This document shows, in pieces, positions 1-64,000 of a DNA stretch of 64,000 bases. The position numbers were made by a program, and so were the translations under genes. Numbering within the stretch: position 1 is the first letter of the stretch; each line of letters opens with the position of its first letter. The notes under the pieces were generated by a model. That model saw only the letters and a list, made by a program, of their open reading frames with translations. It did no database searches and was not told the DNA's origin. The DNA is taken from positions 1 through 64,000 of the forward strand of contig CADAGX010000015.1 in the NCBI GenBank assembly GCA_902787575.1, in the 5' to 3' direction. This DNA comes from an uncultured Bacteroidales bacterium. GTDB taxonomy: Bacteria > Bacteroidota > Bacteroidia > Bacteroidales > Bacteroidaceae.

Positions 1-2
1 GC

Positions 3-89
3 CTTGCCACCATTTACACCTCACTCCATCCTGGCTCGACAGCCATCGTGAAGATAGGGGAAAAGGCAATAAAAGTCATGGTCAAGTAG
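3..89 (+). CDS. C-terminal fragment of an unidentified, probably secreted protein (5' end outside window)
   Basis: An open frame enters from the left edge and stops at TAG 87-89. The last residues read LHPGSTAIVKIGEKAIKVMVK with the first letter dropped if one counts from HPGS. The pattern G..IVKIG.KA.KV.VK resembles the short C-terminal tail of many Bacteroidetes secreted proteins (type A-like T9SS sorting tails), so this is probably the end of a secreted or surface protein. Only 28 residues are visible and the body of the protein is not, so the family cannot be named. The other two frames lack this kind of tail. Confidence 0.45.
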   Translation, partial: LATIYTSLHPGSTAIVKIGEKAIKVMVK

Positions 90-189
90 TAGCCTTACGA
101 CCTCAAAACCTCACCCCTTGCCCTCCTTCGAGGAGAGGGGAAGCCCTCACCCCAAACCCTCTCCGCGGAGAAGAGAAGCCCCTCCCAAA

Positions 190-212
190 CCCTCCCGAGG
201 GAGGGCTTTTTT
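190..212 (+). terminator. Intrinsic terminator-like hairpin
   Basis: CCCTCCC (190-196) and GGGAGGG (199-205) form a 7-bp G+C stem followed by CTTTTTTG. It would end transcription coming from the truncated gene at the left edge. It also belongs to the C-rich repeat family of this region, so it may be a repeat that doubles as a terminator. Confidence 0.6.
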
Positions 213-229
213 GTGTTGCTGGGTGGTGG

Positions 230-263
230 GATTTTTCCTCCGCTTCGCTCCCTCAGAATGACA
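230..263 (+). repeat. Interspersed repeat R2, copy 1
   Basis: This copy begins GATTTTTCC, continues with TCCGCTTCGCTCC and ends CTCAGAATGACA. It is nearly identical to the copies at 599-632 and 1001-1034. The outer ATTCT/AGAAT arms can pair, which suggests a hairpin-forming element. Confidence 0.75.
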
Positions 264-381
264 CGCGCTTCGATAGCACCACGCTGTAGGGCAATCGCGC
301 GTTATGCGCTCAAGCGATTGGTGAGCGTAGCCCGAAGGTGGGGCTTGTCAAATTCCGAAACGCGAACACCACTTGCCATGC

Positions 382-402
382 GGTCTTTGACAAGCAAAGA
401 CC
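382..402 (+). repeat. Interspersed hairpin repeat R1, copy a (GGTCTTTG arms)
   Basis: Arms GGTCTTTG (382-389) and CAAAGACC (395-402) enclose loop ACAAG. The same element with the same loop recurs at 845-865, and with changed but still complementary arms at 668-688 and 911-931. Downstream flank CTAC is shared. Confidence 0.8.
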
Positions 403-544
403 CTACCCTTGAAGCTACACAAAGTGGCTGGTCGTGGGATGCAGCGTTAACCCCGAAGGGGTGTCAGAGCACAGGCAGGGGTGAAGCCCCTGCAAAAGGA
501 GGCACCCCGCATGGCAGCCCTGAAAGGGCGACACACATCACCAG

Positions 545-569
545 TGTCATGCTGACGAAGGAAGCATCT
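545..569 (-). repeat. Diverged inverted copy of repeat R2
   Basis: Reads TGTCATGCTGACG then AAGGAAGCATCT. On the minus strand this is AGATGCTTCC...CAGCATGACA, the R2 unit with GATTCT/AGAATG replaced by GATGCT/AGCATG. The arm changes are complementary, so pairing of the ends is kept. Confidence 0.55.
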
Positions 570-598
570 CATACGCGATATGCTGTGTCGGACTTTGA

Positions 599-632
599 GA
601 TTCTTCCTCCGCTTCGCTCCCTCAGAATGACA
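599..632 (+). repeat. Interspersed repeat R2, copy 2
   Basis: Starts GATTCTTCC, ends CAGAATGACA, and matches the copy at 1001-1034 over its full 34 nt. Confidence 0.8.
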
Positions 633-667
633 ATGTTGGGCAAGATGTGATGTGTCCCGTGTCGCGC

Positions 668-688
668 GGAATTTGACAAGCAAATTCC
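668..688 (+). repeat. Interspersed hairpin repeat R1, copy b (GGAATTTG arms)
   Basis: Arms GGAATTTG (668-675) and CAAATTCC (681-688) around loop ACAAG. Compared with copies a and c, TC in the left arm became AA and GA in the right arm became TT, so base pairing is kept. The flanks GCGC before and CTACAGC after are shared with copy c. Confidence 0.8.
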
Positions 689-844
689 CTACAGCTAATC
701 GCGTGTAATTCTGGTGGCCTCCAACGGCCTACAGCATACCACCCTCCCCTCGCGGGAGGGTTAGGGAGGGGGCTTCTTTTCGCCCCTGCCTGTACACTTC
801 TGCCCCTTCGGGGCGTTTATTTCGTGGTGTGTCCCTCTTCGCGC

Positions 845-865
845 GGTCTTTGACAAGCAAAGACC
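845..865 (+). repeat. Interspersed hairpin repeat R1, copy c (GGTCTTTG arms)
   Basis: Same arms and loop as the copy at 382-402, with the left flank CGCGC and right flank CTACAGC of the copy at 668-688. Confidence 0.8.
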
Positions 866-910
866 CTACAGCGAGCCAGGTGCATCGCGAATAGTAGTCA
901 TCACGGGTAG

Positions 911-931
911 GGAATTTGCTTGTCAAATTCC
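911..931 (-). repeat. Interspersed hairpin repeat R1, copy d (inverted orientation)
   Basis: Arms GGAATTTG/CAAATTCC with loop CTTGT on the plus strand, i.e. the ACAAG loop on the minus strand. The minus-strand right flank CTACCC matches copy a. A half copy (CTTGT plus CAAATTCC) lies at 344-356. Confidence 0.75.
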
Positions 932-1000
932 GAAAATGTAAAGAAATGCGGCACGTGGAGAATACGCTCCTAAGGGGCGGTATCTCACTCGCTTGTTTAA

Positions 1001-1034
1001 GATTCTTCCTCCGCTTCGCTCCCTCAGAATGACA
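1001..1034 (+). repeat. Interspersed repeat R2, copy 3
   Basis: Identical in outline to the copy at 599-632. A truncated remnant (AAGATTAGAATGACAC) follows at about 1054-1069. Confidence 0.8.
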
Positions 1035-1270
1035 CTGGAGGCGAGCGACGAGCCAAGATTAGAATGACACAAAAGGCGCGAACCGTCTTGCATCGCGATG
1101 TGAATCGAAAATTCGATGCGGCTATCTTCTTCCATGACGACACGTGTGCGGCCCTTGCAGACACTCGTGACACACCACGCAGAAAAAAAGAAAATGTTAC
1201 GCGCGAAAAATAAATAGAGGTAAGAGGAAAAAAAGAGCGGCCAAATGTTGGCCGTCTGCATATAAATTTG

Positions 1271-1278
1271 TATCTTTG
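1271..1278 (+). promoter_or_regulatory. Bacteroidetes promoter (-7 box TATCTTTG)
   Basis: TATCTTTG fits the TAnnTTTG consensus and lies 83 nt before the next gene. A TGTTG at 1246-1250 sits at about the right distance for the -33 element and is part of the palindrome GGCCAA-ATG-TTGGCC (1239-1253), a possible operator. Confidence 0.7.
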
Positions 1279-1361
1279 CAAGGAAATTAGAGCGAAGGCT
1301 CAAAAGTGGAGTAAATAAAGAAGAAAGATACATTTCATCACATCATTTTCAAACAAAAATC

Positions 1362-2063
1362 ATGGTTTATTCAAAAGAAGTACAGAACATGTGTTGCGTG
1401 GCCAAAGGCCCGAACCACGGTCCTGCACCTATACCCGAAGAAGGAAAATGGGTGCAAGCAAAGGAAATCAAAGACATTAGCGGACTGACACACGGTGTGG
1501 GATGGTGTGCTCCTCAGCAGGGTGCATGCAAGCTGACGCTGAACGTGAAGGACGGCATCATCGAGGAGTGTCTGGTGGAGACCATCGGTTGCTCTGGTAT
1601 GACGCACTCCGCAGCTATGGCCAGCGAGATTCTGCCTGGCAAGACACTGCTCGAGGCTCTGAACACCGACCTCGTGTGCGATGCCATCAACACGGCCATG
1701 CGCGAGCTCTTCCTGCAGATTGTGTACGGACGTACGCAGAGTGCCTTCTCCGAGGGCGGTCTGATGATTGGCGCCGGACTGGAAGACCTTGGCAAGGGTA
1801 ACGTCAGCCAGGTGGGTACGCTCTACGGCACGAAGCTGAAGGGTACTCGCTATCTGCAGCTCACCGAGGGTTACATCACCAAGATGTATCTCGACGAGAA
1901 CGATCAGGCTTGCGGCTACGAATTCGTGCACATGGGCAAACTGATGGATGCACTGAAGAAGGGCGTTCCCGCCGACGAGGCTGTGAAGAGCGTAACCGGT
2001 ACCTACGGACGCACGAAGCCCGAGGACGGAGCCGTGAAGAGCATCGACCCGCGTAAAGAATAA
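1362..2063 (+). CDS. NifU/IscU-like iron-sulfur scaffold protein
   Basis: A 233-residue protein whose N-terminal half resembles the NifU/IscU scaffold fold, with Cys residues at CAPQQGAC and IGCSGMTHSA, the second resembling the conserved GC-containing loop of NifU. Extra N-terminal cysteines (MCCVAK, residues 10-12) could add ligands. It is followed after 54 nt by a GGGtGRT-family gene; such a pair is seen in anaerobes, and the cluster-binding role is inferred from the family, not shown. The start ATG at 1362 follows a clear promoter at 1271; an internal Met at 1389 is an alternative. It carries no C-terminal Nfu domain. Confidence 0.75.
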   Translation: MVYSKEVQNMCCVAKGPNHGPAPIPEEGKWVQAKEIKDISGLTHGVGWCAPQQGACKLTLNVKDGIIEECLVETIGCSGMTHSAAMASEILPGKTLLEALNTDLVCDAINTAMRELFLQIVYGRTQSAFSEGGLMIGAGLEDLGKGNVSQVGTLYGTKLKGTRYLQLTEGYITKMYLDENDQACGYEFVHMGKLMDALKKGVPADEAVKSVTGTYGRTKPEDGAVKSIDPRKE

Positions 2064-2117
2064 ACGGCGGAAGGGAGACTCAAATTATCAAACGTAACAC
2101 AGACAGAAATAAGTATT

Positions 2118-3137
2118 ATGATAAGAGAAGTAAAATTTGAATCGCAGGACCGCCGCATGAAACAGATTCTGGCGTGTCTGAACGCGCACGGTATCTCTTC
2201 CATCGAAGAGGCAAACCAGATTTGCGACGCTGCAGGCCTCGACCCATACCTCACATGCGAGGAGACGCAGATGATATGCTTCGAGAACGCTAAGTGGGCC
2301 TACGTGGTAGGTACCGCCATAGCCCTGAAGGAGAAAGCACCCAACGCTGTGAAAGCAGCCGAATACATTGGCGAAGGACTGCAGAGCTTCTGCATCCCCG
2401 GCTCGGTGGCCGACGACCGTAAGGTGGGTATCGGGCACGGCGAACTGGCTGCTCGCCTGCTGAGCCCCGAGACGAAGTGCTTTGCCTTCCTGGCAGGTCA
2501 CGAGAGCTTCGCTGCTGCCGAAGGTGCCATCAAGATTGCTCAGATGGCCAACAAATCCAGACCAGCCGACAAGCCTCTGCGCTGCATCCTGAACGGACTG
2601 GGCAAAGACGCTGCTATGATTATCAGCCGCATCAACGGCTTCACGTATGTGCAGACACAGTTCGACTACTTCACAGGCGAGCTGAAGGTGGTGAAGACCA
2701 TCCCCTACAGCAAGGGCCCGCGTGCAGCAGTGAACTGCTACGGAGCAGACGACGTGCGCGAAGGTGTGGCCATCCTCTGGAAGGAGGACGTGGACGTGAG
2801 CATCACTGGCAACTCCACCAACCCCACCCGCTTCCAGCACCCAGTGGCCGGTACGTATAAGAAAGAACGCATCCGCGCCGGTAAGGCTTACTTCAGCGTG
2901 GCCAGCGGTGGTGGCACAGGTCGTACACTGCACCCCGACAACATGGCTGCCGGACCTGCCAGCTACGGCATGACCGACACACTGGGCCGCATGCACTCCG
3001 ACGCACAGTTTGCAGGTTCCAGCTCGGTACCCGCTCACGTGGAGATGATGGGCTTCCTGGGCATCGGCAACAACCCGATGGTGGGCTGCTCGGTGGCTTG
3101 CGCCGTGAACGTGGACCTCGCACTGAATCACAAGTAA
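2118..3137 (+). CDS. GGGtGRT family protein
   Basis: A 339-residue cytoplasmic protein carrying the family's name motif, SGGGTGRTLHPDN, near residues 258-270. The family is conserved in anaerobic Bacteroidetes and Firmicutes, but I know of no proven activity. No signal peptide or membrane segment is present. Further Gly-rich and Cys-containing stretches (FLGIGNNPMVGCSVAC) lie near the C-terminus. It sits 54 nt behind the NifU-like gene with no terminator between, so the two are probably one transcript and perhaps work together in Fe-S dependent chemistry; that link is inference. Confidence 0.8.
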   Translation: MIREVKFESQDRRMKQILACLNAHGISSIEEANQICDAAGLDPYLTCEETQMICFENAKWAYVVGTAIALKEKAPNAVKAAEYIGEGLQSFCIPGSVADDRKVGIGHGELAARLLSPETKCFAFLAGHESFAAAEGAIKIAQMANKSRPADKPLRCILNGLGKDAAMIISRINGFTYVQTQFDYFTGELKVVKTIPYSKGPRAAVNCYGADDVREGVAILWKEDVDVSITGNSTNPTRFQHPVAGTYKKERIRAGKAYFSVASGGGTGRTLHPDNMAAGPASYGMTDTLGRMHSDAQFAGSSSVPAHVEMMGFLGIGNNPMVGCSVACAVNVDLALNHK

Positions 3138-3167
3138 AACAATCTTTCAACGCTCTGAAAAACTGAT

Positions 3168-3200
3168 CCCTACGGCCGTATGTTTTCGTACGGCCGTGGG
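3168..3200 (+). terminator. Strong hairpin after the GGGtGRT gene, no U tract
   Basis: ACGGCCGTA (3172-3180) pairs with TACGGCCGT (3189-3197) around an 8-nt loop, and the outer CCC/GGG pair past one bulged T. The 3' flank is TAAACTC, not a T run, so it is either a weak terminator or an mRNA 3'-end stabilising stem. Confidence 0.5.
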
Positions 3201-3222
3201 TAAACTCTAAAAACGACAAACG

Positions 3223-3954
3223 ATGAAAAAGCTGAAACACATACTCGTGTTCTGCCTGGCAGTTGTGGCTGCAGCCTTCGCCTTCAACTCGTGCGGAGAA
3301 GAAGACTTGGAAGGCGGCGGCGGTGTGCAGCAGCGCTATCGCATCTCCACTACCTACACCGAGATAAACATGCCATCTGGACGCTCCAAGCTGACCGAAA
3401 GACAAGTGGCACAACTCGAGTCTCTCGCATCGCAGGCATCGTTCCGACTCGAAGCCAAGAGCTCGGAAGACGTGGCAATCGCATACTACGATAATCAAAT
3501 AAAGAACTGGACGCCCACACTGCAGGAAGTGTTAGACAACACCTACAAGCAGAACGGAGCACAGGTGCAGATGACCATCCGTCTGCTGGACGAGAAAGGT
3601 AACATGGTGAAAGAAACCATCTTGCTGCCCAAGACGGAAGGCGTAGAAGTGGAGAACGGACCGTATCGCATCCAAACGTTGATAATCGACGAAGGCACAC
3701 TCTCGGCCGAACACATTGCAACGCTGCAAGGCTTCTGCGCTACAAACTCCATGGACCTGAACCCCAGCGTCATGCGGGATGGTGCAGAGAAGGAGTTCGA
3801 CAACCTGGTGCTGGCTGCCAAAATGCTCATCCAAGAGTACCTGAACACGTGGAAGCGCGCCAACGGCGAGGAAGGCGAAGTGCAGACACGCCTGCTCGAC
3901 GCAACAGACAAGGTGCTGAAGACAGAGACTTACAGCACGATGTCCACGCGGTAA
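3223..3954 (+). CDS. Secreted lipoprotein, unknown function
   Basis: A 243-residue protein with a lipoprotein signal: basic MKKLKH, hydrophobic core, and a lipobox ending FNSC with Cys at residue 25. The residues just after Cys are G-E-E-D, resembling the acidic lipoprotein export signal that sends Bacteroidetes lipoproteins to the cell surface. The mature part is charged and helical-looking with no recognised domain. It is separated from the GGGtGRT gene by a hairpin and ends before a true terminator at 3989. A surface location is inference. Confidence 0.75.
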   Translation: MKKLKHILVFCLAVVAAAFAFNSCGEEDLEGGGGVQQRYRISTTYTEINMPSGRSKLTERQVAQLESLASQASFRLEAKSSEDVAIAYYDNQIKNWTPTLQEVLDNTYKQNGAQVQMTIRLLDEKGNMVKETILLPKTEGVEVENGPYRIQTLIIDEGTLSAEHIATLQGFCATNSMDLNPSVMRDGAEKEFDNLVLAAKMLIQEYLNTWKRANGEEGEVQTRLLDATDKVLKTETYSTMSTR

Positions 3955-3988
3955 GCCCTATCGGCTCACGAAACAGACACACACAGAG

Positions 3989-4024
3989 TCCCGACTCACC
4001 GCAAGGAGGGTCGGGATTTTTCTT
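3989..4024 (+). terminator. Intrinsic terminator
   Basis: TCCCGAC (3989-3995) pairs with GTCGGGA (4010-4016), followed by TTTTTCTT. It closes the lipoprotein transcript 35 nt past its stop. Confidence 0.8.
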
Positions 4025-4049
4025 AGCAACCGACACACAAGACACACAG

Positions 4050-4634
4050 ATGGTGGACCAGAAGCAAGCAGTGATAAGGCAAGCCACAGCGAAGGACCGC
4101 GATTTCCTGGCGCTGGTGGTGGCCGAAGCCGTGGGATACGAGCTGATGGAACAGGCCGAGCAGGGCCTGCTGACGGATGAGACGCGCGAGTGGCTCGGAC
4201 GCCTGGCAGCCACCATTACAGACGATGCCACACTCTACACATGGCACCACGCGCTGGTGGCCGAAGTGGACGGCACCCCTGTCGGTGCCCTGATTTGCTA
4301 CCCAGGCGACGACTACATGCAGCGGCGCGAACACACATTCCAGCTCGTGGCCGACCTCATAGACTTCGACATTCACACAATGGATGCCGAGACGGTGGAA
4401 GGCGAGTTCTACCTCGACAGCCTCGCCGTGCTGCCTTCGCAACGTGGCAAAGGCATCGCCCGCATGCTGCTGTGCGAAGGAATCCGGAAGGGAGAAATGC
4501 TGCACCGTCCGAACGTGCTGGCCTGCTCGCCCGAGAACCCCAATGCCAGGCGACTCTACGAGAGTCTGGGCTTCCGCGTAGACGGCGAACGATTTATCTT
4601 TGGCGAAAACTACCTGCGGATGGTGAAGGACTGA
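4050..4634 (+). CDS. GNAT family N-acetyltransferase
   Basis: A 194-residue protein with GNAT hallmarks. The acetyl-CoA loop reads AVLPSQRGKGIARMLL (Q/R-x-x-G-x-G/A), and the C-terminal helix ENPNARRLYESLGF is typical of the family. The long open frame extends upstream to 3849 through the terminator, so the ATG at 4050 is the sensible start. The acceptor substrate cannot be read from the sequence. No promoter box is obvious between the terminator and the start. Confidence 0.85.
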   Translation: MVDQKQAVIRQATAKDRDFLALVVAEAVGYELMEQAEQGLLTDETREWLGRLAATITDDATLYTWHHALVAEVDGTPVGALICYPGDDYMQRREHTFQLVADLIDFDIHTMDAETVEGEFYLDSLAVLPSQRGKGIARMLLCEGIRKGEMLHRPNVLACSPENPNARRLYESLGFRVDGERFIFGENYLRMVKD

Positions 4635-4645
4635 AATATTTTTCT

Positions 4646-4653
4646 TACCTTTG
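4646..4653 (+). promoter_or_regulatory. Promoter -7 box TACCTTTG for the OPT transporter
   Basis: TACCTTTG lies 30 nt upstream of the ATG at 4683 and just past the acetyltransferase stop, so the transporter has its own promoter. Confidence 0.75.
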
Positions 4654-4682
4654 CGATAGAAAACCAACAAACACACATCACG

Positions 4683-6659
4683 ATGAAAGAGAAACTCTAC
4701 AGCGACTCGCTACCCGAAAATGCGTTTCGCCCACTGAACGAAGGAGAAGAGTACAAACCCATGATTCCGAGCGATGCCAAGGTGCGGGAGGTAAACCTTT
4801 GGTCCGTCTGCTGGGGACTGCTGATGGCTGTCATCTTCAGTGCCGCCGCAGCCTATCTGGGCCTGAAGGTAGGTCAGGTGTTCGAGGCTGCCATCCCCAT
4901 CACCATCATAGCCGTCGGTCTGAGCAGCGCCACCAAACGACACAACGCGCTGGGCGAGAATGTGATGATACAGAGCATCGGCGCCTGCAGTGGTGTCATC
5001 GTGGCCGGAGCTATCTTTACACTGCCCGCTCTCTACATTCTGCAAGCCAAATACCCCGAGATGACTGTCTCCTTCATGGAGGTGTTCTTTGCCAGCCTGC
5101 TGGGTGGTGTGCTGGGCATCCTGTTCCTCATCCCATTCCGCAAATATTTTGTCAAGGATATGCACGGTCGCTATCCGTTCCCCGAAGCAACAGCTGGCAC
5201 ACAAGTGCTGGTAAGCGGCGAGAAAGGCGGCGCACAGGCTAAACCGCTGCTCGTGGCAGGCATCTTAGGCGGCTTGTACGACTTCGTGGTGGCCACCTTT
5301 GGCCTCTGGCACGAGAACTTCACCAGCCGCGCCCTGCTGTGGGGCGACACGGTGGCCGAGAAGGCAAAACTCGTGCTGAAATGCAACACGGGGGCAGCCA
5401 TTCTGGGCATGGGCTACATCGTTGGCCTGAAGTACGCCTTCATCATCTGCTGCGGCTCGATGCTCGTGTGGTGGCTAATCGTACCGGCCATAGCACTGTT
5501 CTTCCCCACCCTCGAGGTGCAGGATGGACTCGTGGCCTCGGCAGCCACGCCAGAAGACATCTTCCGCTACGCCAAGAGTATCGGCATCGGAGGCATCGCC
5601 ATGGCTGGCATCATCGGCATCGTCAAGAGCTGGAAAATCATCGTGGAGGCAGTATCGCTGGCCGGGCGCGAATTGCGAGGCAAAAAGGATGCAGCCGCAG
5701 AAGCAAAGGTGGAACGCACACAGCGCGACATACCGATGCGCTGGGTCAGCTTCGGCATCATACTGGCTCTGTTGCTGACGTTTGTGTTCTTCCACTTCGA
5801 TGTGATGAGCCGTAACCTCACGTTCAGCATCGTTGCCATTCTGGTGGTGACGCTGATAACCTTCCTCTTCACCACTGTGGCAGCCAATGCCATTGCCATC
5901 GTAGGCACCAATCCTGTGAGTGGCATGACACTGATGACACTCATATTGGCCAGCGTGGTGATGGTGGCTGTGGGACTGAGTGGCACCACGGGCATGGTAG
6001 CAGCACTGCTGATGGGCGGCGTGGTTTGCACAGCGCTGGCCATGTCGGGCGGCTTTGTCACCGACCTGAAAATCGGCTACTGGCTGGGCAGCACGCCTCG
6101 CAAGCAGGAGACGTGGAAGTTCCTGGGCACACTGGTGAGCGCAGCCACCGTATCGGGTGTGATAATGATTCTGAACAAGACTTACGGCTTCACCGACGGC
6201 ACACTCGCCGCACCGCAAGCCAACGCGATGGCAGCCGTCATCGAACCCATGATGAGCGGCAACGGTGCTCCTTGGCTACTCTACGGCATCGGAGCTCTCA
6301 TAGCACTGCTGCTCAATGCCTTCGGCATCTCGGCTCTGGCCTTTGCACTGGGTATGTTCATCCCGCTGGAACTGAACCTACCGCTGCTTGTGGGCGGTGC
6401 CATCAACTGGTTTGTAACCACTCGCAGCACCGATGCAAGCATCAACACAGCTCGCGGCGAACGTGGCACCCTGCTGGCCAGCGGATTCATAGCTGGCGGT
6501 GCACTGATGGGCGTGGTTAGTGCCGCCCTACGCTGGCAGAACATTCAGTTCGACTTCGAGCAATGGTGGGACAACCCGCTGAGCCAACTCATCAGCCTGG
6601 GCATGTACTGCATAATAATTATATATATGGTACGCGCGTCCATGCGCGCGAAGGCATGA
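4683..6659 (+). CDS. OPT family oligopeptide transporter
   Basis: A 658-residue polytopic inner-membrane protein of the oligopeptide transporter (OPT) family. The family signature regions are visible: an early TM with AAAYLGLKVGQVFEAAIP, the loop RYPFPEATAG, and many Gly/Ala-rich TM segments through SGMTLMTLILASVVMVAVGLS to the C-terminus. It would import peptides or metal-siderophore type substrates by proton coupling; the substrate is unknown. It is preceded by its own promoter and followed 48 nt later by a secreted protein gene. Confidence 0.9.
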   Translation: MKEKLYSDSLPENAFRPLNEGEEYKPMIPSDAKVREVNLWSVCWGLLMAVIFSAAAAYLGLKVGQVFEAAIPITIIAVGLSSATKRHNALGENVMIQSIGACSGVIVAGAIFTLPALYILQAKYPEMTVSFMEVFFASLLGGVLGILFLIPFRKYFVKDMHGRYPFPEATAGTQVLVSGEKGGAQAKPLLVAGILGGLYDFVVATFGLWHENFTSRALLWGDTVAEKAKLVLKCNTGAAILGMGYIVGLKYAFIICCGSMLVWWLIVPAIALFFPTLEVQDGLVASAATPEDIFRYAKSIGIGGIAMAGIIGIVKSWKIIVEAVSLAGRELRGKKDAAAEAKVERTQRDIPMRWVSFGIILALLLTFVFFHFDVMSRNLTFSIVAILVVTLITFLFTTVAANAIAIVGTNPVSGMTLMTLILASVVMVAVGLSGTTGMVAALLMGGVVCTALAMSGGFVTDLKIGYWLGSTPRKQETWKFLGTLVSAATVSGVIMILNKTYGFTDGTLAAPQANAMAAVIEPMMSGNGAPWLLYGIGALIALLLNAFGISALAFALGMFIPLELNLPLLVGGAINWFVTTRSTDASINTARGERGTLLASGFIAGGALMGVVSAALRWQNIQFDFEQWWDNPLSQLISLGMYCIIIIYMVRASMRAKA

Positions 6660-6707
6660 ACCGAGCGACAACAAAACAAGTAACAATAACCTAAAAAAAC
6701 AACAAAT

Positions 6708-7760
6708 ATGAAGAAACTATTCTTTGCACTGCTCCTCTGTGCGGTCCTGCCCGCGTGGAGCAAGGGCGGAGCCGACTCAAAAGGCTACATCATCGTTACC
6801 GACTATCTGAAGGCAGACGGCAAGAAGGACGTCAGCGATGCCATTCAGAAAGTCATCGACGCGAACCCTAACCGCACCATCTATTTCCCCGATGGTGTCT
6901 ATCTCATCAGCAAGCCCATCCTCACTCCGGCAGATCCGACTAAGAGTGTGGCACTCGAGTTGTCGAACTATGCCATCGTGCGAGCCAGCGACGACTGGAG
7001 CGACAGCGAGGCCATGATTCGTCTGGGCGGCAAGGACGCAGCCAACACAATCAAGGTACCCGGCAGCAACTACTATCTGGACGGCGGCATCATCGACGGC
7101 AACAATGTGGCCAATGGTGTGTCGATAGACGGCGGGCGCGAGACTGTGATACGAAACACCTCGATAAAGAAAGTGAAGGTGGGCATCCACGTGAAGTATG
7201 GAGCCAATAACGGCTCGTCGGACGCAGACATACACGACGTGAACATCGTGGGCAACTTCACGACCGAGAGCATCGGCGTGCTGGTGGATGGATTCGACAA
7301 CACGTTTACAAACATGCGCATCGCAGGTGTGCAAATCGGCATGAAGATTCTCTCGGGCGGCAACAGCATGCGCAACATCCATCCGCTGCATTACGACAGC
7401 AAAGATGGATACCAAGAGAGCTACGCTTTCTGGGACGGACGCAACAACAACTGGTATAGTTTCTGCTACAGCGACCAGTTTGCTACTGGCTTCTACAACA
7501 AGGGCGGCTATCTCGTGTACACCGACTGCTTCGCATATTGGTATGCAAAGCAAGGCAACAAACACACAGTAATGGAGTGCGACGGCAAGTTCAACTCACG
7601 TGTGACGAATATGAACGCAGGATTCGGCAAGCACAACCGTGTGAAAGAGAATATTGTCCTGAGCGTGAAGGAGGAAGGCGGCACCGGCAGCTTCATCAAC
7701 ACCATCATCCGCGACCCGGAAAGTGTGACGGACAAGACATACGAGAAATACGATAAATAA
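6708..7760 (+). CDS. Secreted right-handed beta-helix protein (pectate-lyase/GH28-like)
   Basis: A 350-residue protein with a Sec signal (MKKLFFALLLCAVLPAWS). The mature part opens with a segment typical of the pectate_lyase_3 fold: DYLKADGKKDVSDAIQKVIDA followed by IYFPDGVYLIS. Successive short strands with Asn, Gly and Ile suit parallel beta-helix coils (NVANGVSIDGG, ETVIRNTSIKKVKVGIHV). The fold is found in polysaccharide lyases, GH28 enzymes and phage tailspikes. Catalytic residues cannot be assigned with confidence, so the substrate is open. Confidence 0.7.
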   Translation: MKKLFFALLLCAVLPAWSKGGADSKGYIIVTDYLKADGKKDVSDAIQKVIDANPNRTIYFPDGVYLISKPILTPADPTKSVALELSNYAIVRASDDWSDSEAMIRLGGKDAANTIKVPGSNYYLDGGIIDGNNVANGVSIDGGRETVIRNTSIKKVKVGIHVKYGANNGSSDADIHDVNIVGNFTTESIGVLVDGFDNTFTNMRIAGVQIGMKILSGGNSMRNIHPLHYDSKDGYQESYAFWDGRNNNWYSFCYSDQFATGFYNKGGYLVYTDCFAYWYAKQGNKHTVMECDGKFNSRVTNMNAGFGKHNRVKENIVLSVKEEGGTGSFINTIIRDPESVTDKTYEKYDK

Positions 7761-7877
7761 GGTTCATCCGACAAATGCATTGGTAATCAACAAATAAATG
7801 AGCCATAAGAAAGATACCTAAAATAAGGTACGCGAATCTAAAAATAAAGTAATGATTAACATAAACATTTGAATACT

Positions 7878-9020
7878 ATGAAAAAGATTTTTCTTTCTGC
7901 AATGATGCTGATGTCCGTTATGGGCGTCAAGGCACAGATGACGCCTGAGGCAGTGATGGGCATGGTGCCTACCATGCCTTCGCTGGCAGAGATGATTCGT
8001 TATCAGAAGGAAGCCATGGACCCCAATCCTCAGAGGGAGATGACGCAACCCAGGCTCTACATAGACTTCCTGGAAGCCTTGAAGAACGCCAGAGAGCAGG
8101 CCGATGAGCAGATAAAGAGGAATGTCGGAGACGTTGTTGAACACAAGACGCTGAAGTCAAAGGTCGCTGGCACTAACTATACCGTTCAGCAGATAGAGGG
8201 AATGAGCGAGGCTGAGCAGGAACAGTTGGGCAAAGACATCATGAAGAAGAAGTTAGGCAGCTACGGACTCTCTCAGGCAGACATCGCGAAGATGCAGAGC
8301 GGCAACATGTCGGAGGCAGAACAGCAGGCGCTGGCCAACAAGATGATGCAAAAAATGACTGGTGGCATGAGTATGAAAGATGTACAATTTATGCAGAATA
8401 TGACTGACGAAGAGCGCGCCCAGTTCATGCAGATGTCAGGTCTGAACGAATCCACACAAGCCAAGATGAGGGAGCAGAAGCCCAAACTGCAAAAGGATGC
8501 CAAGGTGACAGCCTTAATTCAGGAAATGATTAAATGCGACAAACAGGCGAAAGAGGTCACCGACAAGTACCTTCAGATGTCGGAAGAAGTACGTGCTGCT
8601 GGTCGTACGCTTTACGACAGAGACTACAGGCCACAACTGGCCCAGTGGGAAGCCGTCAAGAAAGAAGCGCTCGCCGAAGGTGCCCTGTCTGAGAAATACA
8701 CACAGGCAGAGAAGCCCAAAGTCGACGCTGCAAACAGGAAATTCGACAACGCCCAGAATCAGATTTGGAAGATTGACTGCGCCTTCTATGAGAAATACCT
8801 TCCCACCTGGCGCGACAATCTCGTGAAGAAGATGGATCTGTGCCGTTCGCAGCTGTTGCCCATCATGCAGAAGAAGAAGGAAATCACCGACAAACTGTAC
8901 AGCATCACCAAGGAGCCTCAGTACGCCTCAGGCGCCGTCTATCCCTTCACTGCTGCTACCGCTTATCTCGATACTCCTGAGGAAATCGAGCAATACAGTC
9001 CTTTCGACGAAAACAACTAA
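7878..9020 (+). CDS. Secreted Met-rich coiled-coil protein, unknown function
   Basis: The ATG at 7878 gives 380 residues and starts the Sec signal directly (MKKIFLSAMMLMSVMGVKA, cut before QMTPE); a TTG at 7869 is less likely. The mature protein is mostly helical and highly charged, with a striking methionine-rich stretch (MMQKMTGGMSMKDVQFMQNM, about residues 158-177) and another near the N-terminus. No enzyme motif is visible. Codon use looks a little more A+T-rich than the neighbours. I do not recognise the family. Confidence 0.7.
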   Translation: MKKIFLSAMMLMSVMGVKAQMTPEAVMGMVPTMPSLAEMIRYQKEAMDPNPQREMTQPRLYIDFLEALKNAREQADEQIKRNVGDVVEHKTLKSKVAGTNYTVQQIEGMSEAEQEQLGKDIMKKKLGSYGLSQADIAKMQSGNMSEAEQQALANKMMQKMTGGMSMKDVQFMQNMTDEERAQFMQMSGLNESTQAKMREQKPKLQKDAKVTALIQEMIKCDKQAKEVTDKYLQMSEEVRAAGRTLYDRDYRPQLAQWEAVKKEALAEGALSEKYTQAEKPKVDAANRKFDNAQNQIWKIDCAFYEKYLPTWRDNLVKKMDLCRSQLLPIMQKKKEITDKLYSITKEPQYASGAVYPFTAATAYLDTPEEIEQYSPFDENN

Positions 9021-9173
9021 CACACCAAAAAAAGGTTCATAAATAATGCATTCAGGCCCGACGGCTGCAACACCGAAAGGAGAAATGAGACGTTTTTGAT
9101 GCAAAAAGTAGAAAAATCGCTGCTGAAATGCAAAAAAATCCTCGAATCCGCGCCATAATCCGCTAAAAAATAC

Positions 9174-9181
9174 TACCTTTG
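9174..9181 (+). promoter_or_regulatory. Promoter -7 box TACCTTTG for rpsP
   Basis: TACCTTTG lies 58 nt before the rpsP ATG at 9239. It shows that open frame upstream of that ATG is leader, not protein. Confidence 0.8.
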
Positions 9182-9238
9182 CGCCGCCGTTACGAGTTAG
9201 CGGCAAGTTTCAAACCTATAAAAGTTCTAATTAAAATT

Positions 9239-9784
9239 ATGGCAACAAAAATCAGATTGCAGCGTCACGGCCGTAAAGGCTATGCTTTTTACAGCATCGT
9301 AATCGCTGATGTAAGAGCTCCACGTGATGGTAAGTTTACAGAGAAGATTGGAACGTACAACCCGAACACCAATCCCGCAACTGTAGATTTGAAATTCGAC
9401 CGCGCCCTGTATTGGGTAGAAGTGGGCGCAGAACCCACCGACACAGTTCGCAACATCCTGTCTCGCGAAGGCGTGTACATGATGAAGCACCTTCGGGGCG
9501 GAGTGAAAAAGGGTGCATTTGACGAGGCAGCCGCAGAAGCAAAATTTGCTGCGTGGAAGGCCGACCGTCAGAAGGGCCTGCAAGCATTAGAGGCAAAACT
9601 CGCCGCTGAGAAGAAAGCAGCTTACGCTGCCAAGCAAGCAGAGGAGAAGAAAGCCAACGAAGAGATTGCAAAGAAAGTGGCCGAAAAGAAGGCTGCCGCA
9701 GCAGCTGCACAAGCTGAAGCTGAAGCCGAAGCAAGTGCTGATGCCGCTGAAGGTGAAACAACTGAAACTCCTGCAGAGGCATAA
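9239..9784 (+). CDS. rpsP: 30S ribosomal protein S16
   Basis: Starts [21 protein letters not shown], the standard S16 N-terminus; the first 85 or so residues cover the whole bacterial S16 domain. It continues into a tail of roughly 95 residues built of Ala, Lys and Glu (coiled-coil-like, ending [10 protein letters not shown]). Such long tails occur in Bacteroidetes S16 proteins. Total 181 residues. It stands alone here rather than with rimM/trmD, with its own promoter and a terminator, so it is a single-gene transcript. Confidence 0.95.
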
Positions 9785-9834
9785 ACAAACACAAACCATT
9801 ATTTCAATTAGACTTTTTCCAAACAAACAGCAAG

Positions 9835-9870
9835 AAGGGCGTTGCCGTGAGGCAATGCCCTTCAATATTT
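9835..9870 (+). terminator. rpsP terminator
   Basis: AAGGGCGTTGCC (9835-9846) pairs with GGCAATGCCCTT (9851-9862) with one G-T pair around a GTGA tetraloop, followed by CAATATTTTA. Confidence 0.75.
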
Positions 9871-9915
9871 TAGAAGAAAAACGTAAGCCAATAATGATGT
9901 ATGCGCGAAAATATA

Positions 9916-9923
9916 TATCTTTG
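9916..9923 (+). promoter_or_regulatory. Promoter -7 box TATCTTTG for the M60 peptidase gene
   Basis: TATCTTTG lies 48 nt upstream of ATG 9971, after the rpsP terminator. Confidence 0.75.
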
Positions 9924-9970
9924 CACGTGAGAATCGTAAAACCACATACAGAAGCCTAAGAACTCAAGAT

Positions 9971-12900
9971 ATGAAAAGAAACGGACTAACAATCCTCTGC
10001 CGCATCCTGCTTGCGCTGACGATGATAGGCAGTTCAGTGGCAACAAAGGCTGCTACAGAAGTGCACGTAGAGAAGGCTGGCACACTCTCCACGCTGGTCA
10101 CTACCACTGTCACGAGCCTCAAGCTGACAGGCAGCATCAATGGCACAGACATCAAGTGGCTGCGAAGCCAAATCAACGATTCCAAGCTGGCAACGCTCGA
10201 CCTGTCGGAAGTCAGAATCGTGGCTGGAGGCGAGGCGTACTACCAGAGTTACAAGGCTGAAAACGATGTGATTGGACAATATATGTTCACGGAATGCTCG
10301 AAGTTGCGATCCATCACATTGCCCACCACCATTAGTGCCATTCAGAGCAACGCATTCTCCAAGTCTGGCATCCGAAAGGCAGATATTCCGAACAGCGTAA
10401 TAAAACTGGGCAGCGACGCCTTTGCCTACTGCACATCACTATCTACAGCGGTCATCGGTAGCCGTGTCACAAAGATGGACCAGGGTGTGTTCTACGGTTC
10501 GTCAGCCCTCAGAACGGTTTACGCCAAGCCACTCACACCGCCTTCAGCACCAGCCTATCTCTTCTCGTCGAATCCCACAGTGCGCGTCTACACTCAGTCG
10601 CTCGAAGACTACAAGCAGTCGGATTGGAAACAATACGCCGGCTCCTTCGTTGGCGCCCTCGAGAGCCTCTATCCGATGGAAGAAGATTCCAGCGTCGTTG
10701 TCAATAATCTGCGCGAAACGTTCTTCGAAGACGCGGCCTGCACACAGCTACGTGCATCCTATCAGTCGATGAGCGACGAGGTACTTGCATCAGCGATGAA
10801 GGAAGGCGGAATGCCCGACTTTATGACCGCAATTGCTATCAAACTGAAGAACGCCAACTGGAAAGCCTACGAACAGGAATTCCGCATCCACAGCTACCGA
10901 GCATACAGCGATGCAAGCTACTGGAACGACAAGATGATGAGTTCGGGCGGCTCGTACATGGGAAATCCTACTGGCATCTTCACTTCCGACGCCAACAGCC
11001 CGCTCTATGTCTTCGTAGATGCGGATGTACCAGAGGACGCGACGCTCTACATCGCCGGATGCGTTGACAACGACTTGGTGTATAACGCCAAGACAGGAAA
11101 GAAACTGAGCAAAGGACTCAACATTGTGGACAGTCAGCCGGGAGCGCTCTACTACATCATATACACGGCCGACACACGTTCGCAGCAGAAGACGCTGAGC
11201 CAGTGGCCAGAGATGAAGATACACATCGAGGGCGGCACAGTGAACGGCTACTACGACACGTCGCGCCATAAGCCCTCGGACTACGTTGCACTGCTCCGAA
11301 ATGCTACCCACGAACTGTTCACCGTAAAGGGAGCCGCAGCCCTCTTCAACTTCAAGACAGAAACATACAGAAAAATCTGGCCGTCGGATATAGACCGAAG
11401 CATTTGCTGGTTCGACAGCCTCACCATCTGGCAGAAAGAACTGATGGGCATGTGCGAGTCAGTAGCCATGGGACAGCGCGCCAGCTCGCCCCACTGCCTC
11501 AGTGGTGGCGAAGCCATCTTCCCCATCTACTACAACAACCCCAACTTTGCCATTCAGGGAAAGGAGGGCGACAGCGGTTGGGCCAACTCAACAGCATTTA
11601 GGACAGCCTACAACTCGTTCGACTGCGTTTCAGCATCGTTCGACGTGAGCCGTTCCGACCACGACGACTGGTGCGCCGGTCACGAATGCGGGCACAACAA
11701 TCAGCGAGCCATCAATCTGGAAGGCGGAACTGAGGTCTCGAACAATCTTTTTGCCAATGTCGTCCGCTTCCTCGACGGCACTGTGACATCCACCGGCTCG
11801 CCGCTTTCCACAGTGATGGACGAATATGCTCGCCACGAACCCTTCTTCATCCGCGAAGTCAACAGCCAGTTGCGAATGTATTACCAGCTCTATCTTTACT
11901 ACCATCAGGGGCAACGCAACACAGCCTTCTACCCCACTCTTTTTGCCGAGCTTCGCAAGGACCCGATGGTGCTCTGGAACGGAGCAAACAAGAGTTCAAT
12001 GAAATTCGTTCGAAAGGTCTGCGAGGTGGCGCAGGAGGACCTGACTGACTTCTTTACAGCATGGGGCTTCTTCGAGCCGTGCGACATGGATGTGGAGGAC
12101 TACGGACAGCATCACCTCAAGGTGACGCAGGCGGAAATCGACCAGACGAAAGCCGAAATCTCTAAATACCCGAAGAAGAACCTGCAGATACTTTTTGTCG
12201 AAGACCGTGCCGACTATGTACTAACCACAGATTTCCTGACGACAGCCGGCAAGAAACGTCGCAACTCGGAGCAAGTGGGACAGTGTGGCGACTTGGGACA
12301 GTTCACATCATATCGGCCTGATGCTGCATCGCAGCCTTCGGAATACAGCTATCTGCAGTCCGATTCGCTCTACGCCATGTTTGGGAATGGAGGCGTTGGA
12401 TTCTTGGTACTCGACGACGACAGCAAAATGGTATACGCCAGCAATTCACTGAACTTCTGCATCCCGACGTGTGCGGGCAGCGAGAACTTGAGAATCTACT
12501 CGGTGGATGCAGACGGGACGCTGCACGAAGCCCAACGAATGGGCATCGGTACGCAGACTGTGGCACTCAGTCGTGCCGGAACGTTGGGCGACACGCTGCA
12601 AACCAGCGTCATCAAGGCCATCATCAGTGGTAGCATCAATGGTACGGACATCAAGCTCATGCGCAAACTCTTAAACGAGAACAATCTGCAATCGCTCGAC
12701 CTCAGCTCAGCACGCATTACGAGCGGCGGAACGGCATACTACCAGACCTACCGGAGCGCGCTTAACACGGTGGGCGACTACTGCTTCAGCAACTGCAAGC
12801 AACTTGTCACCATACAATTGCCGCTGGGAACTACAAAAATCTGCACGAATGCTTTCGCCAAAAGTGGCCTGCACGAGATTGACATCCCGGACGCAGTCAC

Positions 12901-13312
12901 AACGATAGACGGCGACGCCTTTGCCTATTGCGATGCGCTCCGACGTGTAGTAATCGGCTCGAAGGTGAAAACGATGGGACAAGGAGTTTTCTATAATTCG
13001 GCGGTCAAGGACGCATACGTAAAGGCTCTCACACCGCCCAGCATCAGCGCCTACCTATTCTCATCGAACCCCACAATCCACGTCTATGCCCGCGCACTTG
13101 CGGCCTACCAAGCGTCGGCTTGGGCCGAATTCGGCACACTGGTGGGCGACCTCGACGAGTATGAAGTCATCACAGCCGTGGAGCAAATACCTCAGCGACG
13201 TGTTGTCAGCGACGATGCAGCCATCTACGACCTAAGTGGCCGCAGTGTAGGACGAAACCAGCCTGCAGGCATCTATATCCGACGTGGGAAGAAGATATTC
13301 GTGAGGCCATAA
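9971..13312 (+). CDS. Secreted M60 (enhancin-like) metallopeptidase with duplicated BspA-like repeats
   Basis: An 1113-residue secreted protein. After a Sec signal come BspA-type leucine-rich repeats (about residues 35-220). A central peptidase region carries HECGH at 571-575 followed by Glu at 584/588, the M60 gluzincin zinc motif HExxH(8+)E. A second BspA-like module (about 870-1075) repeats the first closely: both contain SGSINGTDIK or TGSINGTDIK, GDAFAYC and LTPPS.SAYLFSSNPT. The end, YDLSGRSVGR then GIYIRRGKKIFVRP, resembles a short T9SS-type tail. M60 enzymes cleave host O-glycoproteins such as mucins; the role here is inferred. It has its own promoter. Confidence 0.88.
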   Translation: MKRNGLTILCRILLALTMIGSSVATKAATEVHVEKAGTLSTLVTTTVTSLKLTGSINGTDIKWLRSQINDSKLATLDLSEVRIVAGGEAYYQSYKAENDVIGQYMFTECSKLRSITLPTTISAIQSNAFSKSGIRKADIPNSVIKLGSDAFAYCTSLSTAVIGSRVTKMDQGVFYGSSALRTVYAKPLTPPSAPAYLFSSNPTVRVYTQSLEDYKQSDWKQYAGSFVGALESLYPMEEDSSVVVNNLRETFFEDAACTQLRASYQSMSDEVLASAMKEGGMPDFMTAIAIKLKNANWKAYEQEFRIHSYRAYSDASYWNDKMMSSGGSYMGNPTGIFTSDANSPLYVFVDADVPEDATLYIAGCVDNDLVYNAKTGKKLSKGLNIVDSQPGALYYIIYTADTRSQQKTLSQWPEMKIHIEGGTVNGYYDTSRHKPSDYVALLRNATHELFTVKGAAALFNFKTETYRKIWPSDIDRSICWFDSLTIWQKELMGMCESVAMGQRASSPHCLSGGEAIFPIYYNNPNFAIQGKEGDSGWANSTAFRTAYNSFDCVSASFDVSRSDHDDWCAGHECGHNNQRAINLEGGTEVSNNLFANVVRFLDGTVTSTGSPLSTVMDEYARHEPFFIREVNSQLRMYYQLYLYYHQGQRNTAFYPTLFAELRKDPMVLWNGANKSSMKFVRKVCEVAQEDLTDFFTAWGFFEPCDMDVEDYGQHHLKVTQAEIDQTKAEISKYPKKNLQILFVEDRADYVLTTDFLTTAGKKRRNSEQVGQCGDLGQFTSYRPDAASQPSEYSYLQSDSLYAMFGNGGVGFLVLDDDSKMVYASNSLNFCIPTCAGSENLRIYSVDADGTLHEAQRMGIGTQTVALSRAGTLGDTLQTSVIKAIISGSINGTDIKLMRKLLNENNLQSLDLSSARITSGGTAYYQTYRSALNTVGDYCFSNCKQLVTIQLPLGTTKICTNAFAKSGLHEIDIPDAVTTIDGDAFAYCDALRRVVIGSKVKTMGQGVFYNSAVKDAYVKALTPPSISAYLFSSNPTIHVYARALAAYQASAWAEFGTLVGDLDEYEVITAVEQIPQRRVVSDDAAIYDLSGRSVGRNQPAGIYIRRGKKIFVRP

Positions 13313-13376
13313 ACAGAGGACCTCACACCGAACTGAGAAACGAGCTACACTCTACAATCATAAAAACGACCACAAC

Positions 13377-14639
13377 ATGAAACTGAAAGTACTTCTCACA
13401 CTGCTTGCAGCCACGTGTAGTTTAGACGGAAACTGCACGTCGCAAAAATTTTTCCACACGTCGCATGAGAGTGCACTACGGCAGGCATCTGCGGGACTTC
13501 AAGGCGAGACGGACGAACCGATGAGCGAGGTGATAGAAAGAGCGCTTACCCGCGCACATCGTCAAGCACAGATTCTGGCAGACTCGATGGAAAGACACCA
13601 GAAACGGCTGCCCAAGACGTTCGAGCGCGGCCGCCTGCGGACTTGCGACTACGGCGACTGGGTGTCGGGCTTCTTCCCGGGAACGCTCTGGATGCTGGGC
13701 GAACACTTTGCCGACACAGCAATGCTGAGCGAAGCAAGACGCATCACTGCACGCGTGGAACCCGCCAAACGCCTGAAGAACACGCACGACCTGGGTTTCA
13801 TGCTCAACTGCAGTTTCGGACATGCGTACCGCATCACGGGCGAAACGTACTATCTCGACGTGCTGCGCGAAGGGGCACAAAGTCTGCTGACGCGCTGGAA
13901 CGGAAGAGTCGGCGCACTGAAATCGTGGAACACCAATCGTCGCTGGCAGTACCCCGTTATCATAGACAACATGATGAATCTGGAATTTCTCTGCTTCATC
14001 GCCCGCGAAACTGGCGACAAGTGGCCGAGGAAAGTGGCTACGAAACACGCCAACACGACTTTACGAAATCACTTCCGGAGGGATTACAGCACGTACCACG
14101 TAGTGTCATACGACACAATCACAGGCCGGCCACACGCCAAAAACACGGCACAGGGATGCAACGATTCGAGTGCTTGGGCTCGCGGGCAGTCGTGGGGACT
14201 CTACGGCTACACGATGATGTACCGCCAGACACACAAAGCCAAATATCTAAGGCAGGCACGCCGCATAGCATCCTTCCTTGTATCACACCCACGCTTGCCG
14301 GCCGACAAAGTACCTTATTGGGATTACGATGCGCCAGGCATTCCGAATGCAAAGCGCGATGCATCGGCAGCTGCTATCATGGCATCCGCATTGATTGAAC
14401 TGAGTCAGCTGGACAAAGGACCGCGGGCAGCAGAATGGTTGGCTGTGGCAGAAAAGCAGCTGCGCACGCTTAGTTCTTCGACTTATCTGGCCGAAGAAGG
14501 CGAACAGGCGGGCTTCATCCTGCGTCACAGCGTAGGCCACTTGCCTGGCGGCTGGGAAGTGGACGTGCCACTGACGTACGCCGATTACTACTACGTCGAA
14601 GCCTTGCTCCGACTGCAGAAAATCATCGGCGCACACTGA
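13377..14639 (+). CDS. Glycoside hydrolase family 88 unsaturated glucuronyl hydrolase
   Basis: A 420-residue protein. GH88 features include DYGDWVSGFFPGTLW, the catalytic-Asp segment NTHDLGFML, the second Asp in IIDNMMNLE, SAWARGQSWGLYGY and GGWEVDVPLTYADYYY near the end. The family removes the unsaturated uronic acid left by polysaccharide lyases on glycosaminoglycan or similar oligosaccharides. The N-terminus (MKLKVLLTLLAATCSLDGNC) looks like a signal, but codons about 12-29 are made of three units of the ACGT-phased array (13411-13465), so the signal/cleavage region is altered. It lies 64 nt behind the M60 gene, so the two may be cotranscribed. Confidence 0.88.
   Translation: MKLKVLLTLLAATCSLDGNCTSQKFFHTSHESALRQASAGLQGETDEPMSEVIERALTRAHRQAQILADSMERHQKRLPKTFERGRLRTCDYGDWVSGFFPGTLWMLGEHFADTAMLSEARRITARVEPAKRLKNTHDLGFMLNCSFGHAYRITGETYYLDVLREGAQSLLTRWNGRVGALKSWNTNRRWQYPVIIDNMMNLEFLCFIARETGDKWPRKVATKHANTTLRNHFRRDYSTYHVVSYDTITGRPHAKNTAQGCNDSSAWARGQSWGLYGYTMMYRQTHKAKYLRQARRIASFLVSHPRLPADKVPYWDYDAPGIPNAKRDASAAAIMASALIELSQLDKGPRAAEWLAVAEKQLRTLSSSTYLAEEGEQAGFILRHSVGHLPGGWEVDVPLTYADYYYVEALLRLQKIIGAH
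13411..13465 (+). repeat. ACGT-phased array inside the GH88 coding region (3 units)
   Basis: ACGT cores at 13413, 13437 and 13458 (spacing 24 and 21), in the contexts CCACGTGTAG, CTGCACGTCGCA and CCACACGTCGCA. They keep the reading frame and encode T-C-S, C-T-S-Q and H-T-S-H at the start of the protein. Confidence 0.65.
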
Positions 14640-14744
14640 CCTTTGGCACAGGCTACGAGACAGCCACAAGACAGTTCCACACTTTTTTGAACAAGACGCA
14701 CGAAAAAAGACGTACAATTGCTGCACAGCAAAGAAAAAAATGCG

Positions 14745-14752
14745 TATCTTTG
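14745..14752 (+). promoter_or_regulatory. Promoter -7 box TATCTTTG for prs
   Basis: TATCTTTG lies 26 nt before ATG 14778, which fixes that ATG rather than the upstream one at 14718 as the start. Confidence 0.8.
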
Positions 14753-14777
14753 CAAGAGAAACAAAACAAACAGTCTC

Positions 14778-15716
14778 ATGGAACAGAGCAAGAACTACAA
14801 GGTGTTTTCGGGAACAAAAAGTCGCTATCTTGCCGAAAAGATTTGTCTGAGCTTAGGTTGCTCGCTGGGTAATCTGACGACAACACACTTCTCGGACGGC
14901 GAATTCGAAGTATGCTACGACGAATCTATTCGCGGCGTGGACGTTTTCCTCGTGCAGAGCACATTCCCCAGTGCCGACAACCTGATGGAATTGTTGCTGA
15001 TGATTGACGCAGCCAAGCGCGCGTCAGCCCGCACAATTAATGCCGTCATCCCCTACTTCGGTTGGGCACGTCAAGACCGCAAGAGCAAGCCACGTGTCAG
15101 CATCGGTGCGAAACTTGTGGCCGACATGCTTGGCGTGGCAGGCATTGACCGCGTGATTACGATGGATTTGCACGCCGACCAGGAGCAGGGCTTCTTCAAC
15201 GTGCCAGTGGACCATCTATACGCCAGCACGGTGATGCTACCTTACGTTCAGAGCCTGAACCTCGAGAATCTTGTCATCGCCACACCAGACGTGGGCGGCA
15301 GCAAGCGCGCGAACACATATTGCAAGTATCTGAACTGTCCGCTCGTGCTCTGCAACAAAACAAGGAAGAAGGCAAACGAAGTGGCCAGCATGCAGGTAAT
15401 CGGAGACGTGCAAGGCGCCAACGTAATTTTGGTGGATGATATGGTGGACACCGCTGGCAGCATTACACTGGCAGCAAACTTGCTAAAGGAGAACGGTGCA
15501 CGCAGCGTCAGAGCCATCGCCTCGCATTGCGTGATGAGCGGCCCTGCGAACGAAAGAGTGGAAAAGAGCGCGCTGGAGGAAATCGTCTTCACCGACAGCA
15601 TTCCCTACTTCGGTGGCTGCGAAAAGGTGCGTCAGATAACGGTGGCCGACATGATAGCCGAAACGATTCGCCGCGTGCTGAACAACGAATCCATCAGCGA
15701 CCAATATCTTATCTAA
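14778..15716 (+). CDS. prs: Ribose-phosphate pyrophosphokinase
   Basis: A 312-residue cytoplasmic enzyme making PRPP from ribose 5-phosphate and ATP, for nucleotide, His and Trp synthesis. Visible motifs are the flexible-loop region AVIPYFGWARQDRKSKPR, the metal-binding MDLHADQEQGFF, and the PRPP-binding loop VILVDDMVDTAGSI. Length matches the family. It is a single-gene unit between its own promoter and a convergent terminator. Confidence 0.96.
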   Translation: MEQSKNYKVFSGTKSRYLAEKICLSLGCSLGNLTTTHFSDGEFEVCYDESIRGVDVFLVQSTFPSADNLMELLLMIDAAKRASARTINAVIPYFGWARQDRKSKPRVSIGAKLVADMLGVAGIDRVITMDLHADQEQGFFNVPVDHLYASTVMLPYVQSLNLENLVIATPDVGGSKRANTYCKYLNCPLVLCNKTRKKANEVASMQVIGDVQGANVILVDDMVDTAGSITLAANLLKENGARSVRAIASHCVMSGPANERVEKSALEEIVFTDSIPYFGGCEKVRQITVADMIAETIRRVLNNESISDQYLI

Positions 15717-15783
15717 CGCTGCATCCTACGAGTTAAAGCGGAAGCATCCGTATCGCGTCAGCCGCTTTCTGATAAACTAAAAA

Positions 15784-15816
15784 AGAATCCCGCAGCGCAT
15801 TGCGTTGCGGGATTCT
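15784..15816 (-). terminator. Terminator between prs and glycogen phosphorylase
   Basis: AGAATCCCGCAGCGCA (15784-15799) and TGCGTTGCGGGATTCT (15801-15816) form an almost perfect stem. On the minus strand it is followed by a TTTTTT run, so it serves the glycogen phosphorylase transcript best. It can also act on prs, as the plus side has only TTCTTC. Confidence 0.8.
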
Positions 15817-15832
15817 TCTGTATCGTGACTGA

Positions 15833-18388
15833 TTAGACGAACCACTTCACGTAGCAGAAATCCTGCCGATGCGGGAGGTGGATGTTCTTGGGATAAATTC
15901 GGTAAGCAATCTTATACGCTCCGGCACTGTCGAACTTCGAAGAAGTGTGGAACGTGAAAACATTACCGTCGCGACCCGTCATCTCGAACGGAACGACAGC
16001 TTTCACATGATCCTCTCCTTCTTTATCCGTTGTGAGAGCCACCATTTCCACTCCGATAGCATCATCCAGCCCAGCCTCGTCCACGCGCAAAGTTACGTCG
16101 AATTGTGAGCCGGCTGCCAAAGCATGATCGTCGCTCCGCTCAATGTCGAGCACCTTAATATCATCCCAACGCTCGGCAACGGCTTCCTTCCACTGAGCGA
16201 TCTCGCCTGCCAGCTGGTTGTTGTTGGCACGCAGCAGGTTGCTTCTGTCGCGCAGTTTGTTATAGAACTTGCTGTAGTAGTCGTCAAGCTGCCGCTTCAT
16301 TGTATAGTGCGGCGCAATCTGTGCGATGCTGTTCTTGATAACGCGAATCCATCCTTCGCTGTAGCCCTTGGCGTTTCTGTCGTAATAAAGCGGCATAATC
16401 TCGTTTTCGAGCAAACTATAGATGGTAGCAGCATCCAGCTGGTCCTGATATTCCTGGTTGGCATATGTGCGCTTGTCGGTCAACGCCCAACCTGCGCCCT
16501 TGCGATAGCCTTCATACCACCAGCCGTCCATGACAGAAAGATTCACTACGCCATTCATCAGTGCTTTCTCGCCCGACGTACCGCTTGCCTCGAGAGGACG
16601 TGTCGGCGTGTTCATCCAGATGTCCACACCACTCACCAGGCGGCGAGCCAACTGCATGTCGTAATTCTCGAGGAAGATAATCTTGCCCAAGAACTCAGGG
16701 CGCTGGCTGATTTCGTAGATGTGCTTAATGAGGCCCTGACCTGCGCCGTCTGCCGGATGAGCCTTTCCTGTGTAGAGGAACTGCACGGGGTACTTCGGGT
16801 TATTGACTATCTGCTCCAGACGCTTCAAGTCTGTGAACAGCAGGTGCGCACGCTTGTAAGTGGCGAAACGACGGCCGAAACCTATCAGCAATGCATTCGG
16901 ATTGATTTTTTCCATGAGCGACACCACGCGGCTCGGGTCGCCCTGATTCTTCAGCCAGCTGTCGCGGAACTGCTCGCGAATGTAGTCCACCAGTTTTGTC
17001 TTCAGCTGCATTCTGGTTTCCCACACTTCGGCATCGCTTACATTATATATAGCTTCCCAAATCTTCTGGTTGCTTTGGTCGGAGAGATGTGCCTCGTCGA
17101 AGTTCTTGGCATAGAGTTTTCTCCACTCGTGGGCGCACCATGTGGGGAAGTGCACGCCGTTGGTGACATAGCCCACGTGGCTTTCCTCGGGATAATAGCC
17201 GTTCCAGATGCCGGCAAACATCTTCTTGCTCACTTCGCCATGCAGCCAGCTCACGCCGTTCACTTCCTGCGAAGTATTGCAAGCGAAGGTGGACATGCAG
17301 AAGCGTTCGCTTTTATCCTCGGGATTCATGCGGCCCATGCCGATGAACTCGTCGTACGAAATTCCAAGTTTCGTAGCATATCCGCTCATGTACTTCGAGA
17401 AGAGGCTCTCGTCGAAATAATCGTGGCCGGCAGGCACTGGCGTATGAACTGTGTATAGCGACGAAGCGCGCACAAGCTCCAGCGCCTGTGTGAAGCCCAT
17501 CCCGGACTGTACCAAGTCCACCAGTCGCTGTACATTGCACAGCGCTGCGTGTCCCTCGTTGCAATGATATACATCCTTCGTGATGCCGAGTTTTTTCAGC
17601 GTCAGGACGCCACCGATGCCAAGCAGTATTTCCTGCTTCAGACGGTTCTCCCAGTCGCCGCCGTAGAGTGCATGCGTGATGGGACGGTCGTACTGCGAGT
17701 TGAGTTCATTGTCCGTATCCAGCAAATAAAGTTTGATACGACCCACATTCACCTGCCACACGTAAGCGTGCACTTGATAATCTATGTAAGGCACGTCGAT
17801 GACAAAGGGCGTTCCGTCCTCGTTGAAGAGCTGCTCCACGGGAAGCGAATGGAAATCTTGTGCCTCGTAGTTGGCAATCTGTTCGCCAGCCATACTGAGA
17901 CTCTGCGTAAAGTAGCCGTAACGGTAGAGAAATCCGACGGCGCACATGTCAACATTGCTGTCGGACGCTTCTTTAAGATAGTCGCCTGCCAGAATGCCCA
18001 AACCGCCGCTGTAAATCTTCAGCACTTGGTTGAGACCGTACTCCATACAGAAATAAGCCACGCTGGCACGTGAGCTGTCTGGCTCGACATCCATGTAAGC
18101 GCGAAATTCGGCGTAGACATCGTTCATTTTGCGCAGCACATTCTTGTCGGTGGCGAGCGATTCTAATTTCTCGTAGCCCAGACGCTCCAGTTGCAGCACG
18201 GGGTTTCCTCCACACTCGTCGAACAACTGTTCGTCGAGGCTGCGGAAGAGACTGCGTGCGCTGTGGTTCCACGCCCACCACATGTTGTGGGCCAGTTCGT
18301 CGAGCTTGCTCAGAGCCTCGGGGAGTGTACTTTTCACCGATACGGTCTTCCATGTCGGCTGGTTGGCATTACTTGCTTTAATCTTCAT
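15833..18388 (-). CDS. glgP: Alpha-glucan (glycogen) phosphorylase
   Basis: An 851-residue GT35 phosphorylase of the type with an N-terminal DUF3417-like region ([10 protein letters not shown], about residues 31-40). Further motifs are [26 protein letters not shown] and the PLP-lysine site [14 protein letters not shown], with Lys at residue 608. It releases glucose 1-phosphate from glycogen or maltodextrin. It lies 32 nt downstream of the glycogen synthase gene on the same strand, so synthesis and breakdown enzymes share a transcript. It ends at a strong terminator. Confidence 0.94.
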
Positions 18389-18420
18389 AACTTAGTATTC
18401 TATTTATGTGATACTTCTAT

Positions 18421-20106
18421 TTATTTTGCGGCACATCGTTTTGCTGCGTTTTGCAGGGCGATGCGATACGCCGTAAGATAGTTTTCAATAAACTTGCTCC
18501 ACAAAGCTTTGGAAGCAAGGCTTGCAGCACGGCGGCGTACCGACGTCCAAATCTTTTCGTCGAAAGCATCGCACTGCTGCACAATGCGGCAGACGGCATC
18601 ACACACGTCGTTCCAGTTATAGTCGTCGCGTGGAACCACAGCCACCCCGTCCGTTATCTGGCTTTCGCCCTTCTTTTGTTTGTCGGCCCACATGCCAAAG
18701 CCAGAAAGCGAAGTCGTGACGCACGGCACGTGGAATGCCACGGCCTCGAGCGGCGTGTAGCCCCAAGGCTCGTAATACGAGGGATAAACGGCGAGGTCTT
18801 CGCCAATGAGAATGTCGTAGTACGGAAGGTCGAAAATGCCGTCGCGTCCGTCGAGGTAGCACGGCACAAAAATAATCTTCACCTTGCTGTCGGCATCTTG
18901 ATTCTGCATCCCGTTGTCGCGGAGGAAGCGACACACGCTGTCCTCCTGCTCGTTGTGGAGCCAGTGCGTCAACACGGGTGTGTGGAGCGGCGTGTCGAAT
19001 ACCTGCCCGCTGGCCAACCGCTGCTGCAGGTCGAGCCGTGGCGCATAAACCCACGCTGGCACTGTGATGACAGCCAGCACAGGGCGTTGCAGCGAATCAG
19101 CCGAAGCCGAGAGGCGGCGAAGGCTCTCGAGGAACACATCGATGCCCTTGTTCTTCATTTCGTAGCGGCCACTTGTGCCAACTACAAGTGTGTTGTCCGG
19201 GAAACTGACGCCCGTCAGCGCATTAGCCACGCGGAAAAGGCGGCGTCGAGACTCCGACCGGCGAGCCGCAAAGGCACGCCCCTGAGGAACGAAGCTGTCC
19301 TCGAATCCGTTTTCGAGCACGGCATCGCATGGTTTGTCGAGCAGTTCAGCGCATTCGAGAGCAGTCACATCGCTCACCGTCGTAAAGCAGTCCACGGCAT
19401 GAGCCGTCTGACGCTCCAGACTATGCTTGGCTTCGATGTTCAGCTCGCGCGACATCTGCACGCCGTCGTATGCTTTCAGATACTGGTACAGCGGCTTTCC
19501 GTTGCCGGCAATGCTGCGACCGATGCTGGTGGCGTGTGTCGTAAAGACGGTGGCCATCTGCGGAACATGCTTCTGCAGGTAGAGGGCACCGAGGCACGTC
19601 ATCCATTCGTGGGCATGATACACCACATTCTTCTTGCCGAGCTTGGCGTACCGATAATAGCTCTCGGCCACCAGTGCTGCAGCGTACGAAAACATATTTG
19701 CCTCGTCGTAGTCGCCGTAGCCATGCAGGCTGTCCACGCCATAATCGCACCACATCTGGCCGTAAAGCTCGTCGCGTTGTGCAAAGTACGGGCGGAAATC
19801 CACCAGCACCACACACGGCCGACCGGGAATCTGCCAGCGGCCGACACGAATCTTCAGGCCTTCCGTCGCTGATTTCCGCACCCAAGAGCGCAGAAGCGAC
19901 TTGTCTTCTTCGAAAAAAGGACTTTCGCCATCGTGCCAAACGTCGGGACCGATGAACATCAATCGCTCGGGAAAAAGTTCGTGCAACGTCTTGGCATGAG
20001 TAGAAAGAACGGTGTAGATGCCGCCCATCTTGTTGCAAACCTCCCAACTCGACTCGAATATAAAATCCGGAGTACACTCAACTTTGTTCATTTTGCCAGT
20101 CTCCAT
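18421..20106 (-). CDS. Glycogen synthase, GT3 (eukaryote-like) type
   Basis: A 561-residue glycosyltransferase opening with FESSWEVCNKMGGIYTVLSTHA, the signature of GT3 glycogen synthases rather than the GT5 GlgA type. Later motifs include YHAHEWMTCLGALYL, TVFTTHATSIGRS and YPSYYEPWGYTPLEAVAF with the acceptor/nucleotide-site Glu residues. The sugar donor is expected to be UDP-glucose. Start: ATG 20106 leaves a very short leader after the promoter at 20123; the second Met (20091, MNKVECTPDF) is an equally good start. It precedes glgP. Confidence 0.9.
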   Translation of the reverse strand: METGKMNKVECTPDFIFESSWEVCNKMGGIYTVLSTHAKTLHELFPERLMFIGPDVWHDGESPFFEEDKSLLRSWVRKSATEGLKIRVGRWQIPGRPCVVLVDFRPYFAQRDELYGQMWCDYGVDSLHGYGDYDEANMFSYAAALVAESYYRYAKLGKKNVVYHAHEWMTCLGALYLQKHVPQMATVFTTHATSIGRSIAGNGKPLYQYLKAYDGVQMSRELNIEAKHSLERQTAHAVDCFTTVSDVTALECAELLDKPCDAVLENGFEDSFVPQGRAFAARRSESRRRLFRVANALTGVSFPDNTLVVGTSGRYEMKNKGIDVFLESLRRLSASADSLQRPVLAVITVPAWVYAPRLDLQQRLASGQVFDTPLHTPVLTHWLHNEQEDSVCRFLRDNGMQNQDADSKVKIIFVPCYLDGRDGIFDLPYYDILIGEDLAVYPSYYEPWGYTPLEAVAFHVPCVTTSLSGFGMWADKQKKGESQITDGVAVVPRDDYNWNDVCDAVCRIVQQCDAFDEKIWTSVRRRAASLASKALWSKFIENYLTAYRIALQNAAKRCAAK

Positions 20107-20122
20107 ACGTTTTAAAACGCTG

Positions 20123-20130
20123 CAAAGGTA
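20123..20130 (-). promoter_or_regulatory. Minus-strand promoter -7 box for the glycogen operon
   Basis: CAAAGGTA on the plus strand is TACCTTTG on the minus strand, 17-32 nt before the two candidate starts of the glycogen synthase gene. Confidence 0.75.
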
Positions 20131-20182
20131 CGATAATTATGCGATATACGGAATGCGCAACAGCAAGATTTTGAAAAAATTG

Positions 20183-20299
20183 ACGTGCATCAAGTCACCC
20201 AGATTAGGCTGCAACAGCAAATCCACACGTGGCAATGCTGCATGCGACGTGCGGCAATCTGAAAACCACGTGTGGCGTCAGAGGAAACCACACGTCGCA
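20183..20299 (+). repeat. ACGT-phased array A, between divergent genes
   Basis: ACGT cores at 20183, 20227, 20247, 20268 and 20292: spacings 44 (twice 22), 20, 21 and 24. Contexts include CCACACGTGGCA, GCGACGTGCGGCA, CCACGTGTGGC and CCACACGTCGCA. The last two are inverted and can pair over 8 bp around a 12-nt loop. The array fills the space between the glycogen operon promoter and the next plus-strand promoter. Confidence 0.7.
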
Positions 20300-20348
20300 G
20301 GGAGCAACCTTTTTCGAGTTTTTATGCGGCCGACTCGAAGTAATTCAC

Positions 20349-20356
20349 TACCTTTG
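20349..20356 (+). promoter_or_regulatory. Promoter -7 box TACCTTTG
   Basis: TACCTTTG lies 27 nt before ATG 20383. Confidence 0.75.
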
Positions 20357-20382
20357 CGGAAGAAATACAAAAATTCGAAGCA

Positions 20383-20826
20383 ATGAAGCGAAACATTCTG
20401 CTTTGGTCAGCCCTACTCTGCACCTCGATGCTCAGCGCGCAACAGCCTTGGAAACTCGACCTCACAGCCGTCGACGACAGCCTGACACTACGCATAGACC
20501 TCTACGAAGAGAGCATTCCGGTGCCCAGCATGGAGATGTTCGGACCGATGAACGGATATATGAGTGGTGACATCTATCGCGTCTGGGCTGTGACGTCCTT
20601 CGAAATCATCGACGACCGCACGGCCAAACTCCGCCTCTCGAACGATATGGGAAGCGAGACGCAAGCTGCCACACTCAGCGCACTCAGCGACTCCACATAT
20701 CGTCTCAAGTTTGATGGCTACAACGCAGTACGCCGCGTGGCCAAAGGAAAGAAACTGGTGAAAGCGCCTTCCGAATTCTTAATGCAAAAGCGTGTAAGTC
20801 ATATACGCAACGTAGGCCGTCAATAA
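20383..20826 (+). CDS. Small secreted protein, unknown function
   Basis: A 147-residue protein with a Sec signal (MKRNILLWSALLCTSMLSAQQ). The mature part is rich in short beta-like stretches (LTLRIDLYEESIPVPSMEMF) with no recognised domain. The last 48 nt overlap the 3' end of the antiporter gene on the other strand. It has its own promoter. Confidence 0.7.
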   Translation: MKRNILLWSALLCTSMLSAQQPWKLDLTAVDDSLTLRIDLYEESIPVPSMEMFGPMNGYMSGDIYRVWAVTSFEIIDDRTAKLRLSNDMGSETQAATLSALSDSTYRLKFDGYNAVRRVAKGKKLVKAPSEFLMQKRVSHIRNVGRQ

Positions 20827-21708
20827 CAGCGTTCCCTCGCCGCGCGTAAGACGTCGGCCCGAGAAAGATACAATCCAGAGCAGCACACAACTGCCCACAA
20901 GAACGCTCCAGTCGAGCATATTCACGCCCGTAATCTGCATGGGAGCAATCAGATTGCAGGCCCCCAGCACAAAGACGGCGTTGAAAACATTGCTGCCCAA
21001 CACGTTGCCGAGCGCCAGCCCGTCGCTACCCTTTCGGGCCGCCACGACGCTTGTGGCCAGTTCGGGCAAGCTGGTGCCGGCGGCAAGTATCGTCATCCCG
21101 ATTATCTTCTCGCTGACACCCAGTTCGCGGGCCACATCCGTAGCGCCGTTCACCAAAATCTGACCGCCACCCACCAGGCATCCGATGCCGAGCAGTATCA
21201 AACCGAAAAGCTGCCACAGCGGTTTCTTCTCTTCGACGAGCGTTTCAGCACCTGCAGCCTCACGTTTTCCCAAATATACATTATATATAAGGAATAAGAG
21301 GAAGAGACCGAAGAGCAACGATGCGTCGAGCCGCGAAATCTCGCCGTCAAAGCCCACCAAGACAAGCGCTGCAGTGACGAGAAGGCAGAAAGGCATGTCG
21401 CGATACAACACACCACGCGAGACTGGCAGCGCCAGAATCATGCTCGAGACGCCCACGATAACCAGAATATTGAAGATGTTGCTGCCCAAAATGTTGCCCA
21501 CACTCATGTCGCCGCTGCCGCGAAGACAACTCAGGAAGCTGACGATAAATTCAGGCAGACTCGTCCCGAAGGCCACAACCGTGAGTCCGATTATCAGTTC
21601 GCTCACTCGCCATTTGCGAGCCAAGCCGCTCGCACCGTCCGTAAAGCGGTCGGCGCCCCAAAGAACAAGCGCGATACCCGCTACGATGAAAATTATATCC
21701 AGTATCAT
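20779..21708 (-). CDS. Calcium/sodium antiporter (CaCA family, YrbG-like)
   Basis: A 309-residue inner-membrane exchanger with about 10 TM segments. It has the two inverted alpha-repeats of the CaCA family: GTSLPEF with GNILGSNIFNIL in the first half, and GTSLPELATS with GNVLGSNVFNAVF in the second. The open frame runs upstream to 22242, but the earlier part crosses the promoter of a plus-strand gene; ATG 21708 (MILDIIFIVAGIALVLWGAD) gives the normal family length. The 3' end overlaps the convergent small secreted-protein gene. Confidence 0.92.
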   Translation of the reverse strand: MILDIIFIVAGIALVLWGADRFTDGASGLARKWRVSELIIGLTVVAFGTSLPEFIVSFLSCLRGSGDMSVGNILGSNIFNILVIVGVSSMILALPVSRGVLYRDMPFCLLVTAALVLVGFDGEISRLDASLLFGLFLLFLIYNVYLGKREAAGAETLVEEKKPLWQLFGLILLGIGCLVGGGQILVNGATDVARELGVSEKIIGMTILAAGTSLPELATSVVAARKGSDGLALGNVLGSNVFNAVFVLGACNLIAPMQITGVNMLDWSVLVGSCVLLWIVSFSGRRLTRGEGTLLLTAYVAYMTYTLLH

Positions 21709-21844
21709 AATCGGCCGCAAAATTACACAGAATATTCCGAAAGCCGACCTGCGACACGCACTTTTTTCGCAGTCGTAACACAAATTTAATTTAGCCGCCC
21801 GAAGATTTCTCGGTCGCGAACTGTGGAAAACGGATTTTTGTTCG

Positions 21845-21852
21845 TAACTTTG
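21845..21852 (+). promoter_or_regulatory. Promoter -7 box TAACTTTG
   Basis: TAACTTTG lies 25 nt before ATG 21877 and rules out the upstream ATG at 21823. Confidence 0.7.
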
Positions 21853-21876
21853 CATCACGAAACAGCAAACAAAACT

Positions 21877-22071
21877 ATGGCCTCGAACAACGAAATGGTG
21901 CAATGCCTGTACTGCCGCTGGGCGACATACAAGCAATGGTTCAAGAATCCCGTGGTAGCCTCCTGCTCCATACGTGGCGACAAACAGGTTGCAGCCACAA
22001 AACGAATATGCAAGGAGTACAAAGAGAGAAACAGCGAGCCGGAAATAGAGCATTTCGACAGCTACGATTAA
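21877..22071 (+). CDS. Small Cys-containing protein (CxxC plus two Cys), unknown function
   Basis: A 64-residue protein (MASNNEMVQCLYCRW...) with Cys-x2-Cys near residues 10-13 and two further cysteines (ASCSI, RICKEY), spaced like a small zinc-ribbon-type metal site. The C-terminus is charged. It has its own promoter and a 112-nt gap to the next gene. The family is not recognised; metal binding is inference. Confidence 0.65.
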   Translation: MASNNEMVQCLYCRWATYKQWFKNPVVASCSIRGDKQVAATKRICKEYKERNSEPEIEHFDSYD

Positions 22072-22126
22072 ACTCTTTTTAGGAATGTTTAACAGCGCGG
22101 CGCTTGGGAAATTGAAATATTCGACG

Positions 22127-22134
22127 TACCTTTG
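22127..22134 (+). promoter_or_regulatory. Promoter -7 box TACCTTTG
   Basis: TACCTTTG lies 50 nt before ATG 22184. A TTGGG at about 22104 sits near the -33 position. Confidence 0.75.
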
Positions 22135-22183
22135 CATTACAAAACGCAACCAAACAAACAAGTTTAAACGTAAAATTGAAAAT

Positions 22184-23602
22184 ATGAACATCAAAAGAAT
22201 TACTTTCGCCTTCGCTTTCGCAGCCTTTGCGGGCGGCGTCATGGCTCAAGACTTCAGTGGCTCCAGTCTGGAGGAACGCATTGGATATACCAACAATAAT
22301 AACGAGGACAGCATCAAGCTGGGCCGCGGCTACATCTCCATGTTCCAGCAGACGATGGCCGACAAAAACTGGAAAGACGCGCACATCAACTTCAAGTGGC
22401 TCCTGCAGAATGCGCCATATGCTGTGAACGGAATCTACACCCAAGGCCCGTTCCTGCTCTACAACCTGATACAGAGCGAGACGGACGAGGCAAAACGTCT
22501 GGAATACTTCAACGAACTGATGGCGCTCTTCGACGCACGCCAAAAGAATCTCGACGCGCTGAATTCGTTCGCTAAGACAACTTCGACGCTGGGCGACGTG
22601 CTCTCGGTGAAGGCCGACTATTACAACTGGACGGCACCAAGCGTGAAAGGTTCTGGCTATACGCTCAACAAAACGTATGAGAATTACAGCCAGGCCATCA
22701 AGATGATTAACGAGAAAGGCGGCCGGGAAATAGAAGGCAGCGTGCTGCAGAACTTCTTCCTCGTGAGCGACGCCATGTACAAGAGCGCACCTAACGCACT
22801 GCGCGAGCAATATCTGCAAGACTACCTCGACTCGAAAGACGCATGCGAGAAGATGCTGCAGCTGGCAAAGCAGGCACAGGCAGAAGGAGACTCCACAAAG
22901 GCAAATCAACTGGTGGCAAAGTACGACGGCCCGCTTGCTTTCATCGAATCTACGTTCTCGCAGAGCGGTGCGGCAGACAGCGCTCAGATTGTGAACATCT
23001 ACACGAAGAAATTTGAGAGCTACAAGACAGATATCGCGAAGCTTAACAGCGCGCTGACGCTGATGCAGCAGAACGACTGCGATAACAGCGATATCTATTA
23101 CCAGTACGCCGAGGCAGCTTACGCGATAGAGCCGACATTTACTTCGGCAATCGGTTTGGCGCAGAAGTCGCAGAAAGACGGCAATGCCGACAAAATGCTG
23201 GAGTACTACGAGAAAGCATTGGAACTGAGTTCGAGCGACGCCAATCGTGGTGTCATCTGCCTGAACATCTCCAATGGTCTGACCAAGAGCGAGAGCTACA
23301 CCGGTGCGCTGACATATGCCGAGCGAGCCATCAAGTACAATCCAGACTTGGCCGGCAAGGCATTCCTGAAGCAGGCTAACATCTACGCTCGTCTGGGACA
23401 GTACAACGACGCAGTTGCCTACTGCACCAAGGCTGCCAACGCAGACATTACGGTGAGCGGTACGGCCAATCGTCTGAAAGAAAACATTCAGAAAGCACAG
23501 GCCAACCAGGCCGCAAACGAGCGCGCACGCCGTGCTTACGAAGAGTTCATCGCTCGCCAGAAAGCAGAAGAGGACTTCTGGACGCGTGGTGTAAAGAAGT
23601 AA
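22184..23602 (+). CDS. Secreted tetratricopeptide-repeat protein
   Basis: The start at 22184 gives 472 residues beginning with a Sec signal (MNIKRITFAFAFAAFAGGVMAQ). The upstream ATG at 22085 precedes the promoter and is excluded. The body is helical with TPR-like units, clearest at about residues 310-430 (YYEKALELSS, ALTYAERAIKYNPDLAGKAFLKQANIYARLGQYNDAVAY). It ends in a charged helix with EEFIARQKAEEDFW. Probably a periplasmic scaffold; partners unknown. A strong terminator follows. Confidence 0.8.
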   Translation: MNIKRITFAFAFAAFAGGVMAQDFSGSSLEERIGYTNNNNEDSIKLGRGYISMFQQTMADKNWKDAHINFKWLLQNAPYAVNGIYTQGPFLLYNLIQSETDEAKRLEYFNELMALFDARQKNLDALNSFAKTTSTLGDVLSVKADYYNWTAPSVKGSGYTLNKTYENYSQAIKMINEKGGREIEGSVLQNFFLVSDAMYKSAPNALREQYLQDYLDSKDACEKMLQLAKQAQAEGDSTKANQLVAKYDGPLAFIESTFSQSGAADSAQIVNIYTKKFESYKTDIAKLNSALTLMQQNDCDNSDIYYQYAEAAYAIEPTFTSAIGLAQKSQKDGNADKMLEYYEKALELSSSDANRGVICLNISNGLTKSESYTGALTYAERAIKYNPDLAGKAFLKQANIYARLGQYNDAVAYCTKAANADITVSGTANRLKENIQKAQANQAANERARRAYEEFIARQKAEEDFWTRGVKK

Positions 23603-23640
23603 CTCAGGCTTACACCTTATATAATTAATAAGCCAAGCGC

Positions 23641-23687
23641 ATCCGTCCGCAATTCGGCACGTAGCCGTTATGCGGACGGATTTTTTA
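23641..23687 (+). terminator. Terminator after the TPR gene
   Basis: ATCCGTCCGCA (23641-23651) pairs with TGCGGACGGAT (23671-23681), followed by TTTTTT. The loop holds a smaller CGGC-ACGTA-GCCG hairpin whose ACGT (23659) lies 41 nt, about two array periods, before the first core of array B. Confidence 0.85.
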
Positions 23688-23696
23688 TGCCTTGGA

Positions 23697-23795
23697 GCGA
23701 CGTGTTGCTGTGAAAAATCTACGTGTGGCGTGAGCGAATGCGACGTGTCGCGTGAAAGAATGCGACGTGTCGCTGTAACTAAGACTACACGTGCC
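23697..23795 (+). repeat. ACGT-phased array B
   Basis: ACGT cores at 23700, 23721, 23743, 23765 and 23789 (spacing 21, 22, 22, 24). Contexts are GCGACGTGTTGC, CTACGTGTGGC, TGCGACGTGTCGC twice, and CTACACGTGCC. The first four are in reverse orientation relative to CYACACGTSGCA. The array lies just past the TPR-gene terminator. The remaining gene-free DNA to 24145 is A+T-rich, with the tatA promoter and leader and nothing else I can name. Confidence 0.75.
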
Positions 23796-23974
23796 TACAG
23801 ATGGCGGAATTCGCAGTAAAAACAATCCGAAAAGCAGACTTACAAAGAAGAAAAAGACAATTTTTCTACCACTAAACAGCAAACAAAGAAACACGAAGCG
23901 CAGCAATAGCAAAAATAAATGTTAAAAATGATTAAACAACACGCTAAACTCAATGCCATATCAGTAGAAAATCG

Positions 23975-23982
23975 TAACTTTG
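23975..23982 (+). promoter_or_regulatory. Promoter -7 box TAACTTTG for the tat operon
   Basis: TAACTTTG lies 163 nt before the tatA ATG, leaving an unusually long leader of about 155 nt in which I see no known riboswitch. Confidence 0.6.
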
Positions 23983-24145
23983 AGAGGAAAAGAGCGGATT
24001 TTAGGCCTTAGCAGGAGAAAATGCCACCGTGCGTACTGAAAAATGAGGCCTTTCGCGACGCAAAAAGAACGAGAAACGAGTACGACATCCACCCGACGGA
24101 ACGAAGTGCTCAACCAAAGTAATAACATAATTAAACATCACAAAA

Positions 24146-24367
24146 ATGACAAGTCATCTTTTATTCATTGGAAACCTTGGCACGGGCGAAATGGTCTTCA
24201 TTGCCCTGATTGTCCTGCTGCTCTTCGGAGGAAAGAAAATACCCGAGTTGATGCGCGGTTTGGGCAAAGGCGTGAACAGCTTCAAGCAGGGAATGAACGA
24301 AATCGAGAAAGACATCACAGCTGAGCCCAAGAAGCCCGAAGAAAACTACCAGAAAGAAGAGAAATAA
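24146..24367 (+). CDS. tatA: Sec-independent translocase subunit TatA
   Basis: A 73-residue protein: one TM helix ([14 protein letters not shown]) followed by the TatA hinge and amphipathic helix [16 protein letters not shown] and a charged tail. It would form the translocation pore with TatC. No separate TatB is in the window, fitting a minimal TatA/TatC system. It is first in a five-gene run and directly precedes a Tat-signal oxidoreductase gene. Confidence 0.93.
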
Positions 24368-24400
24368 CCCAATAACAAAACCTTTTTAACACAAAACATT

Positions 24401-25912
24401 ATGGACACAATGTCAAGACGTTCCTTCCTGAAGGCAGGAACAGCCGCTACGGCAGCGTTTGCAATGGCTCCAACCGACATGTTGGCAAAAGCAAAGAAAG
24501 TAAAGACTCAGAAGAAGACAAAGCTCAAAATCCTCGGCGTAGGTATCGGCGGCCGCGGTCATGCTGATATCAATGGCGTTTGCAAGAATGGTAAAGAACT
24601 CTACGACGATGTGGAATTCATCGGACTGGCCGACACCGACTGGAAGTATGCCAAGGGTGTGCTCGACGAGTACAAGAAACTTTATCCCAACTGCAAGCTG
24701 TATCACGACTACAAAACGATGTATGCTGAGTTGCTCGACCAGGCAGACGCAGTTATCTGTGGTACCGCCGACCATACTCACGCCATCATCTGCGCTGAGG
24801 CACTTGCAGCCGGCAAGCACGTTTACTGCGAGAAGCCGCTGACACGTACCGTTTACGAATCGCGTCTGCTCACCAAGTTGGCTGCCAAGGCTAACGTTGC
24901 CACTCAGATGGGTAACCAGGGAGCCAGCGGCGAAGGCGTAAACCTGACTTGCGAGTGGATTTGGAACGGCGAAATTGGCGAAGTGACCCATGTGGATGCC
25001 TTCACCGACCGTCCCATCTGGCCGCAAGGTCTCGAGCACCCCGCAGAAGTGATGCCGATTCCCGACACACTGAACTGGGACGCATTCATTGGCCCGGCTC
25101 CCATGCGCGACTACAACTCCATCTACACTCCGTGGAACTTCCGCGGCTGGTGGGATTTCGGTACCGGCGCTCTGGGCGATATGGCTTGCCACATCCTGCA
25201 CCCCGTATTCAAGGCCCTCGACCTGAAGTACCCCATCAAGATTCAGGGTTCTTCCACTCCGTTGATGGCAGAATCGTGCCCCAACGCACAGCAAGTGAAG
25301 TACACATTCCCCGCTCGCCCCAACCGTCCGAAGGTGGCAATGCCCGAGGTTGAAGTAACATGGTGCGACGGCGGACTCATCCCCTACCGTCCCGAACTGC
25401 TTCCCGCAGGCAAGAGCCTGAACATCAGCGGTGGCGGTGCCATCTTCTACGGCACGAAGGATATCCTTATCGTAGGCTGCTACGGCGAAAAGCCCTATCT
25501 GCTGAGTGGTCGCGTGCCCAATGCACCGAAGGTTTGCCGTCGAGTTACTCTCGGACATCACCGCGACTGGGTTCGCGCTTGCCTCGAGGATCCCGCAACT
25601 CGCGTTAAGACTGCTTCCGACTTCAGCGAGGCCGGACCGTTCAACGAAATGGTAGCTATGGGTGTCTGCGCCATCCGTCTGCAGGGTCTCAACCAGATTC
25701 TGGAGTGGGACGGCGAGAAGATGCAGTTCACAAACATCCCCGAGAATGCAACCGTGCGTTCTATGATTAAGGACGGCTTCACCATCAAGGATGGCCACCC
25801 GACGTTCAACAAGACTTACACCGACCCGGTGAACGCACGCGAGTTCGCTGCCGAACTGGTGAAGCCTAAGTATCGCGAAGGCTACGTGCTGCCTCCTATG
25901 CCGCAGGACTAA
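24401..25912 (+). CDS. Tat-exported Gfo/Idh/MocA family oxidoreductase
   Basis: A 503-residue protein with a textbook twin-arginine signal: SRRSFLK (Arg 6 and 7) followed by AGTAATAAFAMAPTDMLA. The Rossmann fold follows (KILGVGIGGRGHADI), with the family's CGTADHTHA and EKPLTRT (Lys of the E-K-P motif). Export by Tat fits a protein folded with NAD(P) in the cytoplasm. The Gfo/Idh, DUF1080 and TIM-barrel combination that follows is linked in the literature to 3-keto-glycoside metabolism; the substrate is not known here. An alternative start is Met4 (24410). Confidence 0.92.
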   Translation: MDTMSRRSFLKAGTAATAAFAMAPTDMLAKAKKVKTQKKTKLKILGVGIGGRGHADINGVCKNGKELYDDVEFIGLADTDWKYAKGVLDEYKKLYPNCKLYHDYKTMYAELLDQADAVICGTADHTHAIICAEALAAGKHVYCEKPLTRTVYESRLLTKLAAKANVATQMGNQGASGEGVNLTCEWIWNGEIGEVTHVDAFTDRPIWPQGLEHPAEVMPIPDTLNWDAFIGPAPMRDYNSIYTPWNFRGWWDFGTGALGDMACHILHPVFKALDLKYPIKIQGSSTPLMAESCPNAQQVKYTFPARPNRPKVAMPEVEVTWCDGGLIPYRPELLPAGKSLNISGGGAIFYGTKDILIVGCYGEKPYLLSGRVPNAPKVCRRVTLGHHRDWVRACLEDPATRVKTASDFSEAGPFNEMVAMGVCAIRLQGLNQILEWDGEKMQFTNIPENATVRSMIKDGFTIKDGHPTFNKTYTDPVNAREFAAELVKPKYREGYVLPPMPQD

Positions 25913-25958
25913 GCCCGAACGGAACTGAGCTCAATTTTCATTTTAATACACGAGAAAA

Positions 25959-26837
25959 ATGAAATTACGTAACATCGTTGCTGCCACCGCCATGGTGGCA
26001 GCACTTTCTACTCAAGCCCAAGGCTTGCAGTATGTCATTGTGCACAATCCGGAAGTTGACCTCTCCACACTGAAAACGGACAAGGACGGATATTATATCC
26101 TCTTCGACGGTACAAGTATGAACGGGTGGCGCGGATACGGCAAAGACCACATTCCCAGCAAATGGAACATCAAAGACGGCGCGCTACACTTCGACGGTCG
26201 CACAACGAAAGGCGAAGGCGGCGATATCATCTTTACGCATCAGTTCCAGAACTTCGAGTTCGAACTGGAATGGAAGATCAGCGAAGGCGGTAACTCGGGT
26301 ATTTTCTATCTTGCCCAAGAGTCGGCAACGATAAACAACGATGCACCCGAGAAGAAAGAATTCGCATCGCCCGACGGAACTGTGCAGATAACACAGACTG
26401 TGAACCGCGCCGGTAAGCTCAACTACCAGCCGATTTACATTTCCTGCCCCGAGTGCCAGGTGCTGGATAACGAGAGACACCCGGATGCTAAACTCGGCGC
26501 CACACTGGGCATTCGCCAATCTACTTCGCTCTACGACATGATTGTGGCAAAACCACAGAATGCAAAACCCGCCGGCGAGTGGAACAAGGTGAAAATCATC
26601 GTGAAGAATGGCAAGGTGACACACTTCCAAAACGGAGTTAAGGTACTGAGCTATCAACTTTGGGGCAAGGAGTGGATAGATTTGTTGCAGAGCAGCAAAT
26701 TCAGCGAGAAGAAGTGGCCGTTGGCTTACGAACTGCTGAAAAATTGCGGCGGCGACGGACATAAGGGCTACTTTGGCTTCCAAGACCACGGCGACGAAGT
26801 GTGGTATCGCAACGTCCGCGTGAAAGTGCTTAAGTAA
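25959..26837 (+). CDS. Secreted DUF1080 (3-keto-disaccharide hydrolase-like) protein
   Basis: A 292-residue protein with a Sec signal (MKLRNIVAATAMVAALSTQAQ). The DUF1080 concanavalin-like fold is clear: YYILFDGTSMNGWRGY, WNIKDGALHF, FELEWKISEGGNSGIFY, and GYFGFQDHGDEVWYRNVRV near the end. Family members hydrolyse 3-keto-glycosides. Together with the upstream oxidoreductase this suggests oxidation at C3 followed by bond cleavage in the periplasm (inference). A terminator follows 13 nt after the stop. Confidence 0.88.
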   Translation: MKLRNIVAATAMVAALSTQAQGLQYVIVHNPEVDLSTLKTDKDGYYILFDGTSMNGWRGYGKDHIPSKWNIKDGALHFDGRTTKGEGGDIIFTHQFQNFEFELEWKISEGGNSGIFYLAQESATINNDAPEKKEFASPDGTVQITQTVNRAGKLNYQPIYISCPECQVLDNERHPDAKLGATLGIRQSTSLYDMIVAKPQNAKPAGEWNKVKIIVKNGKVTHFQNGVKVLSYQLWGKEWIDLLQSSKFSEKKWPLAYELLKNCGGDGHKGYFGFQDHGDEVWYRNVRVKVLK

Positions 26838-26850
26838 ACTCTCATCATTG

Positions 26851-26904
26851 GGGCGGCATCCGATTCAGGTTTCGTGAGTACGGAATGCCGCCCTACTCTT
26901 TTTA
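26851..26904 (+). terminator. Internal terminator between DUF1080 and TIM-barrel genes
   Basis: GGGCGGCAT (26851-26859) pairs with ATGCCGCCC (26885-26893), extended by CCG/CGG with one bulge, then a TACTCTTTTTA tail. It lies inside what is otherwise one gene run. Confidence 0.75.
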
Positions 26905-26936
26905 CACATCAAAACAGACGAAAGAACAGGAAGATT

Positions 26937-27827
26937 ATGAAAAAGTTGATGTCAATCCTCTGCATGGTGGCTGTAGCACTGACTATTGCCACAGGTGCTG
27001 ACGCAAAGAAGAAAGAAGTTGCATTCCAAATGTACAACCTACGCGGACTTATCGGCAGCCCGGAACTCTATGCGAAGAACCACGCAGAAGTGCTGCAGAA
27101 GGTAGCAAAGATGGGATACACGGCCGTAGAAGCAGCAAACTACGACAACGGAAAACTCTATGGCGTTACGCCTGAGCAGTTCAAGGCCGACATGGATGCC
27201 GTAGGACTGAAAGTGCTCTCGAGCCACGCGACTCGCAACCTGAGCGGCGAAGAGTTGAAATCCAAGAACTTCAGCGAGGCGCTGAAATGGTGGGACCAGT
27301 GTATCGACTGCCATAAGCGCGCAGGAATGAAATATCTGGTTATACCCTGGTGCGAGGTGCCCAAGACGTTAGACGACCTGCAGACAATCTGCAATTTCTA
27401 CAGTCAAGTGGGCAAGCGCTGCAAGGCTGCAGGTCTGCTGCTGGGCTATCACAGTCACAGCCACGAGTTCCAGAAAGTGGAAGGCAAGACCGTCATGCTC
27501 GATTACATGATTCAGCACATTCCGGCCGAAGACATCTTTTTCCAGATGGACGTTTACTGGGCCGTAAGAGGACAGGTGAGCCCGGTGGATTACTTCCACA
27601 AATATCCCGGCCGCTTCACGATGCTACACATAAAGGACCACAAGGAAATCGGACAGAGCGGTATGGTTGGCTTCGATGCCATCTTCAAGAACTTCGACGT
27701 GGCTGGCACGAAGGACTGGATTCTCGAGTTGGAGCAGGCTTCGACGCCCGACATTCTGAAGGGAATGCAGGAGAGTATCGACTACATCAAGGCTGCCAAG
27801 TTTGTGAAAGCATCGTACAACAAATAA
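26937..27827 (+). CDS. Secreted sugar phosphate isomerase/epimerase-like TIM-barrel protein
   Basis: From ATG 26937 the protein has 296 residues and a Sec signal (MKKLMSILCMVAVALTIATGADA). The xylose-isomerase-like (AP-endonuclease 2) fold shows in VAFQMYNLRGLIG, MGYTAVEAANYDNG, YHSHSHEF, FFQMDVYWAV and MLHIKDHKE, which carry His/Glu/Asp of the usual metal site. It is probably a periplasmic isomerase or lyase acting on products of the two previous enzymes (inference). The upstream open frame to 26874 crosses the terminator and is not used. Confidence 0.88.
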   Translation: MKKLMSILCMVAVALTIATGADAKKKEVAFQMYNLRGLIGSPELYAKNHAEVLQKVAKMGYTAVEAANYDNGKLYGVTPEQFKADMDAVGLKVLSSHATRNLSGEELKSKNFSEALKWWDQCIDCHKRAGMKYLVIPWCEVPKTLDDLQTICNFYSQVGKRCKAAGLLLGYHSHSHEFQKVEGKTVMLDYMIQHIPAEDIFFQMDVYWAVRGQVSPVDYFHKYPGRFTMLHIKDHKEIGQSGMVGFDAIFKNFDVAGTKDWILELEQASTPDILKGMQESIDYIKAAKFVKASYNK

Positions 27828-27848
27828 ACTGACGGCTTGAAACCATTG

Positions 27849-27888
27849 TTATGGGTTGCAGGCCATCGACCTGCGACCCATAATTTTT
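27849..27888 (+). terminator. Terminator/attenuator immediately before tatC
   Basis: TTATGGGTTGCAGG (27849-27862) pairs with CCTGCGACCCATAA (27870-27883) with one T-G pair, followed by TTTTT. It ends 18 nt before the tatC ATG, so tatC depends on readthrough or an unseen promoter. Confidence 0.8.
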
Positions 27889-27906
27889 CAGAAAACGCAC
27901 ATAGAT

Positions 27907-28704
27907 ATGGCTGAAGAGAAAGAGGAATTGGAAGAGATGGAAGGCGAAGGGATGTCCTTCTGGGACCATCTCGAGGTTTTGCGCTGGGCACTGTTTCGCA
28001 TTGCGGCTGTCATGCTGGTGGCTTTCGCCCTATGGTTTTGGGCTATGCCGCACATCTTTGAGAGTTTCGTCATGGGAGCCACGTCGAGCGACTTCTTCGT
28101 TTATCGCTGGCTGACTGAGCTAAGTCACGGATTGATACACTTCAACGATAGTTTCAAAGTCGATATCATCAATATCGAAGTCACCGGCCCATTTATGATA
28201 CACATAAAGACCTCTTTCTACATGGCCGGAATTGTGACGTTTCCTTACATAATCTACGAACTGTGGCGATTTATCAAGCCGGCACTCTACGCAGAAGAGA
28301 TAAAGCATGTGCGCCCTGCATTTCTCGGCGGCACGGTTATGTTTTTCGTCGGCTGCGCCGTGGGATACATGCTGGTGTTTCCCTTCACGTTCCGCTTTCT
28401 CACTGAGTACAACCTCAGCCCGTCCATTACAAACCAAATCAATCTTTCGAATTACATCGGCAACTTTTCGATGCTGATTATCGTCATGGGATTGGTTTTC
28501 GAGATGCCGCTGCTCGCGTGGCTGCTGTCGTGCTTCGGACTCATCACGAAGAAATTTCTGCGCGACTATAAGAAACATGCCATTGTGGTGCTTCTCGTCA
28601 CTGCCGCCATCATTACGCCAAGCGGCGATCCATTCACACTTATGACCGTTTTCGTGCCTCTTTACCTACTCTACGAAATGTCGATTTGGGTGGTGCGAAA
28701 GTAA
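27907..28704 (+). CDS. tatC: Sec-independent translocase subunit TatC
   Basis: A 265-residue inner-membrane protein with six predicted TM helices. TatC hallmarks include MSFWDHLEVLRWALFR at the N-terminus, WRFIKPALYAEEIK between helices 2 and 3, and AIITPSGDPFTLM near the end. It recognises twin-arginine signals and works with TatA. The acidic start MAEEKEELEEMEGEG is unusual but short. It closes the run that begins with tatA and contains a Tat substrate gene. Confidence 0.95.
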   Translation: MAEEKEELEEMEGEGMSFWDHLEVLRWALFRIAAVMLVAFALWFWAMPHIFESFVMGATSSDFFVYRWLTELSHGLIHFNDSFKVDIINIEVTGPFMIHIKTSFYMAGIVTFPYIIYELWRFIKPALYAEEIKHVRPAFLGGTVMFFVGCAVGYMLVFPFTFRFLTEYNLSPSITNQINLSNYIGNFSMLIIVMGLVFEMPLLAWLLSCFGLITKKFLRDYKKHAIVVLLVTAAIITPSGDPFTLMTVFVPLYLLYEMSIWVVRK

Positions 28705-28716
28705 GAATATAAAAAC

Positions 28717-28808
28717 TGCACGCCGTTTCTTCCGAAACGACGTGCAATAATTGACCAAACTGCGTGCGGGAAATAAATTTCAACGTGCTGCAACAAAAAC
28801 GAGCACGC
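28717..28808 (+). repeat. ACGT-phased array H, between convergent genes
   Basis: Cores ACGC 28720, ACGT 28740, GCGT 28762, ACGT 28783 and ACGC 28805 (spacing 20, 22, 21, 22). The first two units are inverted and form a hairpin: TGCACG and GTTTC (28717-28729) pair with GAAAC and CGTGCA (28734-28746) around TTCC. On the minus strand this is followed by GTTTTTATATT, so it can terminate the winged-helix gene transcript. Confidence 0.65.
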
Positions 28809-28839
28809 CGCCCATTGCACACAGCGGTTTGGATGCTTT

Positions 28840-29040
28840 TTACTTCAGCGACAGAGAAATCTCCTTCTCGGCCTCAGTCACAGTGAGTTTGTCCTCACGC
28901 AGCAACCAGCCCATAGCCAGATACAGTTCTTTGTCACTCTTCAACTTTGCGGCCTTCTTCAGCTCTTTAGCAGTCATCGTGCCGTTTTCGCTCAGCGCCG
29001 TCCAAACTGCGCCTGCGAGCAATCCAACTTTCTCGTTCAT
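28840..29040 (-). CDS. Small winged-helix protein (DUF2582-like)
   Basis: A 66-residue protein starting MNEKVGLLAGAVWTALSENG followed by MTAKELKKAAKLKSDKELYLAMGWLLREDKL, a compact winged helix of the DUF2582/PF10771 type common in Bacteroidetes. Probably a nucleic-acid-binding regulator; target unknown. It has its own promoter at 29081, and a hairpin in array H can serve as its terminator. Confidence 0.82.
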   Translation of the reverse strand: MNEKVGLLAGAVWTALSENGTMTAKELKKAAKLKSDKELYLAMGWLLREDKLTVTEAEKEISLSLK

Positions 29041-29080
29041 ACTTAAACCTTTTTAAATTAAACAAAAACTTTAGACACTG

Positions 29081-29088
29081 CAAAGGTA
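29081..29088 (-). promoter_or_regulatory. Minus-strand promoter -7 box for the winged-helix gene
   Basis: CAAAGGTA on the plus strand (TACCTTTG on the minus) lies 41 nt before the start at 29040. Confidence 0.75.
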
Positions 29089-29193
29089 TGGCAGTTCTTT
29101 AAAACGGCCAAGGAAATTCCACAAAATACATGTTGTATAACATCTTTTCGCCCGTTTTTTTGATATATGTCATGCAAAGAAAAAACTTCTTCG

Positions 29194-29201
29194 TAACTTA
29201 G
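29194..29201 (+). promoter_or_regulatory. Possible weak promoter (TAACTTAG)
   Basis: TAACTTAG is one base off TAnnTTTG and lies 25 nt before ATG 29226. Confidence 0.4.
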
Positions 29202-29225
29202 CAAAGATATAAGCACAAAGCAGAA

Positions 29226-29636
29226 ATGAGAAAAATACACCTGATTATTTGCGTCCTTGCAGCACTCACGCTTACGCTCGGCTGCAAGCGTATGAGCCGC
29301 GACGAGTTGATTGCACGCGAGGCACGCCGATTCACCGAAATACAATGCCCACATGTGGTGGAACCCTGCAATCGACTGGACAGTACCACGTACGACATTC
29401 CGACTCGCACCTACACATACAACCACACGCTATACGATGATTTAGACTACGACACGCTCTACACCGATTTATTTAAAAGCATTTTTCGCGAAAAGGTGCT
29501 GTTGGAAATTCGCTCCAGCATTCAGATGCGCGGATTAAAGGAGGAAGGCATCACACTTGTCTACCGCTATTACAGCGAAAAACAGCACACAGTATTTTTT
29601 GAATTACGTTTCACAAAAGAAGATTACACCGAGTAA
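29226..29636 (+). CDS. Small lipoprotein, unknown function
   Basis: A 136-residue protein with a lipoprotein signal (MRKIHLIICVLAALTLTLGC, Cys at residue 20). The mature part opens KRMSRDELIAREARRF and ends in a charged beta/helix region with VYRYYSEKQHTVFFELRF. No domain recognised. The residues after Cys are basic, so the acidic surface-export signal is absent and a periplasm-facing lipoprotein is more likely. Confidence 0.7.
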   Translation: MRKIHLIICVLAALTLTLGCKRMSRDELIAREARRFTEIQCPHVVEPCNRLDSTTYDIPTRTYTYNHTLYDDLDYDTLYTDLFKSIFREKVLLEIRSSIQMRGLKEEGITLVYRYYSEKQHTVFFELRFTKEDYTE

Positions 29637-29657
29637 TCGCACACTGCAGCACACAAA

Positions 29658-29698
29658 AAGCAGGCGGAGAGATGCAAAAACTATCTCTCCGCCTGCTT
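29658..29698 (-). terminator. Terminator between convergent lipoprotein and TSCPD genes
   Basis: AAGCAGGCGGAGAGAT (29658-29673) and ATCTCTCCGCCTGCTT (29683-29698) form a perfect 16-bp stem. The minus strand continues TTTTTGTG, so it ends the pheT-yebC-TSCPD transcript. Confidence 0.85.
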
Positions 29699-29720
29699 GC
29701 ATTTCTAATAGTACGTGCTG

Positions 29721-30011
29721 CTACTGCTTTTGCGTCAGTTGCTCCAGCGCACGACACAGCTGGTCGGGACAGGAAGTAGGCTTCGTGCCGCAACGAATGC
29801 CGTCGAGCCGAGCAATTACGTCCTCCGGCTTCATCCCGCGCACCAGCTGACCCAGCCCTTTTGTATTGCCGTCGCAACCTCCGATGAAGGAGCAATGTTC
29901 AATACGTCCCTCCGAATCGAGAGCAACGTCAATGAAGCGGCTGCACGTGCCACACGTCTTATAGACAATCTGGCGTGCGGCGGACTCGGATTTTGCTGTA
30001 TTTGTCTCCAT
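29721..30011 (-). CDS. TSCPD domain protein (TIGR03905-like)
   Basis: A 96-residue protein with CGTCSRFIDV, HCSFIGGCDGNTKGL, GMKPEDVI, GIRCGTKPTSCPDQL: the full stand-alone TSCPD signature. TSCPD domains also occur in class II ribonucleotide reductase-like and regulatory proteins; the small version has no established activity. Many Cys residues suggest metal binding. It lies 8 nt behind yebC. Confidence 0.88.
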   Translation of the reverse strand: METNTAKSESAARQIVYKTCGTCSRFIDVALDSEGRIEHCSFIGGCDGNTKGLGQLVRGMKPEDVIARLDGIRCGTKPTSCPDQLCRALEQLTQKQ

Positions 30012-30019
30012 CTGCAGCT

Positions 30020-30745
30020 TTATTCCTCCTCGGGTTTCATGTTCGTATAGACCGTCTGCACGTCATCGAACTCCTCCAGACGCTCCACCATCTTGTTGAT
30101 GGTCTCACGCTGCTCGGGTGTCACGTCCTTCAAATCATTTGGGATGTACGTAAATTCGCCGCCGACGTCTTCGTAGCCATTTTCCTCCAGATACTTTTGA
30201 ATCTGCGCATAGCTCGTAGGCTCGCCGTAAATCGTGATAGTGTCATCTTCCTCGTCGTATTCGTCTTCAACTCCAAGGTCGATTACATCCAAAATGAACT
30301 CGTCCATATCCATGTCGGCCTTCTTCTTGAAAGTAAACACACACTTGTGGTCGAAAAGGAACGCGAGGGAACCCATCGTTCCCATGTTACCGCTGAACTT
30401 ATTAAACACACTTCTTACGTCTGCCACGGTTCGCGTCGGATTGTCTGTCAGCGTATCTACAAAAATCGCAATGCCGTGAGGACCGTATCCTTCGTAAGTC
30501 ATCGTCTTGTAGTCGCTCTGATCTTTTCCCATCGCGTTCTTTATTGCGCGTTCGATGTTGTCCTTCGGCATGTTCTCGCGCTTGCAAACTGCAATTATGG
30601 AACGCAGCGACGGGTTATTCTCCGGCTCGGGACCTCCGGCCTTGACTGCGATAGCTATCTGCTTGCCCAGTCGGGTAAATGTTTTGGCCATGTGGCCCCA
30701 TCTTTTCAGCTTTGTAGCTTTTCTGTACTCAAATGCTCTTCCCAT
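30020..30745 (-). CDS. yebC: YebC/PmpR family protein
   Basis: A 241-residue protein beginning MGRAFEYRKATKLKRWGHMAKTF, with the three-domain YebC/TACO1 pattern (NNPSLRSIIAVCKRENMPKDNIERAI, YEGYGPHGIAIFVDTLTDN). YebC proteins are known as transcription regulators and, for TACO1-type members, as helpers of translation at proline-rich stretches. It lies downstream of pheT (57 nt) and before the TSCPD gene. Confidence 0.93.
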   Translation of the reverse strand: MGRAFEYRKATKLKRWGHMAKTFTRLGKQIAIAVKAGGPEPENNPSLRSIIAVCKRENMPKDNIERAIKNAMGKDQSDYKTMTYEGYGPHGIAIFVDTLTDNPTRTVADVRSVFNKFSGNMGTMGSLAFLFDHKCVFTFKKKADMDMDEFILDVIDLGVEDEYDEEDDTITIYGEPTSYAQIQKYLEENGYEDVGGEFTYIPNDLKDVTPEQRETINKMVERLEEFDDVQTVYTNMKPEEE

Positions 30746-30802
30746 TGGTTCTTTACTTTATATTATTATTTCTTTTCTTCGTTTCTATGGTTCTCGCGTG
30801 TG

Positions 30803-33310
30803 CTATCTCAACTCGGCACCCAACTGAGAAGTCAGTTGCTGAATGAGTTTGTTCATAATGGCGTCTATTTGCTTGTCGTTCAGCGTGCGTTCTGTATCTT
30901 GCAGAATGAAGTTTACGGCATACGACTTCTTGCCAGCCGGCAAGTTCTTGCCTTCGTAAACATCAAACAACCTTACGGCACGCAGCAATTTGCGCTCCGT
31001 TTGGTAAGCGATACGTTCAATTTCACCGAATTCGACGCCTTTGTCGAGCAGCAACGCAAGGTCGCGACTCACAGCAGGATACTTGCTAATTTCCGTGTAG
31101 CACACCTTTGCGTTACGAACAGCCTTCAGCAATTGGTTCCACCGCAGGTCGGCATAATAGACGGGAGCCTCGATGTCGAACTTTTTGGCCAGCACGGGAC
31201 TCACAATTCCAAGTTCGGCAAACACTTTGCCGCCCTTGTTTTCGATGACGAGACTCTTGGCAAAGATGTCCGACTTGCCTTCCGAGAAGACGAGCGAGCC
31301 GAAGGAAATTCCAATCCGCGTGAAGATGTTCAGTACGTAAGCTTTCAGTTCTGCAAATGACGCCTCTTCGTCGGGATGCGCCCAACTGCCGGAAACTCGT
31401 TTTCCAGTGAGCCAGAGTGCGAGATGATAGTCCTCGCTGTAAGCGTCCAGGACGTGCTTTATAACTTCCGGGTCGCGGCTGCTGCTGACGCCAGGCACGA
31501 TATCTGGGCAACGACGCTCGGCCGTGAATTTGTAGCAGTTGCCATACTCAAAGAGTCGCAGGTCAGCGTTTTTGTAGCTCACGTTGCGGGCAATGGTTTC
31601 CAAGCCACCAAAAAGCAACGTCTGACGCATCACGTTCAAATCCTGACTCAGCGGGTTAAGCAGCCGCACAAGGTTTTCCGACTTATACGCTTCGAGTCCG
31701 TCGTAGTACGCGCCACGCTGCAGACTATTGTTCAGAATTTCGCGGAAACCGGCGCCGACAAGTTGCTCGCCAACCAAGTTTTGCAACTTGTAACTCTTGT
31801 CCGGTTCACCTTTCACCGAAAGGCAACTTTTCAGCGTCGTGGGAATTTCCACGTTATTATAGCCGTAAATTCGGAGGATATCTTCCACCACATCGCAAGG
31901 ACGCTGCACATCCACGCGATATGCAGGCACTTTCAGTTCCACTCCCTGCGGCGTTTCATTTACGATGCGCATTTCCAAACTTGTAACGATGCTCTTCACA
32001 GTTTCCGATGGGATGTGTTTACCAATCAGCGCGTCCACATATTCATAATCGAGCTTCACATCGAAATCTTTCGCAGGCGACGGGCAGACATCCACAATGT
32101 GCATGCTCACCTTCGCACCTGCCAATTCGCGTGCCATGATGGCCGCCTGCTTCAGCGCGTAGATTTGTCCGTCGGGATCTATGCCGCGTTCGAAACGGAA
32201 ACTGGCGTCAGTCTGCAAGCCGTGACGGCGCGCACTCTTGCGTATCCAAGTCGGCGAGAAATATGCGCTCTCCAGCAACACGTTCTTCGTCGTCTCGTAA
32301 GTGCCGCTTCCACGGCCGCCAAATACGCCGGCGATGCACATCGGTTCCTCAGCATTGCAGATAGCCAAGTCGCGGTCAGACAGTTTGTGTTCTACGCCGT
32401 CCAGCGTTACGAAAGGCGTGCCTTCGGGCATAGTTTTTACCACCACTTTTCGACCTGTCACCATGTCAGCGTCAAAGCAGTGCAACGGCTGGCCATACGC
32501 CATCATTATGTAATTGGTAATGTCCACGATGTTGTTGATGGGACGAAGGCCAACGGTGCGAAGTCTGTCCTGCAGCCAGGCTGGACTCTCCTTCACTTCG
32601 CAGTCCGTCAGGCTGACAGCGCAATAACGCGGACAGGCTTCCGCGTTTTCGACACACACCTCAACGGGCAATGCCTCGTTATCTACGCTGAAAGATTCGC
32701 AGTCAGGCCGGTGGAGTGACGTTTTGTAGCCATTTTGCAGAAGCCAGGCATACAAGTCGCGAGCCACACCATAATGGCTGCAGGCGTCGGCACGATTCGG
32801 TGTGATGTCAACTTCTATCACAAAGTCGCTTTCCAAGTGATAAAACTCAGCAGCCGGAGTTCCTACCACGGCCGTGTCGGGCAGAACGATGATGCCGCTG
32901 TGGTCGGTGCCGACGCCAATTTCGTCCTCGGCACATATCATACCACAACTTTCCACACCACGAAGTTTGCTCCGCTTGATAGTGAAAACCTCGTCGCCGT
33001 CATATAGTTTTGTACCTACCACGGCCACTATTACCTTCTGCCCCGCGGCAACATTCGGAGCGCCACACACCACTTGTATCGATTCGGGCTGTCCCACGTT
33101 CACTTGGCACACGTGCATATGGTCGCTATTGGGGTGTGGCACGCAAGAAAGCACCTCGCCAATCCACAAGCCCTCAAGGCCGCCTTTGATGGTTTGCACC
33201 TCTTCCACACTATCAACCTCAAGCCCAACACTGGTCAGGGCGGCTGCAATTTCTTGCGCACTAAGCGTCGTATCTACGTATTCCTTAAGCCATTTATACG
33301 AAATCTTCAT
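30803..33310 (-). CDS. pheT: Phenylalanine-tRNA ligase beta subunit
   Basis: An 835-residue subunit with the usual order: N-terminal EMAP/tRNA-binding domain (GLEGLWIGEVLSCVPHPNSDHMHVCQVNV), B3/B4 editing domain, B5 domain, catalytic-like core, and a C-terminal ferredoxin-fold anticodon domain (CYTEISKYPAVSRDLALLLDKGVEFGEI). It charges tRNA-Phe together with PheS, which is not in the window. First gene of the pheT-yebC-TSCPD operon, with a promoter 42 nt upstream. Confidence 0.96.
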   Translation of the reverse strand: MKISYKWLKEYVDTTLSAQEIAAALTSVGLEVDSVEEVQTIKGGLEGLWIGEVLSCVPHPNSDHMHVCQVNVGQPESIQVVCGAPNVAAGQKVIVAVVGTKLYDGDEVFTIKRSKLRGVESCGMICAEDEIGVGTDHSGIIVLPDTAVVGTPAAEFYHLESDFVIEVDITPNRADACSHYGVARDLYAWLLQNGYKTSLHRPDCESFSVDNEALPVEVCVENAEACPRYCAVSLTDCEVKESPAWLQDRLRTVGLRPINNIVDITNYIMMAYGQPLHCFDADMVTGRKVVVKTMPEGTPFVTLDGVEHKLSDRDLAICNAEEPMCIAGVFGGRGSGTYETTKNVLLESAYFSPTWIRKSARRHGLQTDASFRFERGIDPDGQIYALKQAAIMARELAGAKVSMHIVDVCPSPAKDFDVKLDYEYVDALIGKHIPSETVKSIVTSLEMRIVNETPQGVELKVPAYRVDVQRPCDVVEDILRIYGYNNVEIPTTLKSCLSVKGEPDKSYKLQNLVGEQLVGAGFREILNNSLQRGAYYDGLEAYKSENLVRLLNPLSQDLNVMRQTLLFGGLETIARNVSYKNADLRLFEYGNCYKFTAERRCPDIVPGVSSSRDPEVIKHVLDAYSEDYHLALWLTGKRVSGSWAHPDEEASFAELKAYVLNIFTRIGISFGSLVFSEGKSDIFAKSLVIENKGGKVFAELGIVSPVLAKKFDIEAPVYYADLRWNQLLKAVRNAKVCYTEISKYPAVSRDLALLLDKGVEFGEIERIAYQTERKLLRAVRLFDVYEGKNLPAGKKSYAVNFILQDTERTLNDKQIDAIMNKLIQQLTSQLGAELR

Positions 33311-33351
33311 ATACCTATTTATATATATAACGTAAAAGTTTTAAAATCGCG

Positions 33352-33359
33352 CAAAGGTA
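33352..33359 (-). promoter_or_regulatory. Minus-strand promoter -7 box for pheT
   Basis: CAAAGGTA on the plus strand (TACCTTTG on the minus), 42 nt before the pheT start. Confidence 0.75.
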
Positions 33360-33419
33360 CACATTTTTCTGCACTTGACAAAACCTCTGCGGCATGAATC
33401 GTCAATTTTGTGACACGCG

Positions 33420-34988
33420 TCAATACGGAGCTGGACCTCCACTATCCAAACCGGCAAACGGATCGGCCGCAGAAATGTTGGCCGAGAACTGGTCGTCCGC
33501 GCCCAATTCTTCGGCTGTCATGGGTGGCGATGAGAAGGTTCCACCCTCGATCAGAGACTCACCTGGCATGGGAACTCGGTTGTCCTCGTCCAAGAAGCGA
33601 GCGAATTCGCTCTTGAATTGCAGCACCACATCGCCAATTTGTCCGTTACGATGCTTGGCAATGATGAATTCGGCCTTCCCTACCCAATTTCTTCCCTTGT
33701 CGTCTTGTTTAAACCCAAAGTACTCTGGACGGTGAATAAAGCACACAATGTCGGCGTCTTGTTCGATAGAGCCAGATTCACGCAGGTCGCTCAGGATAGG
33801 ACGCTTGCCTTCTGCGCCTTCGCGGTCCTCCAACTTTCGGCTCAGCTGACTCAACGCAATAATCGGGATGTTAAGTTCCTTGGCGAGACCTTTCAGAGAT
33901 CGACTTATCACAGCCACTTCTTCCTGTCTGCTGTTCACATTCATTCCCGAAGCATTCATCAATTGCAAATAATCAATCATGATACAGCGGACGCCATACT
34001 CCTGAACCAGACGTCTGGCCTTTGAGCGCAGTTCGTACACCGAGAGCTGCGGCGTGTCGTCCACGTAGATTGGTACGTCGTTAAGCATGCGAGAGCGGGT
34101 ATCTATCTGTCCCAACTCGTATGGCGCAAGGTTGCCGCTGCGGAACTTCTCGCCGGAAATCTCGCAGACATTCACCATAAGTCGCTGCACAAGTTGCATA
34201 TTCGACATTTCGAGGCTGAACATCGCCACTGGAATCTTTCGATCTACAGCCATGTTGCGCACCATCGAAAGAACGAAAGCCGTCTTTCCCATTGCCGGAC
34301 GTGCGGCTATAATAATCAGGTCGCTGTTTTGCCAGCCGTTCGTTATCTTATCCAACTTCTCGAAGCCCGACGGTACCCCCGAGAGGCTTCCTTCGTTGGC
34401 CATTGCCTTCTTCAGCGCGTCCATCACCTGTTGAATCACTGGATTTATCTGGGTGAAATCTACGCGCATATTGGCCTGCGAAATTTTAAACAGGTGTCCT
34501 TCTGCCTCCTGCATCAGGTCGGCCACGTCTTTCGTCGGGTCGAATGCCTCAGTAAGCACCGTGCTGCAGAATGTAATAAGCTGTCGCGCCAGGAATTTCT
34601 GCGCCACAATCTTGGCGTGGTACTCTAAGTGTGCACTGCTGGATATCTGCGAATTTATCTGCATGACGTATGGCGCGCCACCTGCCTCCTCCAGTGTGCC
34701 GAGCGCCTCCAGCCGTTCGATGACAGTCATAATGTCGACTGGCTTCTGCTCGCCTGCCAGAGATTGGATTGCCGCGAACAGCAATTGGTGTCGCCGGTCG
34801 TAGAAAGATTCGGGCTTCAGCAAGTCGTTCACCAAGGCAAACGCCTCTTCATCAACCATCAAAGCCCCGATCACAGCCGCCTCCATTTCTAAATTCTGCG
34901 GCTGCTTGTGGCCGTAGGAGTCCACACTGGGCACTTCTACGACTTTCGTACGCGACGACCCGCGTCGTCTGCTATTGTCTTCTGCCAT
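33420..34988 (-). CDS. dnaB: Replicative DNA helicase DnaB
   Basis: A 522-residue helicase with the N-terminal DnaB domain (NLEMEAAVIGALMVDEEAF), the RecA-like core with Walker A ARPAMGKTAF, FSLEMS, Walker B IMIDYLQLM, and the arginine-finger/loop region LSDLRESGSIEQDADIV. The C-terminal tail after the core is Gly/Pro-rich. The promoter lies 18 nt upstream of the ATG, back to back with the ettA promoter. Confidence 0.96.
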   Translation of the reverse strand: MAEDNSRRRGSSRTKVVEVPSVDSYGHKQPQNLEMEAAVIGALMVDEEAFALVNDLLKPESFYDRRHQLLFAAIQSLAGEQKPVDIMTVIERLEALGTLEEAGGAPYVMQINSQISSSAHLEYHAKIVAQKFLARQLITFCSTVLTEAFDPTKDVADLMQEAEGHLFKISQANMRVDFTQINPVIQQVMDALKKAMANEGSLSGVPSGFEKLDKITNGWQNSDLIIIAARPAMGKTAFVLSMVRNMAVDRKIPVAMFSLEMSNMQLVQRLMVNVCEISGEKFRSGNLAPYELGQIDTRSRMLNDVPIYVDDTPQLSVYELRSKARRLVQEYGVRCIMIDYLQLMNASGMNVNSRQEEVAVISRSLKGLAKELNIPIIALSQLSRKLEDREGAEGKRPILSDLRESGSIEQDADIVCFIHRPEYFGFKQDDKGRNWVGKAEFIIAKHRNGQIGDVVLQFKSEFARFLDEDNRVPMPGESLIEGGTFSSPPMTAEELGADDQFSANISAADPFAGLDSGGPAPY

Positions 34989-35005
34989 ACATGCTAACGT
35001 TTGCG

Positions 35006-35013
35006 CAAAGGTA
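35006..35013 (-). promoter_or_regulatory. Minus-strand promoter -7 box for dnaB
   Basis: CAAAGGTA on the plus strand (TACCTTTG on the minus) just upstream of the dnaB start, giving a very short leader. Confidence 0.75.
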
Positions 35014-35097
35014 AGAAGAATATGCGAACCGACAAACGTCGCGTGTCTATTTTTTCTTAAAAAACCTTTCGGATTTGACGCTTCGAAATTTTATGCG

Positions 35098-35105
35098 TAT
35101 CTTTG
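35098..35105 (+). promoter_or_regulatory. Promoter -7 box TATCTTTG for ettA
   Basis: TATCTTTG lies 143 nt before the ettA ATG at 35248. The leader between them contains ACGT-phased array C. Confidence 0.75.
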
Positions 35106-35163
35106 CAAACCCAAAAGGGCGCATGCGGTTTTACGGATATCTGCCGGCGTTTCCTTAGATATC

Positions 35164-35230
35164 ACGTGTGATAATTTCAAAAGCACGTGCGGCAATAATA
35201 AAACCACGTGCAAAAATTTTAAAATCACAA
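35164..35230 (+). repeat. ACGT-phased array C in the ettA leader
   Basis: ACGT cores at 35164, 35185 and 35206 (spacing 21, 21) and a decayed ACAA at 35227 (again 21). The units align end to end as ATCACGTGTG..., AGCACGTGCGG..., ACCACGTGCAA..., ATCACAAGCAA..., each followed by an A/T-rich filler. The array lies downstream of the promoter, so it is transcribed. Confidence 0.7.
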
Positions 35231-35247
35231 GCAAAAACATACACGAC

Positions 35248-36945
35248 ATGGCAACAACCGACGACAAGAAGATTATTTTCTCCATGGTGGGCGTCAGCAA
35301 AACCATCCAGCAAACGCAGAAACAGGTGCTGCGAGACATCTATCTTTCGTTTTTCTACGGCGCAAAAATAGGTATCATAGGTCTCAACGGAGCCGGCAAG
35401 AGCACGCTGCTGAAAATCATCGCGGGGCTGGACCAGAGTTTTCAGGGCAACGTAGTCTGGAGTCCGGGTTACTCGGTGGGATACCTCGAGCAGGAACCGA
35501 AACTCGACGAGCAGAAAACTGTGCTCGAAGTGGTGAAAGAAGGTGTGCAGAACGTCGTAGATGCGCTGGCCGAGTACGAGGAGATAAATCTGAAGTTCGG
35601 CATGCCCGAATACTACGAGGACGAAGAAAAAATGAATAAGCTCTTTGCCCGTCAAGGTGAGCTTCAGGACATCATAGACAGCACGGACGCGTGGAATTTG
35701 GAAAGCAAGTTGGAACGCGCAATGGACGCGCTACGCTGCCCGCCCGCAGGACAGAAAATTTCGGAGTTAAGTGGCGGCGAACGTCGCCGCGTGGCATTGT
35801 GTCGCCTACTACTGCAGAAACCCGACGTTCTCTTGCTTGACGAGCCGACAAACCACCTCGACGCCGAAAGTATCGACTGGTTGGAACAGCACCTGACGCA
35901 GTACGAAGGAACGGTTATCGCGGTCACTCACGACCGTTACTTCCTCGACGACGTGGCCGGCTGGATTCTGGAACTCGACCGCGGCGAGGGAATTCCCTGG
36001 CAAGGGAACTACAGTTCCTGGCTGGAACAGAAGACACGCCGAATGGAACAGGAGGAAAAGGTGGCCAGCAAGCGTCGGAAGACACTGCAGCGCGAGTTGG
36101 AATGGGTGCGAATGGCGCCGAAAGCTCGGCAGGCAAAGGGCAAAGCCCGTCTTAACAGCTATGACAAGATGCTCAACGAAGAGCAGAAAGAACGCGAAGA
36201 GAAGCTCGAAATTTTCATACCGAACGGGCCGCGCCTTGGAAACAAGGTCATCGAGGCTCACGGCGTCAGCAAGGCATACGGCGACAAAGTGCTGATTCGC
36301 GACCTCGACTTCTCGTTGCCACCAAACGGCATCGTGGGAGTTATTGGGCCAAACGGCGCCGGAAAGACAACACTCTTCAAAATGATAATGGGACAGGTGA
36401 CGCCCGATGCTGGCACATTCGAGGTGGGCGAAACCGTACGCTTGGCCTACGTAGACCAAAGCCACCACGACATAAAACCAGAGCTGAGCGTCTACCAAGT
36501 GGTGAGCAAAGGCAACGAAACCATACGTCTCGGCGGCCGCGACACAAATGTCCGCGCCTATCTGAGCCGCTTCAACTTCAGTGGCGCCGACCAAGAAAAA
36601 AAATGCGGCGTGCTCTCTGGCGGAGAACGTAACCGACTTCATCTGGCTATGGCACTGAAGGAAGAAGGAAACGTGCTTTTGCTCGACGAGCCGACGAACG
36701 ACATAGACGTAAATACACTGCGGGCGCTGGAAGAAGGACTCGAGGCATTTGCCGGTTGTGCTGTCGTAATCAGTCATGACCGCTGGTTCCTCGACCGAAT
36801 CTGCACGCACATTCTCGCCTACGAAGGCGACGGAAATGTTTTCTTCTTCGAGGGAAGTTACACTGACTACGAGGCAAACAAACTCAAACGCCTTGGGTTG
36901 GAAGAGCCCCGACGCATCAGATACAGAAAACTGACCGACGACTAA
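35248..36945 (+). CDS. ettA: ABC-F protein, energy-dependent translational throttle EttA-like
   Basis: From ATG 35248 (MATTDDKKIIFSMVGVSKT) the protein has 565 residues, the usual EttA length. The frame extends upstream to 34975, but that part precedes or spans the promoter. Two ATPase domains are present (GLNGAGKSTLLK; GPNGAGKTTLFK), each with an LSGGE signature and a Walker B LLLDEPTN; the linker has the toothed motif RMAPKARQAKGKARLNSY typical of EttA. There is no membrane domain. EttA binds the ribosomal E site and gates elongation by ADP/ATP ratio. Confidence 0.93.
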   Translation: MATTDDKKIIFSMVGVSKTIQQTQKQVLRDIYLSFFYGAKIGIIGLNGAGKSTLLKIIAGLDQSFQGNVVWSPGYSVGYLEQEPKLDEQKTVLEVVKEGVQNVVDALAEYEEINLKFGMPEYYEDEEKMNKLFARQGELQDIIDSTDAWNLESKLERAMDALRCPPAGQKISELSGGERRRVALCRLLLQKPDVLLLDEPTNHLDAESIDWLEQHLTQYEGTVIAVTHDRYFLDDVAGWILELDRGEGIPWQGNYSSWLEQKTRRMEQEEKVASKRRKTLQRELEWVRMAPKARQAKGKARLNSYDKMLNEEQKEREEKLEIFIPNGPRLGNKVIEAHGVSKAYGDKVLIRDLDFSLPPNGIVGVIGPNGAGKTTLFKMIMGQVTPDAGTFEVGETVRLAYVDQSHHDIKPELSVYQVVSKGNETIRLGGRDTNVRAYLSRFNFSGADQEKKCGVLSGGERNRLHLAMALKEEGNVLLLDEPTNDIDVNTLRALEEGLEAFAGCAVVISHDRWFLDRICTHILAYEGDGNVFFFEGSYTDYEANKLKRLGLEEPRRIRYRKLTDD

Positions 36946-36962
36946 AAAACGCCACACATTAT

Positions 36963-37814
36963 ATGCAAACAATCAAAGACCAGGAATTCGGAGGCGAACG
37001 CCCACTTTATACGCTCCACGACGCAGAACTGGAGAACGTGACCATTCATCCGGGTGAATCCGGCATCAAGGAAAGCGGAAACATCGTGGCAACGCGTTGC
37101 ACATTCAACGGGAAATATGTTTTCTGGGAGTGCAACGGTTTCCGTGTTACAGACAGTCTGTTTCAGGCTGGCGCGCGTTCCTCGCTGTGGTACAGCCGGA
37201 ACGGAGAAATCCTGCGGTGCCGAGTGGAGGCGCCAAAGATGTTCCGCCGAATGTCAGGCATCATTATCAAGGATAGCATCTTCACCGACGCACAAGAGAC
37301 CATGTGGGACTGCGCAAATGTACAGCTCGAAAACTCAGAGATGCACGCTGCCGACTATCTTGCCATGCATCTCGACGGCGGACGCTTCAGCAACTTTCAC
37401 CTCGAAGGAAACTACGCATTCCAGTATGCCAAGCGTGTGGAGATCCGAAACTCGCTGTTGAATTCCAAGGATTCGCTCTGGGAAAGTGAGGACGTGACGG
37501 TTTACGACAGCGAAATCAACGGCGAGTATCTCGGCTGGTACAGCAAGAATCTGCACCTTGTGCGCTGTCACATCACCGGCGAGCAGCCGTTGTGTTACTG
37601 CGAAGGACTCGTCATGGAAGACTGTACGATGGGCGACGATGCAAATCTGGCCTTCGAATACAGCACCATCCACGCATCGTTGCGCGGACGCGTCCACAGC
37701 ATAAAAAATCCGACGGCCGGACAAATCGATGTGGACGAAGTGGGAGAAATCATTTGGGACGCTAACCAGAAAGCGCCCGCCGACTGCAAAATAAACGTAC
37801 GACATGCTGTTTGA
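36963..37814 (+). CDS. DUF3737 family beta-helix-like protein
   Basis: A 283-residue cytoplasmic protein with repeated short strands typical of DUF3737: DQEFGGERPLYTLHDAELENVTI, RCTFNGKYVFWECN, GEYLGWYSKNLHLVRCHI. The pattern suggests a right-handed parallel beta-helix; no activity is established. It begins 17 nt after ettA and overlaps the next gene by 11 nt, so its product is translationally coupled to a C-S lyase/aminotransferase. Confidence 0.85.
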   Translation: MQTIKDQEFGGERPLYTLHDAELENVTIHPGESGIKESGNIVATRCTFNGKYVFWECNGFRVTDSLFQAGARSSLWYSRNGEILRCRVEAPKMFRRMSGIIIKDSIFTDAQETMWDCANVQLENSEMHAADYLAMHLDGGRFSNFHLEGNYAFQYAKRVEIRNSLLNSKDSLWESEDVTVYDSEINGEYLGWYSKNLHLVRCHITGEQPLCYCEGLVMEDCTMGDDANLAFEYSTIHASLRGRVHSIKNPTAGQIDVDEVGEIIWDANQKAPADCKINVRHAV

Positions 37815-38973
37815 TTTCGATTCGCCCGTCGAACGTCGCGGCACGGGCTGCATGAAGTGGGACGAAGACCCGTCGGTCGACCTGCCGCTTTGGGTGGCAG
37901 ACATGGATTTCAAGGCTTGCCCCGCCATTGTCGAAGCCCTCGAACGACGTGTGGCACACGGCGTCTTCGGTTACTCCATGCCGCAACATGAATACTACGA
38001 GAGCATCATTCGCTGGCACTCACAGCGCCACGGCGGCCACTACGAGAAGGAATGGATTCTCTGCGTGCCGGGCATTGTGCCAGCCATCAGCGCCATCCTG
38101 CGGGCCATGACGTCGCCCGGCGAAGGTGTGCTACTGCTCAGTCCTGCCTACAACTGTTTCTACAGCAGCATCCGAAATCTGGGTTGCCGCGCCGAGGAAT
38201 CGAAGTTGCAGCGCGTAGGAGATTCGTTCCGTATCGACTGGGCTGACTTCGAGGCACGTGCTTCCAAGCCGGACGTCACGCTATTTCTGCTCTGCTCGCC
38301 GCACAATCCATGCGGCCGCGTGTGGACCGAAGAGGAACTGCGTCGGATGGCAGAGATATGTAGCCGACACAATGTCTTTGTGGTAGCTGACGAGATACAC
38401 TGCGAAGTGGTGATGCCCGGAAACCGTTTTGTCCCCTACTCCAGTCTGGGCGCAGATTTCATGCGCTCGGCTTGCATCTGCACCAGCGCGAGCAAGGCTT
38501 TCAACATTGCAGGCCTACAGAATGCGCAAATCGTGTGTGCCGACGCAGAAACTCGCCGCAAAATTGACCGTGCCGTGAACATCCACGAGATTTGCGACGT
38601 GAATCCATTCGGAATCGTGGCCACAGAAGCGGCATACACTGCGGTCGGTGCCGAATGGATTGACGCGCTGTGCCGATACATCTGGGCGAACTACGAGACG
38701 GCCTGCACATATCTGCACGAGAACCTGCCGCAGCTTGAGCCCTGCCGACTGGAGGGAACTTACTTGATGTGGGTAGATGTGAGTGCGCTGGGCCTTAGCG
38801 TCGAAGAATTATGCAGCCGCCTTCGCGCGGAACAACACGTCTGGTTTGCACCCGGAACGGGTTACGGCACTGGCGGCGAAGGCTATATCCGCATCAACTT
38901 GGCCACGCAGCGACAAAACGTCACACAGGCACTGGAAAGACTGACCGCCTTTGTAAAGAAACTGCACGCATGA
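37804..38973 (+). CDS. PatB/MalY-type PLP-dependent C-S lyase / aminotransferase
   Basis: A 389-residue fold-type I PLP enzyme. The MalY/PatB signature is seen in LPLWVADMDFKACPAIVEAL, GYSMP, the SPHNPCGRVW segment, VADEIHCEVVMPG and the Schiff-base Lys in SASKAFNIAGLQ. The family includes cystathionine beta-lyases and MalY-type regulators. It overlaps the DUF3737 gene at its start and the MATE gene at its end (ATGA), forming a tight three-gene unit. Confidence 0.92.
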   Translation: MLFDFDSPVERRGTGCMKWDEDPSVDLPLWVADMDFKACPAIVEALERRVAHGVFGYSMPQHEYYESIIRWHSQRHGGHYEKEWILCVPGIVPAISAILRAMTSPGEGVLLLSPAYNCFYSSIRNLGCRAEESKLQRVGDSFRIDWADFEARASKPDVTLFLLCSPHNPCGRVWTEEELRRMAEICSRHNVFVVADEIHCEVVMPGNRFVPYSSLGADFMRSACICTSASKAFNIAGLQNAQIVCADAETRRKIDRAVNIHEICDVNPFGIVATEAAYTAVGAEWIDALCRYIWANYETACTYLHENLPQLEPCRLEGTYLMWVDVSALGLSVEELCSRLRAEQHVWFAPGTGYGTGGEGYIRINLATQRQNVTQALERLTAFVKKLHA

Positions 38974-40379
38974 GCATCAGAAGCAAGAAGGACAAACTGC
39001 TAAACCGCATTCGGGAAGGTGCGCACCTGACGGGACGTCAGCAATTTCAGCTGGCGGCCACGCTGAGCTACCCTGCCATGCTGGCACAACTGACCGTCAT
39101 ACTGATGGAATATATCGACGCATCGATGGTCGGCAGCCTTGGCGCTGCTGCCAGCGCGTCCATCGGGATTGTCAGCACCACCATTTGGCTCTTTGGCGGC
39201 CTGTGCTCCGCAGCCAGCAAAGGCTTCTATGTGCAGGTGGCACACCGCATCGGTGCAGGTAACACGGCTGAGGCGCGAAATGTATTGCGCCAGAGTTTGG
39301 TTTCCTGCCTGCAATTCAGTCTGGCGCTGGCGCTGATAGGCGTGGCCATAAGTCCGTATCTGCCGATATGGCTGGGCGGCGGCGAAGATATCCAGCGCGA
39401 TGCGAGTCGCTACTTCATGGTGTTTTGTATGTGCGCCCCGTTCATGCAGATAAACTCGCTGTGCAGCGGAATGTTGCGATGCAGCGGCGACATGCATACG
39501 CCCAGTATGATAAATATTCTGATGTGCGCCTTGGACGTAATCTTCAATTGGTTGCTCATCTTCCCAAGCCACACAGTGCTGGGACTGCACGTGCCGGGCG
39601 CCGGACTGGGTGTGCTGGGTGCAGTGCTGGGCACCGGGCTTTCGTTTATCTGCGGCACGTTCCTGATGATTTACTTCGTGGTTTTCCGCTCGCGTGAGCT
39701 GAATCTGCTTCAAGACACAGGTCGCTTCTGGCCCACGGCAGATACTTTACGCCGCAGCTTGCGCATTTCGCTGCCAATGGGCGTGGAGCATTTTATCATG
39801 TGCAGCGCACAAATTATGAGCACGGTCATCGTAGCTCCGCTGGGAACCGTGGCAATTGCAGCCAACTCGTTTGGCATCACCATCGAGAGCCTGTGCTATA
39901 TGCCGGGCTACGGCATATCTGATGCGGCGACAACGCTCGTAGGACAAAGTCTGGGCGCCAAACGCAAGGCACTGGCACGCAGTTTCGGTCGTATCACACT
40001 CGGCATGGGCATTCTCATCATGAGCGTGATGGGAGCCGTCATGTACTTTACTTCGCCCGCACTGATGACCGTCATGACGCCCGACGTGGCCGTGCAGGAA
40101 CTGGCTGTGAAATGTCTGCGCATTGAGGCGTTTGCCGAGCCGTGGTTTGCCGCTAACATTGTTGCCTACGGCATTTTCGTGGGTGCTGGCGACACGCTGA
40201 TGCCCTGCGGCATGAACTTGGGCAGCATTTGGGCCGTGAGAATTCCGCTGGCAGCCGTGCTGGTGGGAACAATGGGCTTGCAGGGCGCATGGATAGCAAT
40301 GGCAACGGACCTTACGTTCCGCGGCATCATTTTCCTTGCACGCTTCCACGGCAAAGCCTGGATGCGGCGCATGGTCTGA
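38970..40379 (+). CDS. MATE family efflux transporter
   Basis: From ATG 38970 the protein has 469 residues and about 12 TM helices in two homologous halves. MATE-like stretches include MLAQLTVILMEYIDASMVGSLG and GISDAATTLVGQSLGAKRK. It would export drugs or metabolites by Na+ or H+ antiport; substrate unknown. The start overlaps the stop of the previous gene by 4 nt (ATGA). The frame upstream to 38811 lies inside that gene and is not used. It converges with the helicase gene 12 nt later, with no obvious terminator. Confidence 0.92.
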   Translation: MSIRSKKDKLLNRIREGAHLTGRQQFQLAATLSYPAMLAQLTVILMEYIDASMVGSLGAAASASIGIVSTTIWLFGGLCSAASKGFYVQVAHRIGAGNTAEARNVLRQSLVSCLQFSLALALIGVAISPYLPIWLGGGEDIQRDASRYFMVFCMCAPFMQINSLCSGMLRCSGDMHTPSMINILMCALDVIFNWLLIFPSHTVLGLHVPGAGLGVLGAVLGTGLSFICGTFLMIYFVVFRSRELNLLQDTGRFWPTADTLRRSLRISLPMGVEHFIMCSAQIMSTVIVAPLGTVAIAANSFGITIESLCYMPGYGISDAATTLVGQSLGAKRKALARSFGRITLGMGILIMSVMGAVMYFTSPALMTVMTPDVAVQELAVKCLRIEAFAEPWFAANIVAYGIFVGAGDTLMPCGMNLGSIWAVRIPLAAVLVGTMGLQGAWIAMATDLTFRGIIFLARFHGKAWMRRMV

Positions 40380-40391
40380 CAAGCGCAAGAA

Positions 40392-42719
40392 TCAGGATAT
40401 CACCTTAAACTTTGCAAATCGCAACAGCAGGGTTTTCTCTCCAGCATTGTCAAAACGGACGGTGGCTTTCGCGTCAAGTCCGGTTCCCTCGAGTTTCACC
40501 ACAGTTCCCAGCCCAAAGCGGTCGTGTGCGATGCGCGCGCCGGCCACAACACCAGCCGGTGCCGCAGGTGCGGACGCGCTGGAAGCCGTTGGCCGCACGC
40601 GGACGAAACGCGAAGGAGGCGTGCTTTCGGCTTCTCGGTCGCGCAGGAATCCGGATGTTTGCGGCGAAGGCGAGAGTTGCCTGCCGCGGGAAGAAAAATG
40701 CGACGTGTAGTTTTCCACATTGCGACGTGTGGTACCAAAATTTCCTGCAGGCAGTTTTTCCGAAGCCGCGGCAGCATTTTCTACGCGCAGGAAGCGGCTG
40801 TCTATTTCTCGCAGGAAGCGGCTGGGATTCGCAAACTCGAAACTGCCGTTTCTCATACGAGAGCGAGCATACGTCAGGAGCAGGAATTTGCGTGCGCGCG
40901 TCATGGCCACATAAAAGAGGCGGCGCTCCTCCTCCACCCCGCGCGGACTATCCATCGACATCTCGCTTGGGAAAAGATTTTCCTCGAGTCCCACCACGAA
41001 AACGACGTCAAACTCCAGTCCTTTGGCAGAGTGCGCTGTCATCAGCGACACTTTGTCGTCCGTCTCTGTCTCGTCCTCATCTTTATCTGAAAGCAAGCTG
41101 ACCGACTGCAGATAGGTGGTAAGCAGGCAGGCGGCGCCTTGCTCGGTCTGTTGCTCCACGAAAGAACTGATTCCGTTCAGCAACTCCTGCAGGTTTTCTT
41201 GCTTCGTCTTATCTTCCGGCTCGTTCCCTTTGAAAATTTCGTCGCGCAGTCCCGAATCCACCACGATTTGCATGCCCAGCGTATAAGCGTCGGCCGTGAA
41301 AGACAGCTCGTGGAAAGTCTCCATCATGCGGCGGAAGCTTTCGAGTTTGGCCTGCGTGCCCTTGTTTACGTCGAGCAGTTCGGGCGAAGACAGCACGTCC
41401 CAGACGGGAATCTGCTGCGAGGACGCCACGTGCAGCACCTTGTCGAGTGTGGTGCGGCCTATCCCACGTGTATGTTTATCTATCACACGCTTCAGGGCTT
41501 CCTCGTCATTGAGGTTTACGGCCAGTCGGAAAAAAGCTATGGCGCCCTTTACCTCGGCCCGCTGGTAGAAGGATTTTCCGCCGTACACGCGATACGGCAG
41601 CGAGCACGCGCTGAATGTTTCCTCCAGAATGCGGCTTTGGTCGTTTGTCCTGTAAAGAACGGCCATCTGACAAAAGGGAATTCCGCGGCGAGCGAACTCA
41701 CGCACGCGCCGGGCCACGAGATTCGCCTCGTCTTCTGCACTATACGCGCGGCACACAGCTATCGGCTCGCCTACGTCGTTCTGACTGAAGACTTCCTTCC
41801 TTATCTGTCGTTCGTTATGATGTATGAGACTATTGGCGGCAGCCACAATATTCTTGGTGGAGCGGTAGTTTTGCTCCAACTTGAAGAGTCGCGCACCGTT
41901 GTACGCCTGTTGGAAATTCAGTATGTTGTCTATTTCTGCTCCGCGGAAGCTGTAGATGCTCTGCGCATCATCGCCCACAACGCAGACTCTCTGGTGCAGT
42001 TTCGTCAGTTCCCACACGATGCGATGCTGCGCGTAATTGGTGTCTTGATACTCATCCACGAGCACAAACTGGAATCTCTCTTGGTACTTTTCGAGAATCT
42101 CAGGGTGTTGCTGAAACAAAAGCCACGTGTTAAGCAGCAAATCGTCGAAGTCCATTACGTTTGATACACGACAACGGCGCACATACTCGGCGTAAATCTG
42201 TGGAATCAGTGGCATGTTGCTTTCGCGATCGCGGCGAGCACGCGCATCGTTGGCGTATGCTTCCGGCAACATCAAAACGTTCTTTGCCGAACTAATGCGC
42301 GCAACAACCGTGCCAAGTCGGTATTGTTTGTCGTCCAGCTGCATTTCGCGGATGATAGCCTTCAGCAGATTTTTGCTGTCGTCGGCGTCATAAATGGTAA
42401 AGTCGGACGTGAAATTCAGAAATTGAGACTCGATACGAAGAATCCTAGCAAAGATACTGTGGAAAGTGCCCATCCAAAGTTTCTCGGCAAGCGGCGCACC
42501 GACAAGCTGACCCACGCGCTCCTGCATTTCACGTGCAGCCTTGTTGGTAAACGTGAGTGCGAGTATGTTCCACGGCGCGTAGCCGTGTTCGAGAAGATAC
42601 GCCACCTTATAGGTCAGCACACGTGTTTTTCCACTTCCGGCGCCAGCTATCACCAGCGACGGGGCTTCTATACATTTTACGGCCTCCTGTTGGGCGGGAT
42701 TTAAGTCAGAGAGATTCAC
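40392..42719 (-). CDS. UvrD/PcrA-type ATP-dependent DNA helicase
   Basis: A 775-residue SF1A helicase with Walker A GAGSGKT (27-33), TFTNKAAREM, DEYQDTN, QNYRST, and MTAHSAKGLEFDVVFVVGLEE. The C-terminus (IAHDRFGLGTVVKLEGTGL...) is the Tudor-like domain of PcrA/UvrD that binds RNA polymerase. It acts in nucleotide excision repair and in removing stalled complexes. The linker before the Tudor-like domain carries a duplicated SRFLRE/SRFLRV and two units of the ACGT-phased array (about residues 663-675). Last gene of a minus-strand run from 48312. Confidence 0.94.
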   Translation of the reverse strand: MNLSDLNPAQQEAVKCIEAPSLVIAGAGSGKTRVLTYKVAYLLEHGYAPWNILALTFTNKAAREMQERVGQLVGAPLAEKLWMGTFHSIFARILRIESQFLNFTSDFTIYDADDSKNLLKAIIREMQLDDKQYRLGTVVARISSAKNVLMLPEAYANDARARRDRESNMPLIPQIYAEYVRRCRVSNVMDFDDLLLNTWLLFQQHPEILEKYQERFQFVLVDEYQDTNYAQHRIVWELTKLHQRVCVVGDDAQSIYSFRGAEIDNILNFQQAYNGARLFKLEQNYRSTKNIVAAANSLIHHNERQIRKEVFSQNDVGEPIAVCRAYSAEDEANLVARRVREFARRGIPFCQMAVLYRTNDQSRILEETFSACSLPYRVYGGKSFYQRAEVKGAIAFFRLAVNLNDEEALKRVIDKHTRGIGRTTLDKVLHVASSQQIPVWDVLSSPELLDVNKGTQAKLESFRRMMETFHELSFTADAYTLGMQIVVDSGLRDEIFKGNEPEDKTKQENLQELLNGISSFVEQQTEQGAACLLTTYLQSVSLLSDKDEDETETDDKVSLMTAHSAKGLEFDVVFVVGLEENLFPSEMSMDSPRGVEEERRLFYVAMTRARKFLLLTYARSRMRNGSFEFANPSRFLREIDSRFLRVENAAAASEKLPAGNFGTTRRNVENYTSHFSSRGRQLSPSPQTSGFLRDREAESTPPSRFVRVRPTASSASAPAAPAGVVAGARIAHDRFGLGTVVKLEGTGLDAKATVRFDNAGEKTLLLRFAKFKVIS
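40701..40732 (-). repeat. Two ACGT-phased units inside the helicase linker
   Basis: ACGT cores at 40703 and 40725, spacing 22, in the contexts TGCGACGTGTAG and TGCGACGTGTGG. On the coding strand they are CCACACGTCGCA and CTACACGTCGCA, read in two different frames (T-R-R-N and Y-T-S-H). Confidence 0.65.
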
Positions 42720-42735
42720 TTTCGACGAGAGTTAA

Positions 42736-43326
42736 TTAGGAAACGGAGGGTAACTGCGGCAAAAGCACGAACTTCAGGCATTGGAAGATGAAGGCACAAA
42801 TCATCAGCAACACCATCCATACAGCATACCGCGTGAAGCCAGAACAGAGGAAACGCGCAAACGTCGACGCGTCGCGAATGGCACGAACGAGCACGCCGTA
42901 GAGAAGTGCCACCAGGATGAGTCCCAGGCACAGCGCGAAAGGCAATCCGTGAGCCAGCGGGCTTGGCCATAGCGAGCCCGTAAGGCTAATCAGCGGACTG
43001 CGAGGGTGGAAAGCAGCCAAAAGAAGCAACGTATCCAACGATGCGGCAAATAGCAGGCAGACAATCAGCGGCCCGCGACGCACACTTTCACCCATGCCAA
43101 CGAAGCGGAGACACGCAAAAGCGCACAGGGCAAAGATGCCGACCAGCACGCCGTAGCCGAAAAGCGACTCGGCGCCGTGCTGGAAAAACCATCTCACACC
43201 ATCATCGGACAAAAGACTGCGTACCGGGAACCCCAGCGCCTGCAAAACCCAGGAAACAAAAGATACTATCCCAGCCACGACAGCCGCCACCGAGACCAAC
43301 AGCGCGCCAAAACTTTTATTCTTCAT
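42736..43326 (-). CDS. Inner-membrane protein, unknown function
   Basis: A 196-residue protein with about five hydrophobic helices (LLVSVAAVVAGIVSFVSWVLQ, YGVLVGIFALCAFACL, GPLIVCLLFAASLDTLLLLAA, LPFALCLGLILVALLYGVLV, YAVWMVLLMICAFIFQCL). No conserved motif recognised. The start overlaps the response regulator stop by 11 nt, so it is probably translated along with it and may be part of the same envelope response. Confidence 0.75.
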   Translation of the reverse strand: MKNKSFGALLVSVAAVVAGIVSFVSWVLQALGFPVRSLLSDDGVRWFFQHGAESLFGYGVLVGIFALCAFACLRFVGMGESVRRGPLIVCLLFAASLDTLLLLAAFHPRSPLISLTGSLWPSPLAHGLPFALCLGLILVALLYGVLVRAIRDASTFARFLCSGFTRYAVWMVLLMICAFIFQCLKFVLLPQLPSVS

Positions 43327-44044
43327 CCGCTTCCAAATTATTCGGGTCGAGGATATGCAACTGGAAAGCCTTCGTAACCAATCGTGTGGCGTTCACTCCG
43401 AAACGTTCCGACTCGGGGAAAAGACGATTTATAAGGTCGATCTGACGCTTCTCGAGGCTCTTTGCTCCGAAAGGCATGTTTCGCAAATTAGAAATCATCT
43501 CTTTCGTGTAACCCAACGCAAGGTGGCGCAGGTATCTTTCATCGTACTCATCTATCTCGTAGTCGAGCAGCGCGTCAGATTTCTCAGCCTCCGACATCAC
43601 CAACTTGCGGTAGCGGAAAAGAATCTTCTCGAGGATTGGCTCGTTGAACACGAAGCGCCGTCCGTGCATCGTCAACATTACGTCGTCGCGCTGCAACAGA
43701 TTTCCGGTTTTAAGTATAATACCCTGGGCGCCGGCGTTCAAAACTTCAATCCAAAGCTTCTCATTCAGAACCTCGCCTGTGAAAATTAGAATTTTAACGC
43801 TGTCATACCGACTTCTGATTTGTCGGCAAATATCTACGCCGACTGTCGTGCTTCCGCCCAAACCAAGATCCAGCAAAACTAAGTCCGGCACTTCGGCTCG
43901 CATGAGTTTCCAGAACTCGCTCTCGTTTTGCGCCGTTCCTATGATGGTTGCCTCTGGAATTTCGGCACGAAAGATTTGTTCTGTGCCTTTCAGTTCCAAC
44001 TTTACGTCCTCAACAATGATAACTTTGAAGGGTTCCATATCCAT
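43316..44044 (-). CDS. Response regulator (receiver plus HTH, DUF5932-like)
   Basis: A 242-residue protein with a complete receiver domain: acidic pair Glu12/Asp13, phospho-acceptor Asp59 (LVLLDLGLGG), Thr89 and Lys112. The C-terminal half (RHLALGYTKEMISNLRNMPFGAKSLEKRQI) looks like a LuxR/NarL-type HTH with a Bacteroidetes-specific extension. It begins 12 nt after the giant kinase gene and is surely its partner. Confidence 0.88.
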   Translation of the reverse strand: MDMEPFKVIIVEDVKLELKGTEQIFRAEIPEATIIGTAQNESEFWKLMRAEVPDLVLLDLGLGGSTTVGVDICRQIRSRYDSVKILIFTGEVLNEKLWIEVLNAGAQGIILKTGNLLQRDDVMLTMHGRRFVFNEPILEKILFRYRKLVMSEAEKSDALLDYEIDEYDERYLRHLALGYTKEMISNLRNMPFGAKSLEKRQIDLINRLFPESERFGVNATRLVTKAFQLHILDPNNLEADEE

Positions 44045-44056
44045 AATATAAGTGCA

Positions 44057-47000
44057 TTAATTTTTCTGCAAAGTGAAACAAATAGTGATGCCGCCTTCCG
44101 CATCTTTCGTTGCTAAGAGTCGCAGGCCGGGCATTCCGCTGCAAGCGTCGTGCTCGCGCACTATCTGACGAGCGATGAGACAGTGCGGCGTGGCGTATCC
44201 CGCAGTGAAGAGATTTTCCAACTGCGCGTCGTCGGCTTCGATTCCGGCAAAGGAAAGCGAGAAAACGACGAACGAATTTTCAGCCCTCGCGTTTATACGA
44301 AGAGATGTGGCCGTCAGGAAATCGTGCGCCAACGCACGAAGCAGTGTCTGCAACAGGTCGCGGTCGGCAAGCACTCGCGCATCATCGGGAGTTACAACCT
44401 GCGAAACAACAAGATGCTGCGCGTCCTTCTGCTTCCGCAACGTATCGCAGAACTGACCGATGGCGTCGCTCACAGAAATCGACGCTCGCTGGAAAATATG
44501 CTGCTCGAGCTGGCGTTCGGCCTGCCTGTAGAGCAACATATACACCTCGCGATAATAACGAAGAAGATCCGCGAGATCGTTGATTTGTTCGGCCGACGTG
44601 TTGCCCTCTAGCATGACGGAAAGCATTTGCTGAGCGCGAGCGGGATAATACATCGTTTCGTGTTTGATGGTGCTAAGGCTGTTGTCGAGAATCTGACTCA
44701 TCACATAGAGCCTGTCTTCCTCGAAACGAGCCTTTTCGGACTTCTCGAGCAGCGATTCCAAATGCAGCGCCTCGTCGCGGACACGTGAATGGCAGGCTGC
44801 GACGTCTGTAGCTATGGCTGCGACAGAAGAGCGCAACGAATCGTTACCTCGTACCACAGTTTCCATCTGTGCGCGGAAAGATGCCAACTCCGAGTCAAAC
44901 GCATCTGACTCTAAAACTTGCTGCACGTGACCCGCGTCGACCTTATAACCGCCTATGATATCAATGACGCGACGAACGAACGACTGTGTGCCATCAATGA
45001 CAGATTTGTAGCGACGCCCCGAACGCAAGCCCGAGCGCAGGAAAAGGAAATAAAGCAAGGTCAGAATAAACAATGCGAAGAGCACCAAGAGTACATACAA
45101 CACGCGGCCGTTGTCCTGCAACGTCTGCATCCGTCGGACATAACCTTCGATATCCTTGTCTTGCGTGTATAGTTTGTGCAGTCGCACGCACTCGTCGTTA
45201 TTGAAACGATACGTCGCCCAATCTTTTTCGCCCAGTGCAGCCACGGCAATTTCATTTCGCAGCCGCACAACGAAGGCCGTATCCTCAGCTGGCAAGTGCT
45301 GCAATATCTCCTGCCCCATGCGAAGCGCATCGGCATGACGGCCCGCCACGTTGGCATTGAACACCGAATCGTACATTGCATAGGCATCCACTGTCTGCGC
45401 GCCACGCGACACGCTGCCAAGCAGGAGGCCGCATAATAAAATGAGCGTGCGCGCACGAGGAATTCGGAACCAGAAACGGCTGCCCTGACCTTCGGAACTG
45501 CTGACGCCGAACTTGCAAACATCGAAAATGCGCGATGTCTTGCGATATTTGCCAATGATGCCCTTACAATTCATCAAGCCAAAACCGAAACCTTTGCCTT
45601 CGGTTTTCGCGCCGATGGCCGAAGCATCGTAAACTTTACTGTCGTTGAGTACCTCCACATCGTGCGGGCTAAGTCCGACTCCCGTGTCGGAGACGCCAAT
45701 CTCGACGTAGCTTTCCTCCTCCTGCACATCAATGCTGACGGAGCCGCCCGAGGGCGTAAACTTGCGAGCGTTGTCGGCCAAAGTATTCACCATGAAAAGT
45801 GTCAAGGCCTTGTCGGCTTTAACGCGTGCGTCACTCTGCGCCAAGCGTAGCTCGAGACCTTTCTTCTCGAACGCACTTCGCGAGAGATTTATCACCTGCA
45901 AGATTTCGTTTATCGCGAATGTGGAGACGTGCAACGTCAGTTCGCCCTGCGACATCTGAATCCAACTGGTGAGAGACTCGTTGATGCGCATAATTTCTGA
46001 CGAGAGGTCGCAGACGTACTGCAGGCTGTCTGCATCCGCCCGGCCGCTCTTTGACATCCGCGACACCTCGGCAATCATGCGGTCGAGGTACGGAATAATA
46101 GAATAGACGAGCGAAACTTTAGCACGACGGCCCGCATTCTGCATTTTGTACTCTTCTACGTGATGCTGACTCATGCGCAAAGCGTCGTCACACACTTCGC
46201 CTTCGTCGGATAACAGCTGACAAACGCTGTTCGACGCGTCGTTGAGTTCGGAATACAGGTCGGACTGCCGGAACTGCGAGAGGTGGAGGCCATGCCTGCG
46301 GTTGCGCCGACGCATCCTACGGCCATACAATACGGCCAACAGGACAGAAAACGCCACCAGCACAATGAGAACGACGGCTCGCACGCGCAACGAAACAAGT
46401 TCGCGCGAAAGTTCGCGCAAACGAAGTTCAGATTCAAAATTCTGACGATACTCATCCAGAAGGTCGAGGTAGATATTCCGGTTGGCATCTGACTTTTCCT
46501 GGTCGCCAAGCGCAGCATACGTCATACTTAAGCGCTCGCGGATGCCGGCCATCCACGGATTGACGGAAAGCGAACTACGTTTCTTCTGTTCCTCCACAAG
46601 GGAAAGTGCGTGCAGGAAGGCGCCAAGTGCAGTCTCGTACTCGCCACGCGAAAAATAGACCTCGCCGAGCGTGCGATATGCACATGCTGTCTGATAAAGG
46701 TCGTGATAACGCTCGAACAACAGCACGGCGTGCTGAACAAGCGCCAAGGCGAGCGCCGAATCGCCTTGTGCGTTGTGCTGCACGGCAAGGTACTCGCACG
46801 CAGCTGCACGCTGTTGTCGGACGAAAGAACTCACGTCGGAAGTGTCGTTCAGCAGCGAAGCGAGAGCCTGCAACGTGTTGGCCTCGAAATACGTCACGCC
46901 GCGTCCACTAGCCAACGTGTAAGCCCGAAAAAGATGGCCAAACTCCTGCAAAGCAACTTCCTCAGGTTCGCCTTGAATCAGACCGCCGCTCCCCAGCATG

Positions 47001-47599
47001 TAGCTGTAGTTGAGCCGCTGCGACATATCGTTTGTCTCGCGAACACACTCGCCTGCCACATTAATCTCGCGCACGGCTGCGTCTGTGAGCCCAAGATAAT
47101 AGTAATACGTACTGCTGACGATGTGCAACTCGCTGCGGGCGTAGTCGAGCAGCGCGAGGTTATGGTCGCTGATGGCCTCGGAATCTTCGGATACGCGCTG
47201 CAAAATGCGCAGTGCGGCGTTACGCTGAGCAAAGAACAACTCGCCGTCGCCCACACGCTGTGCAATCTTCATCGTCAGCACGTGTGCAGAAAGTTGCAAG
47301 AACTGATTCCGCGAGCGTCGAGTGACGTGCGACAGCATCTGCAACGCGCGGTCGAAATCCATCTGCTGATAGGCGACAAACGCTTTGTTGACCTCTGCTT
47401 CCTCGCGGCCCGACGTGTAATGCGACGAATGACGAAGTGCCTCGTCGGCAAAATAGGCCGCACTGTCTATATCCACGTAACGGAGTTGGTAAGACCGCTC
47501 GTTGCACGAGTCGGCTGCATAACGTTCAGCATCGCCGGCGGAATGCGGCGAACAAGCTGAAAGCATGAGCGGAATCAGAAGCAAGCAGGCGAATTTCAT
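44057..47599 (-). CDS. Giant two-module sensor histidine kinase (DUF5112/DUF5113-like fusion)
   Basis: An 1180-residue lipoprotein-signal protein (Cys16) with two consecutive sensor-kinase modules. Module 1: TPR-rich periplasmic part (about 60-400), TM 407-426, then an intact HATPase with N box VNTLADNARKF (604-614), DTGVGL (638-643) and GKGFGFGL (668-675), but no clear phosphorylatable His. Module 2: a second hydrophobic, signal-like segment (717-733), a short periplasmic part, TM about 833-853, and a DHp-like segment with IKHETMYYP (His980) followed by an ATPase-like region lacking the usual Gly boxes. DUF5112/DUF5113 kinases in Bacteroides have this layout. The stimulus is unknown. Confidence 0.85.
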   Translation of the reverse strand: MKFACLLLIPLMLSACSPHSAGDAERYAADSCNERSYQLRYVDIDSAAYFADEALRHSSHYTSGREEAEVNKAFVAYQQMDFDRALQMLSHVTRRSRNQFLQLSAHVLTMKIAQRVGDGELFFAQRNAALRILQRVSEDSEAISDHNLALLDYARSELHIVSSTYYYYLGLTDAAVREINVAGECVRETNDMSQRLNYSYMLGSGGLIQGEPEEVALQEFGHLFRAYTLASGRGVTYFEANTLQALASLLNDTSDVSSFVRQQRAAACEYLAVQHNAQGDSALALALVQHAVLLFERYHDLYQTACAYRTLGEVYFSRGEYETALGAFLHALSLVEEQKKRSSLSVNPWMAGIRERLSMTYAALGDQEKSDANRNIYLDLLDEYRQNFESELRLRELSRELVSLRVRAVVLIVLVAFSVLLAVLYGRRMRRRNRRHGLHLSQFRQSDLYSELNDASNSVCQLLSDEGEVCDDALRMSQHHVEEYKMQNAGRRAKVSLVYSIIPYLDRMIAEVSRMSKSGRADADSLQYVCDLSSEIMRINESLTSWIQMSQGELTLHVSTFAINEILQVINLSRSAFEKKGLELRLAQSDARVKADKALTLFMVNTLADNARKFTPSGGSVSIDVQEEESYVEIGVSDTGVGLSPHDVEVLNDSKVYDASAIGAKTEGKGFGFGLMNCKGIIGKYRKTSRIFDVCKFGVSSSEGQGSRFWFRIPRARTLILLCGLLLGSVSRGAQTVDAYAMYDSVFNANVAGRHADALRMGQEILQHLPAEDTAFVVRLRNEIAVAALGEKDWATYRFNNDECVRLHKLYTQDKDIEGYVRRMQTLQDNGRVLYVLLVLFALFILTLLYFLFLRSGLRSGRRYKSVIDGTQSFVRRVIDIIGGYKVDAGHVQQVLESDAFDSELASFRAQMETVVRGNDSLRSSVAAIATDVAACHSRVRDEALHLESLLEKSEKARFEEDRLYVMSQILDNSLSTIKHETMYYPARAQQMLSVMLEGNTSAEQINDLADLLRYYREVYMLLYRQAERQLEQHIFQRASISVSDAIGQFCDTLRKQKDAQHLVVSQVVTPDDARVLADRDLLQTLLRALAHDFLTATSLRINARAENSFVVFSLSFAGIEADDAQLENLFTAGYATPHCLIARQIVREHDACSGMPGLRLLATKDAEGGITICFTLQKN

Positions 47600-47616
47600 A
47601 CGGCGGGAAACGTAGA

Positions 47617-48312
47617 TTAGAGCGTTACGGCATAAAAGATGGCGCGCAACAGCACGTAGATGAGCGTCAGAGCAAAGGTGACAACGACCACGTTGCAGTC
47701 CATACGCTGGATGCCGGACGAGGTGTAGGCAGAAGAAAAGACCGTACGCGCTGGCATGAAGCGTTGCTGTATGAAATGTACCAGCAAGTAAACGAGCAGC
47801 CCCATGAGAAGACCGAAGACGGCACCTGCCAAAATATCGAGTGGGAAGTGCACGCCCAAATATATGCGACTATAACTGGCCAAAATGGCGTAGCAGAAAA
47901 GCGAGAGGCTGACGTTGCGCGAACGGAACAGCAGCGCGAAATACATTGCGCCCGCAAAGGTATTGGCGGCATGAGACGAGAGAAAACCGTAGAGTCCGCC
48001 ACGATAGCCCGAAACAACGTCCACCATGCCGGCAAGCGACGGGTCGTGTGTAGGACGCCACATGCCGAAGTACGGTTTTATCACGTGGGCCGAGAGTTGG
48101 TCTGTGGCGAAAATCAGCAGTGCTCCAGCCAGTAAGTATAGCAGCACATGCTGCCGCTCGAAATTCTTAAAGAGAATGTATGCAATAAGAAGCATCAAAG
48201 GCACCCATGTGACGGTCTGCGAGAGAGTCCACATCACGCCGTCGAGATAAAGAGAATCGCTCCCATTTAGAAAAAGGAAGAGTGATTTATTCCATGCAAA
48301 AGGTTCGCTCAT
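47617..48312 (-). CDS. PAP2 family membrane phosphatase
   Basis: A 231-residue inner-membrane protein with all three PAP2 motifs: KPYFGMWRP (K-x6-RP), GFLSSHAANTF (SxH form of the SGH motif) and SRIYLGVHFPLDIL (SR-x5-H-x3-D), on about six TM helices. Such enzymes remove phosphates from undecaprenyl pyrophosphate, lipid A or phosphatidyl lipids. It lies 17 nt before the kinase gene on the same strand. Array D lies upstream. Confidence 0.9.
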   Translation of the reverse strand: MSEPFAWNKSLFLFLNGSDSLYLDGVMWTLSQTVTWVPLMLLIAYILFKNFERQHVLLYLLAGALLIFATDQLSAHVIKPYFGMWRPTHDPSLAGMVDVVSGYRGGLYGFLSSHAANTFAGAMYFALLFRSRNVSLSLFCYAILASYSRIYLGVHFPLDILAGAVFGLLMGLLVYLLVHFIQQRFMPARTVFSSAYTSSGIQRMDCNVVVVTFALTLIYVLLRAIFYAVTL

Positions 48313-48386
48313 GGCTTTCGGTTTGCGTTAATATTTATTTCTCGGGTCGCGAATGAGACGACGACCTGCACTATTTTAAAAACTAC

Positions 48387-48475
48387 ACGTGGCGTGGAGA
48401 AAAACTACACGTAGATTTTTGAAAACTACACGTCGCAATCGCCCAAACTACACGTGGCTTTCGGAACGCCGCGTC
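48387..48475 (-). repeat. ACGT-phased array D, between batE and the PAP2 gene
   Basis: ACGT cores at 48387, 48409, 48430 and 48452 (spacing 22, 21, 22), plus a possible GCGT at 48471 (19). On the plus strand four units are CTACACGTGGC, CTACACGTAG, CTACACGTCGCA and CTACACGTGGC, all in one orientation. On the minus strand each is followed by a TTT-TTTTT run. The array begins 12-20 nt past the batE stop. Confidence 0.75.
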
Positions 48476-49235
48476 AGATGGTCTCCATCACCTTGCGCGC
48501 CACCCAGCCGACCTTGCCGTCGGCAATCTGCACCTCGCACCAGTCTTTCATGCTGTCGTCGCGAATTTCCACCCTTGTCCCCTCGTGCAAGACGAAAAGT
48601 TCATTGCCGCTTTCGGACGGCGTGCTGCGAACGGTGACAGAGGGCGCCATGATGATGGCACTGTGACGGTTGGCAGCAAAATTTCGTTGGGCGAACGCGC
48701 AAACATTGCCCAGCACCGACAGCGAAAGGAAGAGGACGAAAATGTAGAACCCCGCGCGGCGGAGTGCATAGCGGTCGCTGTAGAGAAACATTCCGAGCGC
48801 CAGCAGCGAGACGGCAAAGAGCCCGATGCACAACACAGCCCACTGGCGGAGACTCATCAGCTGTGTCAGCCAACGAAACACAGACACGAGGAAAAATTCG
48901 TGACGCGGTGTGATGCGGTCTATCGTCTTACTGCGCGCAAGTTCGAGGTTGAAACGAATGTCTTTGTCGCCCGGTTTCAGCAGTGCGGCGCGCTCGAACC
49001 AAAGTACGGCACGTGCCATGTCATCGAGCCGGTAATGGCAGCAGCCAAGGTTGTAGAAGACTTCTGCGTCTTGCACGCTGTCGGCCACAGTTTGATATAT
49101 CGCAGCGGCTTTTTCGTACTCCTCCTGTGCGTAAAGACTGTCGGCATGAGCCTTCTCGCCGTTCAAATCTGCAGCCCGCAACGTCAGAAACGGGATGCAA
49201 CACAGCAGAAAGAAAATATGCTTTTTCGTATTCAT
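48474..49235 (-). CDS. batE: BatE: TPR and SH3-like membrane protein
   Basis: A 253-residue protein with a signal (MNTKKHIFFLLCCIPFLTLRA), TPR repeats (AVLWFERAALLKPGDKDIRFNLELA), two TM helices (about 127-178), and a C-terminal bacterial SH3 domain (APSVTVRSTPSESGNELFVLHEGTRVEIRD). The order TPR-TM-SH3 and its place after batD identify BatE. Last gene of the Bat operon. Confidence 0.88.
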   Translation of the reverse strand: MNTKKHIFFLLCCIPFLTLRAADLNGEKAHADSLYAQEEYEKAAAIYQTVADSVQDAEVFYNLGCCHYRLDDMARAVLWFERAALLKPGDKDIRFNLELARSKTIDRITPRHEFFLVSVFRWLTQLMSLRQWAVLCIGLFAVSLLALGMFLYSDRYALRRAGFYIFVLFLSLSVLGNVCAFAQRNFAANRHSAIIMAPSVTVRSTPSESGNELFVLHEGTRVEIRDDSMKDWCEVQIADGKVGWVARKVMETI

Positions 49236-49238
49236 AGT

Positions 49239-51074
49239 TTATGACTTCTTAATTGCGGCGTCTAACTTGTTAATTATCTCACTGGCGCTGGCAAAAATTT
49301 TCTCCATCGTGGCATCCGAATCGCCGGGCGCGAAACGCGCGAACTCGCACTCCTCGAGTACGCCAACAAAGCCGGAAACCAAATCGCTGCCCACGCCACG
49401 CTCGGAAAGTCGCTGACTCACGTTCTCCTTATTCAGCTCAGCAAGCGGAAGATTAAGCTTGTCGGCCGCATATCCGAGCAGTGCATTCATCACTTCCTCG
49501 AAGAAGTTTTTGCTGTCGTGAGCCTTCATAAGTCGAGCTGCAGCACGCAGTCTTTTTCCTGCCGCCTTGCCGGCTTTGCGACCACGAAGCTTAGAAACGT
49601 TGGCGTTCTCCTTTGCACGACGATAAAACAGCGCGAGGAGTAGCAGGAAAACGGCTGTCATTCCTGCATAAACTGCCCAGTAACGTCCCGAACCGAAGAA
49701 GTGGTCGGCGTCATTACGAAGCTTCAAATGGCGCTTTTTGATGTATCGAATGTCGTCGTTCAGCACTTTAAGTTCTTCCTGCTCCTGCGTGACAACAGCC
49801 GTACGACCTTTGCTCTTAGCCACCGAGACGTGGAAGGAATCGGTATGCAACGTGGTGTAAGTGCCCTTCTCGGGGTCGAAATACGAGAATTCGACAGGAG
49901 GCACAGAGTACTTCCCGCCGTGGCGCGGCACAACTACATAGTCGAAAATCTTATTCCCGCGAGCGCCGGTGGAGGTTTGCGACGTCTTGTCGGTCTCCTT
50001 CGGGTCGTAGATTTCGAAATCCGATGGGAAGGAAACCTTGGGAGCTTGCATCAACTTCATGTTTCCCTGCCCGCTGACTATCAGCCGCAACGTGGCGGCA
50101 TCGTTGGCATTGAGTTCGGTGGGAGTCAGACTGCCCGTGAGTGTGAATTTTCCGACGGCTCCCGAGAAACTTGCCGGCTTCGGTGTTGGGAGCGGTTGCA
50201 CTTCGATTTCCAGCGCGGGCGTAGCAATTGTCTTCCTTACGACCTGTGTCAGGCTGCCTCCGCCGAAGAAAATATCAAACGGATCCATTGAAGTATTTGT
50301 CTGCTCCACCTGCGCATCGAAGGAAATGCTGGGCACTTTCAGTTTTCCGACCTTCTGCGGGAACAAAACATACTGTCGCCAGACTGCTGTCCCGTAGTTG
50401 CGTCCTTCGTATCTTTCGTACTTCAGCGACATTTGTGCCTTCTGATCTATCTCTTGCACGTGGAATCCGTCGAGTTGCGGCATGTCACCGGCAATCTGCT
50501 GCACGTTGACAAGTGTATAAAGCTTGTATGTCAGTAGCACTGCCTCCTGCTCAAATATTTTTTTCTTGTTTGCCGTGACGGTAATGAACAGGTCTTTCGG
50601 CCCGATATTGCCGCCCGAAGTTCTCGGTCTGTCGGCCTGCGAGCCACTTCCCTGCTGCGAATTTTGATGGCTCTGCGCCTGCGAATTGTCCGATGCAGGC
50701 AGTACGTCGATTGTGGCAGTGCCGCTTTGGTACGACTTGCCGTCAACTTTCACAGTGGCGGAAGGAACTTTCAGTTTTCCCTCGGTACTTGGAACCACAG
50801 TGTACGTGAAAGTCATGCTGCTCGACTTTGTGGTTTTTCCGTTCACCATCGAGAAACTACTCGAACTGCTCGTGCTTGGACCATAAAGCACACGGAATCC
50901 GTCGAAGTCTCCCACGTCGAAATCTTCCACGTCGGTCGTGTTTACTACATAACTAACGCGTATTCGTGCGCCCACCTCGGCTTGCTGCGGAGCCTGCAAG
51001 CGCACGGAAACCTGCGCGCCGGCGGCCGTCGCCACCAAAACCAAAAAGGCAAAAAGTATGTTTCTGTGCTTCAT
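49239..51074 (-). CDS. batD: BatD: oxygen tolerance protein
   Basis: From Met at 51074 (MKHRNILFAFLVLVATAAGAQ) the protein has 611 residues and a Sec signal. Ig-like beta domains follow (VSVRLQAPQQAEVGARIRVSYVVNTTD), then a TM helix near residue 478 and a cytoplasmic tail with a DUF4381-like helical end. An upstream ATG at 51095 overlaps the batC stop (ATGGTAA), but would add seven residues before the signal. BatD is one of the surface-exposed parts of the Bat aerotolerance complex. Confidence 0.88.
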   Translation of the reverse strand: MKHRNILFAFLVLVATAAGAQVSVRLQAPQQAEVGARIRVSYVVNTTDVEDFDVGDFDGFRVLYGPSTSSSSSFSMVNGKTTKSSSMTFTYTVVPSTEGKLKVPSATVKVDGKSYQSGTATIDVLPASDNSQAQSHQNSQQGSGSQADRPRTSGGNIGPKDLFITVTANKKKIFEQEAVLLTYKLYTLVNVQQIAGDMPQLDGFHVQEIDQKAQMSLKYERYEGRNYGTAVWRQYVLFPQKVGKLKVPSISFDAQVEQTNTSMDPFDIFFGGGSLTQVVRKTIATPALEIEVQPLPTPKPASFSGAVGKFTLTGSLTPTELNANDAATLRLIVSGQGNMKLMQAPKVSFPSDFEIYDPKETDKTSQTSTGARGNKIFDYVVVPRHGGKYSVPPVEFSYFDPEKGTYTTLHTDSFHVSVAKSKGRTAVVTQEQEELKVLNDDIRYIKKRHLKLRNDADHFFGSGRYWAVYAGMTAVFLLLLALFYRRAKENANVSKLRGRKAGKAAGKRLRAAARLMKAHDSKNFFEEVMNALLGYAADKLNLPLAELNKENVSQRLSERGVGSDLVSGFVGVLEECEFARFAPGDSDATMEKIFASASEIINKLDAAIKKS

Positions 51075-51088
51075 AACGAAATTTTCAT

Positions 51089-51772
51089 TTACCATTGTTT
51101 CTGCAGACGCTTCTGCTGCGGTTGCTGCAAAGCGCGCTGTATTTTTTCCTGTGTGTCCTTTTCGTCTTGCATAGCTGCCTTAAGCATCTGCTCGGCGTTC
51201 TCCTTGCTCATTTCGTCCTTGGGTTGAGGATTTTGCTGCTCGCTGGAATCATTTTGCTTCTCTTCCTTCTGCTCCTGTTTGTCCTGCTCTTTCTTTTCGT
51301 CCTGCCCTTGGTCGTTCTGATTCTGGCTTTCTCCGCCACCCTGCGGCGGTTGCTTCTTGAGCATATAAAGCGCCAGAGCATAATTGTAACGTGTCTCGTC
51401 GCAAGTCGGGTCGTTGCGCAAAGAGTTCTGATAACAGGCCACAGCTTTGTCATATTGCTGTGCCGTCTGCATTACGACGCCCATATTGTGATAAATCTGC
51501 GCCTTGCGTCTTGGATTATGTTCAAACTTAACTGCGGTATCGTACTCTCGCATTGCATCTTCCGGCTTGTTCTGGAAGAAGAGAGCACAGCCCAAATTGT
51601 AATGTGCCTGCGCCGAAGTGTTGTCAAACTCAATGGCCTTTTGATACTCCACTTGTGCCTTTGCGTAAACTGTGTCACGCATCAACCGGTTTCCTCGCCT
51701 TATGTAATCGCGCTCGTTCTGGGCAGAAACTCCAACGGCACAGAGCGTGAATAAAATTATCAGCAGTCTCAT
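51089..51772 (-). CDS. batC: BatC: TPR protein
   Basis: A 227-residue protein with a Sec signal (MRLLIILFTLCAVGVSAQ), three TPR units (YQKAIEFDNTSAQAHYNLGCALFFQ, YHNMGVVMQTAQQYDKAVACYQNSL) and a low-complexity Gln/Glu/Lys tail (about 143-227). Its start overlaps the end of batB by 4 nt. The tail is probably disordered. Confidence 0.88.
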   Translation of the reverse strand: MRLLIILFTLCAVGVSAQNERDYIRRGNRLMRDTVYAKAQVEYQKAIEFDNTSAQAHYNLGCALFFQNKPEDAMREYDTAVKFEHNPRRKAQIYHNMGVVMQTAQQYDKAVACYQNSLRNDPTCDETRYNYALALYMLKKQPPQGGGESQNQNDQGQDEKKEQDKQEQKEEKQNDSSEQQNPQPKDEMSKENAEQMLKAAMQDEKDTQEKIQRALQQPQQKRLQKQW

Positions 51773-52806
51773 ACGTTTTTCTCCTTTCTCTTGAACAAAT
51801 CCGAAAGCCGGAACTTGTGGTTCTGACGCTCAAGGATGAACACATCGACCAGCAGGAAAAGCAAACCCAAAAGCAAAAAGCCCTGGAATTGCTCGTCGTA
51901 CTCGCTGTAAACGGTAGCCTCCATTTTTGCTTTAGCCAGTCGGTCCACCTGCTCCGACAGCTTCTTCTGAGCGGAACTGCTGTTGTCAACAAAAATATAA
52001 CTGCCGTTACCTGCCCGCGCTATCTCGCGGCACATTTCCTCGTTCAGTTTGGAAACGACGACATTGCCTTCCTCGTCGAGAATATAATGGTTTGTTCCAG
52101 GCATTGGCACGGGTGCTCCTCCTGGATCTCCCACGCCCAAAACATAAACACGAACGCCCTTTTCCGCGGCTTCCTTTGCAGCTTCTACAGCTCCGCCCTC
52201 GTTGTCTTCGCCGTCCGTAATGACGAAAATGGCGCGACTAACGCCGTCTTGTGCAGTAAAGCTGCGCTGCGCCAATTTTATAGCCTCTGCAATGTCCGTT
52301 CCCTGCACGTTAATCATATCGGGACTAATGGTCTCGAGAAACATTTTCGCGCTCACATAGTCACTTGTGATGGGCAGTTGAGTGAAAGCCAGGCCGGCGT
52401 AAACAATCAGCCCGACTTTGTCATCCTTCATGCCATCCACCATATTGCTCACAAGCATCTTTGCTTTTGACAATCTGTTGGGCTTAACGTCCTCGGCCAA
52501 CATGGAGTTACTGACATCGAGGGCTATGATAGCCTCAATTCCCTGCCGTTCCTGAGTTTCCACCTTCGTGCCGAATTGCGGGCGCGCCAAGGCGACAATG
52601 AAACAGGCAAGCGCAGCTTCGCAGAGCCAAAACTTAATTTCCGGACGGACACGCGAGACATCAATGAACAATTGCTTCAGCAAGTTCATATCTCCGTAAC
52701 GCTCCAGATTTTTCCGCCTGCGATAAAAGGAATAATAATGCAGTGCTGCCAGTACAACCAGTAGCAATAATAAATATAGGTAATGTGGATTCTCGAATCT
52801 GAACAT
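51769..52806 (-). CDS. batB: BatB: VWA-domain membrane protein
   Basis: A 345-residue protein with N-terminal TM segments (about 9-24 and 58-73), a von Willebrand A domain with the MIDAS motif DVSNSM (DxSxS) and TDGEDN, and a C-terminal TM (about 311-328). VWA domains here bind partners through a metal ion. It follows batA at 17 nt. Confidence 0.92.
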   Translation of the reverse strand: MFRFENPHYLYLLLLLVVLAALHYYSFYRRRKNLERYGDMNLLKQLFIDVSRVRPEIKFWLCEAALACFIVALARPQFGTKVETQERQGIEAIIALDVSNSMLAEDVKPNRLSKAKMLVSNMVDGMKDDKVGLIVYAGLAFTQLPITSDYVSAKMFLETISPDMINVQGTDIAEAIKLAQRSFTAQDGVSRAIFVITDGEDNEGGAVEAAKEAAEKGVRVYVLGVGDPGGAPVPMPGTNHYILDEEGNVVVSKLNEEMCREIARAGNGSYIFVDNSSSAQKKLSEQVDRLAKAKMEATVYSEYDEQFQGFLLLGLLFLLVDVFILERQNHKFRLSDLFKRKEKNV

Positions 52807-52823
52807 TTACATTTCCTCCTTCC

Positions 52824-53822
52824 TTAAGGTATCCGCCGCAAAAGCGTCTTGCACAAAAACAATTCCAACAGCAAAGCTGCCACGGCAATCGCGGCAAAGA
52901 GTCCGAATGCCTCATATCGTTTGGAATATTGCTTCACGTCCATTTTAGTTTTCTCCAACTTGTCAATCTGCCCGTACACTTCGTGCAACTTTTGCGTGTT
53001 AGTGGCCCGATAGAATTCGCCTTCCGTTTTCGAAGCAATAGCGGCCAACGATTTTGTATCTATCTCCACCGGCACATTTATGTACTCAATATGTCCGGCC
53101 ACGGGATAGGGATATCTGGCGGTACCATTCGTGCCAACTCCGATAGTATACACGCGAATTCCAAAACTACGTGCAATTTCCGCAGCTGTGTTAGGGCTGA
53201 TTTGTCCACGATTATTCGTGCCGTCCGTCAAAAGAATGATTACTTTGCTCTTAGCCTTGCTGTCCTTCAGTCGGGAAACGGCGTTCGCAATTCCCATACC
53301 AATCGCAGTTCCGTCGTCGATAAGGCCTCGCATGGCCATATCTGCCTTCATTCCGTTCAGAAGATTGAGCAGCACGGCGTGATCTGTGGTCATCGGGCAT
53401 TGGGTGTACGCTTCGCCGGCAAAAAGCGTAAGGCCAATATTATCATTCGGACGGCCAGAAATAAATTCGATGGCCACGGCACGCGCAGCTTCGATACGAT
53501 TCGGCTTCAAATCTTCGGCCAGCATACTCGTGCTGACGTCCATGCAGAGCATGATGTCAATGCCTTCTACATTTTTCTTGCTCCAATAATTTGTTGTTTG
53601 GGGGCGGGCAAGAGCAATGATGGCCGCCGAAAAACATATTACACGCAGCAGGAACGGCAAATGTATGAGCCGTTGCCGCAAAGTGGGCCGAGCCAACCGG
53701 AATACTTCGGTCGAACTGACCTGTAGCGAAGGCGATATGTGCTGATGCGACAGCAAGTACCATAATATATACGGCACGAGCAGCAACAACAGAAGGAGGT
53801 ATTCAGAGTTTGCAAATGTCAT
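52824..53822 (-). CDS. batA: BatA: VWA-domain membrane protein
   Basis: A 332-residue paralogue of BatB with the same layout: two N-terminal TM helices, a VWA domain with DVSTSM and LTDGTNN, and a C-terminal TM (FGLFAAIAVAALLLELFL). The two arise from duplication and act together in the aerotolerance complex. Confidence 0.92.
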   Translation of the reverse strand: MTFANSEYLLLLLLLVPYILWYLLSHQHISPSLQVSSTEVFRLARPTLRQRLIHLPFLLRVICFSAAIIALARPQTTNYWSKKNVEGIDIMLCMDVSTSMLAEDLKPNRIEAARAVAIEFISGRPNDNIGLTLFAGEAYTQCPMTTDHAVLLNLLNGMKADMAMRGLIDDGTAIGMGIANAVSRLKDSKAKSKVIILLTDGTNNRGQISPNTAAEIARSFGIRVYTIGVGTNGTARYPYPVAGHIEYINVPVEIDTKSLAAIASKTEGEFYRATNTQKLHEVYGQIDKLEKTKMDVKQYSKRYEAFGLFAAIAVAALLLELFLCKTLLRRIP

Positions 53823-53860
53823 CTTTTCGTTTCTTTACTTTATAACCTGAACTGCGGAAC

Positions 53861-54967
53861 TCAGGAAATGAGGTCCCACAGCCGCCAGGCAATCCATCCA
53901 AAGGCCGCAACGCCAAGTGCCACCATGAGGCAAGCCACAATCCGCATCGTCAGGACTTGGTTCAGACGCTTCTTGTCGGTCTCTTTTATGATTTCCGGCT
54001 CGGGTTTGGCGTTCGGATCCACCTCTTGCTTCGTTTGGTTTATATATTCGACAGCCGCCATCAGGTTGGCGTCATTCTCATTTATAAGCGTGCTGTACTT
54101 CGCAAATTTCACCAGATCGGCCGTCCGGAAGATTTCGCGCAGTTCATCGAGTGCTTGCCCGCCGTCGTCTTCCTGAAGGAGACGCTCAATAATCTCGGCA
54201 GAAGTCATCTCCATCGTGCTGAATCCATATCGATTCTGTATATATACGCGCAGGGTTTCGGTCAACTGCGTGTAATATTCCTTGCTATCCTCCTCGGCCC
54301 ACTTTCTGTCGGCTTTGATTCTCTCGATTTCGGCAATTGCAACCTTGTGTGGCGGGAGTACTTTCTTTCGACGCACGATTCGCACGATGGGTTTACCCTT
54401 TCGTGCACGGTCGAAGAGCACGTAGCTGACGATGAAAAGCAAGGTCACAAGGAAAGCGCCGCCTACAATAGCACGCCAGTCGTCCCACGCGAAGGGCGGT
54501 GCCATCACGTCGTTGGACGGAAAGAAGCGGTCGGTGTGAAGCGTATCAATGTCCACAGTATAGACATTTAAGGCCAGGCTCTTAGATTCGTAGCGTTGTC
54601 CGTCCACTTCCACCACGAAGGGAGGAAGATAATAAAGCGCCGAATCCCAAGCCGTGACAGTATACTTCTGCACCACCTCAAGCGTCTTTCCGTCGTTGAG
54701 GAACGTGGTGTCGGGCGATGTGACGTTCAGCACCTCCACATTCGGCACCAACTCGGTTCCCTTCTTAAGTGCGGGAAGCGTAAGTTTCTGCTTTGCCCCG
54801 AAAGTTACGTCGAGCGAGATGTCTGTCTGCTCACCTATGGATAGATTCACAGAGTCTATCCGCGCTTCCACTGTGACCTGTGCTTCTGCCACTGACGTCA
54901 CGAGGCAAAGGAGAAGAATTGCTGCGGTTTTATGTGCTATCTGCAATAGTTTCATTTCTGGTGTCAT
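53861..54967 (-). CDS. BatD-like/DUF4381-like membrane protein in the Bat operon
   Basis: A 368-residue protein with a Sec signal (about residues 5-29), one beta-rich periplasmic domain (VTVEARIDSVNLSIGEQTDISLDVTF), a TM near 168-185, a cytoplasmic helical region (ETLRVYIQNRYGFSTMEMTSAEIIERL) and a C-terminal TM. It resembles BatD in its half-domains, but lacks the repeated Ig domains. It lies between the DUF58 gene and batA. The second Met (54955) is an alternative start. Confidence 0.75.
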   Translation of the reverse strand: MTPEMKLLQIAHKTAAILLLCLVTSVAEAQVTVEARIDSVNLSIGEQTDISLDVTFGAKQKLTLPALKKGTELVPNVEVLNVTSPDTTFLNDGKTLEVVQKYTVTAWDSALYYLPPFVVEVDGQRYESKSLALNVYTVDIDTLHTDRFFPSNDVMAPPFAWDDWRAIVGGAFLVTLLFIVSYVLFDRARKGKPIVRIVRRKKVLPPHKVAIAEIERIKADRKWAEEDSKEYYTQLTETLRVYIQNRYGFSTMEMTSAEIIERLLQEDDGGQALDELREIFRTADLVKFAKYSTLINENDANLMAAVEYINQTKQEVDPNAKPEPEIIKETDKKRLNQVLTMRIVACLMVALGVAAFGWIAWRLWDLIS

Positions 54968-54982
54968 TTCCGATTTTTGTTT

Positions 54983-55852
54983 TCAACTGCGTCGGGCAAA
55001 CAAACTCATCAGCGCAGCCACGTAATCTTGGTCGGTTCGGATACTGACGGCGTCCACATTACTGCGGTTGAACGTGTCGCGCAAGCGTTCGCCCTGCGAT
55101 TTCCACCAAACTGCATGCGCTCGTCTTACTGCGGCGCTACTGGTGTCCACGACCTGCTCACGTCCGGTCTCTGCATCGTGCACTTTCAGCAATCCCACGT
55201 TCGGCAGCTCGGCCACACGTTTGTCGTAAACCTGAATTGCCACGACGTCGTGCTTGCGATTGGCTATAGTCAGCGCCTGTGAGAAGTCCTTCGTATCAAG
55301 AAAGTCGCTCAACACGAAAGCCGTGCAGCGTCGTTTCAGTGCTTGCGTCAGGTACTCGATGGCACAACCGACGTCGGTTTTCCGGCTCTCGGGTGTAAAG
55401 TCGAGCAGTTCGCGTATGATATAAAGAATATGTTTGCGCCCTTTTTTGGGTGGCACGAACTTCTCTATCTTGTCTGAGAAGAAGATTACGCCAATCTTAT
55501 CGTTGTTCTGAATGGCCGAGAAGGCCAGCGTGGCGGCTATCTCGGTCAGCATTTCGCGTTTCGTCTGACGAATTGTGCCAAAGTTCAGGCTACCGCTGAC
55601 GTCCACAAGCAACATAACCGTGAGTTCGCGTTCCTCCTCGAACACTTTCACGTATGGTTTGTTGAAACGTGCCGTTACGTTCCATTCGATGTCGCGTATG
55701 TCGTCGCCATACTGATACTCGCGCACCTCGGAGAATGCCATGCCGCGCCCCTTAAACGCAGAGTGGTATTCGCCGGCGAAGATGTTGTTGCTCAAGCCGC
55801 GAGACTTGATTTCTATCTGCCTGACGCGCTTCAGAATTTCTGACGTCTCCAT
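54983..55852 (-). CDS. DUF58 protein of the MoxR/Bat cluster
   Basis: A 289-residue cytoplasmic protein with the DUF58 hallmark (GRGMAFSEVREYQYGDDIRDIEWNVTAR) and a VWA-like fold (VDVSGSLNFG). DUF58 proteins accompany MoxR ATPases almost everywhere. It starts 3 nt after the moxR stop. Confidence 0.9.
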   Translation of the reverse strand: METSEILKRVRQIEIKSRGLSNNIFAGEYHSAFKGRGMAFSEVREYQYGDDIRDIEWNVTARFNKPYVKVFEEERELTVMLLVDVSGSLNFGTIRQTKREMLTEIAATLAFSAIQNNDKIGVIFFSDKIEKFVPPKKGRKHILYIIRELLDFTPESRKTDVGCAIEYLTQALKRRCTAFVLSDFLDTKDFSQALTIANRKHDVVAIQVYDKRVAELPNVGLLKVHDAETGREQVVDTSSAAVRRAHAVWWKSQGERLRDTFNRSNVDAVSIRTDQDYVAALMSLFARRS

Positions 55853-55855
55853 TTA

Positions 55856-56851
55856 TCAGGGAACCTCCACCTTGTTTATTACCTTGCTTACTATCTCCTC
55901 GCTCGTTACGTTGTTTGCTTCTGCCTCGTACGTCAGGCCAATTCTGTGACGCAGCACGTCGTGTGCAACGGCACGCACGTCCTCTGGAATCACGTAACCT
56001 CTGTGCTTGATGAATGCGAAGGCTCGCGCTGCCAGTGCCAAGTTGATGCTGGCGCGGGGCGACCCGCCGAATTCCACGAAATCGGCTATCTCTTTTAGTC
56101 CGTACTTCTCTGGGAATCGAGTGCAGAACACGATGTCTGCAATGTATTGCTCTATCTTTTCGTCGATATAGACCTGTCGAACTACCTCGCGCGCCTGTCG
56201 GATGTCATCGGTTGTCAGCACAGGGCGAACGTTTTCCTGCTCGCCGGAAATATTCTGGCGAATGATAAGCTTCTCTTCGTCGAGTTTCGGGTAATCTATC
56301 ACCACCTTGAGCATAAAACGGTCCACTTGGGCTTCAGGCAGCGGATACGTGCCTTCCTGCTCGATGGGGTTCTGCGTAGCCAAAACGAGGAATGGTTTCG
56401 GCAACGCGTAAGTTGTCTTGCCGATTGTCACCTGTCGTTCCTGCATAGCCTCCAGCAGTGCGCTCTGCACCTTAGCCGGCGCACGGTTTATCTCGTCGGC
56501 CAGCACGAAGTTGGCAAAGACGGGACCCTGCTCCACCACGAATTTTTCGTCCTTCTGGCTGTAAATCATCGTGCCGATAACGTCGGCGGGCAACAAGTCG
56601 GGTGTAAACTGGATACGGCTGAACTTGGCGTCCACAAGTTGGGCCAATGTTTTTATGGCTTTTGTCTTTGCCAGTCCCGGCACGCCCTCAAGTAATACAT
56701 GTCCGTCGCTCAGCAGGCCAATTAGCAGGGATTCCACCAGATGTTTCTGCCCAACGATAACTTGATTCATGCCTGTCACAAGATTTGTAACAAAGCCACT
56801 TTGGCGCTCGATGCGCTCGTTTAGTTCGCGAATGTCAATTGATTCTGCCAT
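55856..56851 (-). CDS. MoxR family AAA+ ATPase
   Basis: A 331-residue AAA+ ATPase with Walker A GVPGLAKT, Walker B LADEINRAP, sensor ATQNP and EGTYPLPEAQVDRFM, as in the MoxR family. It probably acts as a chaperone that remodels the VWA/DUF58 proteins downstream. First gene of the Bat operon, with a promoter 43 nt upstream. Confidence 0.94.
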   Translation of the reverse strand: MAESIDIRELNERIERQSGFVTNLVTGMNQVIVGQKHLVESLLIGLLSDGHVLLEGVPGLAKTKAIKTLAQLVDAKFSRIQFTPDLLPADVIGTMIYSQKDEKFVVEQGPVFANFVLADEINRAPAKVQSALLEAMQERQVTIGKTTYALPKPFLVLATQNPIEQEGTYPLPEAQVDRFMLKVVIDYPKLDEEKLIIRQNISGEQENVRPVLTTDDIRQAREVVRQVYIDEKIEQYIADIVFCTRFPEKYGLKEIADFVEFGGSPRASINLALAARAFAFIKHRGYVIPEDVRAVAHDVLRHRIGLTYEAEANNVTSEEIVSKVINKVEVP

Positions 56852-56893
56852 TGTGATATAATGTTTTTGTATTTCTGTCGTTCAAATTACACG

Positions 56894-56901
56894 CAAATTT
56901 A
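56894..56901 (-). promoter_or_regulatory. Possible promoter for the Bat operon (TAAATTTG)
   Basis: CAAATTTA on the plus strand is TAAATTTG on the minus, 43 nt before the moxR start. Confidence 0.55.
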
Positions 56902-56985
56902 CTGCTTTTTTGCCACATACGACCTCCCCTATTGTTCTAAATAAAGTTATCGGAGTGTTAAATAAAGTAAAACAGCCGATGCGCC

Positions 56986-57080
56986 GCGTGTCGCAGCCAA
57001 AATACCACACGTCGCAAGCGCGAAAACTACACGTCGCAAAAACAAAAACTACGTGTGGCATTCGTCATTACCACACGTAG
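56986..57080 (+). repeat. ACGT-phased array E in the 312-nt gap between moxR and the HU/LysM gene
   Basis: Cores GCGT 56986, then ACGT at 57009, 57031, 57051 and 57075 (spacing 23, 22, 20, 24). Contexts are CGCGTGTCGCA, CCACACGTCGCA, CTACACGTCGCA, CTACGTGTGGCA and CCACACGTAG. The last two are inverted and form the terminator listed next. Apart from the array and the Bat promoter I see nothing else in this gap. Confidence 0.75.
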
Positions 57081-57085
57081 TTTTT
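57041..57085 (-). terminator. Bidirectional terminator formed by two inverted array units
   Basis: CTACGTGTGG (57049-57058) and CCACACGTAG (57071-57080) are perfect inverted repeats around a 12-nt loop. The plus side continues TTTTTC and the minus side TTTTTGTTTTTG. On the minus strand it lies about 80 nt past the stop of the HU/LysM gene. Confidence 0.75.
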
Positions 57086-57163
57086 CTATCGTCTAAGCAC
57101 ACAAAAATCTATGCCTCGCGCAATGCTTCAAGAAACAGAAGCATCCGTCTGAATTTCTGCGCG

Positions 57164-58243
57164 CTACTTATTCTCTTTTAGCTCGGGAATCTTCACCTCA
57201 GCACCCACGGAAATCACGTCGGGATTGGGGAATTGATTGAATACGATAATGTACTGCGCAAAATCCTTATGGCCGTATTCCTTAACGGCGAGTTTCAGAA
57301 TGCTATCGCCCACACGCATAATGTGAACGCGTCGCGTGCCAACTATCAGATACTTGCCGCCAGGAACCTGCGGATAAAGGTCGGTTGGCGATGGTTTTGG
57401 CTTCGGTTTTGCAGCAGCCTTCTGTTGTTGTGCGGCTGAAACGTTCGCCTTTTTTCGAACTACCCGCGTCTGCTCGGTTTTAGGCCGCTGAATGTTCAGT
57501 GACAAGATGCGAGAGTAACCAAGATAATAGCTCAGTCCCATCAGAAGAAGCGTCACCAACGCATAAAGCAAAGCGAACCAAGGAGAAATTCCCTTGTGAA
57601 CGACCTGCACTGCAGGCGTAGCAGTTGCAGAAACGGCAGCAGGCACAGTCGCTACAGCGTGCACCTCGGTAGCAGTTTCTGTCTGAGGCTCAACATTTTC
57701 AGCTGCAGTGTCGGCGGCGACTGGTTTCACCTCTTCCGTCGTGGCTTCCGATTGTATATCTTCTTCGTCGTGTTCTTCAGCCTGCTCCACATCGTCCGTT
57801 ACTATCGACACATCATCTACGCTGATATCTAAGTCATCCTCGTCGTCCGTTTCCTCAGGAAAATCAGCCACAGGTAGCGGCGTGACGGGTTCGGTGCGTT
57901 CCATTTCATCCAGCGGCGTGTTCTCATTCAGAATTACCGTTTGAAAATCTGCAAACGGCTTGTTCACCTGATCGCGCAACGAGGTGTCGGGTGCAAAACT
58001 AACCTTCGAATGTCCGGGAATGACAATCCTCTCGCCCGTATTCACGTTCACACTTTCGCGCGATGCCACTTCGATTAATTTAAAAGTACCCAGTCCTTTT
58101 ATTTTCAGCACCTTGTCATCCACCACGCACTGCGTCACGCATTCGAAGAAATTGCGCACGAAAGTGTCAGCTTCGCGGCGCGAAAAATTTTTTCTGGAGG
58201 CCAGTGCATCGGCCAGGTCCTGAAGAGAAATTTTCTTTTCCAT
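57164..58243 (-). CDS. HU-like DNA-binding domain joined through a TM helix to a LysM domain
   Basis: A 359-residue protein in four parts: an HU/IHF-like domain (1-95; VLKIKGLGTFKLIEVASRES, TGERIVIPGHSKVSFAP), a long acidic low-complexity linker (100-215), one TM helix (about 222-243) and a C-terminal LysM-like domain (298-353; HIMRVGDSILKLAVKEYG, VISVGAEVKIPEL). It could tether DNA to the cell wall. Charges do not follow the positive-inside rule (acidic before, basic after the TM), so topology is uncertain. Related HU-TM-SPOR proteins are known in Bacteroidetes. Follows the HU gene by 4 nt. Confidence 0.85.
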   Translation of the reverse strand: MEKKISLQDLADALASRKNFSRREADTFVRNFFECVTQCVVDDKVLKIKGLGTFKLIEVASRESVNVNTGERIVIPGHSKVSFAPDTSLRDQVNKPFADFQTVILNENTPLDEMERTEPVTPLPVADFPEETDDEDDLDISVDDVSIVTDDVEQAEEHDEEDIQSEATTEEVKPVAADTAAENVEPQTETATEVHAVATVPAAVSATATPAVQVVHKGISPWFALLYALVTLLLMGLSYYLGYSRILSLNIQRPKTEQTRVVRKKANVSAAQQQKAAAKPKPKPSPTDLYPQVPGGKYLIVGTRRVHIMRVGDSILKLAVKEYGHKDFAQYIIVFNQFPNPDVISVGAEVKIPELKENK

Positions 58244-58247
58244 AGCC

Positions 58248-58526
58248 TTATTTACTTTTTGCCTTGTCCTTAAGCGCGTTGTTGGGTTTGAAATTCACCA
58301 CAATCTTGGGCGGCACCAGCATTCTCTGCTTTGTGGCAGGATTAACCAGTACGCGTTCCAGTTTCTTCTTCACCTCGAAAGCGCCGAAACCGGCGATGGA
58401 AACGGTGTTTTCGTCCTCCAACTGTGACGAAACCTCAGCCACCAGCGCATTTGTCAGCTCTGCCGTAAGCCGAGTGGATGTGCCGTTTTTCTCAGACAGA
58501 AAGGCGATAAATTCCTTGTTATTCAT
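58248..58526 (-). CDS. HU family DNA-binding protein
   Basis: A 92-residue single-domain HU protein: MNNKEFIAFLSEKNGTSTR, VSIAGFGAFEVKKKLERVLVNPATKQRMLVPPKIVVNFKPNNALK, with the expected proline-tipped DNA-binding arm (NPATKQ). It binds and bends DNA. It lies 33 nt behind rimO and 4 nt before the HU/LysM gene, so the two HU proteins are coexpressed. Confidence 0.92.
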   Translation of the reverse strand: MNNKEFIAFLSEKNGTSTRLTAELTNALVAEVSSQLEDENTVSIAGFGAFEVKKKLERVLVNPATKQRMLVPPKIVVNFKPNNALKDKAKSK

Positions 58527-58559
58527 AGTCTTAATTGAATTATCGTGTATTTAACTCCA

Positions 58560-59858
58560 TCAGACGCAATGTCCGTAGAGATCGAAGTCGTCGGCGCTGT
58601 CGACTCTTACTTCGGAAAAATGTCCAACGGCCGCATCTTTAGCATCTGCAAGCCTCACCAACACCTCGGGGTCCACTTCGGGCGAGTCGTACTGCGTGCG
58701 GCCCACCAGATAGTCACCCTCGGCACGGTCGAAGATGACACGCAGCGTCTCTCCTACCTTGGCTTCTTGTACTTCAGAACTGATTTGCTGCTGCAGGCGC
58801 ATCAGGCGGCTGAGCCGATTCTGCTTGACATCCTGCGGCACGTCGTCCGTGTACTTGTCAAAACTATACGTGCCTTCCTCAGGGCTATACGCAAAAGCGC
58901 CCATTCTCTCAAATCGCGCCCAACGCACAAAGTCGAGCAACTCGGCAAAGTCTGCGTCACTTTCACCCGGGAAGCCCACCATAAACGTGGTGCGTAGGTG
59001 AATGCCTGGCACTTCTGAACGCAGTTTTTCCACCAGTGCACGCGTCTCGGCCGATGTGGTGTGACGATGCATGGCCTTCAGCTGCGAATCCGAAATATGC
59101 TGCAGGGCAATGTCGAGATACTTGCAGACGTTTTCGCGTTCACGCATTACGGACAGCAACTCCATCGGGAAGTCCGTAGGATAAGCATAGTGCAACCTTA
59201 TCCAATCCACGCCCGGCACATCGGATATCCGCTGCACAAGTTCGGCTATCGCACGTCGGCCATATAGGTCCAGACCGTAGTAAGTGAGTTCCTGAGCTAT
59301 GACATTGAACTCGCGCACACCCTGTTTCACCAGCCACTGCACTTCCGCAACAATTTCCTCGGCAGGTCGGCTCTTATGTTTTCCCGTGATGATTGGAATG
59401 GCGCAATACGCACATTTTCGATTGCAACCTTCAGAAATCTTCAAATACGCATGGTGGGAAGGTGTGGTGAGACAGCGCTCCATTCGAAATGCGGGCTGAT
59501 AAATCTTTCCAAGGTCGGCGAGAAGATTGTTGAAATCAAACTTGCCATAAAATTTATCAACTTCGGGAATCTCGGTTCTCAGCTCAAAGAAATAGCGTTG
59601 CGACAGGCAGCCCATCACATAAAGATGTTTCAGCTGTCCGGATTCCTTGCGCTGCGCCATCTCCAATATCATCTGGATGCTTTCTTCCTTCGCGTCGCCG
59701 ATGAAACCGCACGTGTTCACCACGGCAATTTCACCTGTCGGTTCCTCATCATGATGCACGTCGAAACCCGAAAGCTGCAATTGACGCATCAGATGCTCGC
59801 TGTCCACAAGATTCTTGCTACAGCCCATCGTGATAATATCGACGCGTGGTTTTCTCAT
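58560..59858 (-). CDS. rimO: Ribosomal protein S12 methylthiotransferase RimO
   Basis: A 432-residue radical-SAM enzyme with three parts: an N-terminal UPF0004 domain (MGCSKNLVDSEHLMRQL, VVNTCGFI), the radical-SAM core with CNRKCAYC, and a C-terminal TRAM domain. It adds a methylthio group to Asp in S12. The lack of tRNA-specific features and the presence of SKNLVDSE fit RimO rather than MiaB. Its start overlaps the ftsY stop by 4 nt. Confidence 0.94.
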   Translation of the reverse strand: MRKPRVDIITMGCSKNLVDSEHLMRQLQLSGFDVHHDEEPTGEIAVVNTCGFIGDAKEESIQMILEMAQRKESGQLKHLYVMGCLSQRYFFELRTEIPEVDKFYGKFDFNNLLADLGKIYQPAFRMERCLTTPSHHAYLKISEGCNRKCAYCAIPIITGKHKSRPAEEIVAEVQWLVKQGVREFNVIAQELTYYGLDLYGRRAIAELVQRISDVPGVDWIRLHYAYPTDFPMELLSVMRERENVCKYLDIALQHISDSQLKAMHRHTTSAETRALVEKLRSEVPGIHLRTTFMVGFPGESDADFAELLDFVRWARFERMGAFAYSPEEGTYSFDKYTDDVPQDVKQNRLSRLMRLQQQISSEVQEAKVGETLRVIFDRAEGDYLVGRTQYDSPEVDPEVLVRLADAKDAAVGHFSEVRVDSADDFDLYGHCV

Positions 59859-60817
59859 TCTTTCGAATCTTTTCCGAAAAGCGAATCCACAAATTCCTGA
59901 CGGTTGAAAGGCTGCAAATCGTCCATTCCTTCGCCGATTCCTATGTATCGCACGGGAATTTTAAACTGGTCACTGATACCAATTACAACGCCGCCCTTCG
60001 CAGTTCCGTCCAACTTCGTCACAGCCATGCTGCTGACTGCCGTTGCTGCAGTAAACTGCTTTGCCTGCTCAAAAGCATTCTGTCCCGTTGTAGCATCGAG
60101 GACAAGCATCACATCATGCGGCGCGTCGGGCACAATTTTCTGCATCACGCGTTTGATTTTCGACAGTTCGTCCATCAAGCCCTTCTTGTTATGCAGTCGC
60201 CCCGCCGTGTCAATGATTACAACGTCGGCGCCATTGGCCTTCGCACTGCTCAACGTATCGAAAGCCACGCTCGCCGCATCGCTTCCTGTCTGCTGATGTA
60301 TCACTGGAACGCCGATACGTTCGCCCCAAATGACAAGTTGTTCTACAGCTGCTGCACGAAACGTGTCGGCTGCGCCAAGAAAGACTTTCAGTCCGTTCTT
60401 CTTAAATTGGTATGCCAGCTTTCCGATTGTAGTAGTCTTGCCGACGCCATTAACGCCCACCACCATGATTACGTAAGGCCGCGCGTCGGAAATCACATAA
60501 CCATCCGTGTCCGAACTATTATTCTCTGTGAGCAAAAGAGCGATTTCATCGCGCAATAGTTCGTTCAACTCCGAAGTCGTTACATACTTGTCGCGGGCGA
60601 CGCGAGCCTGCACGCGGTCAATTATGCGTAGCGTTGTGTCCACTCCGACGTCGCTCGTCACAAGAATTTCCTCGAGGTCGTCAAGAACTTCGTCGTCTAT
60701 CTTAGTCTTTCCTGCTACGGCCCGCGAAATTTTTTCCAGGAAACTCCGCTTCGTTTTATCGAGACCCTGATCCAGCGCCTCCTTCTTTTCTTTTGTAAAG
60801 AAATTAAATAATCCCAT
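59855..60817 (-). CDS. ftsY: Signal recognition particle receptor FtsY
   Basis: A 320-residue SRP GTPase with the N domain followed by the G domain: GVNGVGKTTTIGKLAYQF (P-loop), DTFRAAAVEQL, DTAGRLHNKKGLMDEL, TKLDGTAKGG and the closing GIGEGMDDLQPF. There is no long acidic N-terminal A domain, as usual in this phylum. It targets membrane proteins to the translocon. First gene of ftsY-rimO-HU-HU/LysM. Confidence 0.96.
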   Translation of the reverse strand: MGLFNFFTKEKKEALDQGLDKTKRSFLEKISRAVAGKTKIDDEVLDDLEEILVTSDVGVDTTLRIIDRVQARVARDKYVTTSELNELLRDEIALLLTENNSSDTDGYVISDARPYVIMVVGVNGVGKTTTIGKLAYQFKKNGLKVFLGAADTFRAAAVEQLVIWGERIGVPVIHQQTGSDAASVAFDTLSSAKANGADVVIIDTAGRLHNKKGLMDELSKIKRVMQKIVPDAPHDVMLVLDATTGQNAFEQAKQFTAATAVSSMAVTKLDGTAKGGVVIGISDQFKIPVRYIGIGEGMDDLQPFNRQEFVDSLFGKDSKE

Positions 60818-60838
60818 AAACTACATCCGTTTTCGCCG

Positions 60839-60846
60839 CAAAGTTA
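60839..60846 (-). promoter_or_regulatory. Minus-strand promoter -7 box for ftsY
   Basis: CAAAGTTA on the plus strand is TAACTTTG on the minus, 22 nt before the ftsY start. Confidence 0.75.
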
Positions 60847-60975
60847 GGCAAAAATATCGAATTCATCGCAGAAAATCAGAAAATAAAATGAGAACATAGA
60901 GATACCACCCGCAGCGTCTGCGCTAAAGGGTTTAATGATAAGAATAATTACATCCCACAATAATTTTTCCTCGAA

Positions 60976-61076
60976 AAAACCTACATCCTACACGTTCCGC
61001 AGGTTAGTTAGCTGGACTATAAACTGTTATTACTGTGTAGGCAAGCGTGTAGGATACGCTAAAACGTGTAGGTTTT
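60976..61076 (-). terminator. Large compound hairpin between DUF4295 and ftsY genes
   Basis: AAAACCTACA (60976-60985) pairs with TGTAGGTTTT (61067-61076), and TCCTACACG (60986-60994) with CGTGTAGGA (61046-61054), leaving a 12-nt bulge and a 51-nt apical region. On the minus strand the structure ends in a TTTTTT run, so it can terminate the rpmB-rpmG-DUF4295 transcript. Extra GTGTAGG copies (61035) could form alternative pairings. Confidence 0.6.
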
Positions 61077-61096
61077 GACGTTAAAGAGGCGATTAT

Positions 61097-61282
61097 TCAC
61101 AAAATAAATAGAAAAAATAAAAGCCGCAACCAGAAGAAATCCTTCACAGCTTCGTTGGGAACCATTTGCTCGTCAAAACTATAAGCTCCCGTCTGCGGAT
61201 TCTTCACCATCTTAATCACTTTTGTATACGAACGGCCGTCAGTTTTGCCTGTCTGCAACGTGGCCACAGTTTTCTTTGCCAT
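61097..61282 (-). CDS. DUF4295 family small protein with unusual hydrophobic C-terminus
   Basis: A 61-residue protein starting MAKKTVATLQTGKTDGRSYTKVIKMVKNPQTGAY, the DUF4295 pattern found beside L33 and L28 in Bacteroidetes; it may be a small ribosome-associated protein. The family as I know it ends soon after VPNEAVKDFF with a short basic tail. Here it runs on as WLRLLFFLFIL, so it is about 8-10 residues longer and hydrophobic at the end. No simple one-base frameshift restores an early stop. Confidence 0.8.
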   Translation of the reverse strand: MAKKTVATLQTGKTDGRSYTKVIKMVKNPQTGAYSFDEQMVPNEAVKDFFWLRLLFFLFIL

Positions 61283-61294
61283 ACAATAATAATT

Positions 61295-61483
61295 TTACTT
61301 GATTTCCTTGTGAACGGTCATGCGCTTCAGAATCGGATTGTACTTCTTCAGTTCCAAACGTTCCGGCGTGTTCTTTCTATTTTTCGTAGTGATATAACGA
61401 GACGTGCCGGGCAGTCCGCTCTGCTTCATCTCGGTGCATTCCAGAATTACCTGCACTCTGTTACCTTTAACTTTCTTTGCCAT
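61295..61483 (-). CDS. rpmG: 50S ribosomal protein L33
   Basis: A 62-residue protein ([46 protein letters not shown]), the L33 pattern. Only the single Cys at ECTE remains, so the four-Cys zinc site is absent (the C-minus form). It lies 12 nt before DUF4295 and 15 nt after rpmB. Confidence 0.95.
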
Positions 61484-61498
61484 AATCGTCGAACGTCT

Positions 61499-61759
61499 TT
61501 AACCGATTATTTTTATGTCCTTCCAATCACAATAACCCTGCGCTACGGCATTTTTCAACGCAGCGTCGAGTCCAACTTTATTGATGTAACGCAAACCGGA
61601 AGCGCTTATCTTAAGGCTAATCCAGCAGTCCTCCTCGACGTAATAGAACTTCTTTTCGAACAGATTCACGTCGAATTTTCTTTTTGTACGCCGGCGGGAA
61701 TGCGAAACATTATTGCCAATCATGGCCTTTTTCCCTGTAATCTGACAAATCTTAGACAT
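61499..61759 (-). CDS. rpmB: 50S ribosomal protein L28
   Basis: From ATG 61759 the 86-residue protein starts [29 protein letters not shown], the L28 N-terminus. The upstream Met at 61807 falls at the promoter and is excluded. First gene of the rpmB-rpmG-DUF4295 operon. Confidence 0.95.
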
Positions 61760-61806
61760 TTCTTTTTTCTTTTGTCTACTCCAACAAACTTTTTCCAAAC
61801 AGCGCA

Positions 61807-61814
61807 CAAAGGTA
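61807..61814 (-). promoter_or_regulatory. Minus-strand promoter -7 box for rpmB
   Basis: CAAAGGTA on the plus strand (TACCTTTG on the minus), 48 nt before the rpmB start. Confidence 0.8.
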
Positions 61815-61928
61815 CGCCTTTTCTACGTAATGCGCAAATCTTTTAATGTTTTTTTTCTGCAACACGCTGATTTTGCAGCAGAGAGAGGTCTGAAATAGGC
61901 TGCCGCGAGCAAGAAATACAGATTCGAC

Positions 61929-62023
61929 ACGTCGTTTTTTTATTTTTGCACGCAGTTTTCAGAATATGACGTGTGCCACAACATGACGACACACGTCGCA
62001 ATCACAAGCGCCACATCATGTGG
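61929..62023 (+). repeat. ACGT-phased array F, between tsaD and rpmB
   Basis: Cores ACGT 61929, ACGC 61950, ACGT 61969 and ACGT 61993 (spacing 21, 19, 24), then a palindromic CCACAT-C-ATGTGG centred near 62017 (about 23 further). GACGTGT (61968-61974) and ACACGTC (61991-61997) are inverted and can pair. The array starts a few nt after the tsaD stop (minus strand). Confidence 0.65.
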
Positions 62024-62026
62024 CAT

Positions 62027-63055
62027 TCAAACCGAGACTCGGCTGTATGCCGGAGCGTCCATTGGGCAGAAATCTTTGTCTAGGAATTTAAAATATCCTG
62101 CAATGGCAATCATGGCAGCATTGTCTGTCGTGTAACTAAACCGCGGGATGAAAATCTGCCACCCAAAGCGGCGGGCGTAGTCGTGAAACGCATTTCGCAG
62201 GCCATTGTTGGCCGAGACGCCGCCTGCCACAGCCACGCGTTTTATTTTCAAGTCGCGGGCGGCCAGACGAAGCTTCTTCATAAGAATATCAACAACCGTC
62301 TTTTCGAGCGATGCGGCGAGGTCGTTCAGATGATGCTGCACGAAGTCTGGATCCTGCTGCGTCCAGTCGCGCAAGGAATAAAGGAAGCTGGTCTTCAAAC
62401 CGCTGAAGCTATAGTCGTATCCGGGAATGTTAGGTTTCGAAAACTGAAAAGCATCTGGATTTCCCTGACGTGCCAGACGGTCGATAATGGGGCCGCCGGG
62501 ATAGCCGAGACCCATCACTTTCGAACATTTGTCGATTGCTTCTCCGGCTGCGTCGTCGATTGTCTGCCCGATTATCTGCATGTCTTTGTAGCTATTAACC
62601 TTCACAATCTGGCTGTTGCCGCCACTTACCAGCAAACAGAGGAAAGGGAATTCGGGCGACACGTAGTCATCCTCAGGCGTATGGATGAAGTGAGCCAGCA
62701 CGTGACCTTGCAAATGATTCACATCGACGAGTGGTATGCCCAACGCCGCAGCCATGCCTTTTGCAAACGACACGCCAACGAGCAGCGAACCCATGAGCCC
62801 AGGACCACGCGTAAAGGCAATGGCACTCAGTTCCTCGCGTCGCACGCCAGCACGCGCCAGTGCTTGGTCTACCACCGGCACGATGTTTTGCTGGTGCGCA
62901 CGGCTGGCAAGTTCGGGCACGACGCCACCATACGCTTCGTGCACAGCCTGGCTGGCCGTGACGTTGCTCAGCAAGACTCCATCTCGCAGCACAGCAGCCG
63001 ACGTATCATCGCAGCTGCTCTCTATACCTAATATATATATATGCTTTTCGTCCAT
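62027..63055 (-). CDS. tsaD: tRNA N6-threonylcarbamoyladenosine transferase TsaD
   Basis: From ATG 63055 (MDEKHIYILGIESSCDDTSAAVL) the protein has 342 residues, standard length. Motifs are ESSCDDT, the metal site HLQGH, LVSGGNSQIV, GEAIDKCSKVMGLGYPGG and AGGVSANNGLR. It completes t6A37 formation on tRNAs reading ANN codons. A GTG at 63097 directly after the map stop would add 14 residues; the ATG is preferred for its fit to the family. Confidence 0.95.
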   Translation of the reverse strand: MDEKHIYILGIESSCDDTSAAVLRDGVLLSNVTASQAVHEAYGGVVPELASRAHQQNIVPVVDQALARAGVRREELSAIAFTRGPGLMGSLLVGVSFAKGMAAALGIPLVDVNHLQGHVLAHFIHTPEDDYVSPEFPFLCLLVSGGNSQIVKVNSYKDMQIIGQTIDDAAGEAIDKCSKVMGLGYPGGPIIDRLARQGNPDAFQFSKPNIPGYDYSFSGLKTSFLYSLRDWTQQDPDFVQHHLNDLAASLEKTVVDILMKKLRLAARDLKIKRVAVAGGVSANNGLRNAFHDYARRFGWQIFIPRFSYTTDNAAMIAIAGYFKFLDKDFCPMDAPAYSRVSV

Positions 63056-63097
63056 GTCGAATTTATCTTTTCGCCCGGGGTAGTTGAGTTGTCGCAC

Positions 63098-63967
63098 TTA
63101 ATGCGTCAGAATCTCCACGCCGTCCTCTGTCATCACAAAGGTGTGCTCCCACTGAGCGCTGTCGCTACCATCCTCGGTAAGCACAATCCACTCGGTTTCG
63201 TCCTCTTCATCGCCACAAACTTCCCAGTCGCCGGCGTTAATCATCGGTTCGATTGTGAAAACCATACCGGGCACCAGCAACATTCCCGTACCTCGTTTCC
63301 CGTAATGCTCCACGTCGGGTTCTTCGTGGAACTGCAGGCCGACGCCGTGACCGCAGAGGTCGCGTACTACGCTGCAGCCATTTTTGTGCGCATGCGCAGC
63401 AATTTCGTGCCCCAAGTCGCCGACAAAACAATAAGGCTTGCACGCCGCTTCTCCGATTTTGAGGCATTCCCACGCCACATCAACCAGTCGCTGACGCTCG
63501 GGCGACGTGCGACCAATAATAAACATGCGGCTGGCATCGGCATAATAGCCGTCCAAAATCGTGGTGCAATCCACGTTAATGATATCTCCCTCCTCGAGAA
63601 CGTCGTCAGACGGAATGCCGTGACAAACAACATCATTCACGCTGGTGCAACAACTGGCTGGAAAACCTTCGTAATTCAGCGGTGCCGGGATGCCTCCGTG
63701 GCTGGTGGTGTAATCGTAGACAAGGCGATCAATCTCGGCGGTGCACATGCCTTCGCGGATATGTTCGGCCACCGTGTCCAAAACCGCCGTGTTGAGTACA
63801 CCGGCACGACGTATGCCCTCGATCTGTTCGGCCGTCTTAATCAAATTGCGAGTGGGCACCAATTTTCCTCGCTCCTGCCAATAAAGTATGCGGCGGTCGC
63901 GTTCCGTAGGCTCCAAGCCTTCGGGTACAAACCACCGCGCTTTGTTTTTTTTATTCTTCTTTGCCAT
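63098..63967 (-). CDS. map: Methionine aminopeptidase, type I
   Basis: A 289-residue enzyme with the five metal ligands Asp133, Asp144, His207, Glu240 and Glu274 in their usual contexts (NVDCTTILDGYYADAS, CGHGVGLQFHEEP, FTIEPMI, QWEHTF). A basic N-terminal extension of about 40 residues (MAKKNKKNKARWFVPEG) precedes the catalytic domain. It removes N-terminal Met. Its promoter lies 20 nt upstream, near the right edge, and tsaD follows. Confidence 0.95.
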   Translation of the reverse strand: MAKKNKKNKARWFVPEGLEPTERDRRILYWQERGKLVPTRNLIKTAEQIEGIRRAGVLNTAVLDTVAEHIREGMCTAEIDRLVYDYTTSHGGIPAPLNYEGFPASCCTSVNDVVCHGIPSDDVLEEGDIINVDCTTILDGYYADASRMFIIGRTSPERQRLVDVAWECLKIGEAACKPYCFVGDLGHEIAAHAHKNGCSVVRDLCGHGVGLQFHEEPDVEHYGKRGTGMLLVPGMVFTIEPMINAGDWEVCGDEEDETEWIVLTEDGSDSAQWEHTFVMTEDGVEILTH

Positions 63968-63986
63968 TTTCTCCCTAAAACGGGGG

Positions 63987-63994
63987 CAAAGTTA
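63987..63994 (-). promoter_or_regulatory. Minus-strand promoter -7 box for map-tsaD
   Basis: CAAAGTTA on the plus strand (TAACTTTG on the minus), 20 nt before the map start. Confidence 0.7.
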
Positions 63995-64000
63995 CGAATA

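What the first reader, a model, noticed from the sequence alone, without database searches (positions are those of the whole stretch)
20183..62023. A dispersed family of ACGT-phased arrays with about 21-22 nt period
Seven intergenic or leader clusters (near 20.2, 23.7, 28.7, 35.2, 48.4, 57.0 and 62.0 kb) and two coding ones (13.4, 40.7 kb) consist of the motif CYACACGTSGCA or its reverse complement, with cores mostly 20-24 nt apart and A/T-rich filler between. The period is about two helical turns, so every core faces the same side of the helix. Unit orientation is mixed. The filler differs between units while the core and period persist, which argues for selection or for a repeat-spreading process rather than simple tandem slippage. 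It is too short in period for CRISPR. The 22-23-nt tandem repeats of Porphyromonas BrickBuilt elements are the nearest thing I can recall; I cannot show homology. Function could be phased binding of an abundant DNA-binding protein, transcription termination, or a selfish array.
Basis: seen in the sequence. Interest (0 to 1): 0.8.

Follow-up and report, generated by a model that had tools for sequence, protein, structure and literature searches.

The report
Precisely 22-bp-phased palindrome arrays in Bacteroidales
Between the genes of an uncultured bacterium and of many of its relatives lie short arrays, each of usually three to five near-palindromic DNA units placed 22 base pairs apart; the core of the unit stays the same while the rest differs from species to species, which may point to an unknown protein that binds the chromosome in regular steps.

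Summary
The unit is a palindromic hexamer core, ACRYGT, with variable arms. The centre-to-centre step is 22 bp (127 of 143 steps; the other 16 are 21). In 614 kb of the genome there are 42 arrays of three or more units (about 180 per genome); 40 shuffles average 0.07. Arrays are mostly intergenic, keep away from start codons, and peak at four units. Related species carry arrays with the same core and step but other arms; four genomes of other families in the order have a few. Between close species arms change faster than core or flanks; the core is not significantly slower than flanks once a misaligned flank is removed. A BrickBuilt-like MITE and RAYT-borne REPs do not fit. A hairpin role is unsupported in this genome, but arms co-vary in two relatives. 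Best explanation (0.45): clustered operator-like sites for a dimeric DNA-binding protein filling successive 22-bp footprints at transcription-unit boundaries. The binder is unidentified. The 28.7 kb cluster is not an array; 35.2 kb is degenerate; 62.0 and 40.7 kb have two units.

The parts
13403..13471 (.). Array, 3 units (middle core GCACGT is 5 of 6), steps 22 and 21; probable leader of the gene called at 13521
20215..20305 (.). Array, 4 units (one core 5 of 6), steps 22, 21, 22; upstream of a glycogen synthase gene (18421-20106, minus)
23690..23802 (.). Array, 5 units, steps 21, 22, 22, 22; about 95 bp after the stop of a TPR gene (22184-23602)
35164..35211 (.). Degenerate array, 3 weak cores at a 21-bp step, between divergent dnaB (minus) and an ABC ATPase gene (plus)
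40693..40740 (.). Two units, step 22, inside the UvrD/PcrA-type helicase gene 40392-42719 (minus), in the linker before the tudor domain
48375..48465 (.). Array, 4 units, steps 22, 21, 22; between two minus-strand genes (PAP2 and TPR/SH3)
56984..57088 (.). Array, 4 full units at step 22 plus one degenerate unit at 56984; between moxR-type (55856-56851, minus) and HU-domain (57164-58243, minus) genes
61959..62006 (.). Two units, step 22, just beyond the 3' end of the tsaD gene (62027-63055, minus)

Best explanation
Each array is a cluster of, most often, three to five dyad-symmetric binding sites for one dimeric DNA-binding protein. A dimer sits on the ACRYGT core, covers about 22 bp, and touches the next dimer across the junction, so that a short cooperative nucleoprotein stretch of about 66-110 bp forms at transcription-unit boundaries, away from promoters. 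It would act as a chromosome-organising or insulating element (roadblock, supercoil or loop anchor), not as a regulator of one pathway. Shown: core, step, preferred copy number, mostly intergenic placement away from start codons, core steadier than arms, one exact one-unit gain or loss, spread over the genus. Inferred: the protein, dimerisation, cooperativity and the cellular role.
For: Exact step in the own genome (127 of 143 steps are 22, 16 are 21) and in other species (of 25 loci, one per species, 22 show a chain of three or more units; all their steps are 22 except one of 23). Between orthologous arrays the AC..GT positions changed in 2 of 148 against 24 of 222 for arm positions 1-3 (p 0.0003; without the G042/G074 pair 2 of 124 against 21 of 186, p 0.0014). 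The centre is AC 71, GT 51, GC 38 but AT 2 of 162, where independence predicts 24, so the two halves are read together. Array length peaks at four: 7, 6, 21, 9, 5, 1 arrays of 2, 3, 4, 5, 6, 8 units; 12, 6, 21, 5, 1, 1 when only perfect cores count. 36 of 39 classifiable arrays are intergenic; 4 of 35 distances to a start codon are under 100 bp where random placement in the same gaps gives 13.0 (0 of 3000 trials as low). Exactly 22 bp gained or lost in one ortholog pair. ACRYGT outside arrays is near the expected frequency (ratio 0.94), so it is the clustering that is special.
Against: No binder was found: MatP 0 of 14 genomes; RHH_1 1 of 22, and that one (G012) has no R2 match. The core is not significantly slower than the flanks after correction (p 0.06 without a misaligned flank, 0.12 without that pair). 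24 of the 35 genus genomes searched show no match with R2, so the element is dispensable. Arms of a unit are complementary beyond chance in G005 and G121, which a core-reading protein does not need and which fits hairpins or template switching. Array position is not significantly shared between G000 and three other species, although it is between the close pair G005/G121 (11 shared ends). R/Y centres changed in 3 of 74 positions. Cores were defined on one species of each pair.
Confidence: 0.45

Rival explanations
1. REP/BIME-like selfish palindromes spread by a RAYT or other HUH transposase acting on single-stranded hairpins.
For: Dispersed, mostly intergenic, palindromic, species-specific, mixed orientation, as described for BIMEs (PMC2817692, passages). 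Part of the G000 half-units carry GTAG. Arms co-vary in G005 and G121. A RAYT-like ORF exists in G000. PF01797 is somewhat commoner in array-carrying genomes: 8 of 13 against 3 of 11 (Fisher p 0.12).
Against: Array-carrying G005, G121, G068, G052 and G090 have no PF01797 match (drafts of 80-89% completeness), and G126, G083 and G059, without model matches, do. None of 8 RAYT-type matches in 7 loci has an array within 400 bp; one array lies about 1.7 kb away in G081, and single ACRYGT cores occur near some. G000 arms are not complementary beyond chance. A fixed 22-bp tiling is not a REP feature in the passages seen.
Confidence: 0.18
2. RNA or single-stranded DNA hairpins: bidirectional terminators or mRNA 3'-end stabilisers.
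For: Arrays fold better than shuffles as RNA (mean z -3.4 over 92 strands, flanks -0.5). In G000 29 of 37 distances to a stop codon are under 100 bp, random placement 25.3, p 0.04. 10 of 36 classifiable arrays are convergent. A T run follows on one strand or the other in 24 of 46 arrays, against 33% for random intergenic 18-mers. Arms co-vary in G005 and G121.
Against: In G000 arm complementarity is at or below chance (position 1: 0.26 against 0.35 expected). 9 of 36 classifiable arrays are between divergent genes. Closeness to stops is weaker in G121 (5 of 14), G005 (12 of 24) and G051 (3 of 12). An exact 22-bp step over 3-6 units is not needed for a terminator. No Rfam family matches in the window.
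Confidence: 0.19
3. Neutral minisatellite kept uniform by slippage, template switching or gene conversion between arrays.
For: One-unit gain or loss. Neighbouring units share arms (a partly motif-selected set), and two units of one array changed alike in L317/L339 and in L324/L343. Core against flanks is not significant after correction.
Against: Core steadier than arms; length peak at four, not geometric (chi-square p about 9e-9; the peak remains with perfect cores only); the same core and step across many species with diverged arms; scarcity of AT centres; avoidance of start codons is also what neutral insertion would show.
Confidence: 0.16

Closest known systems
REP / BIME (repetitive extragenic palindromes, bacterial interspersed mosaic elements)
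   Same: Dispersed, mostly extragenic, palindromic, high copy, species-specific, regularly spaced units; BIMEs bind gyrase and IHF (PMC2817692, passages).
   Different: No RAYT gene flanked by arrays in 8 cases examined, no general tag, contiguous 22-bp tiling instead of REPs separated by spacers, steady core with fast arms, also found between divergent genes.
BrickBuilt MITE of Porphyromonas gingivalis
   Same: Short-period tandem unit in intergenic sites; genome share of similar order (BrickBuilt 0.44%; here 185 units of 22 bp in 614 kb, about 0.7%).
   Different: BrickBuilt units are 23-nt direct repeats, up to 22.8 copies, with leader, tail and IS5-like terminal inverted repeats (PMC4596501, section 5 and part 1 of section 7 read); here no common flanks and palindromic units.
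ParR-parC type centromere arrays and MetJ met-box arrays (works like)
   Same: Clustered short sites filled by dimers that contact each other; R1 ParR needs at least two 11-bp repeats (PMC9426499, passages). MetJ is recalled, not looked up.
   Different: Those are one or a few operators; here an estimated 180 arrays over a chromosome. RHH_1 was found in 1 of 22 genomes; no ParR or MetJ search was run.
matS sites of MatP
   Same: matS, GTGACRNYGTCAC (recalled), resembles the GACR..YGTC look of several species' units.
   Different: matS is single and terminus-specific (recalled); MatP found in 0 of 14 genomes.

Membership tests
REP/BIME | Extragenic, dispersed, more than 100 copies | tested here: met
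   42 arrays (185 units) in 614 kb; 36 of 39 classifiable arrays intergenic
REP/BIME | Palindrome able to form a stem, kept by complementary changes | tested here: inconclusive
   no excess in G000; excess in G005 and G121
REP/BIME | Cognate RAYT gene flanked by the repeats | tested here: not met
   0 of 8 RAYT-type matches with an array within 400 bp; several array-carrying genomes without PF01797
REP/BIME | GTAG or CGTC tag at one end | tested here: inconclusive
   GTAG in part of the G000 half-units, not general in other species by eye; CGTC not tested separately
BrickBuilt MITE | 23-nt direct repeat | tested here: not met
   22-bp palindromic unit, mixed orientation
BrickBuilt MITE | Leader and tail with terminal inverted repeats | tested here: not met
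   80 flanks of 150 bp from 40 arrays: 9 similar pairs against 2 in shuffled flanks; the three strongest are ends of a gene family
CRISPR array | Repeats longer than about 20 nt alternating with unique spacers, cas genes (recalled) | tested here: not met
   step 22 bp in all with a 6-bp core; cas genes not searched
Intrinsic terminator | Stem followed by a T run | tested here: inconclusive
   T run on one strand or the other in 24 of 46 arrays against 33% at random intergenic sites; folding better than shuffles; no arm covariation in G000
Phased operator array of a dimeric protein | Dyad-symmetric conserved core at constant step | tested here: met
   core steadier than arms, though not significantly steadier than flanks
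Phased operator array of a dimeric protein | A protein that binds it | not testable with these tools
   needs pull-down or ChIP; MatP absent, RHH_1 in 1 of 22
MatP/matS | MatP encoded in the genome | tested here: not met
   0 of 14 genomes; E. coli control positive

The most novel reading that the evidence does not exclude
A previously undescribed bacterial chromatin element: about 180 cooperative, 22-bp-stepped nucleoprotein arrays marking transcription-unit boundaries, bound by an unknown protein whose preferred arm sequence changes from species to species while the ACRYGT core and the step stay fixed, so that site and binder co-evolve.
Probability: 0.23. Interest if true: 0.88.

Novelty: new variant of a known kind. 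Interest (0 to 1): 0.74.

Why it matters
If a protein binds these arrays, a group of uncultured gut-type bacteria organises its chromosome with regular, countable nucleoprotein blocks that can be located by sequence alone, and fast arms around a fixed core would allow a direct test of how a DNA-binding protein and hundreds of its sites evolve together. If they turn out to be selfish, they are a palindrome family that seems to spread without the transposase known for REPs. No description was seen in the listings of eight searches of the open-licence library (of these 29, 64, 65 and 77 were aimed at it), which does not hold most subscription papers.

Tried and rejected
Rejected: chance. A 20-24 period as such (one search shows it comes from the off-centre reference motif). 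MITE with common ends (the three strongest flank matches are the coding ends of a gene family; ARAGORN finds no tRNA at those places). RAYT mobilisation as a requirement. Avoidance of ACRYGT outside arrays (ratio 0.94). MatP, RHH_1. Known RNA family (none in the window).

Led nowhere: my first array finder counted the free positions of the motif and returned noise; corrected. Orthology of three G005 arrays with three ACATGT-type arrays of G051 could not be established because the intergenic stretches do not align. Position sharing between G000 and G005, G121 or G051 was not significant (p 0.73, 0.22, 0.17); between the close pair G005 and G121 it was (11 shared ends, p 2.6e-7), and between G005 and G051 weakly (3, p 0.02). 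In the 30 loci around moxR (L162-L191) ACRYGT chains were found in four: the window's own, L171 and L174 in the moxR leader, and L168 elsewhere.

Without it flanks are 82 of 1678, core against flanks p 0.06, arms against flanks p 0.0009; without that pair p 0.12 and 0.002. The odds of the best explanation went from 0.5 to 0.45 for this reason, and the neutral rival up. The T-run count was first made per strand without a control; with one it leans towards terminators, so that membership row is now inconclusive.

Rows dropped or limits before counts: two flanks more than 25% diverged were left out; arrays with two or more ACATGT cores were set apart, 6 of 19 G121 arrays were aligned with a G005 counterpart, 2 more near a stretch end were added, and 11 had no counterpart on both sides in the fetched stretches. 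The finder asks two-unit arrays for two perfect cores while longer chains may hold 5-of-6 cores; one search repeats the length count with perfect cores only. The control with other steps is stricter than for 22. Loci were chosen by motif, so frequencies rest on the 614 kb (window, chosen by round coordinates); the window itself was chosen for the finding. The G005 and G121 stretches were chosen because they hold arrays and give no density. Matches used strict filters.
Full report
What was checked. The window is the first 64 kb of contig 15 of a 2.65 Mb draft genome in 34 contigs, completeness 86.9%. By DnaB its nearest named relatives are uncultured Bacteroidaceae, Prevotellaceae or Bacteroidales genomes, several from ruminants; species and genus are not named by the tools.

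The unit. Classifying the sequence on each side of ACGT showed that the distance between neighbours depends on orientation: 20 for AB-BA (15 of 16), 22 for AB-AB and BA-BA (22 of 27), 24 for BA-AB (9 of 9). This places the true centre 1 bp from the centre of ACGT. With the palindromic core ACRYGT the step is 22: in 614 kb of the own genome (window) there are 107 core pairs at 22, 11 at 21, 1 at 23, 0 at 20 and 1 at 24 against a background of 0.38 per distance; pairs at 44 and 66 number 67 and 33. Chains of three or more units number 42, that is 68 per Mb or about 180 per genome; their steps are 127 of 22 and 16 of 21. Forty Markov shuffles give a mean of 0.07 and a maximum of 1; the reversed sequence gives none. 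Without the window, 37 arrays remain in 550 kb. The unit splits into two 11-bp half-units, in G000 roughly YGT[CGA]G[CT][ATG]T, in G005 and G121 roughly YGT-NNN-GTTTG.

The window. Arrays lie at 13413, 20225, 23700, 48385 and 57007; two-unit pairs at 40703 and 61969; a degenerate 21-bp run at 35164; nothing at 28.7 kb. The pair at 40.7 kb is inside a UvrD-type helicase gene, between the helicase and tudor domains. The proteins scanned show no common theme (10 and 8 proteins, 17 of them from the window).

Grammar. Of 162 full cores the centre is AC 71, GT 51, GC 38 and AT 2; independence would give about 24 AT. Array lengths of 2, 3, 4, 5, 6 and 8 units occur 7, 6, 21, 9, 5 and 1 times, which a geometric law does not fit; with perfect cores only they are 12, 6, 21, 5, 1 and 1. 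G005, G121 and G051 also have few two-unit arrays (2, 0 and 1), with the commonest length three.

Context. In the 614 kb, 17 arrays lie between tandem, 9 between divergent and 10 between convergent genes, 3 overlap a called gene and 3 are at an edge. Four of 35 distances to a start codon are under 100 bp (median 169), where random placement in the same gaps gives 13.0 (0 of 3000 trials as low); 29 of 37 to a stop codon are (median 55), against 25.3 (p 0.04). In tandem gaps 13 of 17 lie nearer the upstream stop (p 0.049). In G121, G005 and G051 start codons are again avoided (1 of 20, 1 of 20 and 0 of 6 under 100 bp), but stop codons are less close (5 of 14, 12 of 24, 3 of 12) and the tandem test is not significant (6 of 10, 10 of 14, 4 of 6). 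Gene calls are from a simple codon-usage script trained on G000, so starts are approximate.

Hairpin test. Arrays fold better than dinucleotide shuffles as RNA (mean z -3.41 over 92 strands; flanks -0.52). But in G000 the arms of a unit are not complementary beyond chance: position 1 is 0.26 against 0.35 expected, position 7 is 0.18 against 0.27; shuffling within arrays removes most of the deficit and shows no excess. In G005 and G121 complementarity is above chance over the genome, and in G005 also within arrays (p 0.0017 and 0.0023 at positions 2 and 3); G051 shows it at position 1 over the genome only. A T run follows on one strand or the other in 24 of 46 arrays, against 33% at random intergenic sites. 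The hairpin reading is therefore unsupported by covariation here and open in relatives. Neighbouring units share arms (on a partly motif-selected set).

Spread. A sequence-only model of three units (R1) matched 26 of 81 genomes of the genus. Loci from 25 other species were returned; 22 show a chain of three or more ACRYGT cores, with all steps 22 except one of 23, and with differing arms, such as GCTACGTGTAGC, CGCGACRYGTCGCG, AAGGACACGTCCTT, AACCACGTGTCGTT; 3 of the 25 show none by this rule. The broader model R2 with laxer filters matched 5 of 5 chosen genomes at E 0.05, with 21 to 101 rows each, both strands counted, and 11 of 35 others, six of them negative. So presence is patchy, and 26 of 81 is a lower bound. 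R2 matched 5 of 295 genomes of the order, the own one included; the four others are in four other families, with units such as AAAACCACACGTGGTTTT at 22 bp, but 349 kb of stretches from them held no further array. In the phylum 1 of 198 matched, the own genome. Both used strict filters.

Evolution. G121 and G005 are close. One array differs by exactly 22 bp while the flanks are nearly identical. In two arrays two neighbouring units changed arms in the same way. Over nine ortholog pairs AC..GT changed in 2 of 148 positions, the R/Y centre in 3 of 74, arm positions 1-3 in 24 of 222, positions 4-8 in 31 of 364, flanks in 104 of 1767. One of those flanks (22 of 89) is misaligned; without it flanks are 82 of 1678. 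Core against arms is p 0.0003 (0.0014 without the G042/G074 pair). Arms against flanks is p 0.008, and 0.0009 after the correction. Core against flanks is p 0.014 as computed, but 0.06 after the correction and 0.12 without that pair. So fast arms are shown, and a constrained core is a trend that the comparison across species supports. Cores were defined on one species of each pair, which can bias the core downward.

Known systems. RAYT-type transposases do not clearly track arrays: at E 1e-3, 8 of 13 array-carrying genomes and 3 of 11 without R1 or R2 matches have PF01797 (p 0.12), and array-carrying G005, G121, G068, G052 and G090 have none. None of 8 RAYT-type matches examined has an array within 400 bp; one array lies about 1.7 kb away in G081. 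BrickBuilt was compared from the paper (abstract, section 5 and part 1 of section 7 of PMC4596501); its leader and tail have no counterpart here. REP and BIME features are from PMC3733652 and PMC2817692 (passages). RepRanger (PMC12306157, two passages) lists three Bacteroidota in the passage seen; the words Prevotella and Porphyromonas do not occur in its main text. MatP is absent from 14 of 14 genomes, and RHH_1 was found in 1 of 22.

Mechanism. A constant step, a core steadier than its arms and shared by many species, a preferred number of units, avoidance of start codons, and near-normal frequency of the core elsewhere (0.94 of expected) are what clustered sites for a cooperative dimer would show. 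The 22-bp step is close to the footprint of a typical dimer (general knowledge) and does not keep all cores on one face exactly. The role at transcription-unit boundaries (insulation, roadblock, supercoil or loop anchor) is inference. The dispensability across the genus, the arm covariation in two species, and the unproven constraint of core against flanks are the main facts against it.

Noticed in passing
own genome, 614 kb of stretches outside arrays (window, L049-L058, L192-L211): GATC is at 0.15 and CTAG at 0.09 of the frequency expected from trinucleotides, as if GATC were avoided because of restriction.
   Followed up: partly
L219:6030, 12637, 16769; L220:15680; L171:2654; L231:3042; L316:13331; L318:2504; L141:1132: A second kind of 22-bp palindrome array with core ACATGT (units like TTGCACATACATGTATGTGCAA, mostly three); in G051 several copies are nearly identical and end in GTTTGAACAT / ATGTTCAAAC, like a small mobile repeat.
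   Followed up: partly
window 40703-40730: A two-unit array lies inside the linker of a UvrD/PcrA-type helicase gene; REPs inside replication and repair genes are also mentioned in the abstract of PMC3733652 (passage).
   Followed up: partly
L202:10860-10941, L205:6711-6785, L207:4569-4650; also L055, L201, L049: A gene family whose proteins end in a shared ...PKEVYDNPxxPEDxW-like tail; three of the 40 arrays compared lie close behind such a gene.
   Followed up: partly
window 109-200: A 35-bp tandem repeat, 2.7 copies, with no visible relation to the ACRYGT arrays.
   Followed up: no
L381:2869-3471 (minus), G000 contig 1: A Y1 (RAYT-like) transposase frame of 201 aa, the only PF01797 match in the own genome, without arrays in the 6 kb fetched around it.
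   Followed up: yes
L142 and L143: Orthologous arrays of G042 and G074: the right flank has no substitution in 63 aligned bases, while the centres of three units differ (ACGTGT against ACGCGT) and the left flank does not align.
   Followed up: partly
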